64,000 nt of DNA from Paracoccaceae bacterium (GCA_022843025.1 JALHOL010000002.1:1-64000), one strand, 5' to 3'; numbered from the stretch's first letter, positions 1 through 64,000 are shown. The notes: generated by a model from the letters alone, not told the origin. Numbers and translations: made by a program.

Positions 1-115
1 AGCTGACACCTAGATCATCGGGCCAAAACCCTACTAGGCCGATATGCAAACAGTTAAACGCCGATGCGCCCAAACCGCCCACATATCCCTTCAATTTCCA
101 AATTTTCAAAGAGCG
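1..115 (-). other. rRNA operon leader (partial, 16S lies beyond left edge)
   Basis: Read on the minus strand, this stretch has the look of a Rhodobacterales 16S rRNA leader. It begins with a boxA antitermination element at 101-115 (CGCTCTTTGAAAATT). The leader sequence running to the window edge is of the kind seen just before mature 16S in this order, from memory rather than by search. A matching minus-strand promoter lies at 256-284. The mature rRNA itself is not in the window. Short open frames here code for nothing recognisable and are ignored. The boxA is seen directly; that an rrn operon follows is inference. Confidence 0.75.
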
Positions 116-255
116 TACCAGACACAAAACAAGCCGCACGCTGTCACCAGCGTCGCTTCCCGCCTTGCCTCCAGAGTTTTTTCGCAACGGCTTCTGCCGC
201 CACTTCCGGTTTCTTCGTTCCGCCATTCAGCGTCGCGTCGTCTTCGGTGAGGCGT

Positions 256-284
256 TATCTACGGATACGGCCCGGTGGCCGCAA
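256..284 (-). promoter_or_regulatory. Probable rrn promoter, leftward
   Basis: On the minus strand there is a -35 TTGCGG (279-284) and a -10 TAGATA (256-261) with an exact 17-bp spacer. It lies about 140 bp upstream of boxA and points toward the rRNA leader. It is placed as expected for the growth-regulated promoter of the rRNA operon. The rest of the 116-255 stretch shows no gene. Confidence 0.6.
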
Positions 285-320
285 GTGGAAAATGACGGGA
301 AGATGACGATTTTTTCGGCA

Positions 321-343
321 GCCCAAGAATTCTTGGGCTTTTT
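321..343 (+). terminator. Perfect palindrome with T-tract
   Basis: GCCCAAGAATTCTTGGGC is an 18-bp perfect palindrome (7-bp stem, AATT loop) followed by TTTTT on the plus strand, so it has terminator form in that direction. No plus-strand gene precedes it. It could insulate the rrn promoter, or end leftward amidohydrolase transcripts with a poor tail. The remainder of 344-469 holds no feature that I can support. Confidence 0.35.
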
Positions 344-469
344 GCCCCCTCTTGCGCAGGAAAACGCTTGGCCGCCCCCCCTGCCCCGCACAAGATTGCG
401 CCTTTCCGGCAGGGTTAGGGTGAATCGCGGCGACTCGCGCCCCCGATTCACCCTCCCATCTGCGCCGAT

Positions 470-2131
470 TCAGGCGAATCCCGCCGCGGCATAGGTGATC
501 CGCCCGCCCGCAACCGTCAGGGCAATCGCCGTCTGTCCGATCCGATCTGCGGGCAGCGTTTCGATATCCCCGTCGATCAGGACAAGATCCGCCGCCATCC
601 CCGTGCGCAGCGTTCCGGTGATGTCATCCCAATGCCCGGCCCAGGCCCCGCCCGCCGTATAGGCATGCAGCGTCTCCATCAGAGCAAGCCGCTCATCCCC
701 GGCCCCCTCATAGGGCACCCGCGTCAGCGCCGCCTGTATCCCGCGCATCACCGACACATCCGTCACCGGCCAATCGCTGGCATAGGCCACGGGCGCGCCA
801 TGATCCTTCAACGTCTTCCACAGATAGGCATCGCGCCAGCGCGCGCGGTCAAACACCACCTCCATCGTCGACATCGGGAAATCCATCACCCCCGGGGGAT
901 GCGGCGGCTGCACGCTCGCAGTGATGCCCAGCGCCCCAAGTCGCGGCACATCGGCCCGGTCGATCAGCTCGATATGTTCGATCCGGTGCCGCAGGTCGCG
1001 CAGCCCGTTCGCCTCGGCCGCCGCCTCATAGCCATCGATCGTCGTCCGCACCGCGCCATCGCCGATGGCATGCACCGCAATCTGCAACCCGCGCCGATCA
1101 ATCTCGGCGCAGATCGCCTTGAACCGCGCGGGTTCGAACAGCGGGTCCGCACGATGCCCCGGCACGCCGGGATAATCGTTCAGCATGAAGGCCGTCCGGC
1201 TGTCGACCACCCCATCCATGAACATCTTCACAAAGCCCGACCGAACCCAGTCGCTGCGATAATCGGCATCCATGGCGCTGGCGCGGTCCAGATCCGCCAT
1301 CTCCATATGCGGCTTCATGTGGAACGGCACCCGCACCCGTGCGGTCAGCCGCCCCTCGGCCTCCATCTCGGCCAGCAGCGCGCAGGTGTACCGGTTGCCG
1401 TCCATGTTCACCATCGTGGTGATCCCATGCGCCGCGCAATGCGCCAGCCCCGCCGCCACCTTGTCCTTGTCTGCTGCCCGCATTGCGGCATCCGGCCAGG
1501 GGTCGGGCTCGCCCCCTGTGGCGATGCCCAATTGCAGATGCGCTTCACCGCCCAGCGCCAGCACCGGGCCGAACGCCTCGAACTCGCGCAGCTCTCCGCT
1601 GGCCGTGCCATCCGCAGCCATCACCACCTCATGCCCATGCGGCATCTGCGCCCCATGCAGCAGCCCCGCCTGTTGCAGGGCCAGCGTATTGGCCCAGACC
1701 GTATGATGATCCGGCGACATCATCGCGATGGGTCGATCCGCGATCACCCGGTCCAGATCATGCCGCGTGACCGCTTCACCCAGAATTTCATAGGCCGCCC
1801 CCTGCGCCATCAGCAGCGCGCGATCCGGATTCTTGGCCGCATAGTCCATAAACGCCGCCTTCAGCGCATCGAACCCCATCAGCCCACCGATCTGCAACTG
1901 CACCAGTTCCGCGCCCCCAAGCACCAGATGCAGATGGCTTTCCACGAACCCCGGCAACAGCGTCCGTCCGTCCGCATCGATCACACGTGTCGCAGGCCCG
2001 GCCAGCGCCGCCACCTCTGCGCCGCCCACTGCCGCGATCCGGCCCGCGCGCACGGCCACCGCCACCGCCCGTGGCCGCCCCGGATCCATGGTCAGAACCT
2101 TCGCATTGGTCACGATCAGATCGACATCCAT
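470..2131 (-). CDS. Amidohydrolase family 3 (YtcJ-like)
   Basis: A 553-residue metal-dependent hydrolase of the amidohydrolase superfamily, YtcJ type. The N-terminal strand region reads like the family (NAKVLTMD, GRIAAVG), followed by the metal-binding HxH in GFVESHLHL. A central TIM barrel follows, and the C-terminal beta-sandwich ends in AADLVLIDGD. Substrates in this family are small amides, imides or cyclic compounds; none can be assigned here. I chose the third in-frame ATG because GAGG lies 6 nt before it; the two earlier ATGs lie inside a repeated intergenic motif. It follows the ureohydrolase gene by 82 bp on the same strand, so the pair may be an operon acting on a nitrogen compound. 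Confidence 0.85.
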   Translation of the reverse strand: MDVDLIVTNAKVLTMDPGRPRAVAVAVRAGRIAAVGGAEVAALAGPATRVIDADGRTLLPGFVESHLHLVLGGAELVQLQIGGLMGFDALKAAFMDYAAKNPDRALLMAQGAAYEILGEAVTRHDLDRVIADRPIAMMSPDHHTVWANTLALQQAGLLHGAQMPHGHEVVMAADGTASGELREFEAFGPVLALGGEAHLQLGIATGGEPDPWPDAAMRAADKDKVAAGLAHCAAHGITTMVNMDGNRYTCALLAEMEAEGRLTARVRVPFHMKPHMEMADLDRASAMDADYRSDWVRSGFVKMFMDGVVDSRTAFMLNDYPGVPGHRADPLFEPARFKAICAEIDRRGLQIAVHAIGDGAVRTTIDGYEAAAEANGLRDLRHRIEHIELIDRADVPRLGALGITASVQPPHPPGVMDFPMSTMEVVFDRARWRDAYLWKTLKDHGAPVAYASDWPVTDVSVMRGIQAALTRVPYEGAGDERLALMETLHAYTAGGAWAGHWDDITGTLRTGMAADLVLIDGDIETLPADRIGQTAIALTVAGGRITYAAAGFA

Positions 2132-2147
2132 CCCTGCCCTCATCTTC

Positions 2148-2172
2148 TTCATCTTGGTTTCAAATACCCTGG
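2148..2172 (+). repeat. Dispersed intergenic motif, copy 1
   Basis: One of four copies of a motif with core TTCATCTTGG, a short variable stretch, then AAATACCC. Here it covers the upstream ATG codons of the amidohydrolase. Other copies are at 6110, 10561 and 18733, all in the same orientation and all intergenic. Confidence 0.6.
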
Positions 2173-2213
2173 GGGACGCGCCGCCTGTGGCGGCGCGGGG
2201 GGCAAGGCCCCCT

Positions 2214-3179
2214 TTACCCCTTGATCCGTTCCGCCATCACGCACAGCAACTCGAACATGATCGAGATCCCCAGCCAGGCCGTCCCGCCCGACGGATCGAA
2301 GGGCGGGCTCACCTCCACCAGATCGGCCCCCACCACATTCACCCCGCGCAAGCCCCGAACCACCTCCAGCGCCTGCCAGCTGTTCGGCCCCCCCACCTCG
2401 GGCGTGCCGGTGCCAGGGGCAAAGGTCGGGTCCACGAAGTCGATATCATAAGTAATATAGGTGTCCCCGCTCCCCACGATATCGCGCGCCTCGGCCATCA
2501 CATCCTCCACCCCCCGCCGGTGAAACTCACCGATGGGAATGATCCGGATGCCATTGGCGGCGGCAAAATCCCAATCCTCGCGCCCATAGGCCGTGCCGCG
2601 AATGCCGATCAGGCAATAGCGTTTGGGGTCGATCAATCCCTCCTCCACCGCGCGGCGGAAGGGCGTGCCGTGATTATAGCGGCTGGTCCCGAAATAGATG
2701 TCGTTCAGGTCGGTATGGCTGTCGAACTGGATCATCCCCACCGGGCGATGCTTGGCCACCGCGCGCAGGATGGGCAGGCTGCACAGGTGATCCCCGCCGC
2801 CCGTCAGCGGCAGAATGCCCGCCGCCACCACGCGGGAATAAAACGCCTCCATCCGCGCGAGCGAATCCATCAGGTCACCGGGGTTCGGCGCCACATCCCC
2901 CAGATCGGCGCAGCGCGCCAATTCGAACGGCGCCACCCATGTCGCGCCATTCTGCGCCCGGATCATCGTCGACAGATCCCGCAACTGCCGCGGCCCATGG
3001 CGCGGACCGGGGCGGTTGGTCGTCCCGCCGTCCCAGGGCGCACCGATCAGCCCGATCTGCACCTCGCCCAGCCGCGGGTCATCCAGCCCCACATGCGGCA
3101 GGCGCATGAAGGTGGGAATGCCCGCGAATCGCGGCAGATCGAACCCCGAAACCGGCCTGAAAAATCCCGTCTCCGTCAT
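2214..3179 (-). CDS. Agmatinase/ureohydrolase family protein
   Basis: A 321-residue member of the arginase/agmatinase fold, which hydrolyses guanidino compounds to urea at a dinuclear Mn site. Metal ligands are visible in GGGDH, FDSHTD and DIDFVDP, and the family signature APGTGTPEVGG follows. FDSHTD replaces the commoner FDAHxD. The family covers agmatinase, guanidinobutyrase and guanidinopropionase, and sequence alone does not decide between them. The ATG has AGGG 5 nt upstream. It lies just upstream of a co-directional amidohydrolase and divergent from the bactofilin gene. Confidence 0.85.
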   Translation of the reverse strand: MTETGFFRPVSGFDLPRFAGIPTFMRLPHVGLDDPRLGEVQIGLIGAPWDGGTTNRPGPRHGPRQLRDLSTMIRAQNGATWVAPFELARCADLGDVAPNPGDLMDSLARMEAFYSRVVAAGILPLTGGGDHLCSLPILRAVAKHRPVGMIQFDSHTDLNDIYFGTSRYNHGTPFRRAVEEGLIDPKRYCLIGIRGTAYGREDWDFAAANGIRIIPIGEFHRRGVEDVMAEARDIVGSGDTYITYDIDFVDPTFAPGTGTPEVGGPNSWQALEVVRGLRGVNVVGADLVEVSPPFDPSGGTAWLGISIMFELLCVMAERIKG

Positions 3180-3376
3180 CGCATCCCTGCCTTTGCCCTG
3201 ATTCCCGGCACCATTTCACCGCCCCCTTCCGCCTTTGTCAGGTCCACAACCGACATGCCACGCCACAACCTTGGGATATCCGGGGCGGAAATCCCGCCCT
3301 TCCCCCTGCCACCCGCCCTCGGGTCTTGACCGCCGCGCCCGCTTCCCCCCTTATCGGCTCACATCCGGAGGACCCC

Positions 3377-3751
3377 ATGTTCAGCAAGACCGATCCCGCC
3401 ACCCCCTCTGCCCAGCCGCCGCGCGCACCGAACCCGAATGCCGGGAAATCGGTCCTCGCCTCGGATCTGCGGATCACCGGCGAAATCTCCTCCACCGGCG
3501 CGGTCGAGGTCTTTGGCGAAATCGACGGCAACCTCGCCGCCCGCAGCCTGATGATCGGCAGCGAAGGCAGCGTCAAAGGCTCCGTCTCGGCCGAAACGAT
3601 CGAGGTGAAGGGCGCCCTCGACGGCCGCGTCAGCACCCAGTCCTTCACCCTGCGCGCCTCGGCCAAGGTCGAGGCCGACATCACCTACTCCGCCCTCGTC
3701 ATCGAAAGCGGCGCCCAGATCGAAGGCCGCTTCACCCGCCCGAAAGGCTGA
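3377..3751 (+). CDS. Bactofilin (polymer-forming cytoskeletal protein)
   Basis: A 124-residue bactofilin. Such proteins polymerise without nucleotide into membrane-associated filaments that localise envelope enzymes. After a disordered Pro/Ala-rich tail come repeated short beta-strands with Gly turns (TGEISSTGAVEVFGEIDGNL and on to ADITYSALVIESGAQIEGRF), typical of the right-handed beta-helix. The ATG is chosen because GGAGG lies 5 nt upstream; a longer in-frame start has no such site. It stands alone, divergent from the ureohydrolase gene, and is followed by a strong terminator. Confidence 0.88.
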   Translation: MFSKTDPATPSAQPPRAPNPNAGKSVLASDLRITGEISSTGAVEVFGEIDGNLAARSLMIGSEGSVKGSVSAETIEVKGALDGRVSTQSFTLRASAKVEADITYSALVIESGAQIEGRFTRPKG

Positions 3752-3787
3752 TCCGCGCAGGCGATGCGCAAAGCAACCGCTCAAGCA

Positions 3788-3815
3788 CGGCCCCCGACGG
3801 GGGCCGTTCGCGTTT
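3788..3815 (+). terminator. Rho-independent terminator after bactofilin
   Basis: CGGCCCCC-GAC-GGGGGCCG forms an 8-bp GC stem with a 3-nt loop, followed by TTCGCGTTTT. It lies 36 bp after the bactofilin stop codon. Confidence 0.75.
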
Positions 3816-3939
3816 TCGGGTCACGCGATCCTGCCTCCGCCCCGGCCTTGGTCTTTCCAGCCCATTCCCAAAAGGGCGGAACCCGCCGCCCTCTGACAGT
3901 CGCAGTGCGCGACAGCCGGGATAACAGCCAGCCCGGCGG

Positions 3940-4215
3940 TCAGTCCTTGGGAACCAGCGTGACAACACAGGAATCGTGGGTGTCGAGCCCGGCCTTCGCA
4001 CATTGAGGTGCGGTCAGGTTAAAGAAGAACACATCCGACCCTTTTCCCCAGGGGTGGATGATCCTGTGAAACGGCCCGGTCTCGTTCAGCATAACCTCCG
4101 CAGGAAAGGCCTCTGTCCTGCCGTTCACATGTTCCGGCTTCACAACGATGTATCGCGGAAGAAATGCTTCCTTGCGCAGGACTCTCGCCACAAAGATGAC
4201 GGGGGCTTTTTCCAT
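3940..4215 (-). CDS. Small protein, DUF1905-like
   Basis: A 91-residue protein without signal peptide or membrane segment. The C-terminal half (GPFHRIIHPWGKGSDVFF, then KAGLDTHDSCVVTLVPKD) resembles DUF1905 proteins, which end in a G-x-G-x-hydrophobic stretch and a D-x-V-x-V-x-L-x-x-D strand. The resemblance is from memory and unproven. I prefer the internal ATG with AAGG about 8 nt upstream over a TTG ten codons earlier. It is co-directional with the thioesterase gene just upstream and may be co-transcribed. Function unknown. Confidence 0.6.
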   Translation of the reverse strand: MEKAPVIFVARVLRKEAFLPRYIVVKPEHVNGRTEAFPAEVMLNETGPFHRIIHPWGKGSDVFFFNLTAPQCAKAGLDTHDSCVVTLVPKD

Positions 4216-4312
4216 GTCCAGCCTTACAAACCGGCGATGCACCAACCGACGCAGACTAAACGCCTTCGGCCAATCCGCAAAATGCTCCAGGCGACAGGTG
4301 CTTTCACCATAG

Positions 4313-4780
4313 TCAAAGATCGGGGCAGGCCCGCCAAACCACGGTCACCCCGCCATACCCCCCCCCCGGTGGCAGCGAATAGGTAAACGTCCCCCGCGCG
4401 ACAGGCTCCGCCACCCCTTCGGAAAACAACAGCGCATCCCCCACCGCCAGCGACCGGCCTAGCTTCAACAGCCGCACCTCCGCCAGCACATCCCGCCCCG
4501 CCGCAGGCTTGCGCAGGAAATCCATCGAACAGCCTGTGGTGACGGCCAGCGCCACAGGCCCCACCCGGCTCAAAACCGCCAGATAGACCGCCACATCCGC
4601 CAGCCCGAACATCGCCGGCCCCGACACCGTGCCTCCCGGCCGCAGATGCCGCTCTTCTACCCGCAGCCGCAGGCACAGCCCCGCCGCATCTGCCCGCTCC
4701 ACCGTGAAATCCGCCGCCACCTGCCCGAAGTCGCGCGCCAGAAACGCCGTCAGCGCTTCGCGGTCCATCACCAGTTCCAT
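4313..4780 (-). CDS. PaaI-family thioesterase
   Basis: A 155-residue hotdog-fold protein. The segment HLRPGGTVSGPAMFGLADVA is the hotdog core (the usual N-G-GTVsG...lAD pattern), followed by TTGCSMDFLRKP, a typical substrate-binding loop, and ARGTFTYSLPP at the end. Such enzymes hydrolyse acyl-CoA thioesters. The start with GAGGGA 6 nt upstream excludes a long spurious extension into the repeat region. It is divergent from the chain of repeats ahead of the enoyl-CoA hydratase gene, which also acts on acyl-CoA. Confidence 0.82.
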   Translation of the reverse strand: MELVMDREALTAFLARDFGQVAADFTVERADAAGLCLRLRVEERHLRPGGTVSGPAMFGLADVAVYLAVLSRVGPVALAVTTGCSMDFLRKPAAGRDVLAEVRLLKLGRSLAVGDALLFSEGVAEPVARGTFTYSLPPGGGYGGVTVVWRACPDL

Positions 4781-4814
4781 CGCTTCCCTCGTCCGCCACA
4801 CCCCCCTATGCTGG

Positions 4815-5205
4815 CCCAAAGCCAAAGGGGGATGCAATGGCCCAAGACCTGTTCCTGCACCCAGACCTGCGCATCCTTCCGGCGACCACCGGCAAAGACC
4901 CAAGGGCGACACCATGACCAATCCACCGCATCTGAACCAGTACCCATGCCCGGTCCACGCGACCATATCCGCAAACAAACGCGGCAAGGCGATAACCAGA
5001 ACCGCAATCCTGCGCCAACCCACGGGCCCTGTTCCGGCGGTCCCAGGCGAAGGCCAAACGGCAATGAAATGACTTAGGACCTGTTTCTACACCAACCTAT
5101 GCCCCCTTTCCCCGCGATGAAATCCGAACGTGAAAGGGCGGTGAAATGACGAAAACTCGTTCACGCACCCACCCGCGACCACATCCCAAAGCCAAAGGGC
5201 GATGA
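4815..5205 (+). repeat. Decayed tandem copies of a gene start region
   Basis: The sequence that carries the ribosome site and first codons of the downstream hydratase (from CCCAAAGCCAAAGGG at 5185) recurs upstream in degenerate form. The best copy is at 4815-4865 and shares the 15-base element plus most of the next 36 bases. Others lie near 4893-4940, 4976-5020, 5044-5095 and 5131-5170. Spacing is roughly 50-90 bp, so this is not a regular satellite. The clearest copies keep an A/G-rich ribosome-site-like stretch about 6 nt before an ATG. Confidence 0.75.
4837..5205 (+). other. Chain of short overlapping open frames before the hydratase gene
   Basis: Within the repeats, small frames follow one another. 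The first is 4837-4917 (26 codons, starting MAQDLFLHPD). It ends in an ATGA overlap with 4914-5072 (52 codons), which ends in another ATGA overlap with a two-codon frame at 5069. Then 5146-5205 (19 codons) stops 1 nt before the hydratase ATG. Each start has a purine-rich site upstream. They may be relics of duplication or a translated leader; expression is unknown. Confidence 0.35.
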
Positions 5206-5206
5206 C

Positions 5207-5998
5207 ATGACCGAAGACCTGATCCTGCGCCAAGACGCCCAGCACATCGCCACGCTCACCCTGAACCGCCCGGCGGCCCTGAACGCGCTGTCCGACGCCA
5301 TGATCGCGGCCCTCTCGGCCGAGCTTGACCGCCTCGCCACCGACCGCAGCATCCGCGTCATCATCCTGCGCGGCGCAGGCCGCGCCTTCTGCGCGGGCCA
5401 TGATCTAAAGGAAATGCAAGCCGCCCGGGCCCAGTCCGACAAGGGCGCCGCCGCCTTCGCCGATCTCTTCGCCCGCTGCGCCGCCCTCATGCAGCGCATC
5501 CCCGCCATGCCCCAACCCGTCATCGCGCAGGTCCACGGTATCGCCACCGCTGCGGGCTGCCAGCTTGCCGCCTCCTGCGATCTGGTCGTCGCGGCCGAGG
5601 ACGCGCGTTTCGGCGTGAACGGCGTAAATATCGGCCTGTTCTGCTCCACCCCCATGGTCGCCCTCACCCGCAAGGTCCCCCCCGCCGTGGCGTTTGAGAT
5701 GCTGACCACCGGCGAATTCCTCTCCGCCCCCCGCGCCCGCGAGGTGGGCCTTGTGAACCGCATCGCCGCGCCCGACGCGTTGGAGGATCAAACCCGCCAG
5801 CTTGCCGAAACCCTTGCCGCCAAACTCACCGCCGCCGTCCATATCGGCAAACGCGCCTTCTATGATCAGCTCGGCCTGCCACTGGATCAGGCCTATGCCC
5901 GCACCGGGGCGACGATGGTGGAAAACATGCTCTGGCGCGACACGGATGAAGGCATCACCGCCTTTCTGGAAAAGCGCAAACCCGACTGGGCCGACTGA
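5207..5998 (+). CDS. Enoyl-CoA hydratase/isomerase family, ECHDC3-like
   Basis: A 263-residue crotonase-fold protein. Oxyanion-hole segments are present (CAGHDLKEM near residue 65; HGIATAAGCQLAASCDL near 110). The glutamates that catalyse hydration in true enoyl-CoA hydratases are absent: the first is Gln in GCQLAASCD, and the second position falls in VNIGLFCSTP. This pattern is that of ECHDC3 proteins, so hydratase activity is doubtful. The C-terminal tail follows the crotonase trimerisation region. AAGGG precedes the ATG by several nt. A chain of decayed copies of this start lies upstream. Confidence 0.85.
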   Translation: MTEDLILRQDAQHIATLTLNRPAALNALSDAMIAALSAELDRLATDRSIRVIILRGAGRAFCAGHDLKEMQAARAQSDKGAAAFADLFARCAALMQRIPAMPQPVIAQVHGIATAAGCQLAASCDLVVAAEDARFGVNGVNIGLFCSTPMVALTRKVPPAVAFEMLTTGEFLSAPRAREVGLVNRIAAPDALEDQTRQLAETLAAKLTAAVHIGKRAFYDQLGLPLDQAYARTGATMVENMLWRDTDEGITAFLEKRKPDWAD

Positions 5999-6637
5999 AC
6001 CCCGCGCCGCCAAACCCCGGCCACCACCGTTTCATCAGGACCTGCTCCCGCTGCATCACATCGCCCGGCAAATGCGGCGTGATATGCCTCACAATGCCCG
6101 GCCCCTGCCGCTTCATCTTGGCAAAAATACCCAAACTCCGCCCGCTCCAGCCTGCGCATACGCCGCCCAATCAAGGCATCACCGCGCCGCACGTCACCAT
6201 CCCCTTCACGCCATCGAAGGGAAATCGCTCTCCACCAAGCGGCCTGCCCAGGCCCGCATAAAACGCACGGCACCAGCCGCCCCATAATCCGCCCCGGTCC
6301 CGAAGGCACTTTCCGAACGGCCTGCCGCGAAAGCCCATCACAGTCAGTCACAGTCCCCCGCCCCTCAAAGCCCCTCACACGATCATGCCTCAACCACAGC
6401 CCGCCAAACACAGCCATCAACCAAAGCCACATCGCCCCTCTCCGCAACGCCACGCGCCTTCAACCCTCCCCCGAAACGCCTAACAAACCCTTTCTACCCA
6501 CCCCGCAAACCTCGTTTCTTCCGTTAACCTTAACGCCCCGTGACCGTTCGCTGCGTGCATACGCCCGTCTGCACAGCCGTCTGCACCACGCGCTGCACCG
6601 CCAAAACCCGAAACTCCCAAAGATTACCCCAGCGTTC
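5999..6637. other. Gene-free convergent spacer
   Basis: About 640 bp between two converging genes. Open frames here have no recognisable content. It contains one copy of the dispersed motif (6110) and a short triple imperfect repeat of a CGTCTGCAC-like unit at about 6567-6600. No convincing terminator hairpin with a T-tract was seen. Confidence 0.6.
6110..6132 (+). repeat. Dispersed intergenic motif, copy 2
   Basis: GCTTCATCTTGGCAAAAATA followed by CCC; same core and orientation as the copies at 2148, 10561 and 18733. It lies between convergent genes. Confidence 0.65.
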
Positions 6638-7792
6638 TCAACGCCTTGCCGCCAGCGCCACACAGGCCGTCAGCGCCAGCACAAACCCGGCCCCGATCAT
6701 CAGCCAGACCCCGCCCAGCGCCATCAGGCCCGCCCCCATCATCGGGGCCATCGCCGCCGCCGCCAACCCCGGAATGGCCATCATCCCGGCCACCGCGCCA
6801 TAGCGTCCTTCGCCCAACGTTTCGGCCACCAGCATCGGCCGCAGGATCGTCAACACCCCCATCGCCGCCCCCTGACAGGCGGCAAAGCCAAATGCCGCCA
6901 GCGGAAACCCGGCCGCGGCCAGCAAAAACCCCGGCCCCACCACCAGCGCCCCCACCGTGGCCCAGGTCGCCGCCCCCGTCCCGATCCGCGCGCCCATCAG
7001 AACCAGCCGCCCGATCACCTGCGCCGGTCCAATCGCCGCCGCCGCCGCAATCCCGATCTCGGTCGGCACGGCCAGCGCCTCCATCATCGGGCGGAAGTGG
7101 TTCACCAACATCCAGTGGTTCAGGTTCACCAGCGAAAACACCGCCGCCAGCACCACAAACCCCGGCATCCGCAGCACATCCCGCCAGCGCAGCCGCGCCA
7201 CGTCGCGCCCAACGGGTGCGGCCTCGGTCGCCCGCACCACCACGCGCGCCGCCCAATATTGCAAGGGCAGCATCACCCCCGCCGCCACACCGGCCGCCAC
7301 CCAGATCGCCGCCCGCCAGCCCCAGGCCTCGGCCAGCGCCGCGCCTGCCGGAAAGGCCAGCGTGGATGCCAGCCCCGCCACCAGCGTCACCCGCGTGATC
7401 GGCCCCCGCGCCGCGCTGCCAAAACGCCGGATCAACAGCCCGAAACACACGTCATACAGGCACAGCGCCTGCGCCACCCCCAGCCCCGCCCAAGCCAGCA
7501 GCCAGACCGCCCCGTTTCCCGACAGCGCCAGCGTCACCAGTGACGCCGCCCCGATCCCCGGCCCCGCCGCCATCATTCCCACCGCGCGGCCCCGGTCCAC
7601 CGCCCGCCCCACGGCAGGCGCCAGCATAGCCGACATCAAAATCGAAATCATCGGCCCCGCGGCAAGCAGCCCATCGGAAAAGCCGGTCTCGCGCTGCCAA
7701 TACAGGATCAGCGCCGCAAAAATGTAAAAGAAGCAGGCATATCCCAATGCCTGCGTCAGGGCGAGCGTCCAGACCGCCCGCCCTTCGGTCAT
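6638..7792 (-). CDS. MFS transporter
   Basis: A 384-residue membrane protein with about twelve hydrophobic segments and the two-bundle layout of the major facilitator superfamily. A loop-2/3 motif-A-like stretch (GRAVDRGRAVG) lies after the second helix. A hydrophilic linker (ARVVVRATEAAPVGRDVARL) separates the halves near residue 190. Substrate unknown. It starts 12 nt after the stop of the upstream M32 peptidase on the same strand, so it probably closes a ctaA-peptidase-MFS operon. Confidence 0.85.
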   Translation of the reverse strand: MTEGRAVWTLALTQALGYACFFYIFAALILYWQRETGFSDGLLAAGPMISILMSAMLAPAVGRAVDRGRAVGMMAAGPGIGAASLVTLALSGNGAVWLLAWAGLGVAQALCLYDVCFGLLIRRFGSAARGPITRVTLVAGLASTLAFPAGAALAEAWGWRAAIWVAAGVAAGVMLPLQYWAARVVVRATEAAPVGRDVARLRWRDVLRMPGFVVLAAVFSLVNLNHWMLVNHFRPMMEALAVPTEIGIAAAAAIGPAQVIGRLVLMGARIGTGAATWATVGALVVGPGFLLAAAGFPLAAFGFAACQGAAMGVLTILRPMLVAETLGEGRYGAVAGMMAIPGLAAAAMAPMMGAGLMALGGVWLMIGAGFVLALTACVALAARR

Positions 7793-7804
7793 CGCGTCAC
7801 GCGG

Positions 7805-9277
7805 TCAAAGGTCATAAATCGCCGCAAACTTCGCATCGATGTAATCCAGAAGCGGCCCTTCATCCGGTTCAAACCCGCAGGCATGGGCAATCGTCTCACG
7901 CGGGGACCGCAGCCCGCCATGGCGCTGCAACCGCTCACGCAGCCATTCGGTCGCCGGTGCCGTATCCCCCTGCGCCAGATGCGCGTCCAGATCGGGGATA
8001 TCCGCGCGCAGCGCACGGTGCAGGCAGCCGGCGTAAACATTCCCAAGGCTATAGGTCGGGAAATAGCCAAACAGCCCGACCGACCAATGCACATCCTGCA
8101 ACATGCCCTGCGACGGGCGTTCGACCTTCACGCCGAAATCGGCAGCAAAGCGGTCATTCCAGGCCGCTTCCAGATCGCCCACCGCCAGATCGCCGGCAAT
8201 CAACGCCCGCTCCAGATCAAACCGCATCATGATATGCAGGTTATACTGCACCTCATCGGCCTCGGTGCGGATGAAACCGGGCGAAACACGGTTAACGGCA
8301 CCGTGGAAAGCATCGGCAGAGTTAATCCCAAATTCACCAAACCGCTCGCGCATCTGCCCGAACAGCCAGCCGGTAAAGGCGCGGCTCCGGCCCAGCTGGT
8401 TTTCATAGATGCGGCTCTGGCTTTCATGCACACCCATAGACACGCCGCCACCCAAAGGCGACAGGCGATAGTCTGAGTCTATGCCCAGCTCATAGCAGGC
8501 ATGTCCCACCTCGTGGATGGTGGAATAGAAACAGTTGAACGGCTCGCGCTCCACCACCCGCGTGGTGATCCGCGCATCATCGCCCGACCCGGATGAAAAC
8601 GGATGCACCGCCAGATCCAGCCGCCCCCGGTCCCAGTCATAGCCAAAGGCCGTGGCCAGATCGCGCGCCAGCCGCAACTGCCCCTCACTGCCGAAAACCC
8701 CTTCCAGAACAGGTGGTTGCACTGCTGCATTCAACACCCGCGCCCGCAGCGCCACCAGCCGTGGCCGCATCCTGTCGAACATCGCACCGATGCTGGCCGC
8801 GGTCGCTCCCGGCTCGTAATCGTCCAGCAGCGCGTCATAGACATCGCCGCCTTGTGCCAAAGCCGCACCTTCCTCCTGCCGCAGCCGGATCACATCGGCC
8901 AGCACCGGCAGGAACCCAGGCACGTCTTCCTTGGCCCGCGCTTCGGCCCAGATACCCTGCGCCATGCTGGTGACGCGCGCAATCTCCTGCGCCAGCGCGG
9001 CAGGCACCTTTGTCGCACGGTCATAGCTGCGCCGGATCAGCCGCAATTGCGCAGCCGACACGTCATCCACCGCCACAGCCGCCGCCAACCAATCGGCAAT
9101 CCGGCCGTCGGTGCGCCGCGCGTGCAGCACCCCCTCCATCGCGGCCATCTCTTCCGACCGTTGTTCGGCCGCACCGCGCGGCATCATGGTTTCCTGATCC
9201 CAGCCCAGCCGCCCGGCCACCTGCGCCAGCGCCTCGGTCTCGCGCTGGAACGCCATCAGTTCGTCATAGGCCGTCAT
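7805..9277 (-). CDS. Carboxypeptidase M32 (Taq type)
   Basis: A 490-residue cytoplasmic metallocarboxypeptidase that trims C-terminal residues from peptides. The zinc motif HEVGH (in STIHEVGHACYELG) and the downstream M32 motif HESQSRIYENQLGR are intact. Length is normal for the family. The start is the ATG with GGGAGGGG upstream. This ATG overlaps the TGA of the heme A synthase gene (ATGA), which implies translational coupling; an upstream extension would run well inside ctaA. Confidence 0.92.
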   Translation of the reverse strand: MTAYDELMAFQRETEALAQVAGRLGWDQETMMPRGAAEQRSEEMAAMEGVLHARRTDGRIADWLAAAVAVDDVSAAQLRLIRRSYDRATKVPAALAQEIARVTSMAQGIWAEARAKEDVPGFLPVLADVIRLRQEEGAALAQGGDVYDALLDDYEPGATAASIGAMFDRMRPRLVALRARVLNAAVQPPVLEGVFGSEGQLRLARDLATAFGYDWDRGRLDLAVHPFSSGSGDDARITTRVVEREPFNCFYSTIHEVGHACYELGIDSDYRLSPLGGGVSMGVHESQSRIYENQLGRSRAFTGWLFGQMRERFGEFGINSADAFHGAVNRVSPGFIRTEADEVQYNLHIMMRFDLERALIAGDLAVGDLEAAWNDRFAADFGVKVERPSQGMLQDVHWSVGLFGYFPTYSLGNVYAGCLHRALRADIPDLDAHLAQGDTAPATEWLRERLQRHGGLRSPRETIAHACGFEPDEGPLLDYIDAKFAAIYDL

Positions 9278-10443
9278 GCCGTCCCCTCCCGGATCGAACC
9301 CGCCATCGGGTATTGCGCCAGATGCCGCGCCCGGATGATCAGCACCCACAGGATCACCGCGCCAATCTGATGGGTGATCGCCACATGCACATGCGCCGCC
9401 GTCAGCACCGCCGCGATGCCCAGCACCATCTGTGCCAGCATCATCGCCATGACGCCATGATAGGCGCCCCGCGTCACCGCATGGGCCGATCTGCGCCCCC
9501 GCAGCCAGACCACCACGCCAAAGGCAAACAGCAGATAGCCCGACATCCGATGCATGAACTGCACCAGACCGGGGTTCTCAAGAAACGCATGCCAGATCGG
9601 CAGACTGCCCCCATTGCCATCCGGCACATAAAAGGCATCCGCCGGAAAGAACTGCCCGTTCATAAGGGGCCAGGTCGGAAAGCCCCGCCCCGCATCAATC
9701 CCCGCCACCAGCGCCCCCAGCAGGATCTGCAGGAACGCGAAATGCATCAGGCCCGTGGTCATTGAGAACAGCTTCGCCTCACGCCCCCGCCGCGCCTGCA
9801 TCAACTCGGCCTCGCTGCGCCCCAGAAGGAACACATACCACGCAATCAGCCCCAATATCACAAAGGCCAACCCCAGATGCGTCGCCAGCCGATAGGATTT
9901 CACATCCAGCATGGTCCCTTCGAACCCCGAACGCACCATCCACCAGCCGATCGCCCCCTGCAGGCCCCCCAGCGCACCCAGCAGCAAAAGCCGCCCGGTC
10001 CACCCGGCAGGGATGTTCCGAGTCACCAGAAACCCGGCAAAGCCCAGGAACCAGACCAGCCCGATCAGGCGGCCCAGTTGCCGATGGCCCCATTCCCACC
10101 AGTAGATGACCTTGAATTCCTCAAGGCTCATCCCCTTGTTCTGCAACTGATATTCCGGAATGGCACGATACTTGTCGAACTCCGATTGCCAGGTAGCCGC
10201 ATCCAGCGGCGGAATCGCCCCCGTCAAAGGACGCCATTCCGTGATCGAAAGCCCTGAATCCGTCAGCCGCGTCATGCCACCCACGGCGATCATCGTGGCC
10301 ACCAGCAAAAACAGCGCCACAAGCCACAGCCGGATGCCGCGCCGCGCGCCCTGCGCCTTGGCGGCGATCATGCCCCCCTGCGGCGGCGGAGCCGACTTCA
10401 CCCCCTGCCCCACCTCTTCAAAGATGCTGCGCTTGCCTGCCAT
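9274..10443 (-). CDS. ctaA: Heme A synthase
   Basis: A 389-residue integral membrane protein that oxidises heme O to heme A for aa3-type cytochrome oxidase. Conserved histidines sit in EWGHRQLGR, GLMHFAFLQ, QFMHRMSGY and AITHQIGA, the four heme-ligand positions of the CtaA/Cox15 family, across about eight membrane helices. A cytoplasmic N-terminal tail precedes helix 1, as in alphaproteobacterial forms. AAGGAG lies 6 nt before the chosen ATG. It heads an operon with an M32 peptidase and an MFS transporter. Confidence 0.93.
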   Translation of the reverse strand: MAGKRSIFEEVGQGVKSAPPPQGGMIAAKAQGARRGIRLWLVALFLLVATMIAVGGMTRLTDSGLSITEWRPLTGAIPPLDAATWQSEFDKYRAIPEYQLQNKGMSLEEFKVIYWWEWGHRQLGRLIGLVWFLGFAGFLVTRNIPAGWTGRLLLLGALGGLQGAIGWWMVRSGFEGTMLDVKSYRLATHLGLAFVILGLIAWYVFLLGRSEAELMQARRGREAKLFSMTTGLMHFAFLQILLGALVAGIDAGRGFPTWPLMNGQFFPADAFYVPDGNGGSLPIWHAFLENPGLVQFMHRMSGYLLFAFGVVVWLRGRRSAHAVTRGAYHGVMAMMLAQMVLGIAAVLTAAHVHVAITHQIGAVILWVLIIRARHLAQYPMAGSIREGTA

Positions 10444-10560
10444 CGCCGTCTCCTTCGTTCCGGCGCGGAGGGTATGCCCAGCCCCCGTCCCCTTCAAGGG
10501 GCTGCGGCGAAGAGTGCCGCCCGCATCACGCCCCTGATGCCCATCTTCCCTGGCAAGCCA

Positions 10561-10584
10561 GCTTCATCTTGGCCCAAATACCCT
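10561..10584 (+). repeat. Dispersed intergenic motif, copy 3
   Basis: GCTTCATCTTGGCCCAAATA then CCCT, followed by a GC-rich run of G and C. It lies in the 186-bp spacer between the ctaA and TrmJ-like genes, in the same orientation as the other copies. Confidence 0.65.
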
Positions 10585-10629
10585 GGGGTCCGGGGGGAAC
10601 CCCCGGTCCGACGCTTGCCAAGGCAAGCC

Positions 10630-11403
10630 TCACTCCCCCTGCTGGCGCAGCTTATAGGCGATTTGCCGAAGCATCCCGTGGAAGGTCTGCACCTCGGCCC
10701 GCGTCAACCCCAGCCGCGCGAACATGTTGCGCAGGTTCAGCTTCATATGCGGGGCCTTGTCCGGCGGATAGAAGAACCCGGCCAGTTCCAGCCGCTCCTC
10801 GAAATGGTCCGACAGCCGCTCCACCTCCAGCCGGCTCGCAAACTCCGTCCGCGCCAGCCCCATGATCTCGGGTTCCACCACCTCGGTCTGGCGCCGCCAT
10901 TCATAGCCCAGCAGCAGCGCGCATTGCGCCAGGTTCAGCGACGGAAACTCCGGGTTCACCGGCACCGTGACGATGGCATTGGCCAGCGCCACATCCTCAT
11001 TCTCCAGCCCCGCCCTCTCTGGCCCCAGCAGGATGCCCACCCGCTTGCCGCTCGCCACCATCGCCCGCGTCATCTCCATCGCGCGTTCGGGCGTGACCAC
11101 AGGCTTCACCAATTCGCGCGGCCGCGCTGTCGTGGCAAAGACGAAATCGCAATCCGCAATCGCCCCCGGCACATCGGCAAACACCCCCGCCATATCCAGC
11201 ACCCGCCCTGCCCCCGATGCCATCGCCACTGCCTTCGGGTTGGGCCAGCCATCGCGCGGATCGACGATCCGCATCCGCTCCAGCCCGAAATTCAGCATCG
11301 CCCGCGCGGCGGCACCGATATTCTCACCCATCTGCGGGCGCACAAGAATGAAACAGGGCGGTATCATCTCGGTCACGGGCTCTGGCCTCTCCGGCTGGGA
11401 CAT
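10630..11403 (-). CDS. trmJ: SPOUT RNA methyltransferase, TrmJ-like
   Basis: A 257-residue RNA 2'-O-ribose methyltransferase of the TrmH/TrmJ group; TrmJ methylates position 32 of tRNAs. Motif 1 is seen near the N-terminus (MGENIGAAARAM). The knot motifs follow (LLGPERAGLENED and PSLNLAQCALLLGYEW). A helical C-terminal extension matches TrmJ length. The start is uncertain: I use the ATG before SQPERPEP, and one twelve codons later is possible. It is divergent from the ThiE-like gene. Confidence 0.8.
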   Translation of the reverse strand: MSQPERPEPVTEMIPPCFILVRPQMGENIGAAARAMLNFGLERMRIVDPRDGWPNPKAVAMASGAGRVLDMAGVFADVPGAIADCDFVFATTARPRELVKPVVTPERAMEMTRAMVASGKRVGILLGPERAGLENEDVALANAIVTVPVNPEFPSLNLAQCALLLGYEWRRQTEVVEPEIMGLARTEFASRLEVERLSDHFEERLELAGFFYPPDKAPHMKLNLRNMFARLGLTRAEVQTFHGMLRQIAYKLRQQGE

Positions 11404-11508
11404 ATCCGCGCCAGATACGCGCGCCCCCGCCCCACGGCAAGGCTGCTGCGCCATGGCCTTCGCCGGAAAACTGCGCTAATCAGCCCCAAACACCCCGGAG
11501 CGCCCCGC

Positions 11509-12126
11509 ATGGCCGACCAAGACCGCCCGCAGATCTACCTTATCACCCCGCCCGAGCTGGACCTTGACGCTTGGCCCGATCAGCTGGCCGCCGTGCTCGA
11601 CGGGGCGGAAATCGCCTGCCTGCGCATCGCGCTGGCCACAAGCGACGAAGACCGCATCCTGCGTGCGGGCGATGCCATCCGGCAGGTCGCCCATGCCCGC
11701 GACGTGGCCGTGGTGATCGAACGCCACATCCTGCTGGCCGAACGGCTTGGCCTTGATGGCGTCCACCTTACCGATGGCGCGCGCTCCGTCCGCAAGGTGC
11801 GCAAGGACATGCCCGATGCCATCATCGGTTCCCATTGCGGCACCACCCGGCATGAAGGCCTGACCGCCGGTGAAAACGGCGCCGATTACGTCTGCTTCGG
11901 CCCCATCGGCGCCACGCCCCTGGGTGATGGCAGTCGCGCCGAGTTCGACCTGTTCGAATGGTGGTCGGAAATCATCGAAGTGCCGGTCGTGGCCGAAGGC
12001 GCTCTCACCACCGAACTGGTGGAAAAATTCGGCCCCGTCACCGATTTCTTCGCCATCGGTGAAGAGATCTGGTCGCAGGAAAACCCCTGCGCCGCGCTCA
12101 AGGCCCTGCTCGCCCCCTTGGGCTAA
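11509..12126 (+). CDS. Thiamine phosphate synthase-like (ThiE/TenI family)
   Basis: A 205-residue TIM-barrel protein of the ThiE/TenI family. ThiE joins HMP-PP and THZ-P into thiamine phosphate. The segment GVHLTDG matches the diphosphate-side GVHLGQ region, and GADYVCFGPIGATPLGD matches GPxFPTxTK, but the lysine of that loop is missing. It may therefore be a TenI-like paralogue rather than a working synthase. CGGAG precedes the ATG by about 8 nt. Its stop overlaps the stop of the convergent olsA gene by 3 nt. Confidence 0.72.
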   Translation: MADQDRPQIYLITPPELDLDAWPDQLAAVLDGAEIACLRIALATSDEDRILRAGDAIRQVAHARDVAVVIERHILLAERLGLDGVHLTDGARSVRKVRKDMPDAIIGSHCGTTRHEGLTAGENGADYVCFGPIGATPLGDGSRAEFDLFEWWSEIIEVPVVAEGALTTELVEKFGPVTDFFAIGEEIWSQENPCAALKALLAPLG

Positions 12127-12953
12127 AGGCCCGCCATCCCCGCCCGCACCGCCGCCTCGCAATGCGCCGCCAGCGCCTTGCGGTCGGGAAAGGCATCCAC
12201 CGGGACGGGGTCGTGAAAGATCACCTCCACCCGCCCCTGCCGCGCCTGCGCCAGCACCATCAACAGATGGCCCGAAAACTCCATATCCCCCCACCAGCCA
12301 TAGAACCGCGCATCCACCCCCTCCGGCGCGCGATAGGCCAGCGTCACGGGCTGCACCCACATCACCTGCTCCATCCCATGGGTGTAGAAGGCCGCGAACA
12401 GCGTGGATTTGAACGGCAGCACCCGGATCGCATCGGTGCTGGTGCCTTCGGGAAAGAACATCAAATGATGGCCAGCGCGCAGCCGGTCCTCGAACATCTG
12501 CTGCTGACGCTTGGCCTCTGCCCCCTTGCGCGCGATGAACACCGTCCCTGTCGCCCGCGCCAGCCAGCCGATGGCGGCCCAATGCTCCACCTCGGACTTG
12601 GCCACGAAATAGCCCCGCTGCGCCGCGTTCAGGGCGAATATATCCAGCCAGGACGCATGGTTCGCCACCACCGCCCCCCGCTGCCGCATCACCTGCCCCT
12701 GCACGATCAGTGGCATCCGCAGGATGACGAATGCCATCCGGCACACGAATTGCGTGATCCACGGCGTCCAGGGCCGCTGCATCCCGAACAAGGGGCGTTC
12801 CACCAACCGCAGCAGCAGCAGCAGCACAAGGCAGCCATAGGTCACCGCGCCCAGCGCCAACCCGCGCAAGACCACCCGCAGCCAGCCCGCCAGCGTGATT
12901 GGCGGCACCACCATCTGCGACTGCTTCCAGTCCTCTGCGTCCGCGCCGCTCAC
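12123..12953 (-). CDS. olsA: Lyso-ornithine lipid O-acyltransferase (PlsC family)
   Basis: A 276-residue membrane acyltransferase. The catalytic NHASWLD (NHxxxxD) and the FFPEGTSTD block of the PlsC family are intact, after an N-terminal membrane helix rich in Leu/Val. Next to an OlsB gene it most likely converts lyso-ornithine lipid to ornithine lipid. I chose a GTG that overlaps the olsB stop (GTGA); an ATG 13 codons later, before VVPPITLAGW, is possible. It converges on the ThiE-like gene and overlaps its stop codon. Confidence 0.85.
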   Translation of the reverse strand: MSGADAEDWKQSQMVVPPITLAGWLRVVLRGLALGAVTYGCLVLLLLLRLVERPLFGMQRPWTPWITQFVCRMAFVILRMPLIVQGQVMRQRGAVVANHASWLDIFALNAAQRGYFVAKSEVEHWAAIGWLARATGTVFIARKGAEAKRQQQMFEDRLRAGHHLMFFPEGTSTDAIRVLPFKSTLFAAFYTHGMEQVMWVQPVTLAYRAPEGVDARFYGWWGDMEFSGHLLMVLAQARQGRVEVIFHDPVPVDAFPDRKALAAHCEAAVRAGMAGL

Positions 12954-13726
12954 CCACGCCCCCGCGTGTAATAGCCGCGATGCCGCTCTGACATCCGCGC
13001 CGTATCCATCACCAGACAGACATCCGTTGTGTTGAAGGCCCGGTCGATCCACGCCCCCTCGCCCACGAACCCGCCCAGCCGCAGATAGGCCTTGATCAGC
13101 GCCGGTGTCGCCCCCATCGCGGCCTTGCGGTCCAGCGCATCCGGCGGCAGCAGGTCCATCCGCTGAAACCCCGGCTCCCGCGCCCGCACGCGCAGAGCGG
13201 GCGGGGCCAAATGGTGATGATGCAGATAGGCCAGCGACGGCGTCAGCCGCGCAATATCGGTGCCATGAAAACTCGCCACCCCGAACAGGATCTCGATCCC
13301 CCGCTCCAGCACATAATCCGCCAAGGCGTTCCAAAGATGAAACATCGCCGTCCCGCCCCGATGGTCAGGATGCACGCAGGACCGCCCCAGTTCCAGAAGT
13401 TTCCGCCCGCTCGTCCGCAGCGCGGTCAGGTCATATTCGGCCTCGGAATAGAACCGCCCCTCCGGACCCAGCCTGTCGGATGGCAACAGCCGGTACACGC
13501 CCACCACATCCTCAAGCTGCGCCGGATCGCGCCGCGTGTCGATCAGCAGCAGATGGTCAAAGATGTCGTCAAACCCGTCCCGCTCCAGCCGCGCCGCGTG
13601 ATCGACAAGCGGTCCATCCGCGCCAAGCTCTTCGACAAAGACCTGATACCGCAGCCGCTGCGCCGCCCTCAGGTCGCGCGCATCCTGCGCCAGACGCAGG
13701 GTAAAGACGGTTTCATCGGCGATCAT
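12950..13726 (-). CDS. olsB: Ornithine-acyl-ACP N-acyltransferase (OlsB)
   Basis: A 258-residue GNAT-fold acyltransferase that transfers a 3-hydroxyacyl chain from ACP to ornithine, the first step of ornithine lipid synthesis. Family landmarks are RYQVFVEELGA, the LLELGRSCVHPDHRGG core, LFGVASFHGTD, and the late AYLRLGGFVGEGAWID. It ends in a 4-nt overlap with olsA, so the two genes form an olsBA operon. Ornithine lipids are phosphorus-free membrane lipids often used under phosphate limitation; no Pho box was recognised here. Confidence 0.9.
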   Translation of the reverse strand: MIADETVFTLRLAQDARDLRAAQRLRYQVFVEELGADGPLVDHAARLERDGFDDIFDHLLLIDTRRDPAQLEDVVGVYRLLPSDRLGPEGRFYSEAEYDLTALRTSGRKLLELGRSCVHPDHRGGTAMFHLWNALADYVLERGIEILFGVASFHGTDIARLTPSLAYLHHHHLAPPALRVRAREPGFQRMDLLPPDALDRKAAMGATPALIKAYLRLGGFVGEGAWIDRAFNTTDVCLVMDTARMSERHRGYYTRGRG

Positions 13727-13859
13727 GCGGTCGCTTTGCCCCTGTTGCGGCCTGTGCGGCCCCGCGTTGACATACGGCGCACCCCGGCTCGATGCAACAT
13801 CAGCCCCCGTTTGACCCCGCAGCATCAACCGGGGGTTGCAATCCGCTGCGCCTGCCCCA

Positions 13860-14039
13860 TCATCCCTTGGTATCAAAGACCAGCCGCAACTCCACATGCC
13901 TGCCATCGATCACCACCTTGCCGCGATGTTCGAAATTCACCGTGACCCGCCCGCCGACATTCGATTGCACCTGCCCCAATCCCCAATCCGGCTCTTGCGG
14001 GTGACGCACCAACATTCCAGGCTCCAGCAGTGAATTCAT
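13860..14039 (-). CDS. DUF3553 domain protein
   Basis: A 59-residue single-domain protein. The sequence MLVRHPQEPDWGLGQVQS, then VNFEHRGKVVID, is the DUF3553 pattern, resembling small SH3-like domains found at the end of UvrD-type helicases. Function unknown. AAAGGAT lies upstream of the ATG. Its start is only 33 bp from the divergent ChpT gene, so the two share a promoter region. Confidence 0.85.
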   Translation of the reverse strand: MNSLLEPGMLVRHPQEPDWGLGQVQSNVGGRVTVNFEHRGKVVIDGRHVELRLVFDTKG

Positions 14040-14072
14040 CCCCGTATCCTTTCCCAGTAACCGGAGCGTTCC

Positions 14073-14669
14073 ATGCCCGCCCAACCCGATCTGTCCGCCC
14101 TGCTCGGCTCGCGCCTCTGCCATGATCTTATCGGCCCGATCGGGGCCATCGGCAACGGGGTGGAACTGCTTCTTCTCGCCGGTGGGGGCCGCGGGGATGA
14201 GGTGGCGCTGATCTCCGAAAGCGTCACCGCCCTGAACGCCCGCATCCGCTTTTACCGCGTAGCCTATGGCATCGCCCGACCCGATCAATCCATCGCGCGG
14301 AATGAGGTCAGCGCGATCCTCGCTGATCTCTTCCCCTCGGGCCGCATCACCGTCACCTGGACCAGCCCGTCAGACCTGCCACGGGCCGAGGTGAAGGCGA
14401 TCTTCCTCCTCCTTCTCTGCGCCGAACAGGCCCTGCGCAGCGGGGGCCGCATCGCCGTCTTGCGCGACGGGGCGGAATGGTCCCTCACCCTCACCTCGCC
14501 CCGGCTGCGCCATGACGCCGCTTTGTGGTCGCTGACCCGGTCCCCGACCCTGCCGCCCGATCTGGAACCGGCACAGGTGCAGTTCCCCCTCGCCGGTCAG
14601 GCCCTTGCCCAACTGGGCCGCAAACCCGATTTCGAGCCGGGGCCGGAAACCCTGCGCATCAGCTTCTGA
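14073..14669 (+). CDS. chpT: Histidine phosphotransferase ChpT
   Basis: A 198-residue phosphotransferase that relays phosphate from CckA-type hybrid kinases to CtrA in alphaproteobacterial cell-cycle or motility control. The N-terminal helix [20 protein letters not shown] carries the phosphorylated His in the H-D-L context. The C-terminal part is a degenerate HATPase fold lacking nucleotide motifs, as expected. CGGAG precedes the ATG. Its 3' end overlaps convergent proA by 11 nt. Confidence 0.9.
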
Positions 14670-15930
14670 TCGTCCCGTCCCCGGTCACCAGATACTTGAA
14701 GCTCGTCAACTGTTCGGCCCCCACCGGCCCGCGTGCGTGCAGCTTGCCCGTGGCAATCCCGATCTCGGCCCCCATGCCAAACTCGCCGCCATCTGCGAAC
14801 TGGGTCGATGCATTGTGCAGCAGGATCGCGCTGTCCAGCCGTTCAAAGAACCGCGCGGCAGTGGCATCATTCTCGGTCAGGATGCAATCGGTATGCTGGC
14901 TGCCATAGCGCCGGATATGGTCAATCGCCCCATCCACCCCATCCACGATCTTCGCCGCGATGATCATGTCCAGAAACTCGCGGCCGAAATCCTGCGGCGC
15001 TGCCGCCACGGTCCCCGGCACTGTCAGCAGATCACCCTCGGCCCGCACTTCCACCCCGCGCGCCAGCAGATCGCTGATCAGCACGCCGCCATGCGCCTCC
15101 CAGAACCGCCGGTCGATCAGCAGGCATTCCGCCGCGCCGCAAATCCCCGTCCGCCGCGTCTTGGAATTGATCACCACGCGCCGCGCCATCTCCAGATCGG
15201 CCTCGCCATCGGCATAGACGTGGCAGATTCCCTCCAGATGGGCAAAGACCGGCACCCGTGCCTCGCGCTGCACAAGGCCAACCAGCCCCGTGCCCCCGCG
15301 CGGCACGATCACATCAATCCAGTCCACTGCCCGCAGCATGGCTTCCACCATCCCCCGGTCCCGCGTCGGCACCAGCTGGATTGCCGCCTCCGGCAACCCC
15401 GCCACACGCAACCCCTCCACCAAGCACGCGTGAATGGTGGTCGAGGAATGGAAGCTCTCCGATCCCCCCCGCAAGATCACCGCATTTCCGGCCTTCAGGC
15501 ACAGCGCCCCAGCATCCGCCGTCACATTCGGGCGGCTCTCATAGATCACCCCCACCACACCCAGCGGCGTGCGCACCCGCCGGATATGCAGTCCCGTCGG
15601 CCGGTCCCATTCCGCGATCACTTCGCCCACCGGGTCTTTCTGGCCCGCCACCGCGCGCAGCCCCTCGACGATCCCGCGGATCCGCCCCTCATCCAGCTTC
15701 AGACGGTCCAGCATGGCGGGCGAAAGCCCCTTGGCCACTCCGAACTCCATATCCTGCGCATTGGCCGTGATGATCTCATCCCGACGTGCCCAGACCGCAT
15801 CCGCCGCCGCCATCAGTGCCGCGTGCTTTCGCTCGGCGCTTGCATAGGCCAGCTCCGCCGCCGCGTCCCGCGCCGCCGCACCGATCCGGCGCATCATGCC
15901 GGTTGTGTCGTCCTGTGCTCCGTCAGCCAT
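14659..15930 (-). CDS. proA: Glutamate-5-semialdehyde dehydrogenase
   Basis: A 423-residue NADPH-dependent enzyme reducing gamma-glutamyl phosphate to glutamate semialdehyde, step two of proline synthesis. The cofactor region ([19 protein letters not shown]) and the nucleophilic cysteine in [13 protein letters not shown] are present. The ATG is chosen for GGAAGG 8 nt upstream; an earlier TTG is unlikely. In the operon it follows proB, separated from it by an ABM-domain gene. Confidence 0.95.
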
Positions 15931-15971
15931 CTGCCCAACCTTCCGTTCTTCCACCAACCAGACCCCAACCC

Positions 15972-16496
15972 TTACAGGGCGGGTGCCTCAGCCCTGTCCG
16001 TCAAACTGTAATCGCGCGACACTGCAAAGATGCGCACCTCTTCGGCCCCGTCCGCTTGCGCCTGTGCCGCGATTTCCCGCGCCACATCGCCCTGCGCCGT
16101 CTCGGCCAGCGTCAGAAACCGCCCGGCCCGTGTCACGCTTTCATGCACACGTCCCGGCCCTGCCGCCGCCGCGCCATAGGCCGCAACCACGAAACGCCCC
16201 GCGCCATCCGGCTCCACTTCTGGCCCCACCCGGATGCGGTACTGCTCGAAATGCACCGCACGCCCCGCCGCCTGGCTTTGACGATGCGTCCCGTCACAGC
16301 GCCAAGCCCGGATCGCCGCCTCATCCGCCCAATGCTGATGCGACAGGATCGCATCAGGCTGATCCAGCGGCCGGAACCGTTCCAGATACAAAAGCCCCGG
16401 ATGCGCCGCCAACAAGGGCCGCAAGCGATCCACATGGGCAAAATAATGCGGCATATGCCCGGTCTTCGGCTGCATGTCGAAGAACAGCGCATGCAT
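15972..16496 (-). CDS. Antibiotic biosynthesis monooxygenase (ABM) domain protein
   Basis: A 174-residue protein whose first 95 residues look like an ABM/dimeric ferredoxin-like domain ([18 protein letters not shown], then [21 protein letters not shown]). The C-terminal half is likely a second copy of the fold. Such domains include heme-degrading enzymes and oxygenases; no substrate can be named. It starts immediately after the proB stop and lies 41 bp before proA, so it is embedded in the proline operon. Confidence 0.75.
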
Positions 16497-18709
<2,213 letters not shown>

Positions 18710-18732
18710 TCAAGCCTCGCGCAACGCATGCC

Positions 18733-18755
18733 GCTTCATCTTGGCCCAAATACCC
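18733..18755 (+). repeat. Dispersed intergenic motif, copy 4
   Basis: GCTTCATCTTGGCCCAAATA then CCC, followed by AAAAACCCCC. It lies in the spacer between obgE and the GNAT gene. This copy and the one at 10561 match over the whole core. Confidence 0.65.
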
Positions 18756-18839
18756 AAAAACCCCCACCGCAAAAGCGGCCGCCGGGGGTGCGGGAAACCG
18801 GGGGGTGCGGGGGGCCGGATCGTCCCCCGCCCTACCCGT

Positions 18840-19400
18840 TCAGTCCAGCTTGCGAATATAGGTCCATGTCGGGACCCGCGCATTGCGCGCGACCGAAAAC
18901 GTCTCCGCATCGCCCAGATACTGGAACCCCGCATTGGTCAGCACCCGCGCAGATCCCGCATTGTCCTGAAACACCTCGGCAAAGATCGTGCGGTTCTTCT
19001 GCGGGTTGGCCTCCACCAGCGCCCGCACCGCCTCCGACGCAAAGCCCGCATTCCAAAAGGCCGGCGCCACCCAATAGCCGATTTCCGACTGCCCGCGATC
19101 ATAGCGGGTTTCGTCCATCCGCTTCAGGCTGATCACGCCCAACACCTCGGCCAGACCGGTCGCCGATCCGTCCATGACCCAGACATCCTCATCCCCACCC
19201 TGCAAAGTGGCGCGGGCCACAAAGGCCTCGGCCGCGCCCGGTGGCAGCGGATGCGGGATCGACCGGGTGGATTCCGCCACGCGCTTGTCGCCCGCATACA
19301 TCGCAAACAGCCCGGCATCAGACCGGCGCACGGGGCGCAAGGTGAACCGTCCGGCGGCAATGGCCCCTTCGGGCATTGCGGTGACTTTATCCAGCATCAT
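18840..19400 (-). CDS. GNAT N-acetyltransferase (RimJ/RimL-like)
   Basis: A 186-residue acetyltransferase of the RimJ/L type, which acetylates N-termini or small amines. It shows the FTLRPVRRSDA start, IGYWVAPAFWNAGFASEAVRALV as the acetyl-CoA pyrophosphate loop, and NAGSARVLTNAGFQYLG as motif B. The start with GGAGGG upstream (MMLDKV) is preferred. It sits between rpmA and obgE in the operon; such a GNAT is common there in Rhodobacterales. Confidence 0.85.
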   Translation of the reverse strand: MMLDKVTAMPEGAIAAGRFTLRPVRRSDAGLFAMYAGDKRVAESTRSIPHPLPPGAAEAFVARATLQGGDEDVWVMDGSATGLAEVLGVISLKRMDETRYDRGQSEIGYWVAPAFWNAGFASEAVRALVEANPQKNRTIFAEVFQDNAGSARVLTNAGFQYLGDAETFSVARNARVPTWTYIRKLD

Positions 19401-19572
19401 GGCTTCCCTCCTCACGAAGCGCATGTCGGGGGCTGACCTGCCCCCTTCAAGTGGTTACGGCACGAATTGCGGGGAAATAGGCCTGCAGTCCGGCATTTTT
19501 GCGACCGGCCCCAAAGACCCGGATCGCGCAACTCCCCCCGCCACTCCGGCCACAAGACCCGGAAATGACCAA

Positions 19573-19598
19573 GGGGACCGGCTTTTCAGCCGATCCCC
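19573..19598 (-). terminator. Hairpin after rpmA
   Basis: Read leftward, GGGGATCGGCT-GAAA-AGCCGGTCCCC is an 11-bp stem (one G-U pair) with a GAAA tetraloop, followed by a modest TTGGTCATTT. A second 8-bp hairpin (TTTACAAT/ATTGTAAA) lies just before it at 19601-19619. Together they probably end or attenuate the rplU-rpmA transcript ahead of the GNAT-obgE genes. Confidence 0.55.
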
Positions 19599-19627
19599 CG
19601 TTTACAATCCAATTGTAAAGGTTCGGC

Positions 19628-19897
19628 TTACTCGGCTGCCTCCGCGACCGGGAGAACCGAAATAAAGGTGCGGCCTTTCAGGCCTTTCTTGAAGGTCACC
19701 TTGCCCTCGGTCACGGCAAAGATCGTGTGATCCACGCCCATGCCCACACCGTTGCCCGGGAAATAGGTCGTGCCGCGCTGACGCACGATGATGTTGCCCG
19801 GGATGGCAGCCTGGCCGCCATAGAGTTTCACGCCCAGACGACGCCCTGCGGAGTCGCGGCCGTTGCGGGAAGAACCGCCTGCCTTTTTATGTGCCAT
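19628..19897 (-). CDS. rpmA: 50S ribosomal protein L27
   Basis: An 89-residue L27. The start [16 protein letters not shown], which reaches the peptidyl-transferase centre, and [20 protein letters not shown] are diagnostic. AAGGAG lies 8 nt before the ATG. It follows rplU by 12 nt. Confidence 0.97.
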
Positions 19898-19909
19898 TTG
19901 GTACTCTCC

Positions 19910-20365
19910 TTATTCCGCAGCGGCTTCAGCGGCCTTCTTGGCGCGCTTCGGTTTCGCAGGTGCCTCAACCGCCGGGGCGGCCTCGGCATTGTGGGCGGCG
20001 CGGCGCGCATCGGCGGTGCCGGTGGCTGCTGCAACGCCCGATTTGTCGGCGCCCGTGGCCAGCACTTCGGTCACGCGAACCAGCGTCAGGTGCTGACGGT
20101 GGCCTTTGGTGCGCTGCGAACTGTGCTTGCGGCGACGCTTGACGAAGTGGATGACCTTCTCGCCTTTGATCTGGTCGATCACTTCGGCAACCACGGCCGC
20201 ACCCGCAACCATGGGCACGCCCAGGGTAACGGTCTCGCCGCCGACCATCAGAATCTCGTTGAACTGGATCTTGTCACCAGCATTGGCAGCCAGCTTTTCA
20301 ACGCGCAGCACGTCACCCGCCTGCACCTTGTATTGCTTGCCACCGGTCTTCAGGACCGCAAACAT
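19910..20365 (-). CDS. rplU: 50S ribosomal protein L21
   Basis: A 151-residue L21. The conserved part (MFAVLKTGGKQYKV to about residue 102, with VKRRRKHSSQRTKGHRQ) is normal. It is followed by an Ala/Lys-rich tail of about 45 residues ending KAAEAAAE, a lineage-specific extension seen in Rhodobacterales. GGAAGAGGA precedes the ATG. A consensus-like promoter lies about 140 bp upstream. Confidence 0.97.
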   Translation of the reverse strand: MFAVLKTGGKQYKVQAGDVLRVEKLAANAGDKIQFNEILMVGGETVTLGVPMVAGAAVVAEVIDQIKGEKVIHFVKRRRKHSSQRTKGHRQHLTLVRVTEVLATGADKSGVAAATGTADARRAAHNAEAAPAVEAPAKPKRAKKAAEAAAE

Positions 20366-20505
20366 GGGTCGTCCTCTTCCTTGCTCCGCGTCCTGTGGCC
20401 CCCAAGCTTGGGCGTTCCGGGGTTTCCCCGCCTCGAACAGCGCGCCCTCTCGGGCGTCATGAAATATGAAACCCGCCAAGACTCACGCCTTGCCGGGATG
20501 CGCGC

Positions 20506-20533
20506 TTATCAGGGCAAGCCGTCCGCAAGTCAA
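20506..20533 (-). promoter_or_regulatory. Promoter of rplU-rpmA
   Basis: On the minus strand there is -35 TTGACT (20528-20533), a 16-bp spacer, then -10 TGATAA (20506-20511). It would give a 5' leader of about 130 nt before rplU. The leader contains GGGG-AAA-CCCC and CCCAAGCTTGGG stem-forming elements, suggesting a structured and possibly autoregulated leader. Confidence 0.6.
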
Positions 20534-20578
20534 GCGAGATCACCAGCCCCGGCCCGGCGCGCCGGATCGAATAACGGA

Positions 20579-21538
20579 TCAGATATCCTGCCCCGCCATC
20601 TGCCGCGCAACCGCCACGCCCAACGCCCGCGAAATCGGCGTGAACACCTCATCAAAGGCAACGAACAGCGCCGCGTTCAACACCTGCCCCTCGGCAGATT
20701 CCGAGAAGGCGATATAGCTGTCCAGTTCCTCATCCGTCAGCGGCCCATAGGCCAGCGTCAGATAGGGGTACAGCCAATCCGTCGTCTGCTGGCGGACATC
20801 GCCCTCCTGCCCCCAGACATCGGTCAGCATTTGATCTTCGGTCATCTCGCCGCCGAAAGCACCGCCCTCCTGCATCCCCTGATAGAATGCGAGCGAGGCG
20901 TTCAGCGCACCCATCACATTGGATTCGATTAGGTCATTCGCCGCAACGAACCGCTCCAGCTGGTCAACCCGCGCCGACTCCCCCGATCCCAGATCCTCCC
21001 ACGCGATCCGCGCCGCTTCCTCTGCCTCATCATCCAGCAGGGTCCGCCGCGCCTCGACCTCCAGCTTCAGCACCTTCTTCCCCAGATCAGAGCCAAAGAA
21101 AGCCTGCATCGCCGCAATATCGCCGGGCGATTTCGCCAATTCCCGCGTCAGCGCCGCACTCAGCGCCGCTTCCATGCGGGGCGCTTCATAGATCAGCGCC
21201 ATCGTCGCCTGCCAGCCCTGCCCGCCCGCACCGGGGAACATGTCCGCTTCCAGTTGCGTGCCGTAATCCAGCCCTTCCTGCCGCAGGATGCCGACCAGCT
21301 CACTGAACTGCATAGTTTCGGTCAGGGTCTTGACCTCTGCCGCCACAGCGGCCGGAACAGCCTCGGCCTGCGCGGCCTCCTGCGCCATGGCAGGCAGCGG
21401 CAGCCCCAGCGCGGCAATACCAGCCACGCCCAGACCCAGCGCCAGAACAAGACTGCGGCCCAACTGCCCGACAGACGGCGCCAGCGTCTCATCCGCCGCC
21501 CGGCCCCGCGCCCCAAGACTTGCCATCCACTTGTCCAT
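20579..21538 (-). CDS. DUF2059 domain exported protein
   Basis: A 319-residue protein with an N-terminal hydrophobic segment (LVLALGLGVAGIAALGLPLP) ending in AMA-QE, which looks like a signal peptide after a longish positively charged start. The mature part is helical. A stretch near the C-terminus (LTDEELDSYIAFSESAEGQ) matches the DUF2059 consensus. Function unknown, probably periplasmic. The ATG with AGAGGG upstream (MDKWMASLG) was chosen. Confidence 0.75.
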   Translation of the reverse strand: MDKWMASLGARGRAADETLAPSVGQLGRSLVLALGLGVAGIAALGLPLPAMAQEAAQAEAVPAAVAAEVKTLTETMQFSELVGILRQEGLDYGTQLEADMFPGAGGQGWQATMALIYEAPRMEAALSAALTRELAKSPGDIAAMQAFFGSDLGKKVLKLEVEARRTLLDDEAEEAARIAWEDLGSGESARVDQLERFVAANDLIESNVMGALNASLAFYQGMQEGGAFGGEMTEDQMLTDVWGQEGDVRQQTTDWLYPYLTLAYGPLTDEELDSYIAFSESAEGQVLNAALFVAFDEVFTPISRALGVAVARQMAGQDI

Positions 21539-21775
21539 GTTCGCCCTCTTTCGCCCGAACTGCATCCGCTACCCCGTTCCTTGCAGCACCGCCGCGCTGG
21601 TTCGATCGCCCATCCTGTCGCCCGATGGCAGGCCGCCCCAAAAACCGCGCCCTTGCGCGCAAATACCTTGCCCGGAACAGCTAGAGACTGTCACCCCAAA
21701 AGCCAACCCACCCGACCCCACATCTGCGCGAGCATCCGCCCACCCCTTCTTTCCACGCGCCGCCACAAAACCCGC

Positions 21776-21804
21776 TTGCAACCCCCGCCACTCCCCGCTA
21801 TGCA
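21776..21804 (+). promoter_or_regulatory. Promoter of tRNA-Ser
   Basis: TTGCAA (21776-21781), a 17-bp spacer and TATGCA (21799-21804) lie 27 bp upstream of the tRNA 5' end. Both hexamers differ from consensus, but spacing and position fit. Confidence 0.5.
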
Positions 21805-21831
21805 CCCCCGCATTGACGACCCCCCAAGCGC

Positions 21832-21921
21832 GGAGAGGTGCCGGAGTGGTCGATCGGGGCGGTCTCGAAAACCGTTGAGCGTGCAAGCGTTCCGTGGGTT
21901 CGAATCCCACCCTCTCCGCCA
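21832..21921 (+). tRNA. tRNA-Ser (CGA)
   Basis: A 90-nt class II tRNA. The acceptor stem GGAGAGG pairs with CCTCTCC, then comes discriminator G and an encoded CCA. The anticodon loop CTCGAAA gives CGA, which reads UCG. A long variable arm (GAGCGTGCAAGCGTTC) and the T-loop GTTCGAATC are present. It marks the left border of the glycan island; no second copy of its 3' end was found downstream. Confidence 0.95.
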
Positions 21922-21980
21922 CTAATCACACGCTCTAGTGAGATAGCCGACAGTTAGATCGGCCTACCCGGTCAAGCAGG

Positions 21981-23843
21981 CTAGTGCGGGTCGAGGAATG
22001 ACTCATCCCAGACACGGTCGTTCTCGATCATCCAAGACCATATCTGAACCGCCTCGACGGTCTCGGCCGGCGTCAGAACAGCTTCGCCCGCATCAGCCTT
22101 CGCCTGATCAAACACGACCATTTCTGCCGCTTCCCCGGATCCTTTCGGTATCATCATGCTTACCCCGCTCACATCGAGTCTCGTCCCGCCATTGCGAATG
22201 GCAAGCGCGCGCGCTGAACGTCCGGGATCATTCGACAACAGTTTACGACCCAATGCCATGGCCGGACGCCAATCTCCCGAAAGAGCAAGTACGGTGGAAG
22301 CGATGTCAGAATGGCTTGCCGGTTCCCGGCTTTCACGCGGCGGCCCAATGACCGGATCACCGCCACTGATAATTGCCCCCGTGAACACCGTGTCATCGAC
22401 CGGAAGACCTGTCGAAATCGACTGATCCAGAAAGTTCGCGTGATCCCCCACAATGATGACGACCGTATTCTTCCATCGAGGCCTTGATTTCAGAAAATCG
22501 AAAGCCCGCTTCAGTTCTGCATCTACCTCCAGAATGGAGTGCGCGTAATTTTCGGCAAGGTTCGGTCCGGCTGTCCATCTGCCATCCGGCGCCGTGTAGG
22601 AATAAGGCAAATGGGGCTCCAGAGTGAGGAGGATGCCGAACAAGGGTCGCGCCGGGTCTTGTGCGTCTGACGTGGCGACCCATTGGTTGAACTGATCAAC
22701 CGTTACCCTGTCTTCTACGCCCAATCCCAGATCGGTCGACGCCAGGACGTCCTCGAACACGCCATAAACCCAATTCTCCTTGTCATCATAGCGAACGTCA
22801 TAGGTGATGATCCCTGTGCGGTAACCATTGCTTCTGAGGCGCTTGCCAAGACGGTCGAAACTCGTTGAAGCGTAGGCACCATCCAACCGTTTGACCGGAT
22901 GCATCCACGCCCCCGAAGATATGCCGACAAAGCCGGGGCCGGAAGGAAATCCATTTGACAGGAACCGCTGGAAGACCACGCCGTTCCTTGCCAGTTCTTC
23001 GATAGCAGGCACAGAGACGAGGTTCTGCCCTGTCGGATTGACAGGGCGCAAACTGGCGCCACGCAAGCTTTCTACGACAAAGATGAATATATCGGGCTTG
23101 CTGATCGGTTCCTTCGGCATGGACTCCCAACGGTAGACAAGCGGATAGTCTTCATCGACCCATGACGCACCCTCTGGCAGGCCAACAAAGGCGCGAATGC
23201 GCTCGGCGGCCTCTTCCTCTGACATCCTCAATCGCGTTCCATCAACGCCCATCGCCTCTGTCACGTAGTCGAATTCCACAGGGGGAAGCAGCGAACCAGA
23301 GGCCGTGTCAGCACCAAAGGCAATTGCCAAGCCGATCGCTGCTCCCGCCGCGGGATACGTCCAACGGACCGGCGTCAAATGCGGCTTCAGCCCGACGTTC
23401 CAAAACAGCAGCAGCATCCAGATCAAGTATGCAGCAAGCAACGTCACCGCCGGAAAAACCGCATACCAGTAATGGAAGACCGGTTTCCAGAAATAGTCTG
23501 AAAGAAACAACCCGGGCCCTGCGAAATGGGCAAGCGTGGAAGGGGTCAGCCGCTCCCCGATAATCGCATCCAAGATGGGGTCAGACAGGCTTAAAAACAG
23601 GCTAGCCGACAAAAGGACAAGCGCGATGGCCGTGACGCAAACCCGAAGAAATGTGACTCTGACGACCAACCAGAGCAGCAGAAAACAACACCCGAGAACC
23701 AAGGTGAACCCCACATGCAAAAGCACGGTCAGCAAAGCATTGGACGCGCTGTCGCCCTTGATGATCGCCGTAATACCCAACGCGGCAACCCGGAGTGTAC
23801 ATAGCAGGACCAGCGCGATGGTGATCGGATGCTTGAAATTCAT
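21981..23843 (-). CDS. LTA synthase-like membrane sulfatase-fold transferase
   Basis: A 620-residue membrane protein. About five transmembrane helices occupy residues 1-175, then an extracytoplasmic alkaline-phosphatase/sulfatase-fold domain. Landmarks are FIFVVESLRG near residue 260, the nucleophile region SNGFPSGPGFVGISSG, and the metal-binding VGDHANF. This is the architecture of lipoteichoic acid synthase, phosphoglycerol transferases (MdoB, OpgB) and lipid A phosphoethanolamine transferases, which move a phospho-alcohol from a phospholipid to a glycan or lipid. Its likely role here is adding a phospho-group to the island's glycan. CGGAG precedes the ATG. Confidence 0.82.
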   Translation of the reverse strand: MNFKHPITIALVLLCTLRVAALGITAIIKGDSASNALLTVLLHVGFTLVLGCCFLLLWLVVRVTFLRVCVTAIALVLLSASLFLSLSDPILDAIIGERLTPSTLAHFAGPGLFLSDYFWKPVFHYWYAVFPAVTLLAAYLIWMLLLFWNVGLKPHLTPVRWTYPAAGAAIGLAIAFGADTASGSLLPPVEFDYVTEAMGVDGTRLRMSEEEAAERIRAFVGLPEGASWVDEDYPLVYRWESMPKEPISKPDIFIFVVESLRGASLRPVNPTGQNLVSVPAIEELARNGVVFQRFLSNGFPSGPGFVGISSGAWMHPVKRLDGAYASTSFDRLGKRLRSNGYRTGIITYDVRYDDKENWVYGVFEDVLASTDLGLGVEDRVTVDQFNQWVATSDAQDPARPLFGILLTLEPHLPYSYTAPDGRWTAGPNLAENYAHSILEVDAELKRAFDFLKSRPRWKNTVVIIVGDHANFLDQSISTGLPVDDTVFTGAIISGGDPVIGPPRESREPASHSDIASTVLALSGDWRPAMALGRKLLSNDPGRSARALAIRNGGTRLDVSGVSMMIPKGSGEAAEMVVFDQAKADAGEAVLTPAETVEAVQIWSWMIENDRVWDESFLDPH

Positions 23844-24080
23844 TCAGACGGGCTCCGACGGTTTGATCTCACATTCAGACGCATAGATTGGGCCAATCCT
23901 TCCCACACGGTTACCCCAACCACCCCATCAAGACGGCGAGCTCTGCCCAGACCCGCTTTGCTATCTCTCCGCCGGTCACTGCCCGCGACACCGCTTGATA
24001 CTGAAGTTCCGGTATCGGTCTGGTTCCGTTTCCGAAAGCGCACGCCTGACCCCTCATGTGGCGCCCTCCACATTTTCCGG

Positions 24081-24971
24081 TCAGCCCGACGAAGCTTTCG
24101 CCATTAATTGGCGTTCAAGCAGCTTTTGAAACCCCGCCACAAGACTGGTGGAAGACTGCCAACCAAGCAATGCAAGTGCCCGCCCCGGATCACCAACAAA
24201 GGACGAAACGTCAAAGGAACGCGGCTCACTGACCTGCACAGAAACCGGGGCCTGCGCATGTTTGCGTGCAAGATCTGCCAGATCGCCAAGACTTGCGGAG
24301 CTTCCTGAAACGAAATGAATGGGCGGAAGGCACCTACCCTCAGAAGTGGCCATGATCAGACGCTCAAGTCCGTCCGCCACATCGTCTACAAAGGTGAAGT
24401 CAAAGGCATTGCCTGGCCCCTCAACGCGGATAACACCCCCAAACGCGGCTGCATGGGCAAAGGCAGGAACGACTCTGTCAGAATGGTCCTTTGCCGAGCC
24501 GTAAACGTTTGCGAACCTGCAAATGTTCGCCACCAAACCGTTCTCTCGCGCGCGCTCAACGATCCGCTCACCTTCGGCTTTGCTTCTCGCGTACACGTTC
24601 ATCGGTCTTTTTTCACTGTCTTCGTGCACTGGGAACGCATCCGCTTGGCCGTACACCTCGCGACTACTGGCCGAAATCAACCAGGGACGCGCCTTTTGTG
24701 CCAAACACAGTCGGACCAGAGACCGGATTGATCCAACATTGGTACGCCGGCAAAGCTCCGGGTCGTTCTGTGCCCAGACAACACGGGTAACGGCAGCAAG
24801 GTGCAAGACCCCTGTCACGCCAGCAAGCGCCTTCGCCAAGGACTCGGGGTTGCAAATGTCTTCGCTGGGATGGCGCTTGATGTCGAAATGCCGAACCTCA
24901 AGTCCCCGTGCGGACAGCCGCTCAATCACTGCCCGACCAATCAGCCCTTCCGAGCCCGTGACAAGTATCAC
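24081..24971 (-). CDS. NAD-dependent epimerase/dehydratase (SDR)
   Basis: A 296-residue extended short-chain dehydrogenase acting on nucleotide sugars. The Rossmann motif VTGSEGLIGRAV is at the very N-terminus, the catalytic YxxxK is YARSK, and an upstream Ser lies in SASSREVYG. The start is GTG, with GAGG about 10 nt upstream. Substrate unknown. It probably supplies a precursor sugar to the surrounding glycosyltransferases. Confidence 0.85.
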   Translation of the reverse strand: MILVTGSEGLIGRAVIERLSARGLEVRHFDIKRHPSEDICNPESLAKALAGVTGVLHLAAVTRVVWAQNDPELCRRTNVGSIRSLVRLCLAQKARPWLISASSREVYGQADAFPVHEDSEKRPMNVYARSKAEGERIVERARENGLVANICRFANVYGSAKDHSDRVVPAFAHAAAFGGVIRVEGPGNAFDFTFVDDVADGLERLIMATSEGRCLPPIHFVSGSSASLGDLADLARKHAQAPVSVQVSEPRSFDVSSFVGDPGRALALLGWQSSTSLVAGFQKLLERQLMAKASSG

Positions 24972-25216
24972 TTCTTGAAGTTCCTCTCAGCAATCGCAGA
25001 CCCGTCGCGCGGCTTCAAACAGGTGCAGCCTGACCAACCTTCGGCCGACATTTACCATTGTTGACTTGCGGCTGCCATTTGCAATAGCCCAGCGATCCGC
25101 TGCCCAAAGCAACAGAAGATGCATGACCGTCGTGCCCTGTCCCAGCCGCCCAGGCAGGTTGCCGGGCTCCGGCGCGTCTGTTAGCGTTTTGGTTCAGAAG
25201 CGTTCCGGGACCATCA

Positions 25217-26248
25217 ATGGATTTGCTGTCGCCACGTTTTGTCTTGAACGCCGTCCTCGATGAAATCGCCGAGAAACGTGGCGTATACTGGAAAAGCCCA
25301 AGCCTGCATCGCACCCACTATCTGGACGAATGCGCGCTGGCACTCCAAACCGATGGGTTCGGGGGCATTCCCTATGTGATGTGGGGAAAACACCGTGATT
25401 GGCGCGGCGATGCCTACCCCGCAACTGGTGGGCGGATCTTTTGGGTACGCGTAGATTCACTGGATGATTTCGTCCGCGAAGTCCTGCCGCGGATCCATGC
25501 CCCGGTCGTGCTTGTGACGGGGGCGTCGGATTATTCGCCATTGGAGTTTGCACCAAAAGCCACTGAGGCACTTCTGCAAAGCGAGATGATAAGCCACTGG
25601 TTTTGCGCCCAACCTGACTTTCCGGTCCTGCCAAAGAAGGTCACGCCGGTCCCGCTGGGATTGCCCTACCCATATCGCAACGACATTCACTTTGCCAAAC
25701 CGTGGTATGCACTGACCCGACACATCACCAAACGCTATGACATTGCAGCCCATGACCGAAGGCTTGCAATGCTCGTCCGCAATCGCGTGCCGCCCGAGCT
25801 GCGGCCACCTTTGGCATTTTGCGATTTTGCCTTGAACAACACCTCTCGCGATGGACGACTTGGCGAGACGCGGGCCGGAGTGGCGGAAGTTCTGAAAAGA
25901 TCAGGCTGCTGCGTTTTCCCGGAAAAGGCCATGCAGCCGATGCAGCTTTACAAAACCTATGGCGAATACGCCTTTGTCGTCAGCCCCTTCGGCCGTGCCA
26001 TGGACTGCTATCGCACCTGGGAGGCGCTGGTGATGGGCGCGATCCCGATTGTCCGCCGATCGCCACTGGAACCGATGTTCAAAGGCTTGCCAGTCGCGAT
26101 TGTCGATGACTGGAACGAAGTGACGAGCGAGCGGCTTGCGGAATGGGCCGAGCAGTTCAAGGACAGCTGGGAAGACAACGCCTCTCTTGAACGGCTGACG
26201 CTGGATCACTGGTTGAAGCGCATCCGTGCAGCAGGGCACCAGTCGTAG
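25217..26248 (+). CDS. Exostosin-like glycosyltransferase
   Basis: A 343-residue protein. The C-terminal segment YAFVVSPFGRAMDCYRTWEA followed by LVMGAIPIVRRSPLEPMF and VAIVDDWNEV matches the conserved nucleotide-sugar-binding end of exostosin/GT47-type enzymes (S-P-x-G-x-x-x-D-C-h-R-x-W-E-a-l-x-x-G-x-I-P-I). No signal peptide is seen, so it acts in the cytoplasm. It is the first of three rightward glycosyltransferase genes. Linkage and substrate cannot be read from sequence. Confidence 0.78.
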   Translation: MDLLSPRFVLNAVLDEIAEKRGVYWKSPSLHRTHYLDECALALQTDGFGGIPYVMWGKHRDWRGDAYPATGGRIFWVRVDSLDDFVREVLPRIHAPVVLVTGASDYSPLEFAPKATEALLQSEMISHWFCAQPDFPVLPKKVTPVPLGLPYPYRNDIHFAKPWYALTRHITKRYDIAAHDRRLAMLVRNRVPPELRPPLAFCDFALNNTSRDGRLGETRAGVAEVLKRSGCCVFPEKAMQPMQLYKTYGEYAFVVSPFGRAMDCYRTWEALVMGAIPIVRRSPLEPMFKGLPVAIVDDWNEVTSERLAEWAEQFKDSWEDNASLERLTLDHWLKRIRAAGHQS

Positions 26249-26393
26249 GAACCGGGGCAACGGGGTCTGATCTGACCCTGCAATCAAAGCATGTTGCCAT
26301 CAGAATTGGACGCCACTAGCCTTTGCCCCCGACGGTCAGCTTCGCCCTCTCGATTGACGTGATCTTCATCCACTTTGGTCAAGGGCCATTCGC

Positions 26394-27317
26394 GTGCACG
26401 GATCAAGGACCAAGGTTTGCATACTGATCTGCACCTGCGACAGGCCAAGCTATCTTCGCGCACTCCTTGCAGAGCTGACCAAGCAAGCGCCGGATTACCC
26501 CATCGTCATCGTAGACAATGGCGCGGTCCCGTCTCGCCTTGTTGCCAACGAATTCGAAGGCGGCTTGCGCGTCGTCTATGATCGGCTGCAAGAAGCAGGC
26601 GTCGTGACGGCACGCAATCGGGCCATCCATCTCGCGCTTCAGCAAGCACCGGAATTCCTTGTCTTCGTTGATGACGACGAGGTTCCCGAACCCGGCTGGC
26701 TTGGGCATCTTGTCGGCTCTATTGAGGCGACCGGGGCGGATTTCGCGACTGGACCTGTTCACGCGAACTTCCTCGCACCGCCGCCGCTTTGGGTCGTCAA
26801 GGGACAGTTCTTTGTCCGTGGTCCCGACATCGCGACAGGAAACCTCGTGCTGCGAAGATCTTGTGTGCCAAAGGACCCGAACCAATGGTTCAACCCAAAG
26901 CTCAACTTCCTCGGGGCCGAGGATGAAGAATTCCTTAAGCGTCTGATGGCGAAAGGTGCCCGCTACGCCCCTTCCGAAAAGGCGATCGTGCGGGAATTCG
27001 TGCCAGCGTCCCGACTGCGCCGCAGCTACGTTTTCGGCCTCGGCTTTCGCGACGGGCTTCAGATCGTGCAGCTTGATGCATTGCGCGGCGGGTCGCGCCC
27101 GGGTCGCGCGGCCCGTATGGCTTGGGCCCTCGCCGCCAAGCTTGGCTATGGAGGCAATCATCTGATATGGGCCATCCGCACACCTTGGCGCGCTGTTCTT
27201 GGCGTCAGGGATTTTTCGGCCGCGGCTGGAATCCTGCTGGGCAGCCTGGGATTTAGGGCGCGCTTCTACGGCCGTAATGGCCACGCCAAGACAATGGAAG
27301 CCGGGGCCGGGGCTTGA
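26394..27317 (+). CDS. Glycosyltransferase family 2
   Basis: A 307-residue GT-A enzyme. It begins VCILICTCDRPSYLRALLAE and continues to the metal-binding DDDE (FVFVDDDEVPEPGW). The acceptor-side motif GAEDEEFLKRL (ED in place of the usual ED/EN) and a C-terminal amphipathic region follow. The start is a GTG. It lies between the exostosin-like gene and another GT2 and is likely co-transcribed with them. Confidence 0.87.
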   Translation: MHGSRTKVCILICTCDRPSYLRALLAELTKQAPDYPIVIVDNGAVPSRLVANEFEGGLRVVYDRLQEAGVVTARNRAIHLALQQAPEFLVFVDDDEVPEPGWLGHLVGSIEATGADFATGPVHANFLAPPPLWVVKGQFFVRGPDIATGNLVLRRSCVPKDPNQWFNPKLNFLGAEDEEFLKRLMAKGARYAPSEKAIVREFVPASRLRRSYVFGLGFRDGLQIVQLDALRGGSRPGRAARMAWALAAKLGYGGNHLIWAIRTPWRAVLGVRDFSAAAGILLGSLGFRARFYGRNGHAKTMEAGAGA

Positions 27318-27353
27318 TCTCAGGCGCGCTTCGGGGAAAGCCGAAACAAATTC

Positions 27354-28385
27354 ATGGAAAGCTCTGGAAGAATGCGGAACGCCGGTCAGCCACAGACACT
27401 GCCTGTCGTGCAAGAGTATCACAGGCCGCAAGTTGCGGTGATCATCCCCTATCACGACAATTATGCCGACTACGTCTTTGACGCGTTCCGGTCTGTCCAG
27501 CAACAGACCCATACGCATTTCACCTGCACGCTTGTTGACGACTGTTCCCGCAACGAGAACTTCGATGCCGCGCAGCGGGCTATCGCAAAGATTGCGGACG
27601 AACGATTTCGCTTGATCCGCTCGGACGAAAACCGAGGGCAGATCCCGGCGGTCTTTCTGGGTCTGGATGCGACCCAGTCCGATTTCGTGACCGTTCTTGA
27701 TCCGGATGACCGCTATGCACCGACCTTTCTGGAAAGGATGCTGGCGATCCACCTGAACCCGCGCCTGTTCTGCCCGATTGTCTCCTGCGACCAGTACTAT
27801 CTGAATCTGCGGGGTGGGATCATTACGGGAACCAGCGCCGATGACGGCGCAGAGGGGTTTAATCCTGAAACGCTCATGGCCGAAAGAACGATGTTCGAAT
27901 CCTTTGCCTTCCACCGCTTTGTTCCACCCGAGCAACCGGGTTGGCATTGGTCCTCCACGTCATCCATGATGTTTCGGCGGGCTGCCATGAACCTGCTTCG
28001 TCCGGTTAGAACGCTTGGATACAAGAACGCCTTCGACGACTATTGCGCCCAGGGCGCGCATATGATGGGCGGAAGCCTCTTCCTGCGCGAGCCGCTGGTC
28101 TATCGGGGGTTGCATGATAACAACGATTTTCTGAGGTCGTCGATCTTCTCGATGTATCAAACGCGCAAGAAGGATGACCGCACCTTTCCGCTCTATGTCT
28201 ATCGGATCGACGCTGTCGAAGCGTTCCTAGGCAATGGCGGGCTCGATGTCTTTGATGTCGACAGCGTTCGCGATCTGCTGCTCGCCCAGTTTCGCGGGCC
28301 GGAACTGCCGATGCTTCTGAAGGCGCTCCCGCAGGTGGCTGAAATGCTCGGCCTGAATGCCGATGATCCCGGCCTCTCAGCTTGA
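27354..28385 (+). CDS. Glycosyltransferase family 2
   Basis: A 343-residue GT2 with VAVIIPYHDNYADYV at the fold start, the nucleotide-binding LVDDCS, the metal-binding DPDD (VTVLDPDDRY) and a C-terminal extension of about 140 residues. No membrane helix. Its last 9 nt overlap the 3' end of the convergent downstream gene. It is close to the preceding GT2 (36 bp), so the three rightward genes look like one unit. Confidence 0.86.
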   Translation: MESSGRMRNAGQPQTLPVVQEYHRPQVAVIIPYHDNYADYVFDAFRSVQQQTHTHFTCTLVDDCSRNENFDAAQRAIAKIADERFRLIRSDENRGQIPAVFLGLDATQSDFVTVLDPDDRYAPTFLERMLAIHLNPRLFCPIVSCDQYYLNLRGGIITGTSADDGAEGFNPETLMAERTMFESFAFHRFVPPEQPGWHWSSTSSMMFRRAAMNLLRPVRTLGYKNAFDDYCAQGAHMMGGSLFLREPLVYRGLHDNNDFLRSSIFSMYQTRKKDDRTFPLYVYRIDAVEAFLGNGGLDVFDVDSVRDLLLAQFRGPELPMLLKALPQVAEMLGLNADDPGLSA

Positions 28386-29351
28386 AGACCCGGCCCCCGG
28401 CCGGGTCTGGCACAACCATCTGCCCGAAAAATGACGGATCATGATACTATTGCTGCGATTCTCATCCCCACCCGGGCCCCGATTGATAAGACCAAGGCTC
28501 GTCAACCGATAGCGACGTCGCAACAGTTTGGCTTGAAAGTTCGTGCGCCTTGCGGGGCAGACAAAGCGGGGGGCCCGGCAATGCGCGGCGAACCAGACAT
28601 CATCCACCAGACGCGCAGCCGACGGGGCACCTTCATACTGCGTGACTCCCGAAAGATCGAACTGATCAGGACGCACGATATATCCTGAAAATCCTTGCAG
28701 TATATCGACCTGAACTGCTTTCCGCAGGCGTCGCGCACGAATGGGTGACGGTGCGCGCATCAACAGGTTGGACCAAACCGTCGTCGGCCTGTCTGTCAGG
28801 TCTTCCGGAACGGACCATCCACTAAGCCCGAATGCAGCCTCAGGCTGCGCCCGCACCGCGTCAAGCAGGTCGGCTAGCACCGATCGGTGATAAATCCTGT
28901 CATCATCAACCACCAGAATGGGCTGCGACGGTGGCAAGCGTTTAAGGCTCGGCAAAAGCTTGGTTGCCGGGCCAAGATCCGGGCAAGGGTGGATCTCAAC
29001 CGCCTCTAAGCCCTTCAGGAATTCGGGCACGACGTAGGGCACACCTTCGCGCAGGCTCACCGACGGAATATTCAGGATGATCTTCTGCGGTGCCACACTC
29101 TGCCGCAAAAGGCTTTTGATCGTTGGCGCGATAAAGGGCAACCGGCTTGGGATTGAAGTCAGGGATACGACAGCGGCCGTTCGGTTGGAGTTCCTCGCCC
29201 AGGCCTTGTCGAGTGCGTGAAGCGACAGGCGTGAGAGGCGGAATTCTTCTGCAATGTCTGCAAGAAGCGTTTCACCCTCGAAAAAGTCATGAATGATTAC
29301 GGCCACTGCCACCGCAGCGCAGGCACCGACCAGAATGGCAATTGCGGTCAT
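28377..29351 (-). CDS. Membrane-anchored glycosyltransferase-like protein (GT-A, DDD motif)
   Basis: A 324-residue protein with one N-terminal transmembrane helix (TAIAILVGACAAVAVAVII). A GT-A-like domain follows: VVSLTSIPSRLPFIAPTIKS, then the probable metal site VVDDDRIY, and later QGFSGYIVRPDQF and VDDVWFAAHC. The order resembles bacterial glycosyltransferase-like proteins of unknown specificity. The ATG nearest the membrane helix was chosen; upstream ATGs exist without a ribosome site. It lies downstream of a CDP-alcohol phosphotransferase on the same strand. Confidence 0.65.
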   Translation of the reverse strand: MTAIAILVGACAAVAVAVIIHDFFEGETLLADIAEEFRLSRLSLHALDKAWARNSNRTAAVVSLTSIPSRLPFIAPTIKSLLRQSVAPQKIILNIPSVSLREGVPYVVPEFLKGLEAVEIHPCPDLGPATKLLPSLKRLPPSQPILVVDDDRIYHRSVLADLLDAVRAQPEAAFGLSGWSVPEDLTDRPTTVWSNLLMRAPSPIRARRLRKAVQVDILQGFSGYIVRPDQFDLSGVTQYEGAPSAARLVDDVWFAAHCRAPRFVCPARRTNFQAKLLRRRYRLTSLGLINRGPGGDENRSNSIMIRHFSGRWLCQTRPGAGSSS

Positions 29352-29430
29352 GTTCCCATCGATGATCGAGGTTTCGGTCCACATGCACGGCGCATGAGGC
29401 CCGCCTGATCCTTCCCGCCTGGGATCAGTT

Positions 29431-30108
29431 TCATTCGCGCGATGCCAATTGGCCGGACAGCGCCTGATCGCTCCGGCCTGCCTCACGCGCGCGGCGATCC
29501 GCCGCCATTAGAATGTGGCGGGCACGCAAAATGCGTTGCACCGCCGTTGCATGGCAAAGCAGCGCCAACCCCCAAAGCCCGACAGTCATCACAGAATGGG
29601 TCCCGACGTCCAACAAACCGCCAACCGCCGGCCCAAAGATCAGAAGGGCGCACAGATAGATGATGCGCTCTTGTCGTTCAAACAGGTCCGGCCACCCGTT
29701 ATTGTCGACCGGCACTTCAATGGCGGTGCGCGCCTTGGCATAGCTTGTCATCATCGCCCCCCAGAACGCGAGGAAGGCAGGCACCCAGGATGTCATGGTC
29801 AGGGCGAATGCCAGAAGGACCACACCTTCCTGATAGCGATCAATGACGGCATCAAGATACCCGCCGAAATACGACGTCTCACCCCGAAGACGGGCAACGG
29901 CACCGTCAAGCGAATCCGCGGCAAAGGAAATGGCCAGGCACAGGCCCAAAATGACCGGCTGTTCATGCAGCAGGAAGGCGCCGCAACTTGCCAGCACCAG
30001 CAAAAGCCCGATCAGCGTCACCTGATTGGCCGTGGCAATCCGCGCCAAGGGTTGCGCTGCGCGGTCCCACATTTTGTCGAGATGCGCTTTGTAAAGCCCG
30101 TCAATCAT
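29431..30108 (-). CDS. CDP-alcohol phosphatidyltransferase 1
   Basis: A 225-residue integral membrane enzyme with the complete CDP-alcohol phosphotransferase signature D65-x2-D68-G69-x2-A72-R73-x8-G82-x3-D86-x3-D90. It joins a CDP-activated lipid or polyol to an alcohol with release of CMP. Given a myo-inositol-phosphate synthase and a CdsA-like protein in the island, phosphatidylinositol-phosphate or another polyol-phosphate product is plausible; this is inference. AAGGA lies 8 nt before the ATG, which begins 1 nt after the stop of the FGGY kinase gene, so the two are translationally linked. Confidence 0.85.
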   Translation of the reverse strand: MIDGLYKAHLDKMWDRAAQPLARIATANQVTLIGLLLVLASCGAFLLHEQPVILGLCLAISFAADSLDGAVARLRGETSYFGGYLDAVIDRYQEGVVLLAFALTMTSWVPAFLAFWGAMMTSYAKARTAIEVPVDNNGWPDLFERQERIIYLCALLIFGPAVGGLLDVGTHSVMTVGLWGLALLCHATAVQRILRARHILMAADRRAREAGRSDQALSGQLASRE

Positions 30109-30109
30109 C

Positions 30110-31681
30110 TCAGATGTCCTTGGCCAAGGAATGGTACCAAGGAGCAAGCCGCTTGTGGGCGCGCTTGAATTGGTCAAACCGTTTGTCGAAATAGGCCGCC
30201 CGTTCAGGGTCTGCCCGAAAGACCTTGCCGCTTGCAGCAAGCACTTGGCTCACGGCGCCCAGCGCGGAAGGATACCATCCAAGACTGACGCCCCCAAGGG
30301 CCGCGACGCCGCGCAAGCCTGCCAGCGCAGGCTCGGGCAGGCGGCACAAATCCATCTGAAGGCAGTTCGCAATGTCCTGCGCAAGGGCGTCATCCTGCGT
30401 TGCCCCCCCGACGATGGGAATCGTGACGCCGCGGCGAACGCCACGCTGCTTTTGGACCGGCTCCATCGCCCAACGCAGATTCAGCGCGATCCCCTCGCGC
30501 ACGCCGCGGGCAAGGCTTCCCCTATCGTGGACAAGCTTCAACCCTAGAAATGCCCCCGCCAGCCGGTTGTCATCGACAGGCACGCGCTCCCCGGCAAGCC
30601 ATGGCAGGAACAAGGGCGGGTCATGCTCGACCGATGTCGATGGGGCGTCCGCGCCACCAATCCTTGAATACCAATCAAGGCAGGCACCGGCGCATTCCTG
30701 TGTCGCAATCAAAAGCGGCTTGTTGTTCACGGGACTTGCAATCGTCGCAAATGACGCAAGGGCGTTGATCCGGCGGCTGTCGAAAAAACCCGCGATCCAG
30801 GCGCTGGTGCCAAGCGAGATATGCAAAGCACCGTCCTCCGTCGCACCGCTTCCCAGCGCCGCCGCGCAAATATCCCCGCACCCACCGATGACAGGCAGCC
30901 CGGCAGGCAAACCCAGATCGTCGGCTGCCTGCTGCGTCAACCCGCCCGCAATCGCATCACCGGGCAGTATCTCGGGCAACATCTCGCGCGGTACGCCATA
31001 TCTGCGCGTAAGCTCGTCTGACCAGACCGGCGCACCACTGCGAGTATCGGCCATCCAGGTCAGATTGGCGCTGTCGGCTGTTGTGACGAAGGCGCCGGTA
31101 CAGCGATGCAGGATCCAATCCTTGACGTCCAGAATCTTGGCCGTGCGCGCCCAGACATCCGGCTCGTGCTGCCTCAGCCACATCATCTTGGCCGTCGGAT
31201 CCATCCCGTTCAGCGAGGGCGCACCGTTCGTCAGTTGAACCGACCGAAGCAGTTTCAGCGCCCCGAAACCTGCAACAGAGGGGAACCCCGCCATCTTTGC
31301 GCGGATCAGATCACCCGCGCGCTTGTCCAGCCATGTCAGGCAAGGCCGAAGCGGCACCCCCGCCGCGTCAACCGCAACAACGCCGCACACTTGCGCGGCA
31401 AATCCAAGTGTTGCTGCCCGCTGTGCAAGATCCGGGATCGCCCGGGACAATTCACGCATCCCAGTAACAAGTGCCGACCACCAATCCTCGGGGAACTGCT
31501 CGGCCCAAAGCGGATTGGGAAACTGGATCGGATGGGCAACAGCCGTGCTGGCAATCACGTTCATCTTTCGATCCAGCGCAGCGATCTTGATTGCTGAAGT
31601 GCCGATATCAGCTGCAACGATCAAATCACGCGCCAACCGCTTCACCCTGTGCCTCGCTTGCCGCTTTCTGTTAAGAACCAT
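30110..31681 (-). CDS. FGGY-family carbohydrate kinase
   Basis: A 523-residue kinase of the xylulokinase/glycerol kinase type. It has the N-terminal phosphate-binding VAADIGTSAIKIAALD, the substrate-domain LTWLDKRAG, and the C-terminal ATP site GGATQDDALAQDIANC followed by GVAALGG. It phosphorylates a sugar or polyol with ATP. Its tight coupling to a CDP-alcohol phosphotransferase suggests it makes the phospho-polyol that is later activated or transferred. The start ATG is 15 bp from the divergent Stealth gene, so their promoters overlap the neighbouring gene. Confidence 0.85.
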   Translation of the reverse strand: MVLNRKRQARHRVKRLARDLIVAADIGTSAIKIAALDRKMNVIASTAVAHPIQFPNPLWAEQFPEDWWSALVTGMRELSRAIPDLAQRAATLGFAAQVCGVVAVDAAGVPLRPCLTWLDKRAGDLIRAKMAGFPSVAGFGALKLLRSVQLTNGAPSLNGMDPTAKMMWLRQHEPDVWARTAKILDVKDWILHRCTGAFVTTADSANLTWMADTRSGAPVWSDELTRRYGVPREMLPEILPGDAIAGGLTQQAADDLGLPAGLPVIGGCGDICAAALGSGATEDGALHISLGTSAWIAGFFDSRRINALASFATIASPVNNKPLLIATQECAGACLDWYSRIGGADAPSTSVEHDPPLFLPWLAGERVPVDDNRLAGAFLGLKLVHDRGSLARGVREGIALNLRWAMEPVQKQRGVRRGVTIPIVGGATQDDALAQDIANCLQMDLCRLPEPALAGLRGVAALGGVSLGWYPSALGAVSQVLAASGKVFRADPERAAYFDKRFDQFKRAHKRLAPWYHSLAKDI

Positions 31682-31696
31682 TACCGGTCAAGTCAA

Positions 31697-32683
31697 ATGG
31701 GATCAGCCGTGCCAAGCGGAAAGACTATCGATGTCGTTTACACTTGGGTCGATGACCGCTGGCCCGGATATCGGGACCAACTTGCGCAATACAGCGAAAA
31801 AGCCGCCGATCTGGACCCCAGCCGAACACGCGACAATCTTGACCTGATGCGCTACAGCCTGCGCGGACTTGAAAATACACTGCCAATGCTGGGCACGGTC
31901 TATCTGCTGACCTGCCGCCCGCAGGTGCCTGCATGGCTGGACACTTCGAACCCGAACCTGCGCATAGTTCATCACGATGAAATCATGTCGGGCAGCATCC
32001 TGCCGACGTTCAACTCGCTGGCGATCATCACCCACCTCCATCGGCTTCCCGGGATTTCGGATCAGTTCCTCTACATCGAAGACGACATGCTGATACGTCC
32101 TGCGCTGAACTGGACCGACCTTGAAACCGAGGATGGCAAACCCCGGATCTACCCGTGGAAATACTGGACACCCCAGCTGTCCAAGATTGCCGACCCAAGG
32201 CATGAGTCGTCGTGGAACCTTGCCCTTGCGATGTCAGACCATCTCGTGAACCAGCGTTACGGCACTTCCGGTCGGCGCAGGCAGATCTGCCATGCGCCGC
32301 TTCTGATTGATCGGGCGGCATGGCAGTCAATGATGGAGGAATTTGCCGACACCATTTCCCAAACCAGGTCTTCACGCTTCCGGGCTGCCGGAAATGTCGA
32401 CCCGGCCAGCCTGTATCTCTGGTCGCGCCTGGCTCAAGGCCGCGCCGTTCTGGAAGACCGGAAAACCAGCCGCCGGATTTCACACTATGTCCCGCTCGAG
32501 GATTTCTGGCCCATAACCCTTCTTGCGCTGCTGCGATCCCGTTCGCGCCGTGCAAGCTGGGTCACCCTGAATGATAATTTCGGTCCAAGACCATCCCGCG
32601 TGACCGAATGGCTTGTCCGGCACCAGCTTCAGGCGTGGTACCCTGAACCGTCCAGCTTCGAACGGCGCGACTCGATGGCCTGA
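31697..32683 (+). CDS. Stealth family sugar-phosphotransferase
   Basis: A 328-residue capsule/exopolysaccharide phosphotransferase. All four Stealth regions are visible: CR1 IDVVYTWVD; CR2 RDNLDLMRYSLRGLENTLP running to LYIEDDMLI; CR3 RQICHAPLLIDRAAW; and CR4 TLNDNF. Stealth enzymes transfer sugar-1-phosphate from a nucleotide sugar, building phosphodiester-linked glycans. An upstream GTG is possible, but the ATG avoids overlap with the divergent kinase gene. Its 3' end overlaps the convergent PimA-like gene by 55 nt. Confidence 0.88.
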   Translation: MGSAVPSGKTIDVVYTWVDDRWPGYRDQLAQYSEKAADLDPSRTRDNLDLMRYSLRGLENTLPMLGTVYLLTCRPQVPAWLDTSNPNLRIVHHDEIMSGSILPTFNSLAIITHLHRLPGISDQFLYIEDDMLIRPALNWTDLETEDGKPRIYPWKYWTPQLSKIADPRHESSWNLALAMSDHLVNQRYGTSGRRRQICHAPLLIDRAAWQSMMEEFADTISQTRSSRFRAAGNVDPASLYLWSRLAQGRAVLEDRKTSRRISHYVPLEDFWPITLLALLRSRSRRASWVTLNDNFGPRPSRVTEWLVRHQLQAWYPEPSSFERRDSMA

Positions 32684-33807
32684 CGATAGAGGTTTTCGAA
32701 AGCCTCGACATGGTTGGAAACATCAAACTGCCGGGCATGCGCCCTGCCCCACGCACCCCAGGCTGACAAGCGATCCGGATCGTCAAGCAGGGCAACGATC
32801 CGCTCCGCAAGTTGGGCTGGATTACTGCTGTCGAAAAGCGCGCCTGCGCCGCCGGGTCCCAACAACTCGGCAAAACCAGCATTGTCACCGGCCAGAACGG
32901 GCGTTCCGCTCGCCAGACTTTCGGCAAGCACAATGCCAAAGCTCTCGCCAAAACCGGCAGGAAAGACGCAAAGACGCGCCTGCTTCAAAAGACCAAGCAG
33001 ACCTTGCCGGTCCTGCGGCGGCAGGTGACGGATCACCTCAGAACCAAGCTCGCGGCTGGCCTCGCGCACAAGGTCGGCATCCGCTCCATCGCCCGCGATG
33101 ATGAAAAGCGGGCGCTGGCGTTCCGGTCGGGTCGCTGTCCGCTGCCGGACCAGGCGCGCTGCCGCCAACAAAGCGCCAACATTCTTGCGACTGTCCAGCC
33201 GCCCCCAATGAAGAACGACAGGCGGCCCCGAAACCTGTTCCTTTGCAAGATCAAGGAAATCCCAAAGATCAACCACCGGCGGCAAGATCGCGATGGTCCG
33301 CCTTGTCGACGCAGGCCCCAGATGCACAAGCGGTGTCGTCGACACGGCAACCGCCGCATCGACCTTGCCCGCAATCATCTTGCCCAAGGGCCGGAAAAAA
33401 CTGCGCAGCGTGGCCCCTGCCGGTCCGGGTGCCGTCGTGTCGTGAAAGGTCACGACACGCGCGGCTAGCAGGCGCGTGCACAGTTGCCACGGCATAAGTG
33501 GAACCCACAGACCATGGAAATGCACCAGATCAGCGCCCCAGTCTGAAAGATCCTCGACCGCTTGGCGCAGCACAGCGCGGGGCACGTAACTCAATTCAAA
33601 CTTGGTACCACCCAGGCTGATGGTGCGCTGGTGGCCAAGAGTCTCGAAATCCAGACCTGAACCGGTCGCCGCAGCAACAGCCGGGCCGGGGCAGATGCAG
33701 CGCACCTCGTGCCCCCGCGACCGCAACGCCGCTGATAGGTCGCGGATATGCGACTGCACACCGCCATAACGTCCGAGTCCATAGGCAGAGACCTGCACGA
33801 TCCGCAT
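32629..33807 (-). CDS. Glycosyltransferase family 4, PimA-like
   Basis: A 392-residue GT-B enzyme. The N-terminus (VSAYGLGRYGGVQSHIRDLS) and the donor-site block GESFGIVLAESLASGTPVLA (from residue 287) resemble PimA, which mannosylates phosphatidylinositol in mycobacteria. GRLDSRKNV lies at the domain junction. Many GT4 enzymes share parts of this, so PimA-like specificity is a hint only, strengthened by inositol genes nearby. GAGGG lies 5 nt before the ATG, and the start lies 8 nt after the ABC exporter stop, so the two are co-transcribed. Confidence 0.82.
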   Translation of the reverse strand: MRIVQVSAYGLGRYGGVQSHIRDLSAALRSRGHEVRCICPGPAVAAATGSGLDFETLGHQRTISLGGTKFELSYVPRAVLRQAVEDLSDWGADLVHFHGLWVPLMPWQLCTRLLAARVVTFHDTTAPGPAGATLRSFFRPLGKMIAGKVDAAVAVSTTPLVHLGPASTRRTIAILPPVVDLWDFLDLAKEQVSGPPVVLHWGRLDSRKNVGALLAAARLVRQRTATRPERQRPLFIIAGDGADADLVREASRELGSEVIRHLPPQDRQGLLGLLKQARLCVFPAGFGESFGIVLAESLASGTPVLAGDNAGFAELLGPGGAGALFDSSNPAQLAERIVALLDDPDRLSAWGAWGRAHARQFDVSNHVEAFENLYRQAIESRRSKLDGSGYHA

Positions 33808-33815
33808 ACGCACCC

Positions 33816-36140
33816 TCAGATGTCCGGTTTGGCGTCAATGGCGGGGGCAGAGATGCTCGTAATCTTGCCGCTCTCCAGACGGACAAGCTTGTCGCAGCTC
33901 CGGTTCCAGGAAAGGTCATGCGTCGCGAGGATGACGGTTTTCCCCTTGGCCTTCAGCTCCGGCAAAAGCTCGTTGAAGATAAAGGCGCGCTGGTTCGGGT
34001 CCTGATCCGAGGCGAATTCGTCCAGAACAAGAATCTCGCGCCCCTCCAGCAGGCTTACCGCAAGGGCAAGCCTGCGCTTCTGCCCGGCCGACAGTTCCAT
34101 CCGCGTGAAGATGCCCTTGATGATGCCAGTCTGTCCGGAAAGGTTGACCTTGATGATCATGTCACTGGCTTCGCGGTCAGTGACATGACTCAGTCCAAAG
34201 ATCGACTTGAAGACGTGGTAGCGCGCAAAGATGGCCGAAATGCGCGACCGATAGGTGGTCATATCACCGAGTGTGATGTGATTTCCGTTCAGAATGACCT
34301 TGCCCGACGCAGGATCATGCAGCCCGGCGATCAGGTTCAGAAGTGTCGTCTTGCCTGAACCATTGTCGCCGACCAGAAAGACGATCTCACCGTGCCGGAT
34401 TTCAAGGTTGATCGGCCCCAGAACAAAACCCTGGCCCGATTGCGGCCGATGTATCGCGGTGACGTCCTGCAGGATCAGGCTTTCGAACGGCTCTGCGGCG
34501 ATTGGCTGTTCGGTCTCGTTGCCCAGTGCTTGAAGTCGTTTGTCGAGATCTTCAATGCGGATGTAAGACACCATCGAGCCGATAAAGGTCGGATAGCTTG
34601 AGACCAGTTGCTCAAACGGATTCATGCAGAACAAGATCAGCGTAAGCACTGAAAACGTCACCACCTTGTCCGTCTGGTACAAGGCCGGCGCGAGAAAGAC
34701 GATCCCGCTAAGCAGCAGGAACTTCAGCAGGCTGACACCCACCTCTCCCTTCTCATAGATCTTGCTGACGCTGATCAGCGCCTGCCGCAATTGGGCCAAG
34801 GACGCAGTAAGCGACCCGATGAAATCCTGCCGCCGTGCCCGATGAAGCTTCAACTCGCGGTGGCCGCTCAGAAGTTCGGACACGTTTTCAAAGTAGGTCA
34901 CTTCAAGCTTGCGGGCATCCAGCCCAAGATCGGCCATGCTTTGCTGTTGGCGATAGTAGACCAGAACCCCGCCTATCATCACGAGAACGGCCAGTATGCC
35001 TGCGATCACCGAATAGAAAAACAACTGTGGAATAGCGATCAGCAGGAAGATGAACAGGGGAAGCAACTGCAACAAAGTCGCTGTCGTACCTGCGACGATG
35101 GCCACATCCGTCGTCATGATGTGATACAGCAACCCGTGCTCATAGGCTTCTGTCACAGTCGGCTGGACGTTCAGAATCCTGTCGATCAACCGCACACGCA
35201 CACGGTTGATCACTTCGGTCGTCACCTCGGTCGTCATGACCTGATAGCTAAAGGAAGCGATCACAAAGACCGCCAGAATACCAACGAAGACCGGCAGCCA
35301 GAACCCATAGGTATCGCCAGGCGCACTGCCGGCGGCCTTGTTGATTGCGACCATAACCAGATCGCGCGTCAACCCGGCAACCAGCGCCAGAGAGATCAGC
35401 TTATACTTCAACCGGACCGGCGCATGCTGCCACAGAAAGCTGACAAGGCGCCCAAAGAGCCGCAGGCTTACCACCATCGGCAACTCTTGCGTTTGGTCAG
35501 GTGGCACTTCGCTCCCCGGCGAAGGCTTCTTCAGCGTGTCCCGGACGAAATCCGAATGGCGCCAAAGGAACCAGACAAAGCCCGTCAGCAGCACCACTTC
35601 CCAAATGGCAAGCGCAAGCCGCCGCCAGAAAAAGACCGTCTCGGATTCTTCGATCAGCGCCCCGCCAAAGTACAGCCCCCCATAGATGACGGACATCAGC
35701 CCGATCACACCAGCCGCCCGAGGTGCCCAGCCCAGCTTTTGCTCAAGGTCGCAATTCGGTTCCGACAGGGCAAGTCGGGCCATGACGCCGCTGATGGATA
35801 TGGCGACCAGATGCCCGAAAAACAGCATGTAGCTGCCGAGATTGTGCTGGAACTGCCATTCCTCGGTTCGGAAGATGGCCAGGACAATTTGCCCGACAAT
35901 GGCGGCAAACTCGCCCACGCACAGAACAAGCAGCAATGCCCCGAAGATTGGCGTTTTCGGAAAAGCCCGGCGATAGGCCAAGGCGATCTGGGCAACCGCA
36001 ATCAGGATCAGTACGGCGGTCGGAAACATCGCAACCGCAAAGGGGATGCCGATCTCGGCATGCACAATGGCCCGGCTGATCGAAGGCGGGGCCTCGCGAT
36101 AGGCCTCAGGCCGCAGAGAAATGTTCGCCAAATGCACCAA
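33816..36140 (-). CDS. ABC exporter fused to Frag1/PGAP2-like membrane domain
   Basis: A polytopic protein of about 774 residues. Residues 1-200 form five or so helices whose layout (PSISRAIVHAEIG loop, then helices, then HNLGSYMLFFGHLVAI) recalls the Frag1/DRAM/Sfk1 family. Then comes a six-helix exporter domain, and an ATPase with Walker A GDNGSGKTT (residue 591), signature LSAGQ (683), Walker B ILVLDE (about 701-706) and H-loop ATHD. The ATPase most resembles cyclic-peptide exporters (PvdE/SyrD). The start is uncertain: no ATG, GTG or TTG begins upstream of the TTG used here. Yet the frame stays open to 36269 and encodes a likely first helix. See the findings for a possible frameshift or CTG start. 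Confidence 0.75.
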   Translation of the reverse strand: MVHLANISLRPEAYREAPPSISRAIVHAEIGIPFAVAMFPTAVLILIAVAQIALAYRRAFPKTPIFGALLLVLCVGEFAAIVGQIVLAIFRTEEWQFQHNLGSYMLFFGHLVAISISGVMARLALSEPNCDLEQKLGWAPRAAGVIGLMSVIYGGLYFGGALIEESETVFFWRRLALAIWEVVLLTGFVWFLWRHSDFVRDTLKKPSPGSEVPPDQTQELPMVVSLRLFGRLVSFLWQHAPVRLKYKLISLALVAGLTRDLVMVAINKAAGSAPGDTYGFWLPVFVGILAVFVIASFSYQVMTTEVTTEVINRVRVRLIDRILNVQPTVTEAYEHGLLYHIMTTDVAIVAGTTATLLQLLPLFIFLLIAIPQLFFYSVIAGILAVLVMIGGVLVYYRQQQSMADLGLDARKLEVTYFENVSELLSGHRELKLHRARRQDFIGSLTASLAQLRQALISVSKIYEKGEVGVSLLKFLLLSGIVFLAPALYQTDKVVTFSVLTLILFCMNPFEQLVSSYPTFIGSMVSYIRIEDLDKRLQALGNETEQPIAAEPFESLILQDVTAIHRPQSGQGFVLGPINLEIRHGEIVFLVGDNGSGKTTLLNLIAGLHDPASGKVILNGNHITLGDMTTYRSRISAIFARYHVFKSIFGLSHVTDREASDMIIKVNLSGQTGIIKGIFTRMELSAGQKRRLALAVSLLEGREILVLDEFASDQDPNQRAFIFNELLPELKAKGKTVILATHDLSWNRSCDKLVRLESGKITSISAPAIDAKPDI

Positions 36141-36316
36141 AAGGACGCTTGCTACGGTCGCAAGAGGTCCCGCCCAAACTGCGCAAGCAAACAGGCGTCT
36201 CGCGGTACTGGGTTCTGCGGTCAGCGTGTTTCTCTTGTGGCAATTTCGGGTTGAGTCGGCATTAACGAATGGTTAACACGAAACCAATTTAAAGTGACAG
36301 CCCGGCAGGAACCAAC

Positions 36317-37411
36317 GTGATCAAAGTTGCAATCGTTGGGGTCGGCAACTGCGCAAGTTCGGTGGTCCAGGGCGTATCCTACTGTAGAAGCGGACAAAAA
36401 ATTGTCAGCCTGCCATTTGCCGATCTGGCTGGCTACGGCGCCGAAGACATCGCTTTCGTCGCTGCCTTCGATGTGGATGCGCGCAAGGTCGGTCTTGATC
36501 TGTCAGAAGCGATCTTCGCCCCGCCAAATTGCACCTATGTCTTTCACCCCGACGTTCAACATACGGGCGTGACTGTCCAACGCGGACCAACCCTTGACGG
36601 CATCGCTCCGCATATGCTGGCACAGTCACCTCAGGAAGCCTTCCGCGAAAGTGAGACCGCAAGCCTGACCGAGGCCCAGGTCGTAGACCATCTCAAGGCT
36701 GCCGGTTGCGAGGTGATGATCAACTTCCTACCGGTCGGCTCACAGCAGGCCACAGAATTTTACGCGGGCTGTGCACTGCTTGCAGGTGTTGCCTTTGTGA
36801 ATGCGATACCTGTCTTTCTTGCCAGCGACCAGACATGGGCAGACCGGTTCCAAGCGCATGGCCTTCCGCTCTTGGGCGACGACTTCAAGGCGCAATTGGG
36901 CGCGACGGTTCTTCATCGCGATCTGGTGCATCTGTTCGCGTTACGAGGTGTCACGCTGGACCGGACCTATCAGCTGAACGTCGGAGGCAATACCGACTTT
37001 CTCAACATGATGGATTCCTCGCGCGTAAACCAGAAACGCCAGTCCAAGACGGAATCCGTTCAGGCGGTCGCCAACACGCGGATGGCCGCCGGGGATATCC
37101 GGGTTGGGCCTTCCGACTATGTGCCTTGGCTCAACGACCAGAAGGTCGGTTATGTGCGGCTGGAAGGGCGTCTGTTCGGGGGTGCTCCGATGAACATCGA
37201 AGTCCGCCTGTCTGTCGAGGATTCACCCAATGCCGCCGCCATGGCACTGGCGGCAATTCGTTGCGCCCGCATCGCGCTGGATCGTGGGCAGGCTGGTGCG
37301 ATCTGGGAGCCCTGCGCCTTTCTCTTTAAATCCCCGCCTCGGCAAATGAATGATCACGATGCACATGAACTGCTGCTTCGCTTTGCAGGCGGCGATGGCG
37401 CTGATGGTTGA
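36317..37411 (+). CDS. myo-Inositol-1-phosphate synthase
   Basis: A 364-residue NAD-dependent enzyme that cyclises glucose 6-phosphate to inositol 3-phosphate, the only known de novo route to inositol. It is of the short actinobacterial/archaeal type: VGVGNCASSVVQG (NAD loop), FVAAFDVDARKVG, AFVNAIPVFLAS, the active-site region LLGDDFKAQLGATVLHR, QLNVGGNTDFLNM, and GPSDYVPWLNDQK. All of these match the family from memory. The start is GTG. It is divergent from the ABC exporter and 54 bp ahead of the CdsA-like gene. Confidence 0.93.
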   Translation: MIKVAIVGVGNCASSVVQGVSYCRSGQKIVSLPFADLAGYGAEDIAFVAAFDVDARKVGLDLSEAIFAPPNCTYVFHPDVQHTGVTVQRGPTLDGIAPHMLAQSPQEAFRESETASLTEAQVVDHLKAAGCEVMINFLPVGSQQATEFYAGCALLAGVAFVNAIPVFLASDQTWADRFQAHGLPLLGDDFKAQLGATVLHRDLVHLFALRGVTLDRTYQLNVGGNTDFLNMMDSSRVNQKRQSKTESVQAVANTRMAAGDIRVGPSDYVPWLNDQKVGYVRLEGRLFGGAPMNIEVRLSVEDSPNAAAMALAAIRCARIALDRGQAGAIWEPCAFLFKSPPRQMNDHDAHELLLRFAGGDGADG

Positions 37412-37465
37412 TAAATCGGTCCGAGGGCGAAACGCTGCCTGTCCGGCCAAAACGCGGAACCGCGG

Positions 37466-38215
37466 GTGATCGCGTCCTCCTCCCTTGCATCGCTGGTCAT
37501 GGCCATCGCTGCGGCATGGCTCTGCAGTTACGTGCTGGTGGCGCTCGTCCGGCGGAAACCAAATATGCGCCACCGGTTGCGCGATGTGCCCAGCCTGATG
37601 AACTGGCAGGCCGGGGTCACGATCTGTGTGTTGATCTTTGCCCTGTCGCCTTCGCCCGTTCGCTGGCTGCTTTTTCTGGTTGGCGGTGCGCGCATGGTCT
37701 ACGAAGCAGCCAGCATCCACCGCGGCCAATGGTCCGCAAACCGCGCCGCCGCCGTGTTGGTGACGCCGGTCCTTCCCCTTTTCCTTATGGCAATGGTTCT
37801 GAATATCGAAGGCTCAGCCATCACGCTTGTTGTGGCGTTCTTCCTGTCCGAAGTCTTCGACAGCTTTGCCTATCTGGGCGGCAAGGCCTTTGGCAAACGG
37901 CACCTCGCACCCGATCTGAGCCCCAACAAAACGTGGGAGGGGCTGTTGACCGGTGCAGCCGTTGCCTTTGGCGTTTCCCTGGCCTTGATCGGGTTCTCTG
38001 TCCTAAACTACGAGGGCGCCATCATCTGCAGCGCCACAACGATTGTCTTTGCGACCCTCGGCGATCTCGCCGCGTCCTTCGGCAAACGGCTGGCCGGTGT
38101 GAAGGACTATCCGACGCTGATCGCAAACCAGGGCGGCCTGCTCGACATGTTCGACTCCTGGATCTTCGTGGCCCCCATCACGGCCTTGGCCCTGCAAGTG
38201 GCAACGCTTCCATAG
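37466..38215 (+). CDS. CdsA-like phosphatidate cytidylyltransferase
   Basis: A 249-residue membrane protein with about seven helices and the CDP-diglyceride synthase region near residues 204-230 (SFGKRLAGVKD followed by QGGLLDMFD). Compared with the CdsA signature, the K-R, K-D, G-G and both D residues are kept, but the usual His before GG is Gln, and the Arg after the first Asp is Met. It may make CDP-diacylglycerol or another CDP-lipid for the island, or be a paralogue with altered activity. GTG start; it follows the inositol-phosphate synthase gene and is probably in the same transcript. Confidence 0.82.
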   Translation: MIASSSLASLVMAIAAAWLCSYVLVALVRRKPNMRHRLRDVPSLMNWQAGVTICVLIFALSPSPVRWLLFLVGGARMVYEAASIHRGQWSANRAAAVLVTPVLPLFLMAMVLNIEGSAITLVVAFFLSEVFDSFAYLGGKAFGKRHLAPDLSPNKTWEGLLTGAAVAFGVSLALIGFSVLNYEGAIICSATTIVFATLGDLAASFGKRLAGVKDYPTLIANQGGLLDMFDSWIFVAPITALALQVATLP

Positions 38216-38391
38216 TCCCCATGGCAACCCGGGCCGGTGTGTCGCAGGGACCCCACGAAGGGCTGCACATCATACAGTACTCTTTCATGCCGGTGGGAAT
38301 CTCCCCTATCGCATAAGCGTTAGAGCGATTTTTGAAATCAGTTGCCGTATCCGCTTTCAGGATAATGTCCTTGAACAAACATCGGAACACA

Positions 38392-39675
38392 TCACTCAAC
38401 CGTTTCTTCAGTCTGCCCCAAACCCCACTTCGGCCGCCCATCAGGAGTATACCCGTTCAGCGGTTCCTCCCATGGATCAAGACCGATCAGTGTTTCACCA
38501 TTAACAACCAAAATCTCTCTCGGCTTGGGCAACGCACTGATAGATGCAAATAATGGAACAAGGTTCTGGTCCGGCACGAGACTCACTTCCAAGAAACGAA
38601 AGACCAAAACTGGAATCAAGATCAGCCCAACCACGGTGGTCAGAAATTTCTGACCTAGTACTGAGACAAGAATTACTGGAACCAACAGAAGTGGCACAAA
38701 ATGGGAAAAGCGATGATCTTCCAAACTGCCGTTGATGAAAACCATACTGAAAACAAGAACCAGTGAAATGCCCGCCGAAAACACAATCACCACCGCAAAC
38801 CAAAAAACTCTCAACCGCATCAGAGTCCCGACCAACAGACCCCCGATCAGCAGAAGGCTGAGAAATATCACAGCCAGCGCTAAAAACGTTGGGAAAAAAT
38901 TGGATGCAACGCCTCGCATCAGATCAAGCGTATTTCCAAGAACGGTCATGTTGGTTCCATTCATCGGGTGGCTTCCGGCTTGACCCAACAAGGAACGAAG
39001 CAGAACCCATGCCATGACAGGCACTACAGCAATCCAAAGAAGGTAGAAGATTTTACTCCTGGCAGGCCCCTTCATCAAAAGAACCGAGGCGACGACGCCC
39101 GGAACAAAAATGACAGACAAATTGTGGGACATAAGCAGTACTGTCAACAGACCCGAAGTTATTAATATGTCTATATGGTCGATCTTCCCTGCGGCGTTGA
39201 CGATTCTCCAAAGCGCAACAATCAAGAACGGAAGAATTGCAAAAGCCAGCAGTGTCGCGCTTGTGATGCCATTGAGCGCGACATAGAAGGAAATGAACGT
39301 CATAGTTAAAAATTGGAAACCGATTGCGCCTCTCTGATCCACACTATTCAAGACACAATCACTGTACTTCATCCATCCAAAAACAGTGACGAACACCAAA
39401 ATTGAATTCGCGAACAAGACGGAGAAAGCAGAGCGGCCCAAAAAATAGGACCAGAACGCAACATAGGAACTATACAGGGGCGGCCATGCGACAATCTGCG
39501 TTCCAGAGAAATATACATAACCCTTTCCATCCAGTATCGATATAGCACCCTGCCAAAGCGCCCAGCTATCGGGCGTCAAGACCAATCCCTGACGACATTT
39601 ATAGATATAGAGAAACGCGCCGACCAATCCTGCGAAAACCTGAACAATCCTGTTTCCACGCATATCAACGCCCAT
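38392..39675 (-). CDS. Polytopic membrane protein, GT-C-like
   Basis: A 427-residue protein with about eleven transmembrane helices. An early periplasmic loop carries PDSWALWQGAISILDGKGYV, the D-x-W/Y-W-type motif found in the first loop of GT-C enzymes (ArnT/PMT types). These use polyprenyl-phosphate sugars at the periplasmic face. It is clearly richer in A/T than its neighbours, which suggests separate acquisition. Its start overlaps the end of the CDP-alcohol phosphotransferase 2 gene, and GAGG lies upstream of the ATG. Assignment as GT-C rests on topology and this loop alone. Confidence 0.65.
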   Translation of the reverse strand: MGVDMRGNRIVQVFAGLVGAFLYIYKCRQGLVLTPDSWALWQGAISILDGKGYVYFSGTQIVAWPPLYSSYVAFWSYFLGRSAFSVLFANSILVFVTVFGWMKYSDCVLNSVDQRGAIGFQFLTMTFISFYVALNGITSATLLAFAILPFLIVALWRIVNAAGKIDHIDILITSGLLTVLLMSHNLSVIFVPGVVASVLLMKGPARSKIFYLLWIAVVPVMAWVLLRSLLGQAGSHPMNGTNMTVLGNTLDLMRGVASNFFPTFLALAVIFLSLLLIGGLLVGTLMRLRVFWFAVVIVFSAGISLVLVFSMVFINGSLEDHRFSHFVPLLLVPVILVSVLGQKFLTTVVGLILIPVLVFRFLEVSLVPDQNLVPLFASISALPKPREILVVNGETLIGLDPWEEPLNGYTPDGRPKWGLGQTEETVE

Positions 39676-40396
39676 CGCGCGCCCTCAGCGTCGCATAGGC
39701 CCCTCGCACCGCAAGCAGCATGTCTGCGCAATGATAGATCAAGGCAAAGATCAGCAACAGTTCGAGCGCACCAAAAGCCCAGGCCGCCAGCGCGATCATC
39801 GGGATGATCTGGTCCAGACCCGACAGAAACGCAAAGGCCAGATTTCCAAATGTCAGCCGAAAGGTCGGCGCATCCCCTGCCCCGTCATCCGCACCGGGAA
39901 GGGTATCGACATAGCTTCGTATCAACCGGGCATAGGTGGCACAGAACCCTGCCATAATCCCAACGGCAAGCCAGGCAGGTGTTGCGCCCGGCGCAAGCCT
40001 GTCAGCAACGTGCCCAAGCGCCGCAAGGCAGGTGGCCCGCCACAGGATATCCGACGCAAAGTCAAGAAATCGGCCCGTCAGGCTTGCGGTGCCGGTCGCC
40101 CTTGCGACCGTGCCATCTGCACAATCCAGAACTTGAAAGCAGACGGCGAGCACAACCAGCACCACCAGCGCCATCGGCAACGGCAGGAAAACACTGGCAA
40201 GGGCGATCAGGACCGTCGTCGCCAGGCCCAGAATGGTCAGCTGCGTCGCCGAGATTCCAACGGCGATGGCAAGCCACGCAACAACGAACCCGGGCAACCG
40301 AAAGAACACCACCACCGCCCACATGCCGGCCAGCTCCTGCAAGGCAAGCGTGCGGGTATAGTCGGCCACTAACGCCTTGATATCGTGGTTTTTCAT
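39665..40396 (-). CDS. CDP-alcohol phosphatidyltransferase 2
   Basis: A 243-residue membrane enzyme with the complete motif D91-x2-D94-G95-x2-A98-R99-x8-G108-x3-D112-x3-D116. It is the second such enzyme in the island and only distantly similar to the first. It is divergent from a LicC-like nucleotidyltransferase gene, with starts 34 bp apart. In inositol-phosphate metabolism of thermophiles, a nucleotidyltransferase that makes CDP-inositol acts with a CDP-alcohol phosphotransferase, so a similar pair is a reasonable guess here. Confidence 0.85.
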   Translation of the reverse strand: MKNHDIKALVADYTRTLALQELAGMWAVVVFFRLPGFVVAWLAIAVGISATQLTILGLATTVLIALASVFLPLPMALVVLVVLAVCFQVLDCADGTVARATGTASLTGRFLDFASDILWRATCLAALGHVADRLAPGATPAWLAVGIMAGFCATYARLIRSYVDTLPGADDGAGDAPTFRLTFGNLAFAFLSGLDQIIPMIALAAWAFGALELLLIFALIYHCADMLLAVRGAYATLRARDGR

Positions 40397-40430
40397 GCTA
40401 GACGGGAATGGGTTTCCTACCGAGGTCACA

Positions 40431-41198
40431 TTGTCTATAGCCAGTAATCCATGCGCTGTCATCCTTGCTGCGGGCCGCGGAACCCGGATGGAAGGTTCTG
40501 CGGGCAATCGGCCCAAAGGGCTGCTTCCGGCGCTGGACAGAACCTTCGTATCAAGGTCGATCGACATACTGCGCGCCGAGGGCGTGACCGACATTCTCAT
40601 TGTGACGGGCTATGGCGCCACTTTCTTTGACTACGTGGCAAGCAGCTATGGGGGCGTGGTCCGTACTGTCTTCAATCCCGATTTCGAAACCAAAGGCACC
40701 ATGAGAAGCCTTCTCGCGGCGCTTGATCTTCCCATCGGTCCCTTTCTCGTGCTTGACGCTGATATCGTCTTCGAACGTCGGGCCGTACGCAGCTTGCTTC
40801 TCGACGATGCCGATAACGCGATAATGCTCAGTGGCATCGGCACTCTCGGTGATGAGTTCCTTGCCTGGAGCGAGGGCGATGCTTCGGGCAAGCGGCACTG
40901 GCTTCGATATCTGTCGAAACGTCGAACCGATCGGGATGATCCGCCGACAGGTGAACATATGGGCATCATGAAGATCGGTGCCGCACTTGCTCATGCCCTG
41001 CGCCGCTGGGCCGAACAGAACCCTTCTGACGCCGCCACCCTGCCCTATGAAAACTGTTTGCTGCCCTTGCTGGACCATCACGATATGGCGGCGGTGCATC
41101 TTCCCGATCTGATCTGGACAGAGGTCGACACGGCCGCAATGCTCGATCACGCGCAAAATGTTGTCCTGCCGAAACTCGCCTTGCTGGACGATTTCTAG
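40431..41198 (+). CDS. LicC-like CTP nucleotidyltransferase
   Basis: A 255-residue nucleotidyltransferase. The pyrophosphorylase signature AVILAAGRGTRMEG with PKG at residues 28-30, the metal site LDADIVFE, and the late YENCLLPLLD with WTEVDTAAMLDHA match LicC-type (phosphocholine) cytidylyltransferases and the related inositol-1-phosphate cytidylyltransferases. The substrate is inferred to be a phosphorylated alcohol, possibly inositol phosphate. I chose a TTG start with GAGG 5 nt upstream; an ATG 12 codons earlier has no ribosome site and would overlap the divergent gene. Confidence 0.8.
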   Translation: MSIASNPCAVILAAGRGTRMEGSAGNRPKGLLPALDRTFVSRSIDILRAEGVTDILIVTGYGATFFDYVASSYGGVVRTVFNPDFETKGTMRSLLAALDLPIGPFLVLDADIVFERRAVRSLLLDDADNAIMLSGIGTLGDEFLAWSEGDASGKRHWLRYLSKRRTDRDDPPTGEHMGIMKIGAALAHALRRWAEQNPSDAATLPYENCLLPLLDHHDMAAVHLPDLIWTEVDTAAMLDHAQNVVLPKLALLDDF

Positions 41199-41204
41199 AC
41201 GCAC

Positions 41205-42995
41205 TCACCTGGCGCGACGTGCATGACGGTTTCGGTTCCGACGACCGGAAAACAGGAAATCCCGAAGGGATGCGCGCGTGCGGCGATCAGTGGCAGAGTA
41301 CCCGCCCGATCGGGAATAGTGATGGCAGTGCAGAATGTCTTCCATCTGGCCATCACCTTTTTTCAGCACTGCTGGTTCTTCGACGAATGCCGTCCTCGTC
41401 AGCTGCACAATCCTGCGCAATTCCCCACCCTGGCCGTAAAAGTCCGAACTCTGCTGCACAAAGCGGTGCAGTCGCCCATCTTCATCGTGCCACATCCTGC
41501 CTGCGTTTCGCCCCGTCCCGTATGGGGCATCCAAGCCGATGCGGTCAGCATTGATCGGATGCGGTTCCAGCGGGTCAGTCGTGATGTCGTCACAGCTGAA
41601 GATTTCAAGATGCCTACCACCAGAGCCACGCGATACCGAAGTCAGCAGCCACCAGCGACCCTCGTGCCGGATGGCCACCGAGTCTGCGGCATCGACCCCA
41701 AGCAAAAGCCGCCGCGCCAGCGTCCAGCGGTCCGGCCATCTGACGCATTCATAAAGGTCCACCGTGCGGCGGTGGCTGGTCTCTGGGATCATGAAGAACC
41801 GGCCCAGATGCTCGAAAACGAACGGGAAGGAGGCATGACAATCGAAACCACCGCAGGGGTCCACCACCGCTATGTCCGACTTCTGACGGCATGACAGATC
41901 GGCATCCAGTGTGACGATCACCAGCCTTCCACGATCTCTGACGCAGGAAAACTCCTCGGCAAAGACCCAAAGGCCCGCATCGGTTGACCAGATGAATGGA
42001 TCGGCAAGATAGCCATATCGTGGTGTCGGCAGGGCCTTGTTTTGCTGCGTGGCGTGATCGGTGACCGAGACGATGAACTGCTCGATCACATGACGCCTGA
42101 ACCCGCCCAGCCTTGGGCCGAACCAGTGGCTTGCCCTCAGCCACAACCGATCCAGCCATTTATAGGTGGCATAATAAGCCCGCACCGCAAAATCGGCGCA
42201 AAACGGGATATTCGGGGCCACCTTGTTGCGCGAACTCATCCAGCGGATCGGACGGCGCGAACTGATGTCGATTTCTTCCTGCGACAGGTGCAGGGTCCCA
42301 TCCCTCACTGCCTTGAAGATCACCGCGCTGAGCAGGGCCTGATCAAATTTATGGTCGGCCAAACTGGCACTCGGCGGTGCGATTATCTCTTGTCGCAAAG
42401 CATAATCTCGCCAGTCCACTGCGATCTGGCGCGCCGCGGCGTGCCGGGCATCGAACCCGATCGCTCCGCTCACGCATTCGCCAAGGTGCCGGACCTCCAG
42501 CGGAACCTGCATCGCATCCAGCGACCTTGCATCGGCGTGCTGATAAAGCCGCGTCTGGCCACGCAGATACCAAAGACCATGGGCTCGCGCGGTGCGAATG
42601 GCGTGGTCTATGCTGCCCTTGAAAAGCGTCGCGCAATCAAACCACAGAACAACACCGTCGCTCTCAAGAACCTCTTCGGCCACCAGTACGGGCTTCCAGG
42701 CATAGTTGCGATTTTCCATGCGCAGATGGGGTGGCCATTGCCCGAACGGGAAAGGCTTGAAACTGCACCACGAAAAGCGCGCTTGCAGAGCTTCAAGCGT
42801 GCGTTCCGACAGGCCCAGATCGTAAACGATCCAGCTGTGGCCACCTTGCAGCCGCGCACGTTCCACCGATTTCAGATACTGCCAAAGCGTGCGCGCAAAC
42901 TTCTGATCCGCCGCAGTAAGGACCGTCGCAGTCAAATTCTGTGCGTCATGTGATATCAGACGATCGCCAGCAGGCGGCCGATCCTCAAAGCCCAT
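41205..42995 (-). CDS. Two-domain protein with GINT1-like beta-propeller
   Basis: A 596-residue protein. Residues 1-300 resemble a GT-A-like transferase (LTAADQKFARTLWQYLKSVE, YDLGLSERT, VVLWFDCATLFKG). Residues 320-560 match the beta-propeller named for plant GINT1: LADPFIWSTDAGLWVFAEE, HASFPFVFEHLGRFFMIPE, VDLYECVRWPDRW, RWWLLTS, RNAGRMWHDEDGRLHRFVQ. GINT1 glycosylates inositolphosphoryl-ceramide; in bacteria the propeller occurs with other enzymes. It overlaps the FkbM-methyltransferase stop by 11 nt and is the last gene of that leftward operon. Confidence 0.72.
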   Translation of the reverse strand: MGFEDRPPAGDRLISHDAQNLTATVLTAADQKFARTLWQYLKSVERARLQGGHSWIVYDLGLSERTLEALQARFSWCSFKPFPFGQWPPHLRMENRNYAWKPVLVAEEVLESDGVVLWFDCATLFKGSIDHAIRTARAHGLWYLRGQTRLYQHADARSLDAMQVPLEVRHLGECVSGAIGFDARHAAARQIAVDWRDYALRQEIIAPPSASLADHKFDQALLSAVIFKAVRDGTLHLSQEEIDISSRRPIRWMSSRNKVAPNIPFCADFAVRAYYATYKWLDRLWLRASHWFGPRLGGFRRHVIEQFIVSVTDHATQQNKALPTPRYGYLADPFIWSTDAGLWVFAEEFSCVRDRGRLVIVTLDADLSCRQKSDIAVVDPCGGFDCHASFPFVFEHLGRFFMIPETSHRRTVDLYECVRWPDRWTLARRLLLGVDAADSVAIRHEGRWWLLTSVSRGSGGRHLEIFSCDDITTDPLEPHPINADRIGLDAPYGTGRNAGRMWHDEDGRLHRFVQQSSDFYGQGGELRRIVQLTRTAFVEEPAVLKKGDGQMEDILHCHHYSRSGGYSATDRRTRASLRDFLFSGRRNRNRHARRAR

Positions 42996-43851
42996 AACGC
43001 AGCCGTCTGACCCCGCGCAAAACCGTCGGACGCGCGACCGCCTCGTCTATCACCTCATTCGCCATCGCGTCGTCCAAACTGGTCAACGCGAAGTTCCATT
43101 CCTCGCCAATCCTGCGGATGTTATAGTTCACGCCTTGGGCAAATTCTGCGAGTTCCGCTCCCGCCTCACTGCTCAATGCCTCGGCAAGGATCACCGGTCG
43201 GTCACGCGCGATAAGCTGGCGCGCGCCTTCCAGAACGTCCAGTTCGGCTCCTTCAACATCGATCTTGATCGCAGCAACACGGTTGAACGGCCAGACCGAA
43301 TTTGACTTGGAATTCAGATAGGGGAGCGACGGCGACGGCTGCATCAGACTGTCAAGCGGAATGCCGAATGCAGGCTGTGTGTGGTCGTGCTCGGCCGCCT
43401 CGATGCCATCACCCGAACACAGCGTGTAGTGACCCCATCGGTGCGGCATGGACAGGGTCCTTTCGGCCGATGTAACCGCAAGATTGCAGGGAACCACGCG
43501 CGACGCCGCGCCGTTCAGGGTGATATTCTGCACCAGACGCCCATATGTCAGGGCCGAAGGCTCGAAGGCCACGATCTTGCCAACCCACGACGATCTGGCA
43601 GCCACCAGGCTGAAGATCCCGGTATAGGCACCGACATCGACCAAGATCTCCCCTGCCCCGGCCTTCTGCGCAAGAAGCGTCCATAACCTCACCGAAGCCG
43701 CATCCGGATAGCTTCCAGCGTGGATCGCCTCGACAACATTGTCGTCATCGCCCCAGGGGTTCAGGACGCTTTCGATCAGAATGGGAACGTCATCCGCATA
43801 AACTTCGTTGATGACTAATTCCGGGCGCTGTACTTCACCGGCAGCAGTCAT
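42985..43851 (-). CDS. FkbM family methyltransferase
   Basis: A 288-residue SAM-dependent methyltransferase. The SAM motif is EILVDVGAYTGIFSLVAARS, followed by VAFEPSALTYGRLVQNITLNG and the FkbM hallmark AAIKIDVEGAELDVLEGA. Such enzymes O-methylate sugars or other hydroxyls. AAGGGGGG precedes the ATG, which overlaps the stop of the upstream GT4-GT2 gene as ATGA. It likely caps or decorates the island's glycan. Confidence 0.87.
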   Translation of the reverse strand: MTAAGEVQRPELVINEVYADDVPILIESVLNPWGDDDNVVEAIHAGSYPDAASVRLWTLLAQKAGAGEILVDVGAYTGIFSLVAARSSWVGKIVAFEPSALTYGRLVQNITLNGAASRVVPCNLAVTSAERTLSMPHRWGHYTLCSGDGIEAAEHDHTQPAFGIPLDSLMQPSPSLPYLNSKSNSVWPFNRVAAIKIDVEGAELDVLEGARQLIARDRPVILAEALSSEAGAELAEFAQGVNYNIRRIGEEWNFALTSLDDAMANEVIDEAVARPTVLRGVRRLRYGL

Positions 43852-46022
43852 TTCGCCCCCCTTGGTCCCAATCGTGAAAGCCAGATCACCAGCCTTTCCA
43901 TAAAGGCGCTGAACCGCGTGTTGCTTCGAATGAACCGCCCCAAACGTGTGTGGCCAAAGAATTCCGCCATGAAGGCAACTTCCGGTTCGTACTGATGATG
44001 CAGCATGTGAACATACCAGTCCGGCAGCTGTTGCCCAGCGCTTCCGCGCGGCGCCCGAAAGCATGCCATGGCAAGCTGCATGATCGGCGCTTGCAATGCC
44101 GGTGTGTGGATATGGGTAATGGCGATGTGTCGAAGTCGATCAAATTCGTCGATCGGGGTGCCAAAGTCGCGTTCGGTCTGCGCACGACGTCCGATCGCCT
44201 CAGCCGGAGAGACGACGATCCCAACCCCAAGCGCCACCGCGGCGCGGACAAAGGCCCAGTCGCAAAGATACCCTGTCTCCCAGCGAAAACCGATGCGCCG
44301 CGCCAGTTCGGTTCGGACGACAAGGCCGAATTCCGCATAAGTATTCGCGTCGTTGCCCGAGATTGAACCGTCACCCAGAATGGGGATCATCATGCCAAGG
44401 CCATCCGCCAACTGGTCAGTGTCACTATAGGTCCTGACCTGCCCGCAAACGATGCCGATGCCTTGGTCGCGCGCAAGGCATGCAGCCGCGTCGCGCAGGT
44501 AACCCGGCTGAACAATCGTTCCGCTTCGCAAAACAGCCACGATAGGTGCTTCAACCGCCCTCATGGCCATGTTCAGGGCCGATGCATATCCATGCGCCAC
44601 CTCCAAGCGGATGACCGTCACCTGCGGCAGGTCCGCATGCTCGAGATCCGCAAGAACCAGATCGCTTTCGGTATCCGATGATCCATCATCGACCACCACG
44701 ATCTCGGCAATCAATGGGCCTGCGGAAAACAGGCTTGCAAGGGTCGCCTGCAAAGCGGCCCCTTCGCTCTGATTGACCACTACAACGGCCAATCCCCCTT
44801 TCTCTTGAGATGCCGCCGTCACGGCAGTCACCGTCGGGGGAAAGTGCCACGCCGGGGGTGCCACCGGGGGTTCGGCAACGGCAAGCGGCCTGTCGATCTT
44901 GACGCAGCGCTGCAAGGCCTCTGAAAGCCCGCCGACACTGCCGTCGAAAGTGATGCAGTTCACCCCATCTTTCCACGGCGTGTCAGGTCCGAATGCCGGG
45001 TTGTTGTGGTTCGCGACCACGACCGCGCCAAGGGCAGCCGCCTCATAGGCGGCAAGGCAATAGGATTCAAACACAGTCGGAAAGACAACGATGCTGCCTT
45101 CCACAAGCTGGTCGCGTTCCTTTACGGAAAGTGGCCGAGGCAGGATAAACCGGTCTCTTTCGGTCTCAGGCACGGCATCCAGCACGGCACGTGCATAGGC
45201 GTTGTTGATGATCGGGCAGGCAAAGTTGATCGTTCCCGCATAACCCGGGGCAGTTTCCAGAAAACCGGCGGCGCCGCGGACAAAAATCTCCGGTCGCTTG
45301 ATCTCTTGCAGTTTACTCGAAAAGACGATGCGCTGCGCCTGACTGGGGATGGCGGATTGCGTCGCGCGTTTCTGGCCATTCAGGATCACCGGCGCATCGG
45401 CAATCACCAAGCGCCGCTCCCAACTGGCCGGGTCAATTCCGAACACGCGCCGCGTCACTTCGGCCACGGGATGCAGATGCCCGATGATCCGGTCGCAGTC
45501 CTTCAGGCAAATCCGCTCAAGATCATAGCGCACAAGATCTTGCGTCGCGAGAAGGCGGGATTCAAACAGCACCAGCATGGCTTCGGTCGAATGCAGCCGT
45601 ACCGCAATCGTCGCATCACTCAGGAAACCCGTCAGGCGTTTTTGTTGAATGGTCGCAAAGCCATAGCCGCTCCAGTCTGGAAATTCGACGTAATCGATCC
45701 TTTCCGTTCGCGACAGGCCTTGCAGCATGATCAAAAGCTTGACCGATGTCGCAAGCCAGCTTCCCGGACCTTGGACCGCCCAGGCCAGGTGCGGATCACA
45801 GGCGGAAAAGTCGTAACTATCCAGTTCAAGCAGCCCGCAGCCGCCAAACACCTCGGAGAAAGCGGCCTGCCCGACGGTTCCCGTTGTCAGAATGACAACG
45901 GTCCGCTGCCGGTTTTCCGCCGACATGGTTTTCAGAATGTTATACGTCAGACGACCGATGCCACCGGAGGTGAAGGGAAACACCTCGGTGGTCACGAGGA
46001 CGATCAGGCCTTGCTCTGTCAA
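43848..46022 (-). CDS. Bifunctional glycosyltransferase (GT4 + GT2)
   Basis: A 724-residue fusion. Residues 1-390 form a GT-B/GT4 enzyme (TTEVFPFTSGGIGRLTYNIL; SSKLQEIKRPEIFVRG; VFPTVFESYCLAAYEAAALG). Residues 410-720 form a GT2 enzyme (LAVVVVNQSEG; EIVVVDDGSSD; a C-terminal region rich in His and aromatic residues). In the GT2 half the usual DxD is LRSGT, so its activity is open to doubt. The start is a TTG overlapping the preceding stop (TTGA). It is in an operon with another transferase upstream and an FkbM methyltransferase downstream. Confidence 0.82.
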   Translation of the reverse strand: MTEQGLIVLVTTEVFPFTSGGIGRLTYNILKTMSAENRQRTVVILTTGTVGQAAFSEVFGGCGLLELDSYDFSACDPHLAWAVQGPGSWLATSVKLLIMLQGLSRTERIDYVEFPDWSGYGFATIQQKRLTGFLSDATIAVRLHSTEAMLVLFESRLLATQDLVRYDLERICLKDCDRIIGHLHPVAEVTRRVFGIDPASWERRLVIADAPVILNGQKRATQSAIPSQAQRIVFSSKLQEIKRPEIFVRGAAGFLETAPGYAGTINFACPIINNAYARAVLDAVPETERDRFILPRPLSVKERDQLVEGSIVVFPTVFESYCLAAYEAAALGAVVVANHNNPAFGPDTPWKDGVNCITFDGSVGGLSEALQRCVKIDRPLAVAEPPVAPPAWHFPPTVTAVTAASQEKGGLAVVVVNQSEGAALQATLASLFSAGPLIAEIVVVDDGSSDTESDLVLADLEHADLPQVTVIRLEVAHGYASALNMAMRAVEAPIVAVLRSGTIVQPGYLRDAAACLARDQGIGIVCGQVRTYSDTDQLADGLGMMIPILGDGSISGNDANTYAEFGLVVRTELARRIGFRWETGYLCDWAFVRAAVALGVGIVVSPAEAIGRRAQTERDFGTPIDEFDRLRHIAITHIHTPALQAPIMQLAMACFRAPRGSAGQQLPDWYVHMLHHQYEPEVAFMAEFFGHTRLGRFIRSNTRFSAFMERLVIWLSRLGPRGAK

Positions 46023-47209
46023 AGTTCAAGAAATTCCTTGTATCGTTCGAGGGATGTCCGATCCATCCGCGCGGTATAATCCCGGATCATTTCAAGGCGT
46101 TCCGGCTGGGGCAGCGCAAGAATGCCATCCAGCCGCCTTTGAACGTCATAGGGGCTATTGGGATCATCGACCTGCACGAGTCGCGCGTAGGCGTGGTCCT
46201 CCCCCGCATCCAGATTAAGCCGGCCGCGCAGGCAGGGCGTCCCCACGCTTTCGCTTTCCAGCCCAACCATCGGATGGCATTCGACAAGCGACACGTTAAG
46301 CGTGCATCCGACACGGGCCATCAAGCCAAAGGTCGCGGCACGATCTGTATAACTCGCCCGGCGCAGCTTTGCATTATAGGGCTGTGGCAGCTCAAGGTCG
46401 GGCGCATAATGCATGACCCGGGAAACGCGCGAAGACAGCGCGCCACCAAGAGCATTTACATGAAGGTTCTTGCGCCAGCTGTCGGTTCCCGGAAGAAAGA
46501 CAACATCATCCTGACGCCGACCTGATCCCACTGTCGAACGATGGATGGGCGCTGGATTGAACAGCATCGGCACAAAGGCCCGGTCACCGGCAAGCGGGCA
46601 GTCGCGCTGCATGAAATGAAGCCGCTTGATCTTGCTACTGTCGGCCAAGGCGATGGCCGCAAGGGCCGCCTTCCGTTCGTTCCGGGCCTCCCATTGTGCG
46701 ACATTCCCATGGTAGACCATATAGGCCAGGTCCGAAGCACCCGCCCGCGCCAGACGATCTATAAGCGTCTGCGACATGTCGGACAGACCGTGGAAGACCA
46801 CCTTCGAAATCTGCTCACGGGCCAGCAGTCCAAGGAACCAAGCCTCTTCCTTGCGGTCCAAAACGCCGGAAGTCGCAACAGCAAGTTTTCGCCCCGGCAA
46901 AGACCCCGCAGCGGCACGAATACCTGTCCAAGTCTGGCAAAACACATGCAGAACGCCGGAAAAAGCAGGGTCAGAATGGGCATATTTCGTGTCGACAACG
47001 CGATCCAGGGCAAGTCGCGGTTCGGCAACTCCCGGAAGAACGGTTCCGAACTCCTTTCCGGTGCGGACAAAGGGAAAAGGCCATCCAGTCTTGGCCGGCT
47101 TCTCCGCTTCCCGCCCAGTCCCACCCGGGGTAACAAGCTTCAATGCGCTAAGCAGCAACGACCGTTGAACTGCGTTTTCCACAGACTCCTCAGGGATCTG
47201 ATCAGTCAT
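46019..47209 (-). CDS. Glycosyltransferase-like protein (GT-B type, family uncertain)
   Basis: A 396-residue cytoplasmic protein. The second half has the order of a GT-B donor domain (DDVVFLPGTDSWRKNLHV, LMARVGCTLNVSLVECHPMV, ESESVGTPCLRGRL), similar to enzymes that choose a strong E-x-x-G site after a serine. The first half has no recognisable motif. It heads the leftward operon with the GT4-GT2 fusion, the FkbM methyltransferase and the GINT1-like protein, and is divergent from the sulfotransferase gene across 170 bp. Function is inferred from context. Confidence 0.6.
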   Translation of the reverse strand: MTDQIPEESVENAVQRSLLLSALKLVTPGGTGREAEKPAKTGWPFPFVRTGKEFGTVLPGVAEPRLALDRVVDTKYAHSDPAFSGVLHVFCQTWTGIRAAAGSLPGRKLAVATSGVLDRKEEAWFLGLLAREQISKVVFHGLSDMSQTLIDRLARAGASDLAYMVYHGNVAQWEARNERKAALAAIALADSSKIKRLHFMQRDCPLAGDRAFVPMLFNPAPIHRSTVGSGRRQDDVVFLPGTDSWRKNLHVNALGGALSSRVSRVMHYAPDLELPQPYNAKLRRASYTDRAATFGLMARVGCTLNVSLVECHPMVGLESESVGTPCLRGRLNLDAGEDHAYARLVQVDDPNSPYDVQRRLDGILALPQPERLEMIRDYTARMDRTSLERYKEFLEL

Positions 47210-47379
47210 TCGCCTTGCTCACCGGAGAAGCCCCACTCCGGCACCAAAAGGTACCTTCCCGCTGATGGCAAGGGCAATTTGGCGTTGCCGATTGAAGGCC
47301 CTACAGGATAACTGGTTTTGCTACTTGGGTTTCGCACAATCGGCGGCGGCACCCGGACACCAAAGCCGGAGCGTCCAAC

Positions 47380-49056
47380 TTGCCCTATGCCGTGGTCATC
47401 GCCCGCCAACGCTCCGGCACTTCGGCTTTTGGTCAGATCATCTGCAAAGGCCTTGGGCTGCAAGCACATGGCGAGATCCTTGATCCCGCCACAAAAAGCC
47501 CGGTCGTCAGCCAAGACGAAGGGGCCGTTACCTGGCCCCGGCTGCAACAGTTCCTGCAGCACCTGCACGAGGATCAGGCCTTTCACCTTCTCGATATCAA
47601 GGTGCAATCGCTCTCTGCCGTGAACCGGCCCTTCCGCAGCCCGGTCCTGCCACCAAGCATTGTGGATCTGTTTCACAAGCACCAAAGCAGGATCATCCGT
47701 TTGCACAGGCACCCGATGGCGCAGTGGGTGTCTGGGCTCATTGCATCAAAGTCCGGGATTTGGCATCAGCACAACAAGGATGAGGTTCACGCCGAAAAGG
47801 TCTGGGTGGACCCTGTCGTTCTTGAGAATTTCTTCGCCACATGCGCTAAGGAAGATGCCTTGGTCGCCGAATGGCTTAAAGGACTGCCAGTACTGGAGCT
47901 GTCCTATGACCAAGTCTTTGCGCGGCAAGACTATGCCGACATACTCGCCAAGGTCGCCGCATTCCTTGATCGCAAACCCGGACCTGACTGGAATACGGTT
48001 CGGCCATCCAGCCAGAAGATCGCAAAGCCTTCGCTGGCTGCGAACATCGAAAACCTCGCCGAAGTCACCTGCTTTCTGCCAATCAACGAGATCGTCCATC
48101 CCGATGGCTCAACGGCGGTCGATCCGTCCTTCAGCCTTGATCTCAAAGATTTCCCCAGCGAAGCACAAGGCCGGATCGCGGCCTGCGCGGGCGTCCTTCA
48201 GCAATTCATCGGCGGCGGTCTTCTCAGCGAAAACCACTTTCGCGACAAGGTTGTCCTTGATTGGGAATGCGGCGACGGTGCCTTTTCGGCCGCCTTTGCC
48301 CTGGGCGGCGCGCGCTTGGTTTTCGGAAGCGATCAATGGCTTGATGTAAAGCGTTTGCCGGCCGTTGTGCGCGCCTCGCCACTGTTCCGGTGCAGACAGG
48401 CCGCTATCAGGGACATTGAAGCCGAGCTTCGGGGATCAGTCGATCTTGTCTTCGCCAACACAGTCACCGAACATATTCCTGACCTGCCGGGCGCTTTCGC
48501 TTCCCTCTTCCAGGTCATCAAGCCGGGTGGATATCTGTTTCTCAATCACGACAACTACTATCAGCCGGTTGGCTCACACGATCATGGCTTCCTCAGATAC
48601 GGCGTGGGTGAAATCGTCCGGCAAGGCCCCGCTTGCTGGGATCATGGCGCGGACTGTTCGCTGTCAAAGCCCGTCCGCGAAGATGTTGCGCGGCGCTTCC
48701 CTTGGACATGGGACCACCGAAACGAGGCGCACTTAACACCGCCCGCCTGTGCCGACTGCCACTACTACAGGCGCTCTCAGCCATGGGCTCACCTGCTCTA
48801 CCAGGATGATTTCGCAAGCCTCTTTCCGCAGAACAGCTTTTCCACCGGCAAGCCCAACTCGTCGCTGAACAAGGTGACGATCTTTCAGCTGCGTCAGTTC
48901 CTGATTGAAGCCGGGTTTGAAATCGAAAAGGAAGAGCGTGCAATCGTCAGCAACCAGCCGCCAGACTCCCTGTTGCAGGGGCCAAATCAGTTCACGGCAC
49001 GCGACCTCAAAACAACCATGTACCGCGTCCTTGCCCGCAAGAAAGGTGTCGCCTGA
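47380..49056 (+). CDS. Sulfotransferase-methyltransferase fusion
   Basis: A 558-residue two-domain protein. Residues 1-230 resemble a bacterial sulfotransferase: the 5'-phosphosulfate loop RQRSGTSAFGQ at the start, and RIIRLHRHPMAQWVSG as the 3'-phosphate-binding strand. Residues 285-555 are a class I methyltransferase (VVLDWECGDGAFSAAFALGG, VDLVFANTVTEHIPDLPGAF, KPGGYLFLNHDNYY). Note W-E-C-G for the usual D-x-G-x-G. TTG start with GGAG 8 nt upstream; no earlier in-frame start exists before a stop. It probably modifies the glycan with sulfate and methyl groups. It is the last gene of the island. Confidence 0.78.
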   Translation: MPYAVVIARQRSGTSAFGQIICKGLGLQAHGEILDPATKSPVVSQDEGAVTWPRLQQFLQHLHEDQAFHLLDIKVQSLSAVNRPFRSPVLPPSIVDLFHKHQSRIIRLHRHPMAQWVSGLIASKSGIWHQHNKDEVHAEKVWVDPVVLENFFATCAKEDALVAEWLKGLPVLELSYDQVFARQDYADILAKVAAFLDRKPGPDWNTVRPSSQKIAKPSLAANIENLAEVTCFLPINEIVHPDGSTAVDPSFSLDLKDFPSEAQGRIAACAGVLQQFIGGGLLSENHFRDKVVLDWECGDGAFSAAFALGGARLVFGSDQWLDVKRLPAVVRASPLFRCRQAAIRDIEAELRGSVDLVFANTVTEHIPDLPGAFASLFQVIKPGGYLFLNHDNYYQPVGSHDHGFLRYGVGEIVRQGPACWDHGADCSLSKPVREDVARRFPWTWDHRNEAHLTPPACADCHYYRRSQPWAHLLYQDDFASLFPQNSFSTGKPNSSLNKVTIFQLRQFLIEAGFEIEKEERAIVSNQPPDSLLQGPNQFTARDLKTTMYRVLARKKGVA

Positions 49057-49337
49057 CAGGCTTTCCCTTCACCCGCCTCCCCGTGCGACCGTCAGACAAC
49101 CCCCGGCCCGTTGCGCCGAGTATGCGGCACTTCGGGCCGATCACGTGATGTCTCAACGACGCAGAGCGGATCGTGAAAGGAAGCCGGCAGCCTCATGTGC
49201 AGGAAAAACTTGGAAAGGCTTCGAAAACTCTATCAATCTCAGCCGTAAATAAATGAACATTAAAGCAGGGAGGCATCACGTTGCCGAACCGCACAACCGC
49301 ACCGGCACTAAGCGATAGAGTGTGAGGCAGACCTGCT

Positions 49338-51065
49338 GTGACCGCAGATAACGCAAGAAACCTTGAGGCCCGTCTCCGCAGCGAGATGGATGCCCTCCGC
49401 CCTATCGACACGCGCGACTTGCCCAAACGCTTGGTCATGAGCGGGTTTTTCTTGGTTATCACCTTCTTTCTTGGTGAAGCCTACACCGCGCTCGCAAGCG
49501 GCGCCGCGATCATCATATTCGAGACGATCTCGAACTTTCTTTACAAGAAAGAACTTATCTGGCCGATCCGGGCCCCGCTTTGGGTGATCGTGCTGCACTG
49601 GGTTCAAAACGCATGCCTGACCTTCATTTACATGATCCCGGCCATGATTATGTCACGAAATCAGGATCTTGCGATCGTCTCCCTCGGGCTGATCTGGACC
49701 TGTGGTGTGTTCATCCACATTTCAAACGCCTTCGGGCGGATGCCCCTCTACACCGCAAATCTTCTGGTCCCCGTTCTCATGGCCACCGGGATTGTGATCT
49801 GGTCTGTTGCCAATAACGATATTGAACCGGCTGGTCCGAACGGGCTGGCCCTGCTCGTGCTTGCCTTCGTTCTGTACATCTACAACATCGCCGAAAACCT
49901 GTTCAAACAACAGCGGGCCGACACAGCCCTTTCGGCGGCCCTCATCGAGTCGAAGAACCGATTGACGGACCTCGAGTCCACCCGCCAACAGCTTCTGAAT
50001 GCCGTCGAGGGGCTGAATGACGGGTTCGTCTACTTCGACAGCGAAGACCGCCTCGTTCTTGCGAACCGTCGGTTCCGCGAACTCTACGCACGCAGCGCCG
50101 AGGTCATCGTTCCCGGTGCACGGATCGAAGACATCCTGCGCGATGGTCTGGCGAAACAACAGTTCTTCGATGCAATCGGCCGCGAGGAGGCATGGCTGCA
50201 AGAGCAGATGAACGTCCTTAATTCCAAGACCGTCGTCCGGCAGATCCTTACAGACGGCACGGTCCTTCAGGTGATGGAACGCCGCACCTCGGATGGCGGT
50301 CGCGTCGGGCTGCGTGTCGATGTGACTGAAATCACCCAAGCCCGCGAAGCAGCTGAAGCGGCAAGCCGCGCCAAATCCGAATTTCTGGCCAACATGAGCC
50401 ACGAAATCCGCACACCGCTGAATGGGGTGCTCGGGATGGCGGACCTTCTGGCGGAAACCAACCTCGACTCGCAACAGAAATCCATGCTCGGGGTCATCCG
50501 TACCTCGGGCTGGAGCCTGTTGACGCTCCTCAACGATATCCTCGATCTCGCGCGTGTCGAAGCCGGGAAGATGGATCTGGAAGAGCGCAGCTTCGATCTG
50601 CACTCCGCGACCGACCGGCTTGAGGCCCTGCACGGCCCGACAGCCCTCGCCAAGGGCATCTCCTTTGACATCTTCCATTCCTCAAATGGCACCTACAACC
50701 GAATTGGCGATGAAACCCGCATTGTTCAGATCCTGCACAACCTTGTGGGCAACTCCATCAAGTTCACGGAAAGCGGATCGGTTCGCCTGAAAGTCCGCGC
50801 CAATCAGACAGATCGACTTGTGTTCGAGGTAAGCGACACCGGGATCGGCATGACGCAAGCGCAGGTCGCGCGGATTTTCGACACCTTCGAACAGGCCGAA
50901 GCAAGCACCGCCCGGCGGTTCGGTGGCAGCGGGCTGGGAATGACGATCGTCAGGCGACTGGTCGATCTGATGCAGGGCGAGATCACCGTCGACAGCGAAC
51001 CCGGACGCGGCACCCGGATCGTGATCACACTTCGCGTGCCCGTCGATCACGAAAGCCCAGCGTGA
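49338..51065 (+). CDS. Membrane sensor histidine kinase with PAS domain
   Basis: A 575-residue kinase. Residues 30-185 hold about six transmembrane helices, then a coiled coil (near 190-225), a PAS domain (about 225-335, VEGLNDGFVYFDSEDRLVLA), HisKA with phosphorylated His355 in MSHEIRTPLNG, and HATPase with IVQILHNLVGNSIKFT, DTGIGM and FGGSGLGMTIVRRL. There is no receiver domain and no partner regulator next to it, so it is an orphan. GTG start with GAGG about 10 nt upstream. The 281 bp before it, after the island, hold no gene. Signal unknown. Confidence 0.9.
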   Translation: MTADNARNLEARLRSEMDALRPIDTRDLPKRLVMSGFFLVITFFLGEAYTALASGAAIIIFETISNFLYKKELIWPIRAPLWVIVLHWVQNACLTFIYMIPAMIMSRNQDLAIVSLGLIWTCGVFIHISNAFGRMPLYTANLLVPVLMATGIVIWSVANNDIEPAGPNGLALLVLAFVLYIYNIAENLFKQQRADTALSAALIESKNRLTDLESTRQQLLNAVEGLNDGFVYFDSEDRLVLANRRFRELYARSAEVIVPGARIEDILRDGLAKQQFFDAIGREEAWLQEQMNVLNSKTVVRQILTDGTVLQVMERRTSDGGRVGLRVDVTEITQAREAAEAASRAKSEFLANMSHEIRTPLNGVLGMADLLAETNLDSQQKSMLGVIRTSGWSLLTLLNDILDLARVEAGKMDLEERSFDLHSATDRLEALHGPTALAKGISFDIFHSSNGTYNRIGDETRIVQILHNLVGNSIKFTESGSVRLKVRANQTDRLVFEVSDTGIGMTQAQVARIFDTFEQAEASTARRFGGSGLGMTIVRRLVDLMQGEITVDSEPGRGTRIVITLRVPVDHESPA

Positions 51066-51363
51066 ACCGGGGCATCCAAGAACTTTGGACATAACGGGAT
51101 AAGATCGCCAAGGCACGGGGCCGCACATTGGCCGTCCTTCAAATCTCGCTTGCCGACAAAATAAACGGGCCTCGGCGCACGACCTGCGGCCAACACGCTG
51201 ACCTCAGCACTTGACGAATTCGTGAAGAGTCTTATCTCCGCAGCCTGCGTTGATGCCCCTCTCACGGGTCTGAAAACGCTTGTGCTGTCGGCGCCGAGAA
51301 ATCGGCGCTTTTTGTCTGCCTGTGATGTCCCCGGCAGAACCAACCTAACGCCTTGGGAATGCC
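51066..51363 (+). other. Leader/spacer ahead of terC
   Basis: A gap of 298 bp with no gene. It holds a weak promoter candidate (TTGACG at 51211-51216 and TTATCT at 51232-51237, spacer 15) and a terminator hairpin at 51291. TerC genes are often preceded by a yybP-ykoY manganese riboswitch in other bacteria, but I could not match its conserved loops here. Confidence 0.4.
51291..51313 (+). terminator. Intrinsic terminator 50 bp before terC
   Basis: GCGCCGA-GAAA-TCGGCGC forms a 7-bp stem with a GAAA tetraloop, directly followed by TTTTTG. It lies between the kinase gene and terC. It either ends a short transcript from 51240 on or attenuates terC expression. Confidence 0.7.
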
Positions 51364-52368
51364 ATGGATTTTCTGTTCTACGAAGTGATCAGCAAGCCGC
51401 TTTGGCTTTGGTTGATGTTCTTGACCATCGTTGTCGCGTTGATGATCTTTGACCTTGGCGTGTTGCACAAGGAAGACCACGAGATCGGGGTCGCTGAAAG
51501 CCTGAAGCTGTCAGCTTTCTACATCCTGATCTCCGTCGCGTTTGGCGGGTACATCTGGTGGGCCTGGTCGAACGGCACCCTTGTCACCAGCGATGGGACC
51601 AACCCGGTCGCCTCTTATTTCCAAGGCTACATCATCGAGAAGGTCCTCTCGATCGACAACGTCTTCGTCATCTCGCTGATCTTTGGATATTTCGCCATCC
51701 CGCGCAGATACCAGTACCGCGCGCTGGTCTGGGGCATCATCGGCGTGATCGTGCTGCGCGGCATCATGATCGCGATCGGCGCAGAACTGGTATCGAACTA
51801 CAAGTGGATGACGCTGGTCTTCGCGGCCTTCCTGGCTTTCACCGGCATCAAGATGCTGTTTACCGAAGAGGGTGAGACGGACGTCTCGAAAAACCCGATG
51901 GTCGGGCTGGTGTCGCGCTTCATGAACGTGACCAAAGAGCTGCATGGCCAGAAGTTCTTCGTAAGACAGATGGATCCGGTGAAGCAGAAGATGGTTCTGT
52001 TCGCGACGCCGCTGTTCGTGGCGCTTGTCGTGATCAACTTCGCCGACGTGATCTTTGCCGTCGATTCCGTGCCGGCCATCTTCCTGATCACCACCGACAC
52101 CTTCATCGTCTACACCGCCAACATCATGGCCATCCTCGGCCTGCGCGCGCTGTACTTCGCGCTGGCCGCGTTGGTGCACCGGTTCCACTATCTGAAATAT
52201 GCGCTGGCGGTGGTGCTGGTATTCATCGGGTTGAAGGGCTTCTACAGCTACTTCTTCGGCAAGTTCGACCCCTACCTGTCGCTGGCCATAACCATCGGGA
52301 TCATTGCGTCCGGGATCTTCTACTCGCTTTGGAAAACCCGCGGCAGCGCGCAGGATTCCGCACACTAA
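51364..52368 (+). CDS. TerC family membrane protein (Alx-like)
   Basis: A 334-residue protein with eight or nine transmembrane helices. It has the paired acidic motifs of the family: VVALMIFDLGVLHK, EKVLSIDNVFVISLIF and INFADVIFAVDSVPAIF. TerC/Alx proteins export Mn2+ or help metallate exoenzymes; tellurite resistance is a historical label. A leader with a terminator precedes it and a strong terminator follows it, so it is monocistronic. Confidence 0.92.
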   Translation: MDFLFYEVISKPLWLWLMFLTIVVALMIFDLGVLHKEDHEIGVAESLKLSAFYILISVAFGGYIWWAWSNGTLVTSDGTNPVASYFQGYIIEKVLSIDNVFVISLIFGYFAIPRRYQYRALVWGIIGVIVLRGIMIAIGAELVSNYKWMTLVFAAFLAFTGIKMLFTEEGETDVSKNPMVGLVSRFMNVTKELHGQKFFVRQMDPVKQKMVLFATPLFVALVVINFADVIFAVDSVPAIFLITTDTFIVYTANIMAILGLRALYFALAALVHRFHYLKYALAVVLVFIGLKGFYSYFFGKFDPYLSLAITIGIIASGIFYSLWKTRGSAQDSAH

Positions 52369-52416
52369 TCCTGACGCGGGGCCTTCTGGGCCGACCGCTG
52401 TCATGGCCAATAAGAT

Positions 52417-52455
52417 AAGCCGCCCGGCCAAAAGGTCTTGGGCGGCTTTCCTTTT
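52417..52455 (+). terminator. Terminator after terC (likely bidirectional)
   Basis: AAGCCGCCC pairs with GGGCGGCTT, and an inner GGCC-AAAA-GGTC stem extends the hairpin. TTCCTTTT follows on the plus strand and TATCTTATT on the minus. It separates terC from the convergent HTH gene. Confidence 0.75.
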
Positions 52456-52465
52456 GCCGCCAACC

Positions 52466-52684
52466 CTATGTGGTGCGGCCCGTTTCGGAACTGTCTTCCT
52501 GCCGGCGCGGCGTGGTTTCACGGGCCTTCAAGAACTCCCTCAGATCCGTATCCGAAATGCGCCAGCCCTTGCCGATGTCGATCCCGCGCAGCGCGCCGGA
52601 TTTGATCCAATGCCGCACGGTGGCCTCAGCCACTCCCAACCTGTCGGCAACGTCCTGCACCGTCTGATATCGGTCCTGCGGCAT
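52466..52684 (-). CDS. Excisionase/MerR-like HTH DNA-binding protein
   Basis: A 72-residue protein of the helix-turn-helix 17 type: YQTVQDVADRLGVAEATVRH, W-I-K-S-G, then GIDIGKGWRISDTDLREFL. Such proteins act as excisionases or small regulators. No integrase or prophage lies near it, so a regulatory role is more likely. GGGAGGG precedes the ATG. It converges on terC and is divergent from the universal stress gene. Confidence 0.82.
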   Translation of the reverse strand: MPQDRYQTVQDVADRLGVAEATVRHWIKSGALRGIDIGKGWRISDTDLREFLKARETTPRRQEDSSETGRTT

Positions 52685-52864
52685 CGCTTCCCTCCCCGCG
52701 CTTACGGTTCAGAATACCGACTTATCCTCGCGTTTGATTGACTTGGATCAAGGATCGGCACGCCCTGATCGGGCAGGTTGGCACAAGCAGCCACATTGGC
52801 GCGCAAATGGCTTTTGTGCGTCCGGTTGGCTGGCCTGCGCCATTCCAGGAGAGGGACAAACCCC

Positions 52865-53701
52865 ATGCCCAACCGCATCGCCTATCTGCCGGTCAACACC
52901 TATCCGGAAGCAGCGCCAGATCCGGCTATCCTGGCAGCGGTGGGCTTTGCGGCATCGCTAAGATGCGGATTGCACGTCTCGACCTTTGCAGTAGAGGTCC
53001 CACCGACGGCTTCCCCCATCGGCGGCTTTCTCATCAACGTCGAGGGCATGGCGCGCGCCGCCGAAGAGCGCAGCAAGGCAGAATGCGCGCGCCTGCACAC
53101 CCTCATCAAGGGCGCGGCGCAGCCAGAACTCAACCTGTCCATCACGAACCACACGGTGATGATGGGCGCTGCCCCTGAAGCTGCCACGACCGAGGCGCGA
53201 AGCTATGATCTCGCGGTGTTGCCTTGGTCCGCCGATACGCTTTCCGCGCAGGACATGGCACAATCGCTTGTCTTCGGGGCTGGCGTGCCGGTGATCCTTG
53301 TGCCGCCGTCGGCAATTGCCGCGTCCATCGATCATATCGCCATCGCCTGGGATGGAGGCAGGGTTGCCGCACGGGCGCTGTGTGACGCGCTTCCGCTGCT
53401 CTCTGCGGGTGGGCGCGTTTCGGTCATCACGGTTCAGGATGAAAAAGCGCTGGGTGCTTCCAGCATCGCACAAACCCTGACTGCCGCGCTTGAACGGCGC
53501 GGATACGCGGCAAAGGCAGTCAACATCACCCTTGATAACCGCCCGATAGCAACGGCGCTGCAAGAGACCGCCCTGTCAGAAGGCGCACACCTCTTGGCAA
53601 TGGGCGGCTTCGGTCACTCCCGCCTGCGCGATTTCATTCTGGGCGGGGCGACAAAGGGCGTGTTCTCGGACCTTCGACTCCCAGTTCTGCTTTCACATTA
53701 A
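52865..53701 (+). CDS. Universal stress protein (tandem UspA)
   Basis: A 278-residue protein whose C-terminal half is a UspA domain: HIAIAWDGGRVAARAL at the start, and LLAMGGFGHSRLRDFILGGA as the ATP-binding G-x2-G-x9-G region. The N-terminal half is a degenerate repeat of the same fold. It is typical of stress proteins of unknown partner. AGGAGAGGG precedes the ATG. Confidence 0.88.
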   Translation: MPNRIAYLPVNTYPEAAPDPAILAAVGFAASLRCGLHVSTFAVEVPPTASPIGGFLINVEGMARAAEERSKAECARLHTLIKGAAQPELNLSITNHTVMMGAAPEAATTEARSYDLAVLPWSADTLSAQDMAQSLVFGAGVPVILVPPSAIAASIDHIAIAWDGGRVAARALCDALPLLSAGGRVSVITVQDEKALGASSIAQTLTAALERRGYAAKAVNITLDNRPIATALQETALSEGAHLLAMGGFGHSRLRDFILGGATKGVFSDLRLPVLLSH

Positions 53702-53796
53702 GCCGGTATGGAACACCCACCTCTAAGCCAGAAACGGCCGGATCAGCGTGCGCTTCGCGGGGTTATTGGTGGCTGCTGATCACGCGCAAAGACCAA

Positions 53797-54702
53797 TCAA
53801 CCCATCGGCGCTGCGTTGATCTCCGACGCCAACCGATCGACAAACCTCTCTATCCGAAGCGAGCGCACGGCACGCGGGTTCAGCAACGCCACGATGTCGG
53901 CATCCGGAAGGGACCAGTCCGGCAACACGCGCACCAGTCTGCCGGCGCGCAGATCGGCGGAAACGCTCCATTCGGACCGTTCCACGATCCCAAAGCCATC
54001 CAGCGCCCAGGACCGCAGGACTTCCCCATCGTTGCAGGCATAGACCGGCTGCACACGCAGGTTCATCTCCAAACCTCCCGGGCCAATCAGCGGCCAAAGC
54101 GAAGCGTCGGCCCGGTTTTCACGAACCACGCCAACCCTGTGACCAGCGACCTCCTCCGGACGCTGCGGCAGCCCAAACCGTCTGGCATAATCGGCAGATG
54201 CCACCAACAGGCGGCGGTTCGGCGCAAGTTTGCGCTGCGTGATCCGCAGGTGCGGCAATCGTCCGACATGAACCAGAACATCCCAAAGCTCATCATTGAT
54301 CGCACCCATGGGATCTTCACTCAGGCTGAGCACCGGCCGCAGTTCCGGGTTTTCATCACAGAAACGCGCAAGAACCGGCGCAACGCGCAACCGCCCAAAA
54401 CCAAAAGGCGCAATGACATGCAGCGGCCCCGCAATCCGACCCGCGCGGGCAGACATCTCCTCCGCAAGGCTTTCCACATTGCCCAGAATGTCCCGCGCCC
54501 GTTCCACCAGATACGCCCCTTCGGACGTCAGCCGCAGCGGGCCCCGACCACGCTCGACAAGGCGTAAACGCAGACGATCCTCCAGCAGCGCCAGCCGTTG
54601 CGAAACCGCTGGCGGCGTCACACCAAGATCGCGCGCCGCCGCCGCAAGGCTGGGCGCTGCGGAAATGGCCGTCAGAAAGCGAAGATCGGATACATCCAAC
54701 AT
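53797..54702 (-). CDS. LysR family transcriptional regulator
   Basis: A 301-residue regulator. The N-terminal HTH (LRFLTAISAAPSLAAAARDL, then TPPAVSQRLALLEDRL) is followed by a periplasmic-binding-like effector domain. It is divergent from the PLP enzyme/OCD pair and probably controls it. A palindrome of the LysR T-N11-A type overlaps its start codon. The ATG without a strong ribosome site is used, since the only earlier start is a TTG. Confidence 0.88.
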   Translation of the reverse strand: MLDVSDLRFLTAISAAPSLAAAARDLGVTPPAVSQRLALLEDRLRLRLVERGRGPLRLTSEGAYLVERARDILGNVESLAEEMSARAGRIAGPLHVIAPFGFGRLRVAPVLARFCDENPELRPVLSLSEDPMGAINDELWDVLVHVGRLPHLRITQRKLAPNRRLLVASADYARRFGLPQRPEEVAGHRVGVVRENRADASLWPLIGPGGLEMNLRVQPVYACNDGEVLRSWALDGFGIVERSEWSVSADLRAGRLVRVLPDWSLPDADIVALLNPRAVRSLRIERFVDRLASEINAAPMG

Positions 54703-54718
54703 TAAGGCAAAACTTAAT
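54701..54718. promoter_or_regulatory. Probable LysR operator
   Basis: ATTAAG-GCAAAA-CTTAAT is a perfect 6-bp inverted repeat with a 6-bp spacer, AT-rich in a GC-rich setting. It covers the start codon of the LysR gene, 76 bp before the divergent PLP-enzyme gene. Suits autorepression and control of the divergent pair. Confidence 0.6.
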
Positions 54719-54793
54719 GCAGGTTTCAAATCATGTGAATATGCACTGAATACCTCGGTTGGTAGACCTCAGTAAATGCTGGAGGATGACCCG

Positions 54794-55921
54794 ATGTTAG
54801 AACCAGACTCATTGCGCCACGATGCCCTGCCCACACCGGCCCTGATGCTGGACGAGGCAAAGATGATGCGAAACATCGAACGGCTGGCCGCACGCGCAGA
54901 CGGGCTTGGCGTCACCCTGCGCCCCCATTTGAAAACGGCCAAATCCATCGAAGCCGCGCGCCGCCTGACCGGCGGGACGCCCGGTCCCATCACCGTCTCA
55001 ACGCTCGCCGAGGCCGAAGCATTCCACGCAGCAGGATACACCGATATCCTCTACGCCGTCGGCATCGCCCCACAGAAGCTGCCGCGCGTCCAAGCCTTGC
55101 GGGCCAAAGGCTGCGACCTCACGGTGATCCTCGACAATGAGGCGCAGGCGCAGGCTGTGGCGCAGGCAAACGTCCCCGCACTGATAGAAATCGACAGTGA
55201 CGGCCACCGCGGCGGGCTTCACCCTGACGACCCGGCATTGATCAGGACCGGGCGCATCCTGCACCAAAGCGGATGCCTGCGCGGTGTCATGACCCATGCA
55301 GGCGAAAGCTACACGGTGCGCGGCGCGGCTGCCCACGCCGCCTTCGCCGAACAGGAACGCAGCGCCGCAGTCTCCGCGGCAGAGGCCCTGCGCAGCGCAG
55401 GTTTGCCCTGCCCCATGGTAAGCGTCGGATCGACCCCAACCGCCCACGCCGCGCGCGACCTGACCGGAGTCACAGAACTGCGCGCAGGGGTCTACATGTT
55501 CTTCGATCTTGTGATGGCAGGGATTGACGTCTGCACGGTCGATGACATCGCGCTCAGCGTTCTGACAACCGTGATCGGTCACCAATACTCCAAGGGTTGG
55601 ACGTTGATCGACGCCGGATGGATGGCACTGTCGCGGGATCGCGGGACTGCGGCGCAGGATGTGGATCAGGGCTATGGTCTGGTCTGCGACGAAGACGGCG
55701 ACCTCATCTCCGGCCTCATCGTAAGCGGCGCCAACCAAGAGCACGGGATCGTCTCGCTTCGCCCCGGCGCCGACGGTCCGATACCGGACCTGCCCGTGGG
55801 AACACGCTTGCGGATCTTGCCCAACCACGCCTGCGCGACCGCCGCGCAGCATGATCGATACAACGTTTTGCCACTGAACGGCGGCCCCCTGCAGACCTGG
55901 CACCGCTTCGGTGGCTGGTAG
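54794..55921 (+). CDS. DSD1/D-threonine aldolase-like PLP enzyme (BhcC-like)
   Basis: A 375-residue fold-III PLP enzyme. The PLP lysine lies in LRPHLKTAKS near residue 48. The metal-binding HAC of the family is in LPNHACATAAQHD near the C-terminus. Members include D-serine dehydratase, D-threonine aldolase and beta-hydroxyaspartate aldolase (BhcC). Being followed by an OCD-family gene suggests the BhcC-BhcD pair, but BhcA and BhcB are not in the window. GGAGG lies 9 nt before the ATG. Confidence 0.85.
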   Translation: MLEPDSLRHDALPTPALMLDEAKMMRNIERLAARADGLGVTLRPHLKTAKSIEAARRLTGGTPGPITVSTLAEAEAFHAAGYTDILYAVGIAPQKLPRVQALRAKGCDLTVILDNEAQAQAVAQANVPALIEIDSDGHRGGLHPDDPALIRTGRILHQSGCLRGVMTHAGESYTVRGAAAHAAFAEQERSAAVSAAEALRSAGLPCPMVSVGSTPTAHAARDLTGVTELRAGVYMFFDLVMAGIDVCTVDDIALSVLTTVIGHQYSKGWTLIDAGWMALSRDRGTAAQDVDQGYGLVCDEDGDLISGLIVSGANQEHGIVSLRPGADGPIPDLPVGTRLRILPNHACATAAQHDRYNVLPLNGGPLQTWHRFGGW

Positions 55922-55931
55922 GGCGAAGGAC

Positions 55932-56867
55932 ATGATCCTGATCACAGAATCCGAGTCCGCCGCCATCATCACGCCCGAACTCGCCTTCACGGCGGTGCGC
56001 GAGGCCCTCATCGCCGCGGTCGCTCCGGGGGCCGCGACCTTTCCGGTGGTCATCGCGCATGGAAGTGACCCGCAGAACCGCTTTACCATCAAGTCGGCGG
56101 CGGGTGCGGAACTGGCCGGGCTGAAGGTGGGGGCCTACTTCCCCACCAACGATGCGCGCGGCCTGCCACGGCACGCCTCGACGATTCTTCTGATAGACCA
56201 GACCACAGGGCGCATCGGCGCGCTGATCGAGGGGTCTACGCTGAACTGCTATCGCACCGCCGCAGCAGATGCGGTGGCGACCGATGCCCTCGCGCGCCCA
56301 GATGCCGAAGTGCTGACCCTGTTCGGAACAGGACACCAAGCCGCCTACGAGGCAGAGGCGATTGCCGCTGTCCGAAAGCTCTCGCGCGTGCTGGTCGTCG
56401 GCCGGGATCCCATCCGCACAAAGGCTTTCGTCGCGAAACTGCGCAGCGCCGGTTTGCCCGCAGAGGCCGCAGCGGCGGAACCCGCGGTTCGTGCGGCCCA
56501 TATCATCGTCACAGCAACAACAGCCACCACGCCACTGTTCAAGGCGGCCTGGGTCCAGCCGGGAACGCACATTTCCTCCATGGGTTCGGATTCCCTTGGC
56601 AAACAGGAACTGCCGGTCGAAATCTTGCGATCCGCCACCCTCTTCTGCGACCTGCCGGAACAGTCACTGCGCATCGGGGAATTTCAACACGCAGGCCAGG
56701 ACGCCAAACCCATTGCCATCGGATCTGTCCTGACCGGCCACGCCCGGACCCGCCGCGACGAAACCGAGATCACGGTATTCGACAGCTCGGGCCTATCGCT
56801 GCAAGACCTGTATATGGCGAAGGCGATCCTAGACCGGCACGCAATGGGCGGCACAAGCAGCAGCTAA
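55932..56867 (+). CDS. Ornithine cyclodeaminase/mu-crystallin family (BhcD-like)
   Basis: A 311-residue NAD(P)-dependent enzyme. The Rossmann loop is VLTLFGTGHQAAYEAEAI, and the substrate-side FTIKSAAG and TLNCYRTAAADAVAT regions match the family. Members are ornithine cyclodeaminase, alanine dehydrogenase and iminosuccinate reductase (BhcD). It starts 10 bp after the PLP-enzyme stop, so the two act in one pathway, probably amino-acid or 3-hydroxyaspartate breakdown. AAGG is close to the ATG. Confidence 0.87.
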   Translation: MILITESESAAIITPELAFTAVREALIAAVAPGAATFPVVIAHGSDPQNRFTIKSAAGAELAGLKVGAYFPTNDARGLPRHASTILLIDQTTGRIGALIEGSTLNCYRTAAADAVATDALARPDAEVLTLFGTGHQAAYEAEAIAAVRKLSRVLVVGRDPIRTKAFVAKLRSAGLPAEAAAAEPAVRAAHIIVTATTATTPLFKAAWVQPGTHISSMGSDSLGKQELPVEILRSATLFCDLPEQSLRIGEFQHAGQDAKPIAIGSVLTGHARTRRDETEITVFDSSGLSLQDLYMAKAILDRHAMGGTSSS

Positions 56868-57198
56868 ACGATTGCCGCGCGGGGCGCACACAAGTTGGCA
56901 TTGGATCGCGAACAATGGCACCACAGCGCCGACGCAGGCCAAGAACTCTGACGCCGCGAACTGACCGCAGCCACGAAAATGCATCCGCGCGTATCCTGCG
57001 GACGGTTCCACGCTCTTGTTATCCACCACCAAGCTGCGCCCGATCTGCCGACACGACCCGTGGGCCGTGCGGCATCAGGTGATCGGGGCGCCAAAAGCTC
57101 GTGGCCTTAAGATGCTACCGCGCGATTGACAGCATGGGTATCTGCCATCGGCAGATCACAGGCGCATCAAAAACCCGGCGGTAGCATCGCGTAAGGGA
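56868..57198. other. Gene-free spacer with nested inverted repeats
   Basis: No gene is supported in these 331 bp. The right part holds an 11-bp inverted repeat, GATGCTACCGC at 57111-57121 and GCGGTAGCATC at 57178-57188, enclosing a 7-bp hairpin ATCTGCC-ATC-GGCAGAT at 57140-57156. This could be a terminator-like structure for the leftward Met-rich gene or the end of a lost element. Confidence 0.5.
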
Positions 57199-57525
57199 TT
57201 ACATCCCCATGTCGTTCATCATGCCGCCGTTGGAGGCGCCCATGTCCATCATCATCATGTCGTTGTCCGACGTGTTCTCTGCCACCTCACGCGCAAGGTC
57301 GCGGGCTTCTTCGCTGACCGGAACGCGGTTCAGCTTCTTGATGTAGAACTGCTCGGTCCCGACATCGCTCTCACGACGGGCTTCCTGAATGACGAGCAGT
57401 TCGGACAGGGTGTATTCCCCTGCCGGCAGGCCCATGATGGCAGCCTGCATATCGGCGCCAGGCGAGGCGTGAACCGACTGGGCAATGGACAGCGTTGCAA
57501 TTGCAGCGAGGATAACTTTTTTCAT
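57199..57525 (-). CDS. Small exported Met-rich protein
   Basis: A 108-residue protein. Residues 1-20 form a signal peptide (MKKVILAAIATLSIAQSVHA-SP). The mature region is short and charged, and the C-terminus is unusual: about 20 residues with nine methionines (DMMMMDMGA, then GGMMNDMGM). Met-rich tails often bind Cu(I) in periplasmic proteins, which is only a suggestion here. GGAGAAG precedes the ATG. Stands alone. Not recognised as a known family. Confidence 0.75.
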   Translation of the reverse strand: MKKVILAAIATLSIAQSVHASPGADMQAAIMGLPAGEYTLSELLVIQEARRESDVGTEQFYIKKLNRVPVSEEARDLAREVAENTSDNDMMMMDMGASNGGMMNDMGM

Positions 57526-57866
57526 GATCTTCTCCGAATTTGGTCTCTGCCGGATTGGCTAGATGCCGAATTTACGCGGCGTGCAGATCGGAGTTTCAGG
57601 ATCGGACTTCACATCAAAAAACGCTTTCGTGAGCGGCTGTCATTTCCCCGCCTCTCGCCAAGGGAAAGCTGGCCGCCGCCCGGCACCTGACCAGCCGCGT
57701 TCCAGCATGGATCGCCTCGCCCGGCATCGGCGTCACATGCTGCAACATGGTCAAAGATACCAAAACATCCGCCGCCAACCCGCACCTAAAGGGGGTTGGC
57801 AACGGCGCAGGGCCGCGCAGGCGACTGGGTCACCGGCACCCCATCAACCAACGCCGCATGGCGCGA
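57526..57866. other. Gene-free spacer
   Basis: 341 bp between the leftward Met-rich gene and the end of the leftward desaturase gene. I see no open frame with coding character, no tRNA and no clear terminator. Confidence 0.5.
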
Positions 57867-58898
57867 TCAGGCGGTGAGGTAACGCTGCTTCGCGTCCTTG
57901 ATGGAAATCAGCTTTCCTTCTGCTTCATCCCACAGATGCAGGCCGACCGTGCGCAGACTGTCGCAGATGGTCAGACGCTGCACGTCGGCCAGTTCCGCAT
58001 GGTGACGGATGACTTCAGGCAAGCGGTAAAACGGGATGCGGCTATACAGATGATGCACATGATGAATGCCGATATTGCCCGACAGCCAGCGCAGCGGTTG
58101 CGGCAGCACATAGTGCGAACTGCCTTCCAGCGCGGCATTGTGCAGATCCCAGTCCTGCCCCTTTGACCAGTGCGTTTCCTCGAACTGATGCTGCACATAG
58201 AACAGCCAGACCCCGATGGTCGCCGCAATGACCGACGTTGGCAGGAAAATCACAAGCACCGGCCAGAACCCACCGAACCAGACGATCAGCCCCAGAAAAA
58301 TGCCGATCATCGCATTGGTGCCCATGGCCGATGTCCAATAGCGCCAGCCCTGGTTCATCAACCCCAGCGGCAGACGGTTCTGCAAGATGAACAGATAGCT
58401 TGGCCCCAGCACGAACAGCACCAGCGGGTGCCGGTACAGCCTGTACATGAACCGGCCAAAGGGGCTGCGCGCGCGATACTCTTCGACCGTCAAGGTCGTC
58501 ACATCACCGATGCCGCGCTTGTCCAGATCCCCGTGATGGGCGTGGTGGATGGCATGGGTGCGGCGCCAGACGGCATAAGGTGTCAGCGTCAGCACACCCA
58601 GAATCCGCCCGATCCAATCCTGTGCGGTGCGGTTGCGCAGAAACGCGCCATGCCCGCAATCATGCTGGATGATGAAGATGCGCACCAGAAAGGCCCCGTT
58701 CAGAACCCCCACCGCCAGCGCCAACCAGGGGCTTATCGAAAGCGCGGCCCATGCCAGCGCCCAAAGTGCAAGAAACGGCACCAGCGTCACGGCAAGCTCA
58801 AACAAACTGCGCGCGGTTGATGGATCACGGTAGCGCGCAAGAACGGAAAGCCATTCGCGCGCGGAACGGTTGACAGCAGTGTCGGTAATGTCGGTCAT
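57867..58898 (-). CDS. Membrane fatty acid desaturase
   Basis: A 343-residue di-iron membrane desaturase. The three histidine boxes are HDCGHGAF (near residue 84), HAIHHAHH (near 120) and IGIHHVHHL (near 286), placed between two pairs of helices. It introduces a double bond into an acyl chain, with electrons from ferredoxin or cytochrome. The substrate may be a phospholipid acyl group. The ATG rather than an upstream TTG is used as start. Confidence 0.92.
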   Translation of the reverse strand: MTDITDTAVNRSAREWLSVLARYRDPSTARSLFELAVTLVPFLALWALAWAALSISPWLALAVGVLNGAFLVRIFIIQHDCGHGAFLRNRTAQDWIGRILGVLTLTPYAVWRRTHAIHHAHHGDLDKRGIGDVTTLTVEEYRARSPFGRFMYRLYRHPLVLFVLGPSYLFILQNRLPLGLMNQGWRYWTSAMGTNAMIGIFLGLIVWFGGFWPVLVIFLPTSVIAATIGVWLFYVQHQFEETHWSKGQDWDLHNAALEGSSHYVLPQPLRWLSGNIGIHHVHHLYSRIPFYRLPEVIRHHAELADVQRLTICDSLRTVGLHLWDEAEGKLISIKDAKQRYLTA

Positions 58899-59025
58899 CT
58901 CGGCTTGCAAACAGGGGCCGGCTGACCGGCGCGGTGGCGACGAACGGCTGGCGTTGACCGAGCGCCTTCAGGCACATTGGCTAACCCGTCACGCCGGATT
59001 TTGCAACTGTGCAAAGGCGCGGCGC

Positions 59026-59439
59026 TCAGCCGCGCCCCGCCGCGCGGATCAGCGTCCCCTCCAGCGGCACCGCCCCCGCCAGCGTATTCGAAATCGTGCC
59101 GTATTTCAGGATGTTGCGATGCAGAAGGTCCAGCCTCTGATCATTCTCGGCACTGTCCACGATGATCTGGTAACGGATCAGCGTCAGCTTGGGCGGGGCA
59201 TCCTGTCGGATGGCTTCCAGACTGACCTCTGCCCCGTCCAGCTGGAAATGCAGCAGCGGCACCACCCGCTCGATCCCCTTGAGCATGCAGGCCGCCAACG
59301 CCGACAGCAGCAATTCCACCGGGTTCATCGCATCCCGGCGACCGAAAAGGTCGGTGTCCAGCACCACCTCGGCTTCCTTCGCACGGGCAAGGCTGCCATG
59401 GCCGTCAATCCGCCGGGCGTGAACGCGGTACTCGATCAT
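59026..59439 (-). CDS. OsmC family protein
   Basis: A 137-residue OsmC/Ohr-fold protein, a family of thiol peroxidases. The conserved cysteine region is LLSALAACMLKGIERV near residue 50; the second redox cysteine near the C-terminus is not obvious, so it may be an OsmC-like rather than a peroxidase form. CGGAGG lies upstream of the ATG, which overlaps the stop of a small exported ORF (ATGA). Confidence 0.85.
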   Translation of the reverse strand: MIEYRVHARRIDGHGSLARAKEAEVVLDTDLFGRRDAMNPVELLLSALAACMLKGIERVVPLLHFQLDGAEVSLEAIRQDAPPKLTLIRYQIIVDSAENDQRLDLLHRNILKYGTISNTLAGAVPLEGTLIRAAGRG

Positions 59440-59633
59440 GGCCGGCCTCCGATCCAATCGGCTCTCAGCCCCCTTCCCGCCGGCATCCGCCTTCCGTCAA
59501 CCGCACGCCCCACCCCGCAGGCAAGGTAACCCGAACCATCATCACGCAGCCTCGGCCCCGCCATCGGCAAGGCAGGCGCGGCAAATGCAGACAGAACCAA
59601 CAGCATCATGGCGAACCCCCGGCTTTTGCGCAT
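59436..59633 (-). CDS. Putative small exported protein
   Basis: A 65-residue frame with a signal-peptide-like start (MRKSRGFAMMLLVLSAFAAP, then ALPMA-GP). The rest is Gly/Arg-rich and nondescript. Its TGA overlaps the ATG of the OsmC gene (ATGA). This suggests coupled translation and is the main support for it being real; there is no strong ribosome site. A chance frame is possible. Confidence 0.35.
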   Translation of the reverse strand: MRKSRGFAMMLLVLSAFAAPALPMAGPRLRDDGSGYLACGVGRAVDGRRMPAGRGLRADWIGGRP

Positions 59634-59700
59634 CTGCGCATGAGCGGGCGATCCGCGCCTTGATCTGCGTCACATCACCCGCTTATGGCCGCCACCGCCC

Positions 59701-62700
59701 TCAGGCTGCCGCCTTCACCAGACGCAGTTCCGGGCGCTTGTGTCGGGTGGGCACCTTCGTCACCGCTGTCGCCGCCACCAGCGCCGTCTCCATCGCCACC
59801 GGGACCAGCGCCTCACGGGCGATGGCCCGCTCCACATCCGCCCCCGAAAGCACCGGCCGCACGGTCGGCCCGTACAGACGCGCCAGATCAGCCAGCCCGA
59901 TCACCTCTTCCCTGCCCGTCCGGCGCAGCGCCAACACCGCAGCCGCAACCTCTGTCTGCGCCTTGCGGTCCAGCGGGGTCATGGCATTGCGGCCGGGATA
60001 CAGGCTTTCCGCCGCCAACCCATCCGCATCCAGAACAGCATGGTCCGGCAGCAGGATATGGTGATAGCCGATCCGCCGCGTGCCTTCCGCGATACGGCAA
60101 CCGCGATAGCCGTGCTTGGCCAGATGTACCGCGCGCACCAGCACCTCTTCCCCATCCAGCAGCATCAGCACCGCATGCTGCGGCGACAGCCGCACCTCGC
60201 CACAATTGCCCAACGCACCGGGACGGATCTTCACCGGGCGCAGCGATGGCCGCGCCTCGATCTCCCCCGCCCGCACCAGCCGCGACCCGCTCCAGATCAC
60301 CGGCTCCACCGCCCCGCCGCGGGTGACGACCAAATCACCCGGCACCAGATCCTCCACATTCTTCCACCCCCCCGGCACCCGGATCGGCGTGCCCGACGCG
60401 AAACAGGGAATGCCGATGGCCTGCATATTGGCCCGACCCGTCACCTGCGCCGGGCTGACCCCTTGCAAGATCACGGTTTGGCCATTGGGGAAGGTCAGCA
60501 CGGCATCGCCGCTGCCATCCCCCACCGTATCCGTCACCACCACATCCGACCAATAAACCGGGCCACCCTGCGCATCGGTCATCCCCGACACATCCAGCCG
60601 ATCATTGGCGAAACGGCCCTGCCGGGTCAGGTCGAAATCCGTGATCCGATCCGCCCCGCCGCCATCCTGTAAGATGTAACGGTCATCGCCGGCCCCACCG
60701 CTCAGCGTGTCATCGCCCAGACCACCCCGCAGCGTATCGCCGCCCGCCCCGCCCGAAAGGTTATCCGCCCCGCCGCGGCCAATAAGGCTGTCGTCGAACC
60801 CCGAACCGACAACCTCTTCTATGCTGGCAAGCGTATCCCCCTGCGCATGGCCACCCGCGCCCTGCCCTGTCGACAGATCGACCTGAACCGCCGCATCCGA
60901 CTGTGTGTAGTCAACACGGTCCGTCCCCGCCCCGCCGTCCAGCAGATCGGCCCCTGCCCCGCCATCCAGACTGTCGTTATCCGCGCCACCGTAAAGCGTA
61001 TCCGCCCCGGCATTGCCGGTCATCGTGTCATTGCCAGCCCCGCCTGACAGGACATCGGCACTGCCGACCGTATCGCTCGCCTCATCCCCCGACAGGACAT
61101 CGTTGCCGATACCGCCATCCAGCGTGTCCGCCCCGCCCCGGCCTTCAAGGACATCATCCCCGCCATTGCCCGACAGGGACTCCGCGCCCGCGCCGCCCAA
61201 CAGGGTGTCGGCGAACATCGACCCGATCACCGCCTCAATACTGCTCAGCGTATGCGTGGCGGAATTGCTGTCGGTCCCGATCCCGGTGCCAAGATTCACA
61301 TTCACGCCACCGCCGGCAGCCGAATAATCCACCGTGTCATTGCCGGCACCGCCATCGAACAGATCGCCCGCCATCTGGTTGAACGATCCTGCATACAGGT
61401 AATCGTCCCCATCACCCCCGAACAGCGAATCCGCCCCGGCATTGCCCGAAAGCGTGTCATTGCCATCGCCGCCGAACAGCGAGTCATTGGCCCCCACCAG
61501 ATCGCCGGCGGCATCGCCCGTCAGGACGTCATTCCCCGCCCCGCCCGTCAGGCTGTCCGCCCCTGTGCCCCCCTGCAACACATCGTTGCCATCGCCGCCG
61601 TCCAGCGTGTCATTCCCGGCACCGCCATCGACGGATTCATCCCCAACCCCGCCCGTGACAAGGTCATCGCCCGCGCCCAGTTCCAGCCGCTCGATCTGCG
61701 AAAAGGTAATGCGCTGACCGCCGCTATTGGCGGTCACGGTCCCCGCCTCGCTGCCGCTGAACACAACCGTGACGCTGCCCGCGAACGGCGTCAGATCCAG
61801 CACATCCCCCACCGTCTCGGACGTCTCGCCGCCGATGACGATCTCGTCACGCGTCAGAACGGCCGGGCTGGTGAAATAGCTGACATTGATCGGACCCGAG
61901 GTGAAAACCCCGGTCCCGCTGCCATCGTTGGTGCCAACCCAACCAACCGTAAAGCTCTGGTTGGCTGCGTTATAGACCACCGAAACACTGCTCCAGTCAA
62001 AGGTCCCGGTCCCCGAAAGCGCCGATCCCCCGGCCGCAGACGTGATCGGAAACTCGCCCGAAACCGCATTGCCGTTCCGGTCAAAAACCCGAAAATTCAG
62101 GCCCGTCGCACTGCCGTTCTGGCCGTTGCCATTGGCATAGACCGCAACGAAATATCCGCTGTCGCCCAGCACCTCGATCAAGGGCGGGCCCGCCAACTGG
62201 CTTGACGGCGCAACCGCGATGCTCACATCCGACGCAATCAATTGCCCCGTCGTCGTATCGAGGATCGAGAAGAAGGGCATCGCACTGCCCCCCGTCGCCG
62301 ATGTCTCGACATAGCCGATGATCAGACGCCCATCCGGCATGACATCGGTCGTCACGTTCGACAGGTTATACCCATCAGCGCCGTCCACCGCGCTCGTTCC
62401 GATGCGGATATCGCCGCTCAGTGCGTTGCCGTTGGGATCGAACAGCCGCGCCTCCAGCGTCATGCTGGTCAAGCCGTTCGAGAACCCGTCATTCACCCAC
62501 AGCGCCACGAAGTTGCCATTGGGCAGCGCCTGAATGATCGGCGCGGATTCCCACACCGTGGATTGCGCTTCGTTATCGGTCCCTTCAATCTCCGATGTTG
62601 CCATCACGGTCGCGCCGTTCTGGTCCAGAACGGTAAAGACAGGCTCGGCAAAGCCAGTCTCCGCATTGTTGCGCCACCAGCCGACAACGACATTCCCGCC

Positions 62701-64000
62701 TGTCAGCGTCGTCACGGTCAGCGACGGAACATCGGAATCCGACCCGTCCACCGCCACGTTGCCGACCTGAAACTCCGGCCCGTTCCACGTCCCCGTCGTC
62801 GGATTGTAGATCCGCCCCTGCAAGGTCATGGTCGGGGAATCGTCCAGCGTGCCGTTGCGCGACCAGATGAACAGGATATTGCCGTTCGGCAGCACCGTCG
62901 TCACCGGCGGCGACTCGATACCTGTCACATCGTTCGACTGCGTCTCGATGGGCGACAGGATGGTCGTGATGCCCGACGGACCCGGCCGGATGATGCCAAA
63001 GATCGGCTCCACCCCCCCCGTCTCAGCCTGGTTGCGCGCATAGCTGATGACGACATCACCCGACGGCAGCCGATCCAGATCCAGGTTGTCCCAGTCAAAC
63101 CCGTCAGCGCCGCTGATCGCGGGCCACGAGCCCAGCGAAATCTGATCCGTCGCCGGTGTGCCATCCGCGTTGAAGATCCGCAGTTGCAGATCCATCGTCG
63201 CAACGTTGTCTGCGGTCGCGTTATCCGCCCAGACATACATCACCCGGCCATCGGCCAGCACGATCATCTTCGGCGGTGACTGGTTGCCCGCCACCCCTGT
63301 ATTCACAACCGACGGCGTGATCGTCCCCGGCGAGTAAGGGGTCGATGTATCCGGGCCTGCATTGTTGTCGATGCCGGAAAAGACAAAGCGGTCATCCCCG
63401 CCCCCGCCCAGCACCGAATCCGATCCCGCACCGCCGAACAGCACGTCGTTGCCATCGTCGCCCGCGATCGTATCCGTCCCGACACCGCCATAGACCGTGT
63501 CATTCCCCACCCCGCCCGACAGGGTGTCGGCAGATTGGTTGGGGGCGATCTCTGCCGCGGTATGAACCAGATTGTCGATGTAACCGTCACTGCTCACCGT
63601 GTTCGAGGTGGCGGTGTTCGTCACCCGGATCGTCATGTTCGAATCCGTGGCGGTGTAGTTCAGAATGATGTTCTGCGTGGAATCGTTCGCAACCGTATCC
63701 GTCCGGGTGGCAATGACATTGCCCTGCGAATCCAGGATATCGACGCGGAAAGTGTGGGTGCCGGCACCTGTCCCTGTCTCGCCGATCGTGTAGCTGAACG
63801 TATAGGCCGCCCCAACTGTTGTCGCCACGGACTGCTGGATCGTGCCGGCCGCCGGCGCGTTAAAGGCGTTGAAGGCAATCGCCGGGTTTGTGGGCGTGAT
63901 CGCCCGCACACCCGGGCTTGGCCCAAACGGCACGGTCCACCCCGCCAAGCCATCCGAAAACGTCCCGTTTGTCAGCGTGCCGGGTGCTGGCGCCTCGGCA
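59701..64000 (-). CDS. RTX-repeat protein with Hint domain (partial)
   Basis: A large extracellular protein of at least 1,432 residues whose N-terminus lies beyond the right edge; the frame is still open there. From the edge inward come a jelly-roll-like region, an RTX block (GGVGNDTVYGG, GGAGSDSVLGG), about 500 residues of repeated beta-propeller-like strands (VMYVWADNA, NILFIWSRNGT), a second long RTX block (GGxGxDxL nonapeptides that bind Ca2+), and a C-terminal Hint domain beginning CFASGTPIRVPGG with LSPQHAVLM and HHILLPDH. Such proteins leave by type I secretion; Hint may autoprocess it. Confidence 0.9.
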   Translation of the reverse strand, partial: AEAPAPGTLTNGTFSDGLAGWTVPFGPSPGVRAITPTNPAIAFNAFNAPAAGTIQQSVATTVGAAYTFSYTIGETGTGAGTHTFRVDILDSQGNVIATRTDTVANDSTQNIILNYTATDSNMTIRVTNTATSNTVSSDGYIDNLVHTAAEIAPNQSADTLSGGVGNDTVYGGVGTDTIAGDDGNDVLFGGAGSDSVLGGGGDDRFVFSGIDNNAGPDTSTPYSPGTITPSVVNTGVAGNQSPPKMIVLADGRVMYVWADNATADNVATMDLQLRIFNADGTPATDQISLGSWPAISGADGFDWDNLDLDRLPSGDVVISYARNQAETGGVEPIFGIIRPGPSGITTILSPIETQSNDVTGIESPPVTTVLPNGNILFIWSRNGTLDDSPTMTLQGRIYNPTTGTWNGPEFQVGNVAVDGSDSDVPSLTVTTLTGGNVVVGWWRNNAETGFAEPVFTVLDQNGATVMATSEIEGTDNEAQSTVWESAPIIQALPNGNFVALWVNDGFSNGLTSMTLEARLFDPNGNALSGDIRIGTSAVDGADGYNLSNVTTDVMPDGRLIIGYVETSATGGSAMPFFSILDTTTGQLIASDVSIAVAPSSQLAGPPLIEVLGDSGYFVAVYANGNGQNGSATGLNFRVFDRNGNAVSGEFPITSAAGGSALSGTGTFDWSSVSVVYNAANQSFTVGWVGTNDGSGTGVFTSGPINVSYFTSPAVLTRDEIVIGGETSETVGDVLDLTPFAGSVTVVFSGSEAGTVTANSGGQRITFSQIERLELGAGDDLVTGGVGDESVDGGAGNDTLDGGDGNDVLQGGTGADSLTGGAGNDVLTGDAAGDLVGANDSLFGGDGNDTLSGNAGADSLFGGDGDDYLYAGSFNQMAGDLFDGGAGNDTVDYSAAGGGVNVNLGTGIGTDSNSATHTLSSIEAVIGSMFADTLLGGAGAESLSGNGGDDVLEGRGGADTLDGGIGNDVLSGDEASDTVGSADVLSGGAGNDTMTGNAGADTLYGGADNDSLDGGAGADLLDGGAGTDRVDYTQSDAAVQVDLSTGQGAGGHAQGDTLASIEEVVGSGFDDSLIGRGGADNLSGGAGGDTLRGGLGDDTLSGGAGDDRYILQDGGGADRITDFDLTRQGRFANDRLDVSGMTDAQGGPVYWSDVVVTDTVGDGSGDAVLTFPNGQTVILQGVSPAQVTGRANMQAIGIPCFASGTPIRVPGGWKNVEDLVPGDLVVTRGGAVEPVIWSGSRLVRAGEIEARPSLRPVKIRPGALGNCGEVRLSPQHAVLMLLDGEEVLVRAVHLAKHGYRGCRIAEGTRRIGYHHILLPDHAVLDADGLAAESLYPGRNAMTPLDRKAQTEVAAAVLALRRTGREEVIGLADLARLYGPTVRPVLSGADVERAIAREALVPVAMETALVAATAVTKVPTRHKRPELRLVKAAA

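What the first reader, a model, noticed from the sequence alone, without database searches (positions are those of the whole stretch)
21981..49056. Island that appears to build an inositol-phosphate-containing, lipid-linked phosphoglycan
Seen: an inositol-phosphate synthase, a CdsA-like protein, two intact CDP-alcohol phosphotransferases, a LicC-like nucleotidyltransferase, an FGGY kinase, a PimA-like GT4, a GINT1-like propeller protein, a Stealth transferase, an LTA-synthase-like enzyme, an exporter and several GTs, all between tRNA-Ser and a kinase gene. Known: de novo inositol needs this synthase, and bacterial inositol-lipid clusters pair it with a CDP-alcohol phosphotransferase. Inference: the island makes an inositol-phospholipid anchor or inositol-phosphate-decorated glycan, with phosphodiester links added by Stealth and the LTA-synthase-like enzyme. 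No inositol-phosphate phosphatase is visible, which favours a CDP-inositol route or retention of the extra phosphate. I do not know a described system of this composition in Rhodobacterales.
Basis: partly seen in the sequence, partly recalled or inferred. Interest (0 to 1): 0.88.

Follow-up and report, generated by a model that had tools for sequence, protein, structure and literature searches.

The report
Inositol glycolipid gene island in alphaproteobacteria
This stretch of an alphaproteobacterial genome carries a conserved gene set that should make an inositol-headed membrane lipid, decorate it with sugars and phosphates and export it, a kind of lipid better known from eukaryotes, actinobacteria and gut Bacteroides.

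Summary
In detail: between tRNA-Ser (21832-21921) and a histidine kinase (49338) lies a lower-GC island with an inositol-phosphate synthase (INO1), a second CdsA-type enzyme, two CDP-alcohol phosphotransferases, a LicC-like nucleotidyltransferase, an FGGY kinase, a PimA-like GT4, a Stealth protein, a GINT1-like protein and a Frag1-ABC fusion. It is not a chance mix. INO1 (12 of 295 family genomes) and CDPOH1 (11 strong, 2 weak) share 11 genomes; in a class sample all 11 of 385 genomes with CDPOH1 have INO1. CDPOH1 keeps the inositol-phosphate pocket residues of mycobacterial PIP synthase, and its model matches PIP synthases, IPCT-DIPPS and AF2299 best. Best reading: synthesis and export of a glycosylated inositol-phosphate lipid, probably sphingolipid-type in relatives; the window lacks those backbone and Lpt genes, so its backbone is open. 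The LTA-synthase-like gene and eight other accessory genes were found in 0 of 80 related loci. Product chemistry is inferred.

The parts
21832..21921 (+). tRNA-Ser(cga), left edge of the variable region
   Evidence: left-flank genes syntenic in 4 of 4 congeners fetched, island genes not found in the stretch to the right in the 3 whose contig continues (tRNA positions, genes)
29431..30108 (-). CDPOH1: PIP-synthase-type CDP-alcohol phosphotransferase (225 aa from ATG at 30108); core
30110..31681 (-). FGGY carbohydrate kinase, directly upstream of CDPOH1; core
   Evidence: within 10 kb of CDPOH1 in 64 of 80 loci, adjacent and same strand in 56 of 56 measured
31649..32683 (+). Stealth-family transferase; frequent partner
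   Evidence: 32 of 80 loci
32629..33813 (-). GT4 glycosyltransferase, PimA/MshA-like; core
   Evidence: 58 of 80 loci
33816..36140 (-). Frag1-like domain fused to an ABC exporter (774 aa); separate neighbouring genes in most relatives; core
   Evidence: ABC in 47 and Frag1 in 44 of 80 loci
36317..37411 (+). INO1, inositol-phosphate synthase; core
37466..38215 (+). CdsA2, second CTP_transf_1-family enzyme of the genome (start codon not settled); core
39665..40396 (-). CDPOH2: CDP-alcohol phosphotransferase without the inositol-phosphate arginine (243 aa from an internal ATG)
40395..41198 (+). LicC-like nucleotidyltransferase, divergent from CDPOH2 (start not settled)
   Evidence: divergent neighbours in 28 of 29 loci with both
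41205..42995 (-). GINT1_N domain protein with a weak DUF1647-like N-terminal region; accessory
   Evidence: 10 of 80 loci
28377..29486 (-). Gene without Pfam match, GT-like by eye; accessory
   Evidence: 12 of 80 loci
25217..26248 (+). Weak RXYLT1_C-like gene (below cut-off); accessory
   Evidence: 6 of 80 loci
38392..39675 (-). Gene without Pfam match, multi-pass membrane protein by eye; local
   Evidence: 0 of 80 loci
21981..23843 (-). Sulfatase-domain enzyme (LTA-synthase-like, name by recall); local cargo
   Evidence: 0 of 80 loci
42985..49056 (.). Local cargo: FkbM methyltransferase, GT2 protein with weak GT4 part, gene without Pfam match, weak sulfotransferase-like/methyltransferase fusion
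   Evidence: 0 of 80 loci

Best explanation
The core of the island is an inositol-phospholipid-to-glycolipid pathway with its own exporter. Proposed order: INO1 turns glucose 6-phosphate into inositol phosphate; CdsA2 activates a dedicated lipid phosphate with CTP; CDPOH1 joins CDP-lipid and inositol phosphate to lipid-phosphoinositol-phosphate; the PimA/MshA-like GT4 puts a first sugar on the inositol; the NTP enzyme and CDPOH2 make and transfer a second phospho-alcohol from CDP-X; Stealth adds a sugar 1-phosphate; the GINT1-like protein and other GTs finish the head group; Frag1-ABC moves the lipid across the inner membrane. In relatives a sphingoid-type backbone is likely (serine-palmitoyltransferase-like enzyme and reductase in the operon) and LptF2/LptG2 carry the product towards the outer membrane. 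Shown: gene content, family membership, conserved co-occurrence, active-site residues. Inferred: every substrate, the order of steps, the backbone and the destination. The FGGY kinase's substrate is the least certain step.
For: Co-occurrence: INO1 in 12 of 295 and CDPOH1 in 11 of 295 strong (13 at E<=1e-15), shared 11 (p 3.9e-19 strong only, 3.0e-17 with the 2 weak hits); CDPOH2 in 8 of 295, all with INO1. Class sample: INO1 33 of 385, CDPOH1 11 of 385, all 11 inside the 33 (p 3.2e-13). Linkage: in the window plus 10 other genomes, INO1, CdsA2, GT4, FGGY, CDPOH1 and ABC are found in 11 of 11 and Frag1 in 10 of 11, in one to three loci. Of 34 named-genome loci holding INO1, CdsA2 is in 33, FGGY 33, GT4 32, LptF2 30, LptG2 30, SDR 30, ABC 29, Frag1 29. 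Active site: equivalents of R94, S132, Y133, K135, R137, R152, R155, R195 of M. tuberculosis PIP synthase are identical in 11 of 11 CDPOH1 sequences (residue roles from passages of PMC4634129 and PMC6506517). Structure model (mean pLDDT 88.1) matches 19 chains at E<=0.001: PIP synthases, IPCT-DIPPS and AF2299 (a CDP-alcohol phosphotransferase whose listing names no substrate). GT4 best PDB = PimA. CdsA2 is an extra copy: 2 in this genome, 1 in each of 3 congeners. Frag1 and ABC are one gene here, separate neighbours elsewhere.
Against: No inositol lipid measurement in any of these organisms was seen in what I read. NCBIfam cut-offs are not reached by INO1, CDPOH1, GT4 or NTP. An FGGY kinase is not needed for the drawn scheme yet is the closest partner of CDPOH1. 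No dedicated PIP phosphatase in the window; PgpA is single copy in 15 of 15 genomes checked. 22 of 33 class genomes with INO1 have no CDPOH1 at the threshold, and G323 has INO1 without CDPOH1 yet two CTP_transf_1 genes. 13 of 80 CDPOH1 loci, all Mesorhizobium, lack every other cluster gene within 10 kb. The window genome lacks DUF4833 and LptF2/G2, so its pathway is not identical to that of the relatives.
Confidence: 0.72

Rival explanations
1. Capsule or O-antigen locus in which inositol phosphate is only a constituent of a secreted polysaccharide; CDP-alcohol enzymes and Stealth add phosphodiester side groups, and no inositol lipid anchor is made.
For: Several GTs, Stealth and methyltransferases in the window; a variable locus beside a tRNA suits surface-glycan loci; Heaver et al. 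report minor amounts of inositol in Bacteroides capsule (PMC9246714, passage).
Against: The conserved part across 80 loci is the lipid machinery, not most of the GTs: the LTA-like gene and eight other accessory genes are in 0 of 80 loci, while CdsA2 is in 53, LptF2 and LptG2 in 51 each. CDPOH1 resembles PIP synthases, whose donor is a CDP-lipid. No Wzx/Wzy-type flippase or polymerase appeared among Pfam hits of the window proteins scanned, though 38392-39675 has no assignment.
Confidence: 0.12
2. Mycothiol-like soluble thiol pathway: INO1 plus an MshA-like GT4 make GlcNAc-inositol.
For: NCBIfam best models are mycothiol_INO1 for INO1 (389 bits) and MshA for the GT4 (78 bits).
Against: Both are far below their cut-offs (638 and 462.5); the MshA model matches only residues 198-381 while PimA aligns over residues 2-364; no MshB, MshC or MshD family came up among window proteins scanned; the strict partner is a membrane CDP-alcohol enzyme.
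Confidence: 0.03
3. CDPOH1 uses a different polyol phosphate made by the FGGY kinase, so the lipid head group next to the phosphodiester is not inositol; INO1 serves the NTP/CDPOH2 branch (CDP-inositol) instead.
For: FGGY is immediately upstream of CDPOH1 on the same strand in 56 of 56 measured loci, with a 4-base overlap in 14 of them. NTP resembles a CTP:phosphocholine cytidylyltransferase and Heaver et al. propose CDP-inositol for a comparable pair (PMC9246714 section 10).
Against: INO1 tracks CDPOH1 (11 of 295) more closely than CDPOH2 (8 of 295); three genomes have INO1 and CDPOH1 with no CDPOH2 hit (G278, G242, G128); the inositol-phosphate pocket residues are kept in CDPOH1 and the arginine after the fourth Asp is missing in CDPOH2.
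Confidence: 0.2
4. The window's cluster is a decaying fragment of the relatives' sphingolipid cluster and no longer functions.
For: AOS, SDR, DUF4833, LptF2 and LptG2 are missing from the window, and DUF4833 and a second Lpt pair from the genome.
Against: The core genes are open frames with conserved motifs where tested; Frag1-ABC could do without Lpt; G128 and G278 also lack AOS and SDR at the locus yet keep the core.
Confidence: 0.1

Closest known systems
Bacteroides thetaiotaomicron BT_1522-BT_1526 inositol-lipid cluster and the Prevotella/B. vulgatus alternative cluster (Heaver et al. 2022, PMC9246714; abstract start, passages and section 10 seen)
   Same: Inositol-phosphate synthase with a CDP-alcohol phosphotransferase; PgpA-family gene beside CdsA2 in 16 of 53 CdsA2 loci of the relatives; the alternative cluster pairs an NTP transferase with a CDP-alcohol enzyme, as NTP/CDPOH2 do here; link to sphingolipids.
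   Different: Different subfamily (CDPOH1 59 bits against the 350 cut-off of PIPSynBT1523), own CdsA2, FGGY kinase, GT4, Stealth, Frag1-ABC and, in relatives, LptF2/G2; no AUR1-like synthase seen; no PgpA in the window.
Actinobacterial PI/PIM pathway (PIP synthase PgsA1, PimA; passages of PMC4634129 and PMC6506517 seen)
   Same: Same reaction logic Ino1, PIP synthase, PimA-type GT4; same inositol-phosphate pocket residues; PimA is the best solved relative of the GT4.
   Different: Other host group, own CdsA2, second CDP-alcohol branch, ABC and (relatives) Lpt transport; lipid-contact position P153 is Q, L or M.
Caulobacter ceramide phosphoglycerate (CPG2) cluster (PMC11324152 sections 8 part 1 and 9; PMC12275187 outline, abstract and start of introduction)
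   Same: A dedicated phosphosphingolipid with spt, second LptF/LptG and a cytidylyltransferase (CpgD).
   Different: No INO1 or PIP synthase is mentioned in the parts seen; head group is glycerate; a ceramide kinase was not looked for here.
Archaeal IPCT-DIPPS / archaetidylinositol-phosphate synthase
   Same: CDPOH1's top NCBIfam model is archaetidylinositol phosphate synthase (121.6 bits).
   Different: Below the 180-bit cut-off; here the NTP and CDP-alcohol enzymes are separate divergent genes.
Eukaryotic GPI / GIPC lipids
   Same: Inositol phospholipid, GINT1_N domain, Frag1-family protein (PGAP2 as a Frag1 member is recalled), lipid remodelling by PGAP2 and CWH43 (passages of PMC7125958, PMC6678536).
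   Different: No GPI transamidase or GlcNAc-PI enzyme seen among window proteins scanned; resemblance is by parts list only.

Membership tests
Inositol-phosphate-type CDP-alcohol phosphotransferase (PIPS/AIPS), for CDPOH1 | CDP-alcohol motif D..DG..AR...G...D...D | tested here: met
   the four Asp identical in 11 of 11
Inositol-phosphate-type CDP-alcohol phosphotransferase (PIPS/AIPS), for CDPOH1 | Phosphate-pocket residues (M. tuberculosis R94, S132, K135, R137, R155, R195) | tested here: met
   roles from passages
Inositol-phosphate-type CDP-alcohol phosphotransferase (PIPS/AIPS), for CDPOH1 | NCBIfam equivalog cut-off of PIPSynth, archin_ph_syn or PIPSynBT1523 | tested here: not met
   75.1/170, 121.6/180, 59.4/350 bits: a separate subfamily
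Inositol-phosphate-type CDP-alcohol phosphotransferase (PIPS/AIPS), for CDPOH1 | PIP formation in vitro | not testable with these tools
   needs purified enzyme
Inositol-phosphate-type CDP-alcohol phosphotransferase, for CDPOH2 | Arg directly after the fourth Asp | tested here: not met
   sequence reads ...LDFASDILWR; best PDB is choline/ethanolaminephosphotransferase 1 at E 0.0012
Bacteroides BT_1522-26 type inositol-lipid cluster | MIPS near a PIPS-type enzyme | tested here: met
   both within 29431-37411 of the window
Bacteroides BT_1522-26 type inositol-lipid cluster | PgpA-family PIP phosphatase | tested here: not met
   none in window (6 of 30 queries used), one genomic copy on C7; a PgpA-like gene is in 30 of 80 relatives' loci (Pfam confirmed for the 4 of 30 tested)
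Bacteroides BT_1522-26 type inositol-lipid cluster | AUR1-like inositol phosphorylceramide synthase | tested here: inconclusive
   no such Pfam hit among window proteins scanned; not searched in the genome
Sphingolipid cluster (relatives) | Serine palmitoyltransferase | tested here: inconclusive
   one of the AOS genes, from L022: best PDB is a serine palmitoyltransferase at 229 bits, KBL 214 close behind; NCBIfam best is bioF 324 bits, SPT models 202-291, none over cut-off
Sphingolipid cluster (window) | AOS and SDR in the locus | tested here: not met
   no tblastn hit at E<=1e-3 in the window; 42% and 48% homologues about 13 kb apart on contig C5 beside PKS domains
Caulobacter CPG2-type system | Second LptF/LptG | tested here: not met
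   2 LptF/LptG genes in G000 against 4 in each of the 10 cluster genomes
Caulobacter CPG2-type system | Ceramide kinase, ceramide synthase | not tested
   no query at hand
Mycothiol pathway | MshA and INO1 at equivalog level | tested here: not met
   77.8/462.5 and 388.7/638 bits
PimA-type phosphatidylinositol glycosyltransferase | Full-length similarity to PimA | tested here: met
   2gej residues 20-368, 82 bits; acceptor not testable

The most novel reading that the evidence does not exclude
Alphaproteobacteria carry an independent counterpart of the eukaryotic GIPC/GPI idea: an inositol-phosphate (sphingo)lipid made by a dedicated CTP-activating enzyme and a PIP-synthase-type transferase, glycosylated by PimA-, Stealth- and GINT1-like transferases, and remodelled or flipped by a Frag1 (PGAP2/Cwh43-like) protein coupled to an ABC exporter, with (in relatives) a private Lpt permease pair sending it to the cell surface, where it may stand beside or in place of lipopolysaccharide.
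Probability: 0.25. Interest if true: 0.9.

Novelty: new variant of a known kind. Interest (0 to 1): 0.74.

Why it matters
Inositol lipid production is called relatively rare in bacteria (abstract of PMC9246714). A conserved cluster, apparently passed between lineages, in Shimia, Stappia, Pseudooceanicola and Hyphomicrobiales MAGs would add a second Gram-negative branch with its own enzymes and, in relatives, its own Lpt permeases. Heaver et al. saw a PI-dihydroceramide-like lipid in the alphaproteobacterium Novosphingobium acidiphilum without homologues of either Bacteroides cluster (section 10): this gene set is a testable candidate for such orphan lipids, though I did not check that species. 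It would also give a bacterial setting in which Frag1-family proteins, DUF4833 and GINT1_N domains can be studied beside an inositol lipid.

Tried and rejected
Considered and set aside: mycothiol-like pathway; LTA-synthase-like gene as part of the system (0 of 80 loci); a PgpA-type phosphatase hidden in the window (nothing below E 0.5); remnants of AOS, SDR, DUF4833, LptF2/G2 in the window (only a Frag1 hit); a second copy of the tRNA 3' end in the window (only the tRNA itself; one search searched each edge on its own and so does not test a left-right repeat). Literature searches that showed no description of this cluster. They cover open-licence PMC papers only, and several listed only a part of their hits (15 of 2,058; 12 of 642; 15 of 1,104; 12 of 37; 12 of 33). 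One search printed wrong conditional counts (80 of 80 everywhere) from a script error; only its Fisher values and gene orders are used, and one search gives the corrected counts. In one search the added tRNA search printed no rows; tRNA positions in congeners come. Gene calls in scripts are longest-start ORFs with a codon score trained on 14 window genes, so starts and some overlaps are rough. Presence in the 80 loci depends on set E-value thresholds, 10-kb flanks and contig ends, so the counts are lower bounds; 85 relatives were found and 80 kept. Recalled, not from a call: the names LicC for 1jyk, PntC for 6pd1, Sphingobacterium for 8guh/3a2b, M. tuberculosis for 1gr0, rkp for the contig C5 locus, PGAP2 as a Frag1 member, the canonical CdsA motif.

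Full report
WHAT IS THERE. The window has one tRNA gene, tRNA-Ser at 21832-21921. GC is about 64-68% left of it and 52-61% from about 22 to 53 kb; third-position GC of 21 island genes averages 0.656 against 0.778 for 9 flank genes. Two corrections of frame or start: the CdsA-like gene is 37466-38215 (+), not the longer ORF 37408-38316, which is in another frame and has no Pfam match; the LicC-like gene (about 40395-41198 +) and CDP-alcohol phosphotransferase 2 (39665-40396 -) diverge from a shared start region.

IS IT AN ISLAND. PF01658 (INO1) is absent from 17 of 17 same-genus genomes searched. The genes left of the tRNA are syntenic in four of four congeners fetched (matches about 50-98% identical), and in the three whose contig continues beyond the tRNA the island genes do not follow in the roughly 11 kb fetched (only weak ABC matches and a partial kinase match). 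A tree of 72 CDPOH1 proteins, the window among them, puts it with three MAG sequences (two Hyphomicrobiales, one Alphaproteobacteria; support 98/91), outside a 64-row group of rhodobacteral, Stappiaceae and Mesorhizobium sequences; the window is on a long branch, so its exact place is unsure. Horizontal gain is the simplest reading. No second copy of the tRNA 3' end was found in the window.

CO-OCCURRENCE. In 295 family genomes INO1 is found in 12 and CDPOH1 in 13 at E<=1e-15: 11 strong (E<=6e-53) and two weak (G213, G223, about 1e-16). The 11 strong ones are all INO1 genomes; the twelfth, G323, has INO1 without CDPOH1. Fisher p is 3.9e-19 with strong hits only and 3.0e-17 with the weak ones counted. 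CDPOH2 is in 8 of 295, all INO1 genomes. In a class-wide sample of 385, INO1 is in 33 and the CDPOH1 profile in 11, all within the 33 (p 3.2e-13); the other 22 INO1 genomes have no CDPOH1 at that threshold. The two samples overlap a little (at least five genomes, of which G000 and G242 are positive). Species are not independent, but nearly every genome of the family sample is its own genus (12 of 294 genera positive for INO1).

CLUSTER IN RELATIVES. I fetched 13-60 kb around INO1 in the other 11 genomes. In 10 of 11 (not G323) the order is, with gaps and losses: AOS - DUF4833 - INO1 - SDR - CdsA2 - LptF2 - LptG2 - (NTP/CDPOH2) - GT4 - (desaturase-like, Stealth) - FGGY - CDPOH1 - Frag1 - ABC. 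Where modules are missing they were found elsewhere in the genome: FGGY-CDPOH1-ABC in G158, G184 and G314 (with Frag1 in G158 and G314), and NTP-CDPOH2-GT4-Stealth in G314. Counting the window plus these ten, INO1, CdsA2, GT4, FGGY, CDPOH1 and ABC are present in 11 of 11 and Frag1 in 10 of 11 (not found in G184). DUF4833 is in 10 of 12 INO1 genomes, missing in G000 and G323. LptF/LptG genes number four in those ten genomes and two in G000, G323 and two congeners. A close AOS is in 8 of the 10 (query genome G236; the others 63-77%; split over two contig ends in G133, unlinked in G184); G128 has only a 39% homologue and G278 none at E<=1e-20.

WIDER SET. One scan of named genomes with a CDPOH1 alignment gave 85 relatives, 80 kept: Shimia, Stappia, Mesorhizobium, Pseudooceanicola, Maritimibacter, Salinihabitans, Thiosulfatihalobacter, Hongsoonwoonella, Hyphomicrobiales and other alphaproteobacterial MAGs. 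Within 10 kb: FGGY 64, GT4 58, CdsA2 53, LptF2 51, LptG2 51, ABC 47, Frag1 44, SDR 43, NTP 37, INO1 34, Stealth 32, CDPOH2 31, DUF4833 26, AOS 22, the 28377-29486 gene 12, desaturase 12, GINT1-like 10, RXYLT1-like 6; nine other window genes 0. Of the 34 loci with INO1, CdsA2 is in 33, FGGY 33, GT4 32. Thirteen loci, all titled Mesorhizobium, have CDPOH1 and none of the others. FGGY lies directly upstream of CDPOH1 on the same strand in 56 of 56 measured loci, with a 4-base overlap in 14. A PgpA-like gene is in 30 loci, within 20 bases of CdsA2 in 16 and within 400 bases of CDPOH1 in the 13 Mesorhizobium loci and L132; Pfam confirms PgpA in the four tested. Whether it is an extra copy there was not tested; in the 15 family genomes checked PgpA is single copy, and G000's is on contig C7.

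WHAT CDPOH1 AND CDPOH2 DO. CDPOH1's best NCBIfam models are archaetidylinositol phosphate synthase (121.6 bits, cut-off 180) and PIPSynth (75.1, cut-off 170). Papers on mycobacterial PIP synthase place R94, S132, K135, R137, R152, R155 and R195 in the inositol-phosphate pocket and say that R94 is kept in enzymes that use inositol phosphate (passages). The pairwise alignment lines these up with R91, S122, K125, R127, R145, R148, R192 of CDPOH1, and each is identical in 11 of 11 sequences. P153, which contacts a DAG chain, is Q, L or M in these 11, a hint of another lipid. An AlphaFold2 model (mean pLDDT 88.1) matches 19 PDB chains at E<=0.001, all PIP synthase, IPCT-DIPPS or AF2299; PGP synthase follows at 0.0018. 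CDPOH2 lacks the arginine after the fourth Asp and its only PDB matches at E<=1 are choline/ethanolaminephosphotransferase 1 (0.0012) and cholinephosphotransferase 1 (0.085), so it more likely transfers a phospho-alcohol from CDP-X. The divergent NTP gene, whose two best PDB matches are a nucleotidyltransferase/aminotransferase (6pd1) and a CTP:phosphocholine cytidylyltransferase, is the natural source of CDP-X. The two are divergent neighbours in 28 of 29 loci that have both.

BACKBONE AND TRANSPORT. CdsA2 is a second CTP_transf_1 enzyme: 2 in G000 against 1 in each of three congeners; 2 in nine of the ten cluster genomes and 3 in G097; but also 2 in G323, which lacks the cluster. Its C-terminal motif reads QGG..D..D in the window and in the 10 relatives shown, where canonical CdsA has HGG.DR.D by recall. 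In relatives the AOS tested is closest in the PDB to a serine palmitoyltransferase (229 bits; KBL 214), although the NCBIfam bioF model scores higher than the SPT models and none reaches its cut-off; the SDR beside it would suit the following reduction. With the second LptF/LptG this recalls the Caulobacter sphingolipid region, which has spt and LptC2/F2/G2 (PMC11324152 sections 8 part 1 and 9) and depends on a cytidylyltransferase, CpgD (PMC12275187 abstract). Against a simple sphingolipid rule: no ceramide synthase or kinase was looked for, G278 lacks an AOS, only 22 of 80 loci show one within 10 kb, and L059 has an acyltransferase, an ACP and a ketoacyl synthase behind CDPOH1 instead. G000 has an AOS (42%) next to PKS domains and an SDR (48%) about 13 kb away on contig C5, resembling rkp capsule-lipid loci by recall; whether it feeds the island is open. 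The Frag1 and ABC genes of relatives are one gene in the window, which supports joint function. PGAP2 and CWH43 take part in GPI lipid remodelling (passages); that PGAP2 belongs to the Frag1 family is recalled.

JUDGEMENT. The inositol-phosphate lipid reading is well supported by genomics and active-site conservation, not by chemistry. I found no description of this cluster in the searches named in Tried and rejected, which are limited to open-licence PMC papers and partial listings.

Noticed in passing
L046:16253-19989 (-), L046:12613-14129 (+), L047:10346-11104 (+); genome contig C5: Alpha-oxoamine synthase behind PKS reductase/ACP domains, genes that look by eye like a polysaccharide ABC exporter pair, and an SDR 48% identical to the cluster SDR: a capsule-lipid-like locus that could supply a sphingoid-like chain.
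   Followed up: partly
L022:9359-9979 and relatives: DUF4833 (PF16117) gene, with a signal peptide by eye, sits directly before INO1 in many relatives; it is in 10 of 12 INO1 genomes and in 0 of 14 control genomes. Function unknown.
   Followed up: partly
window 47380-49056 (+): Fusion of a weak sulfotransferase-like N-terminus (E 0.0042, below cut-off) and a methyltransferase C-terminus.
   Followed up: partly
L058:11411-11944 (-): LicD-family gene (PF04991 1.1e-14) near CDPOH2 and NTP in one of the nearest relatives' loci, suggesting that CDP-X could be a choline- or polyol-type donor.
   Followed up: partly
L059:10654-13133 (+): Acyltransferase, ACP and ketoacyl synthase directly behind CDPOH1: possibly dedicated chain building for the lipid.
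   Followed up: partly
L094, L099, L102, L108, L110-L114, L119, L120, L127, L135: Thirteen Mesorhizobium loci have CDPOH1 with a PgpA-like neighbour but none of the other cluster genes within 10 kb; a possible simpler inositol-lipid or other use.
   Followed up: no
G323 contig C6 (L056): INO1 59% identical to the window's; of the cluster genes searched, only a 27%-identical FGGY match lies in the stretch.
   Followed up: no
window 41205-42995: GINT1_N domain joined to a weak DUF1647-like N-terminal region; the full length aligns with proteins of L057 and L073 (43 and 38% identity).
   Followed up: partly
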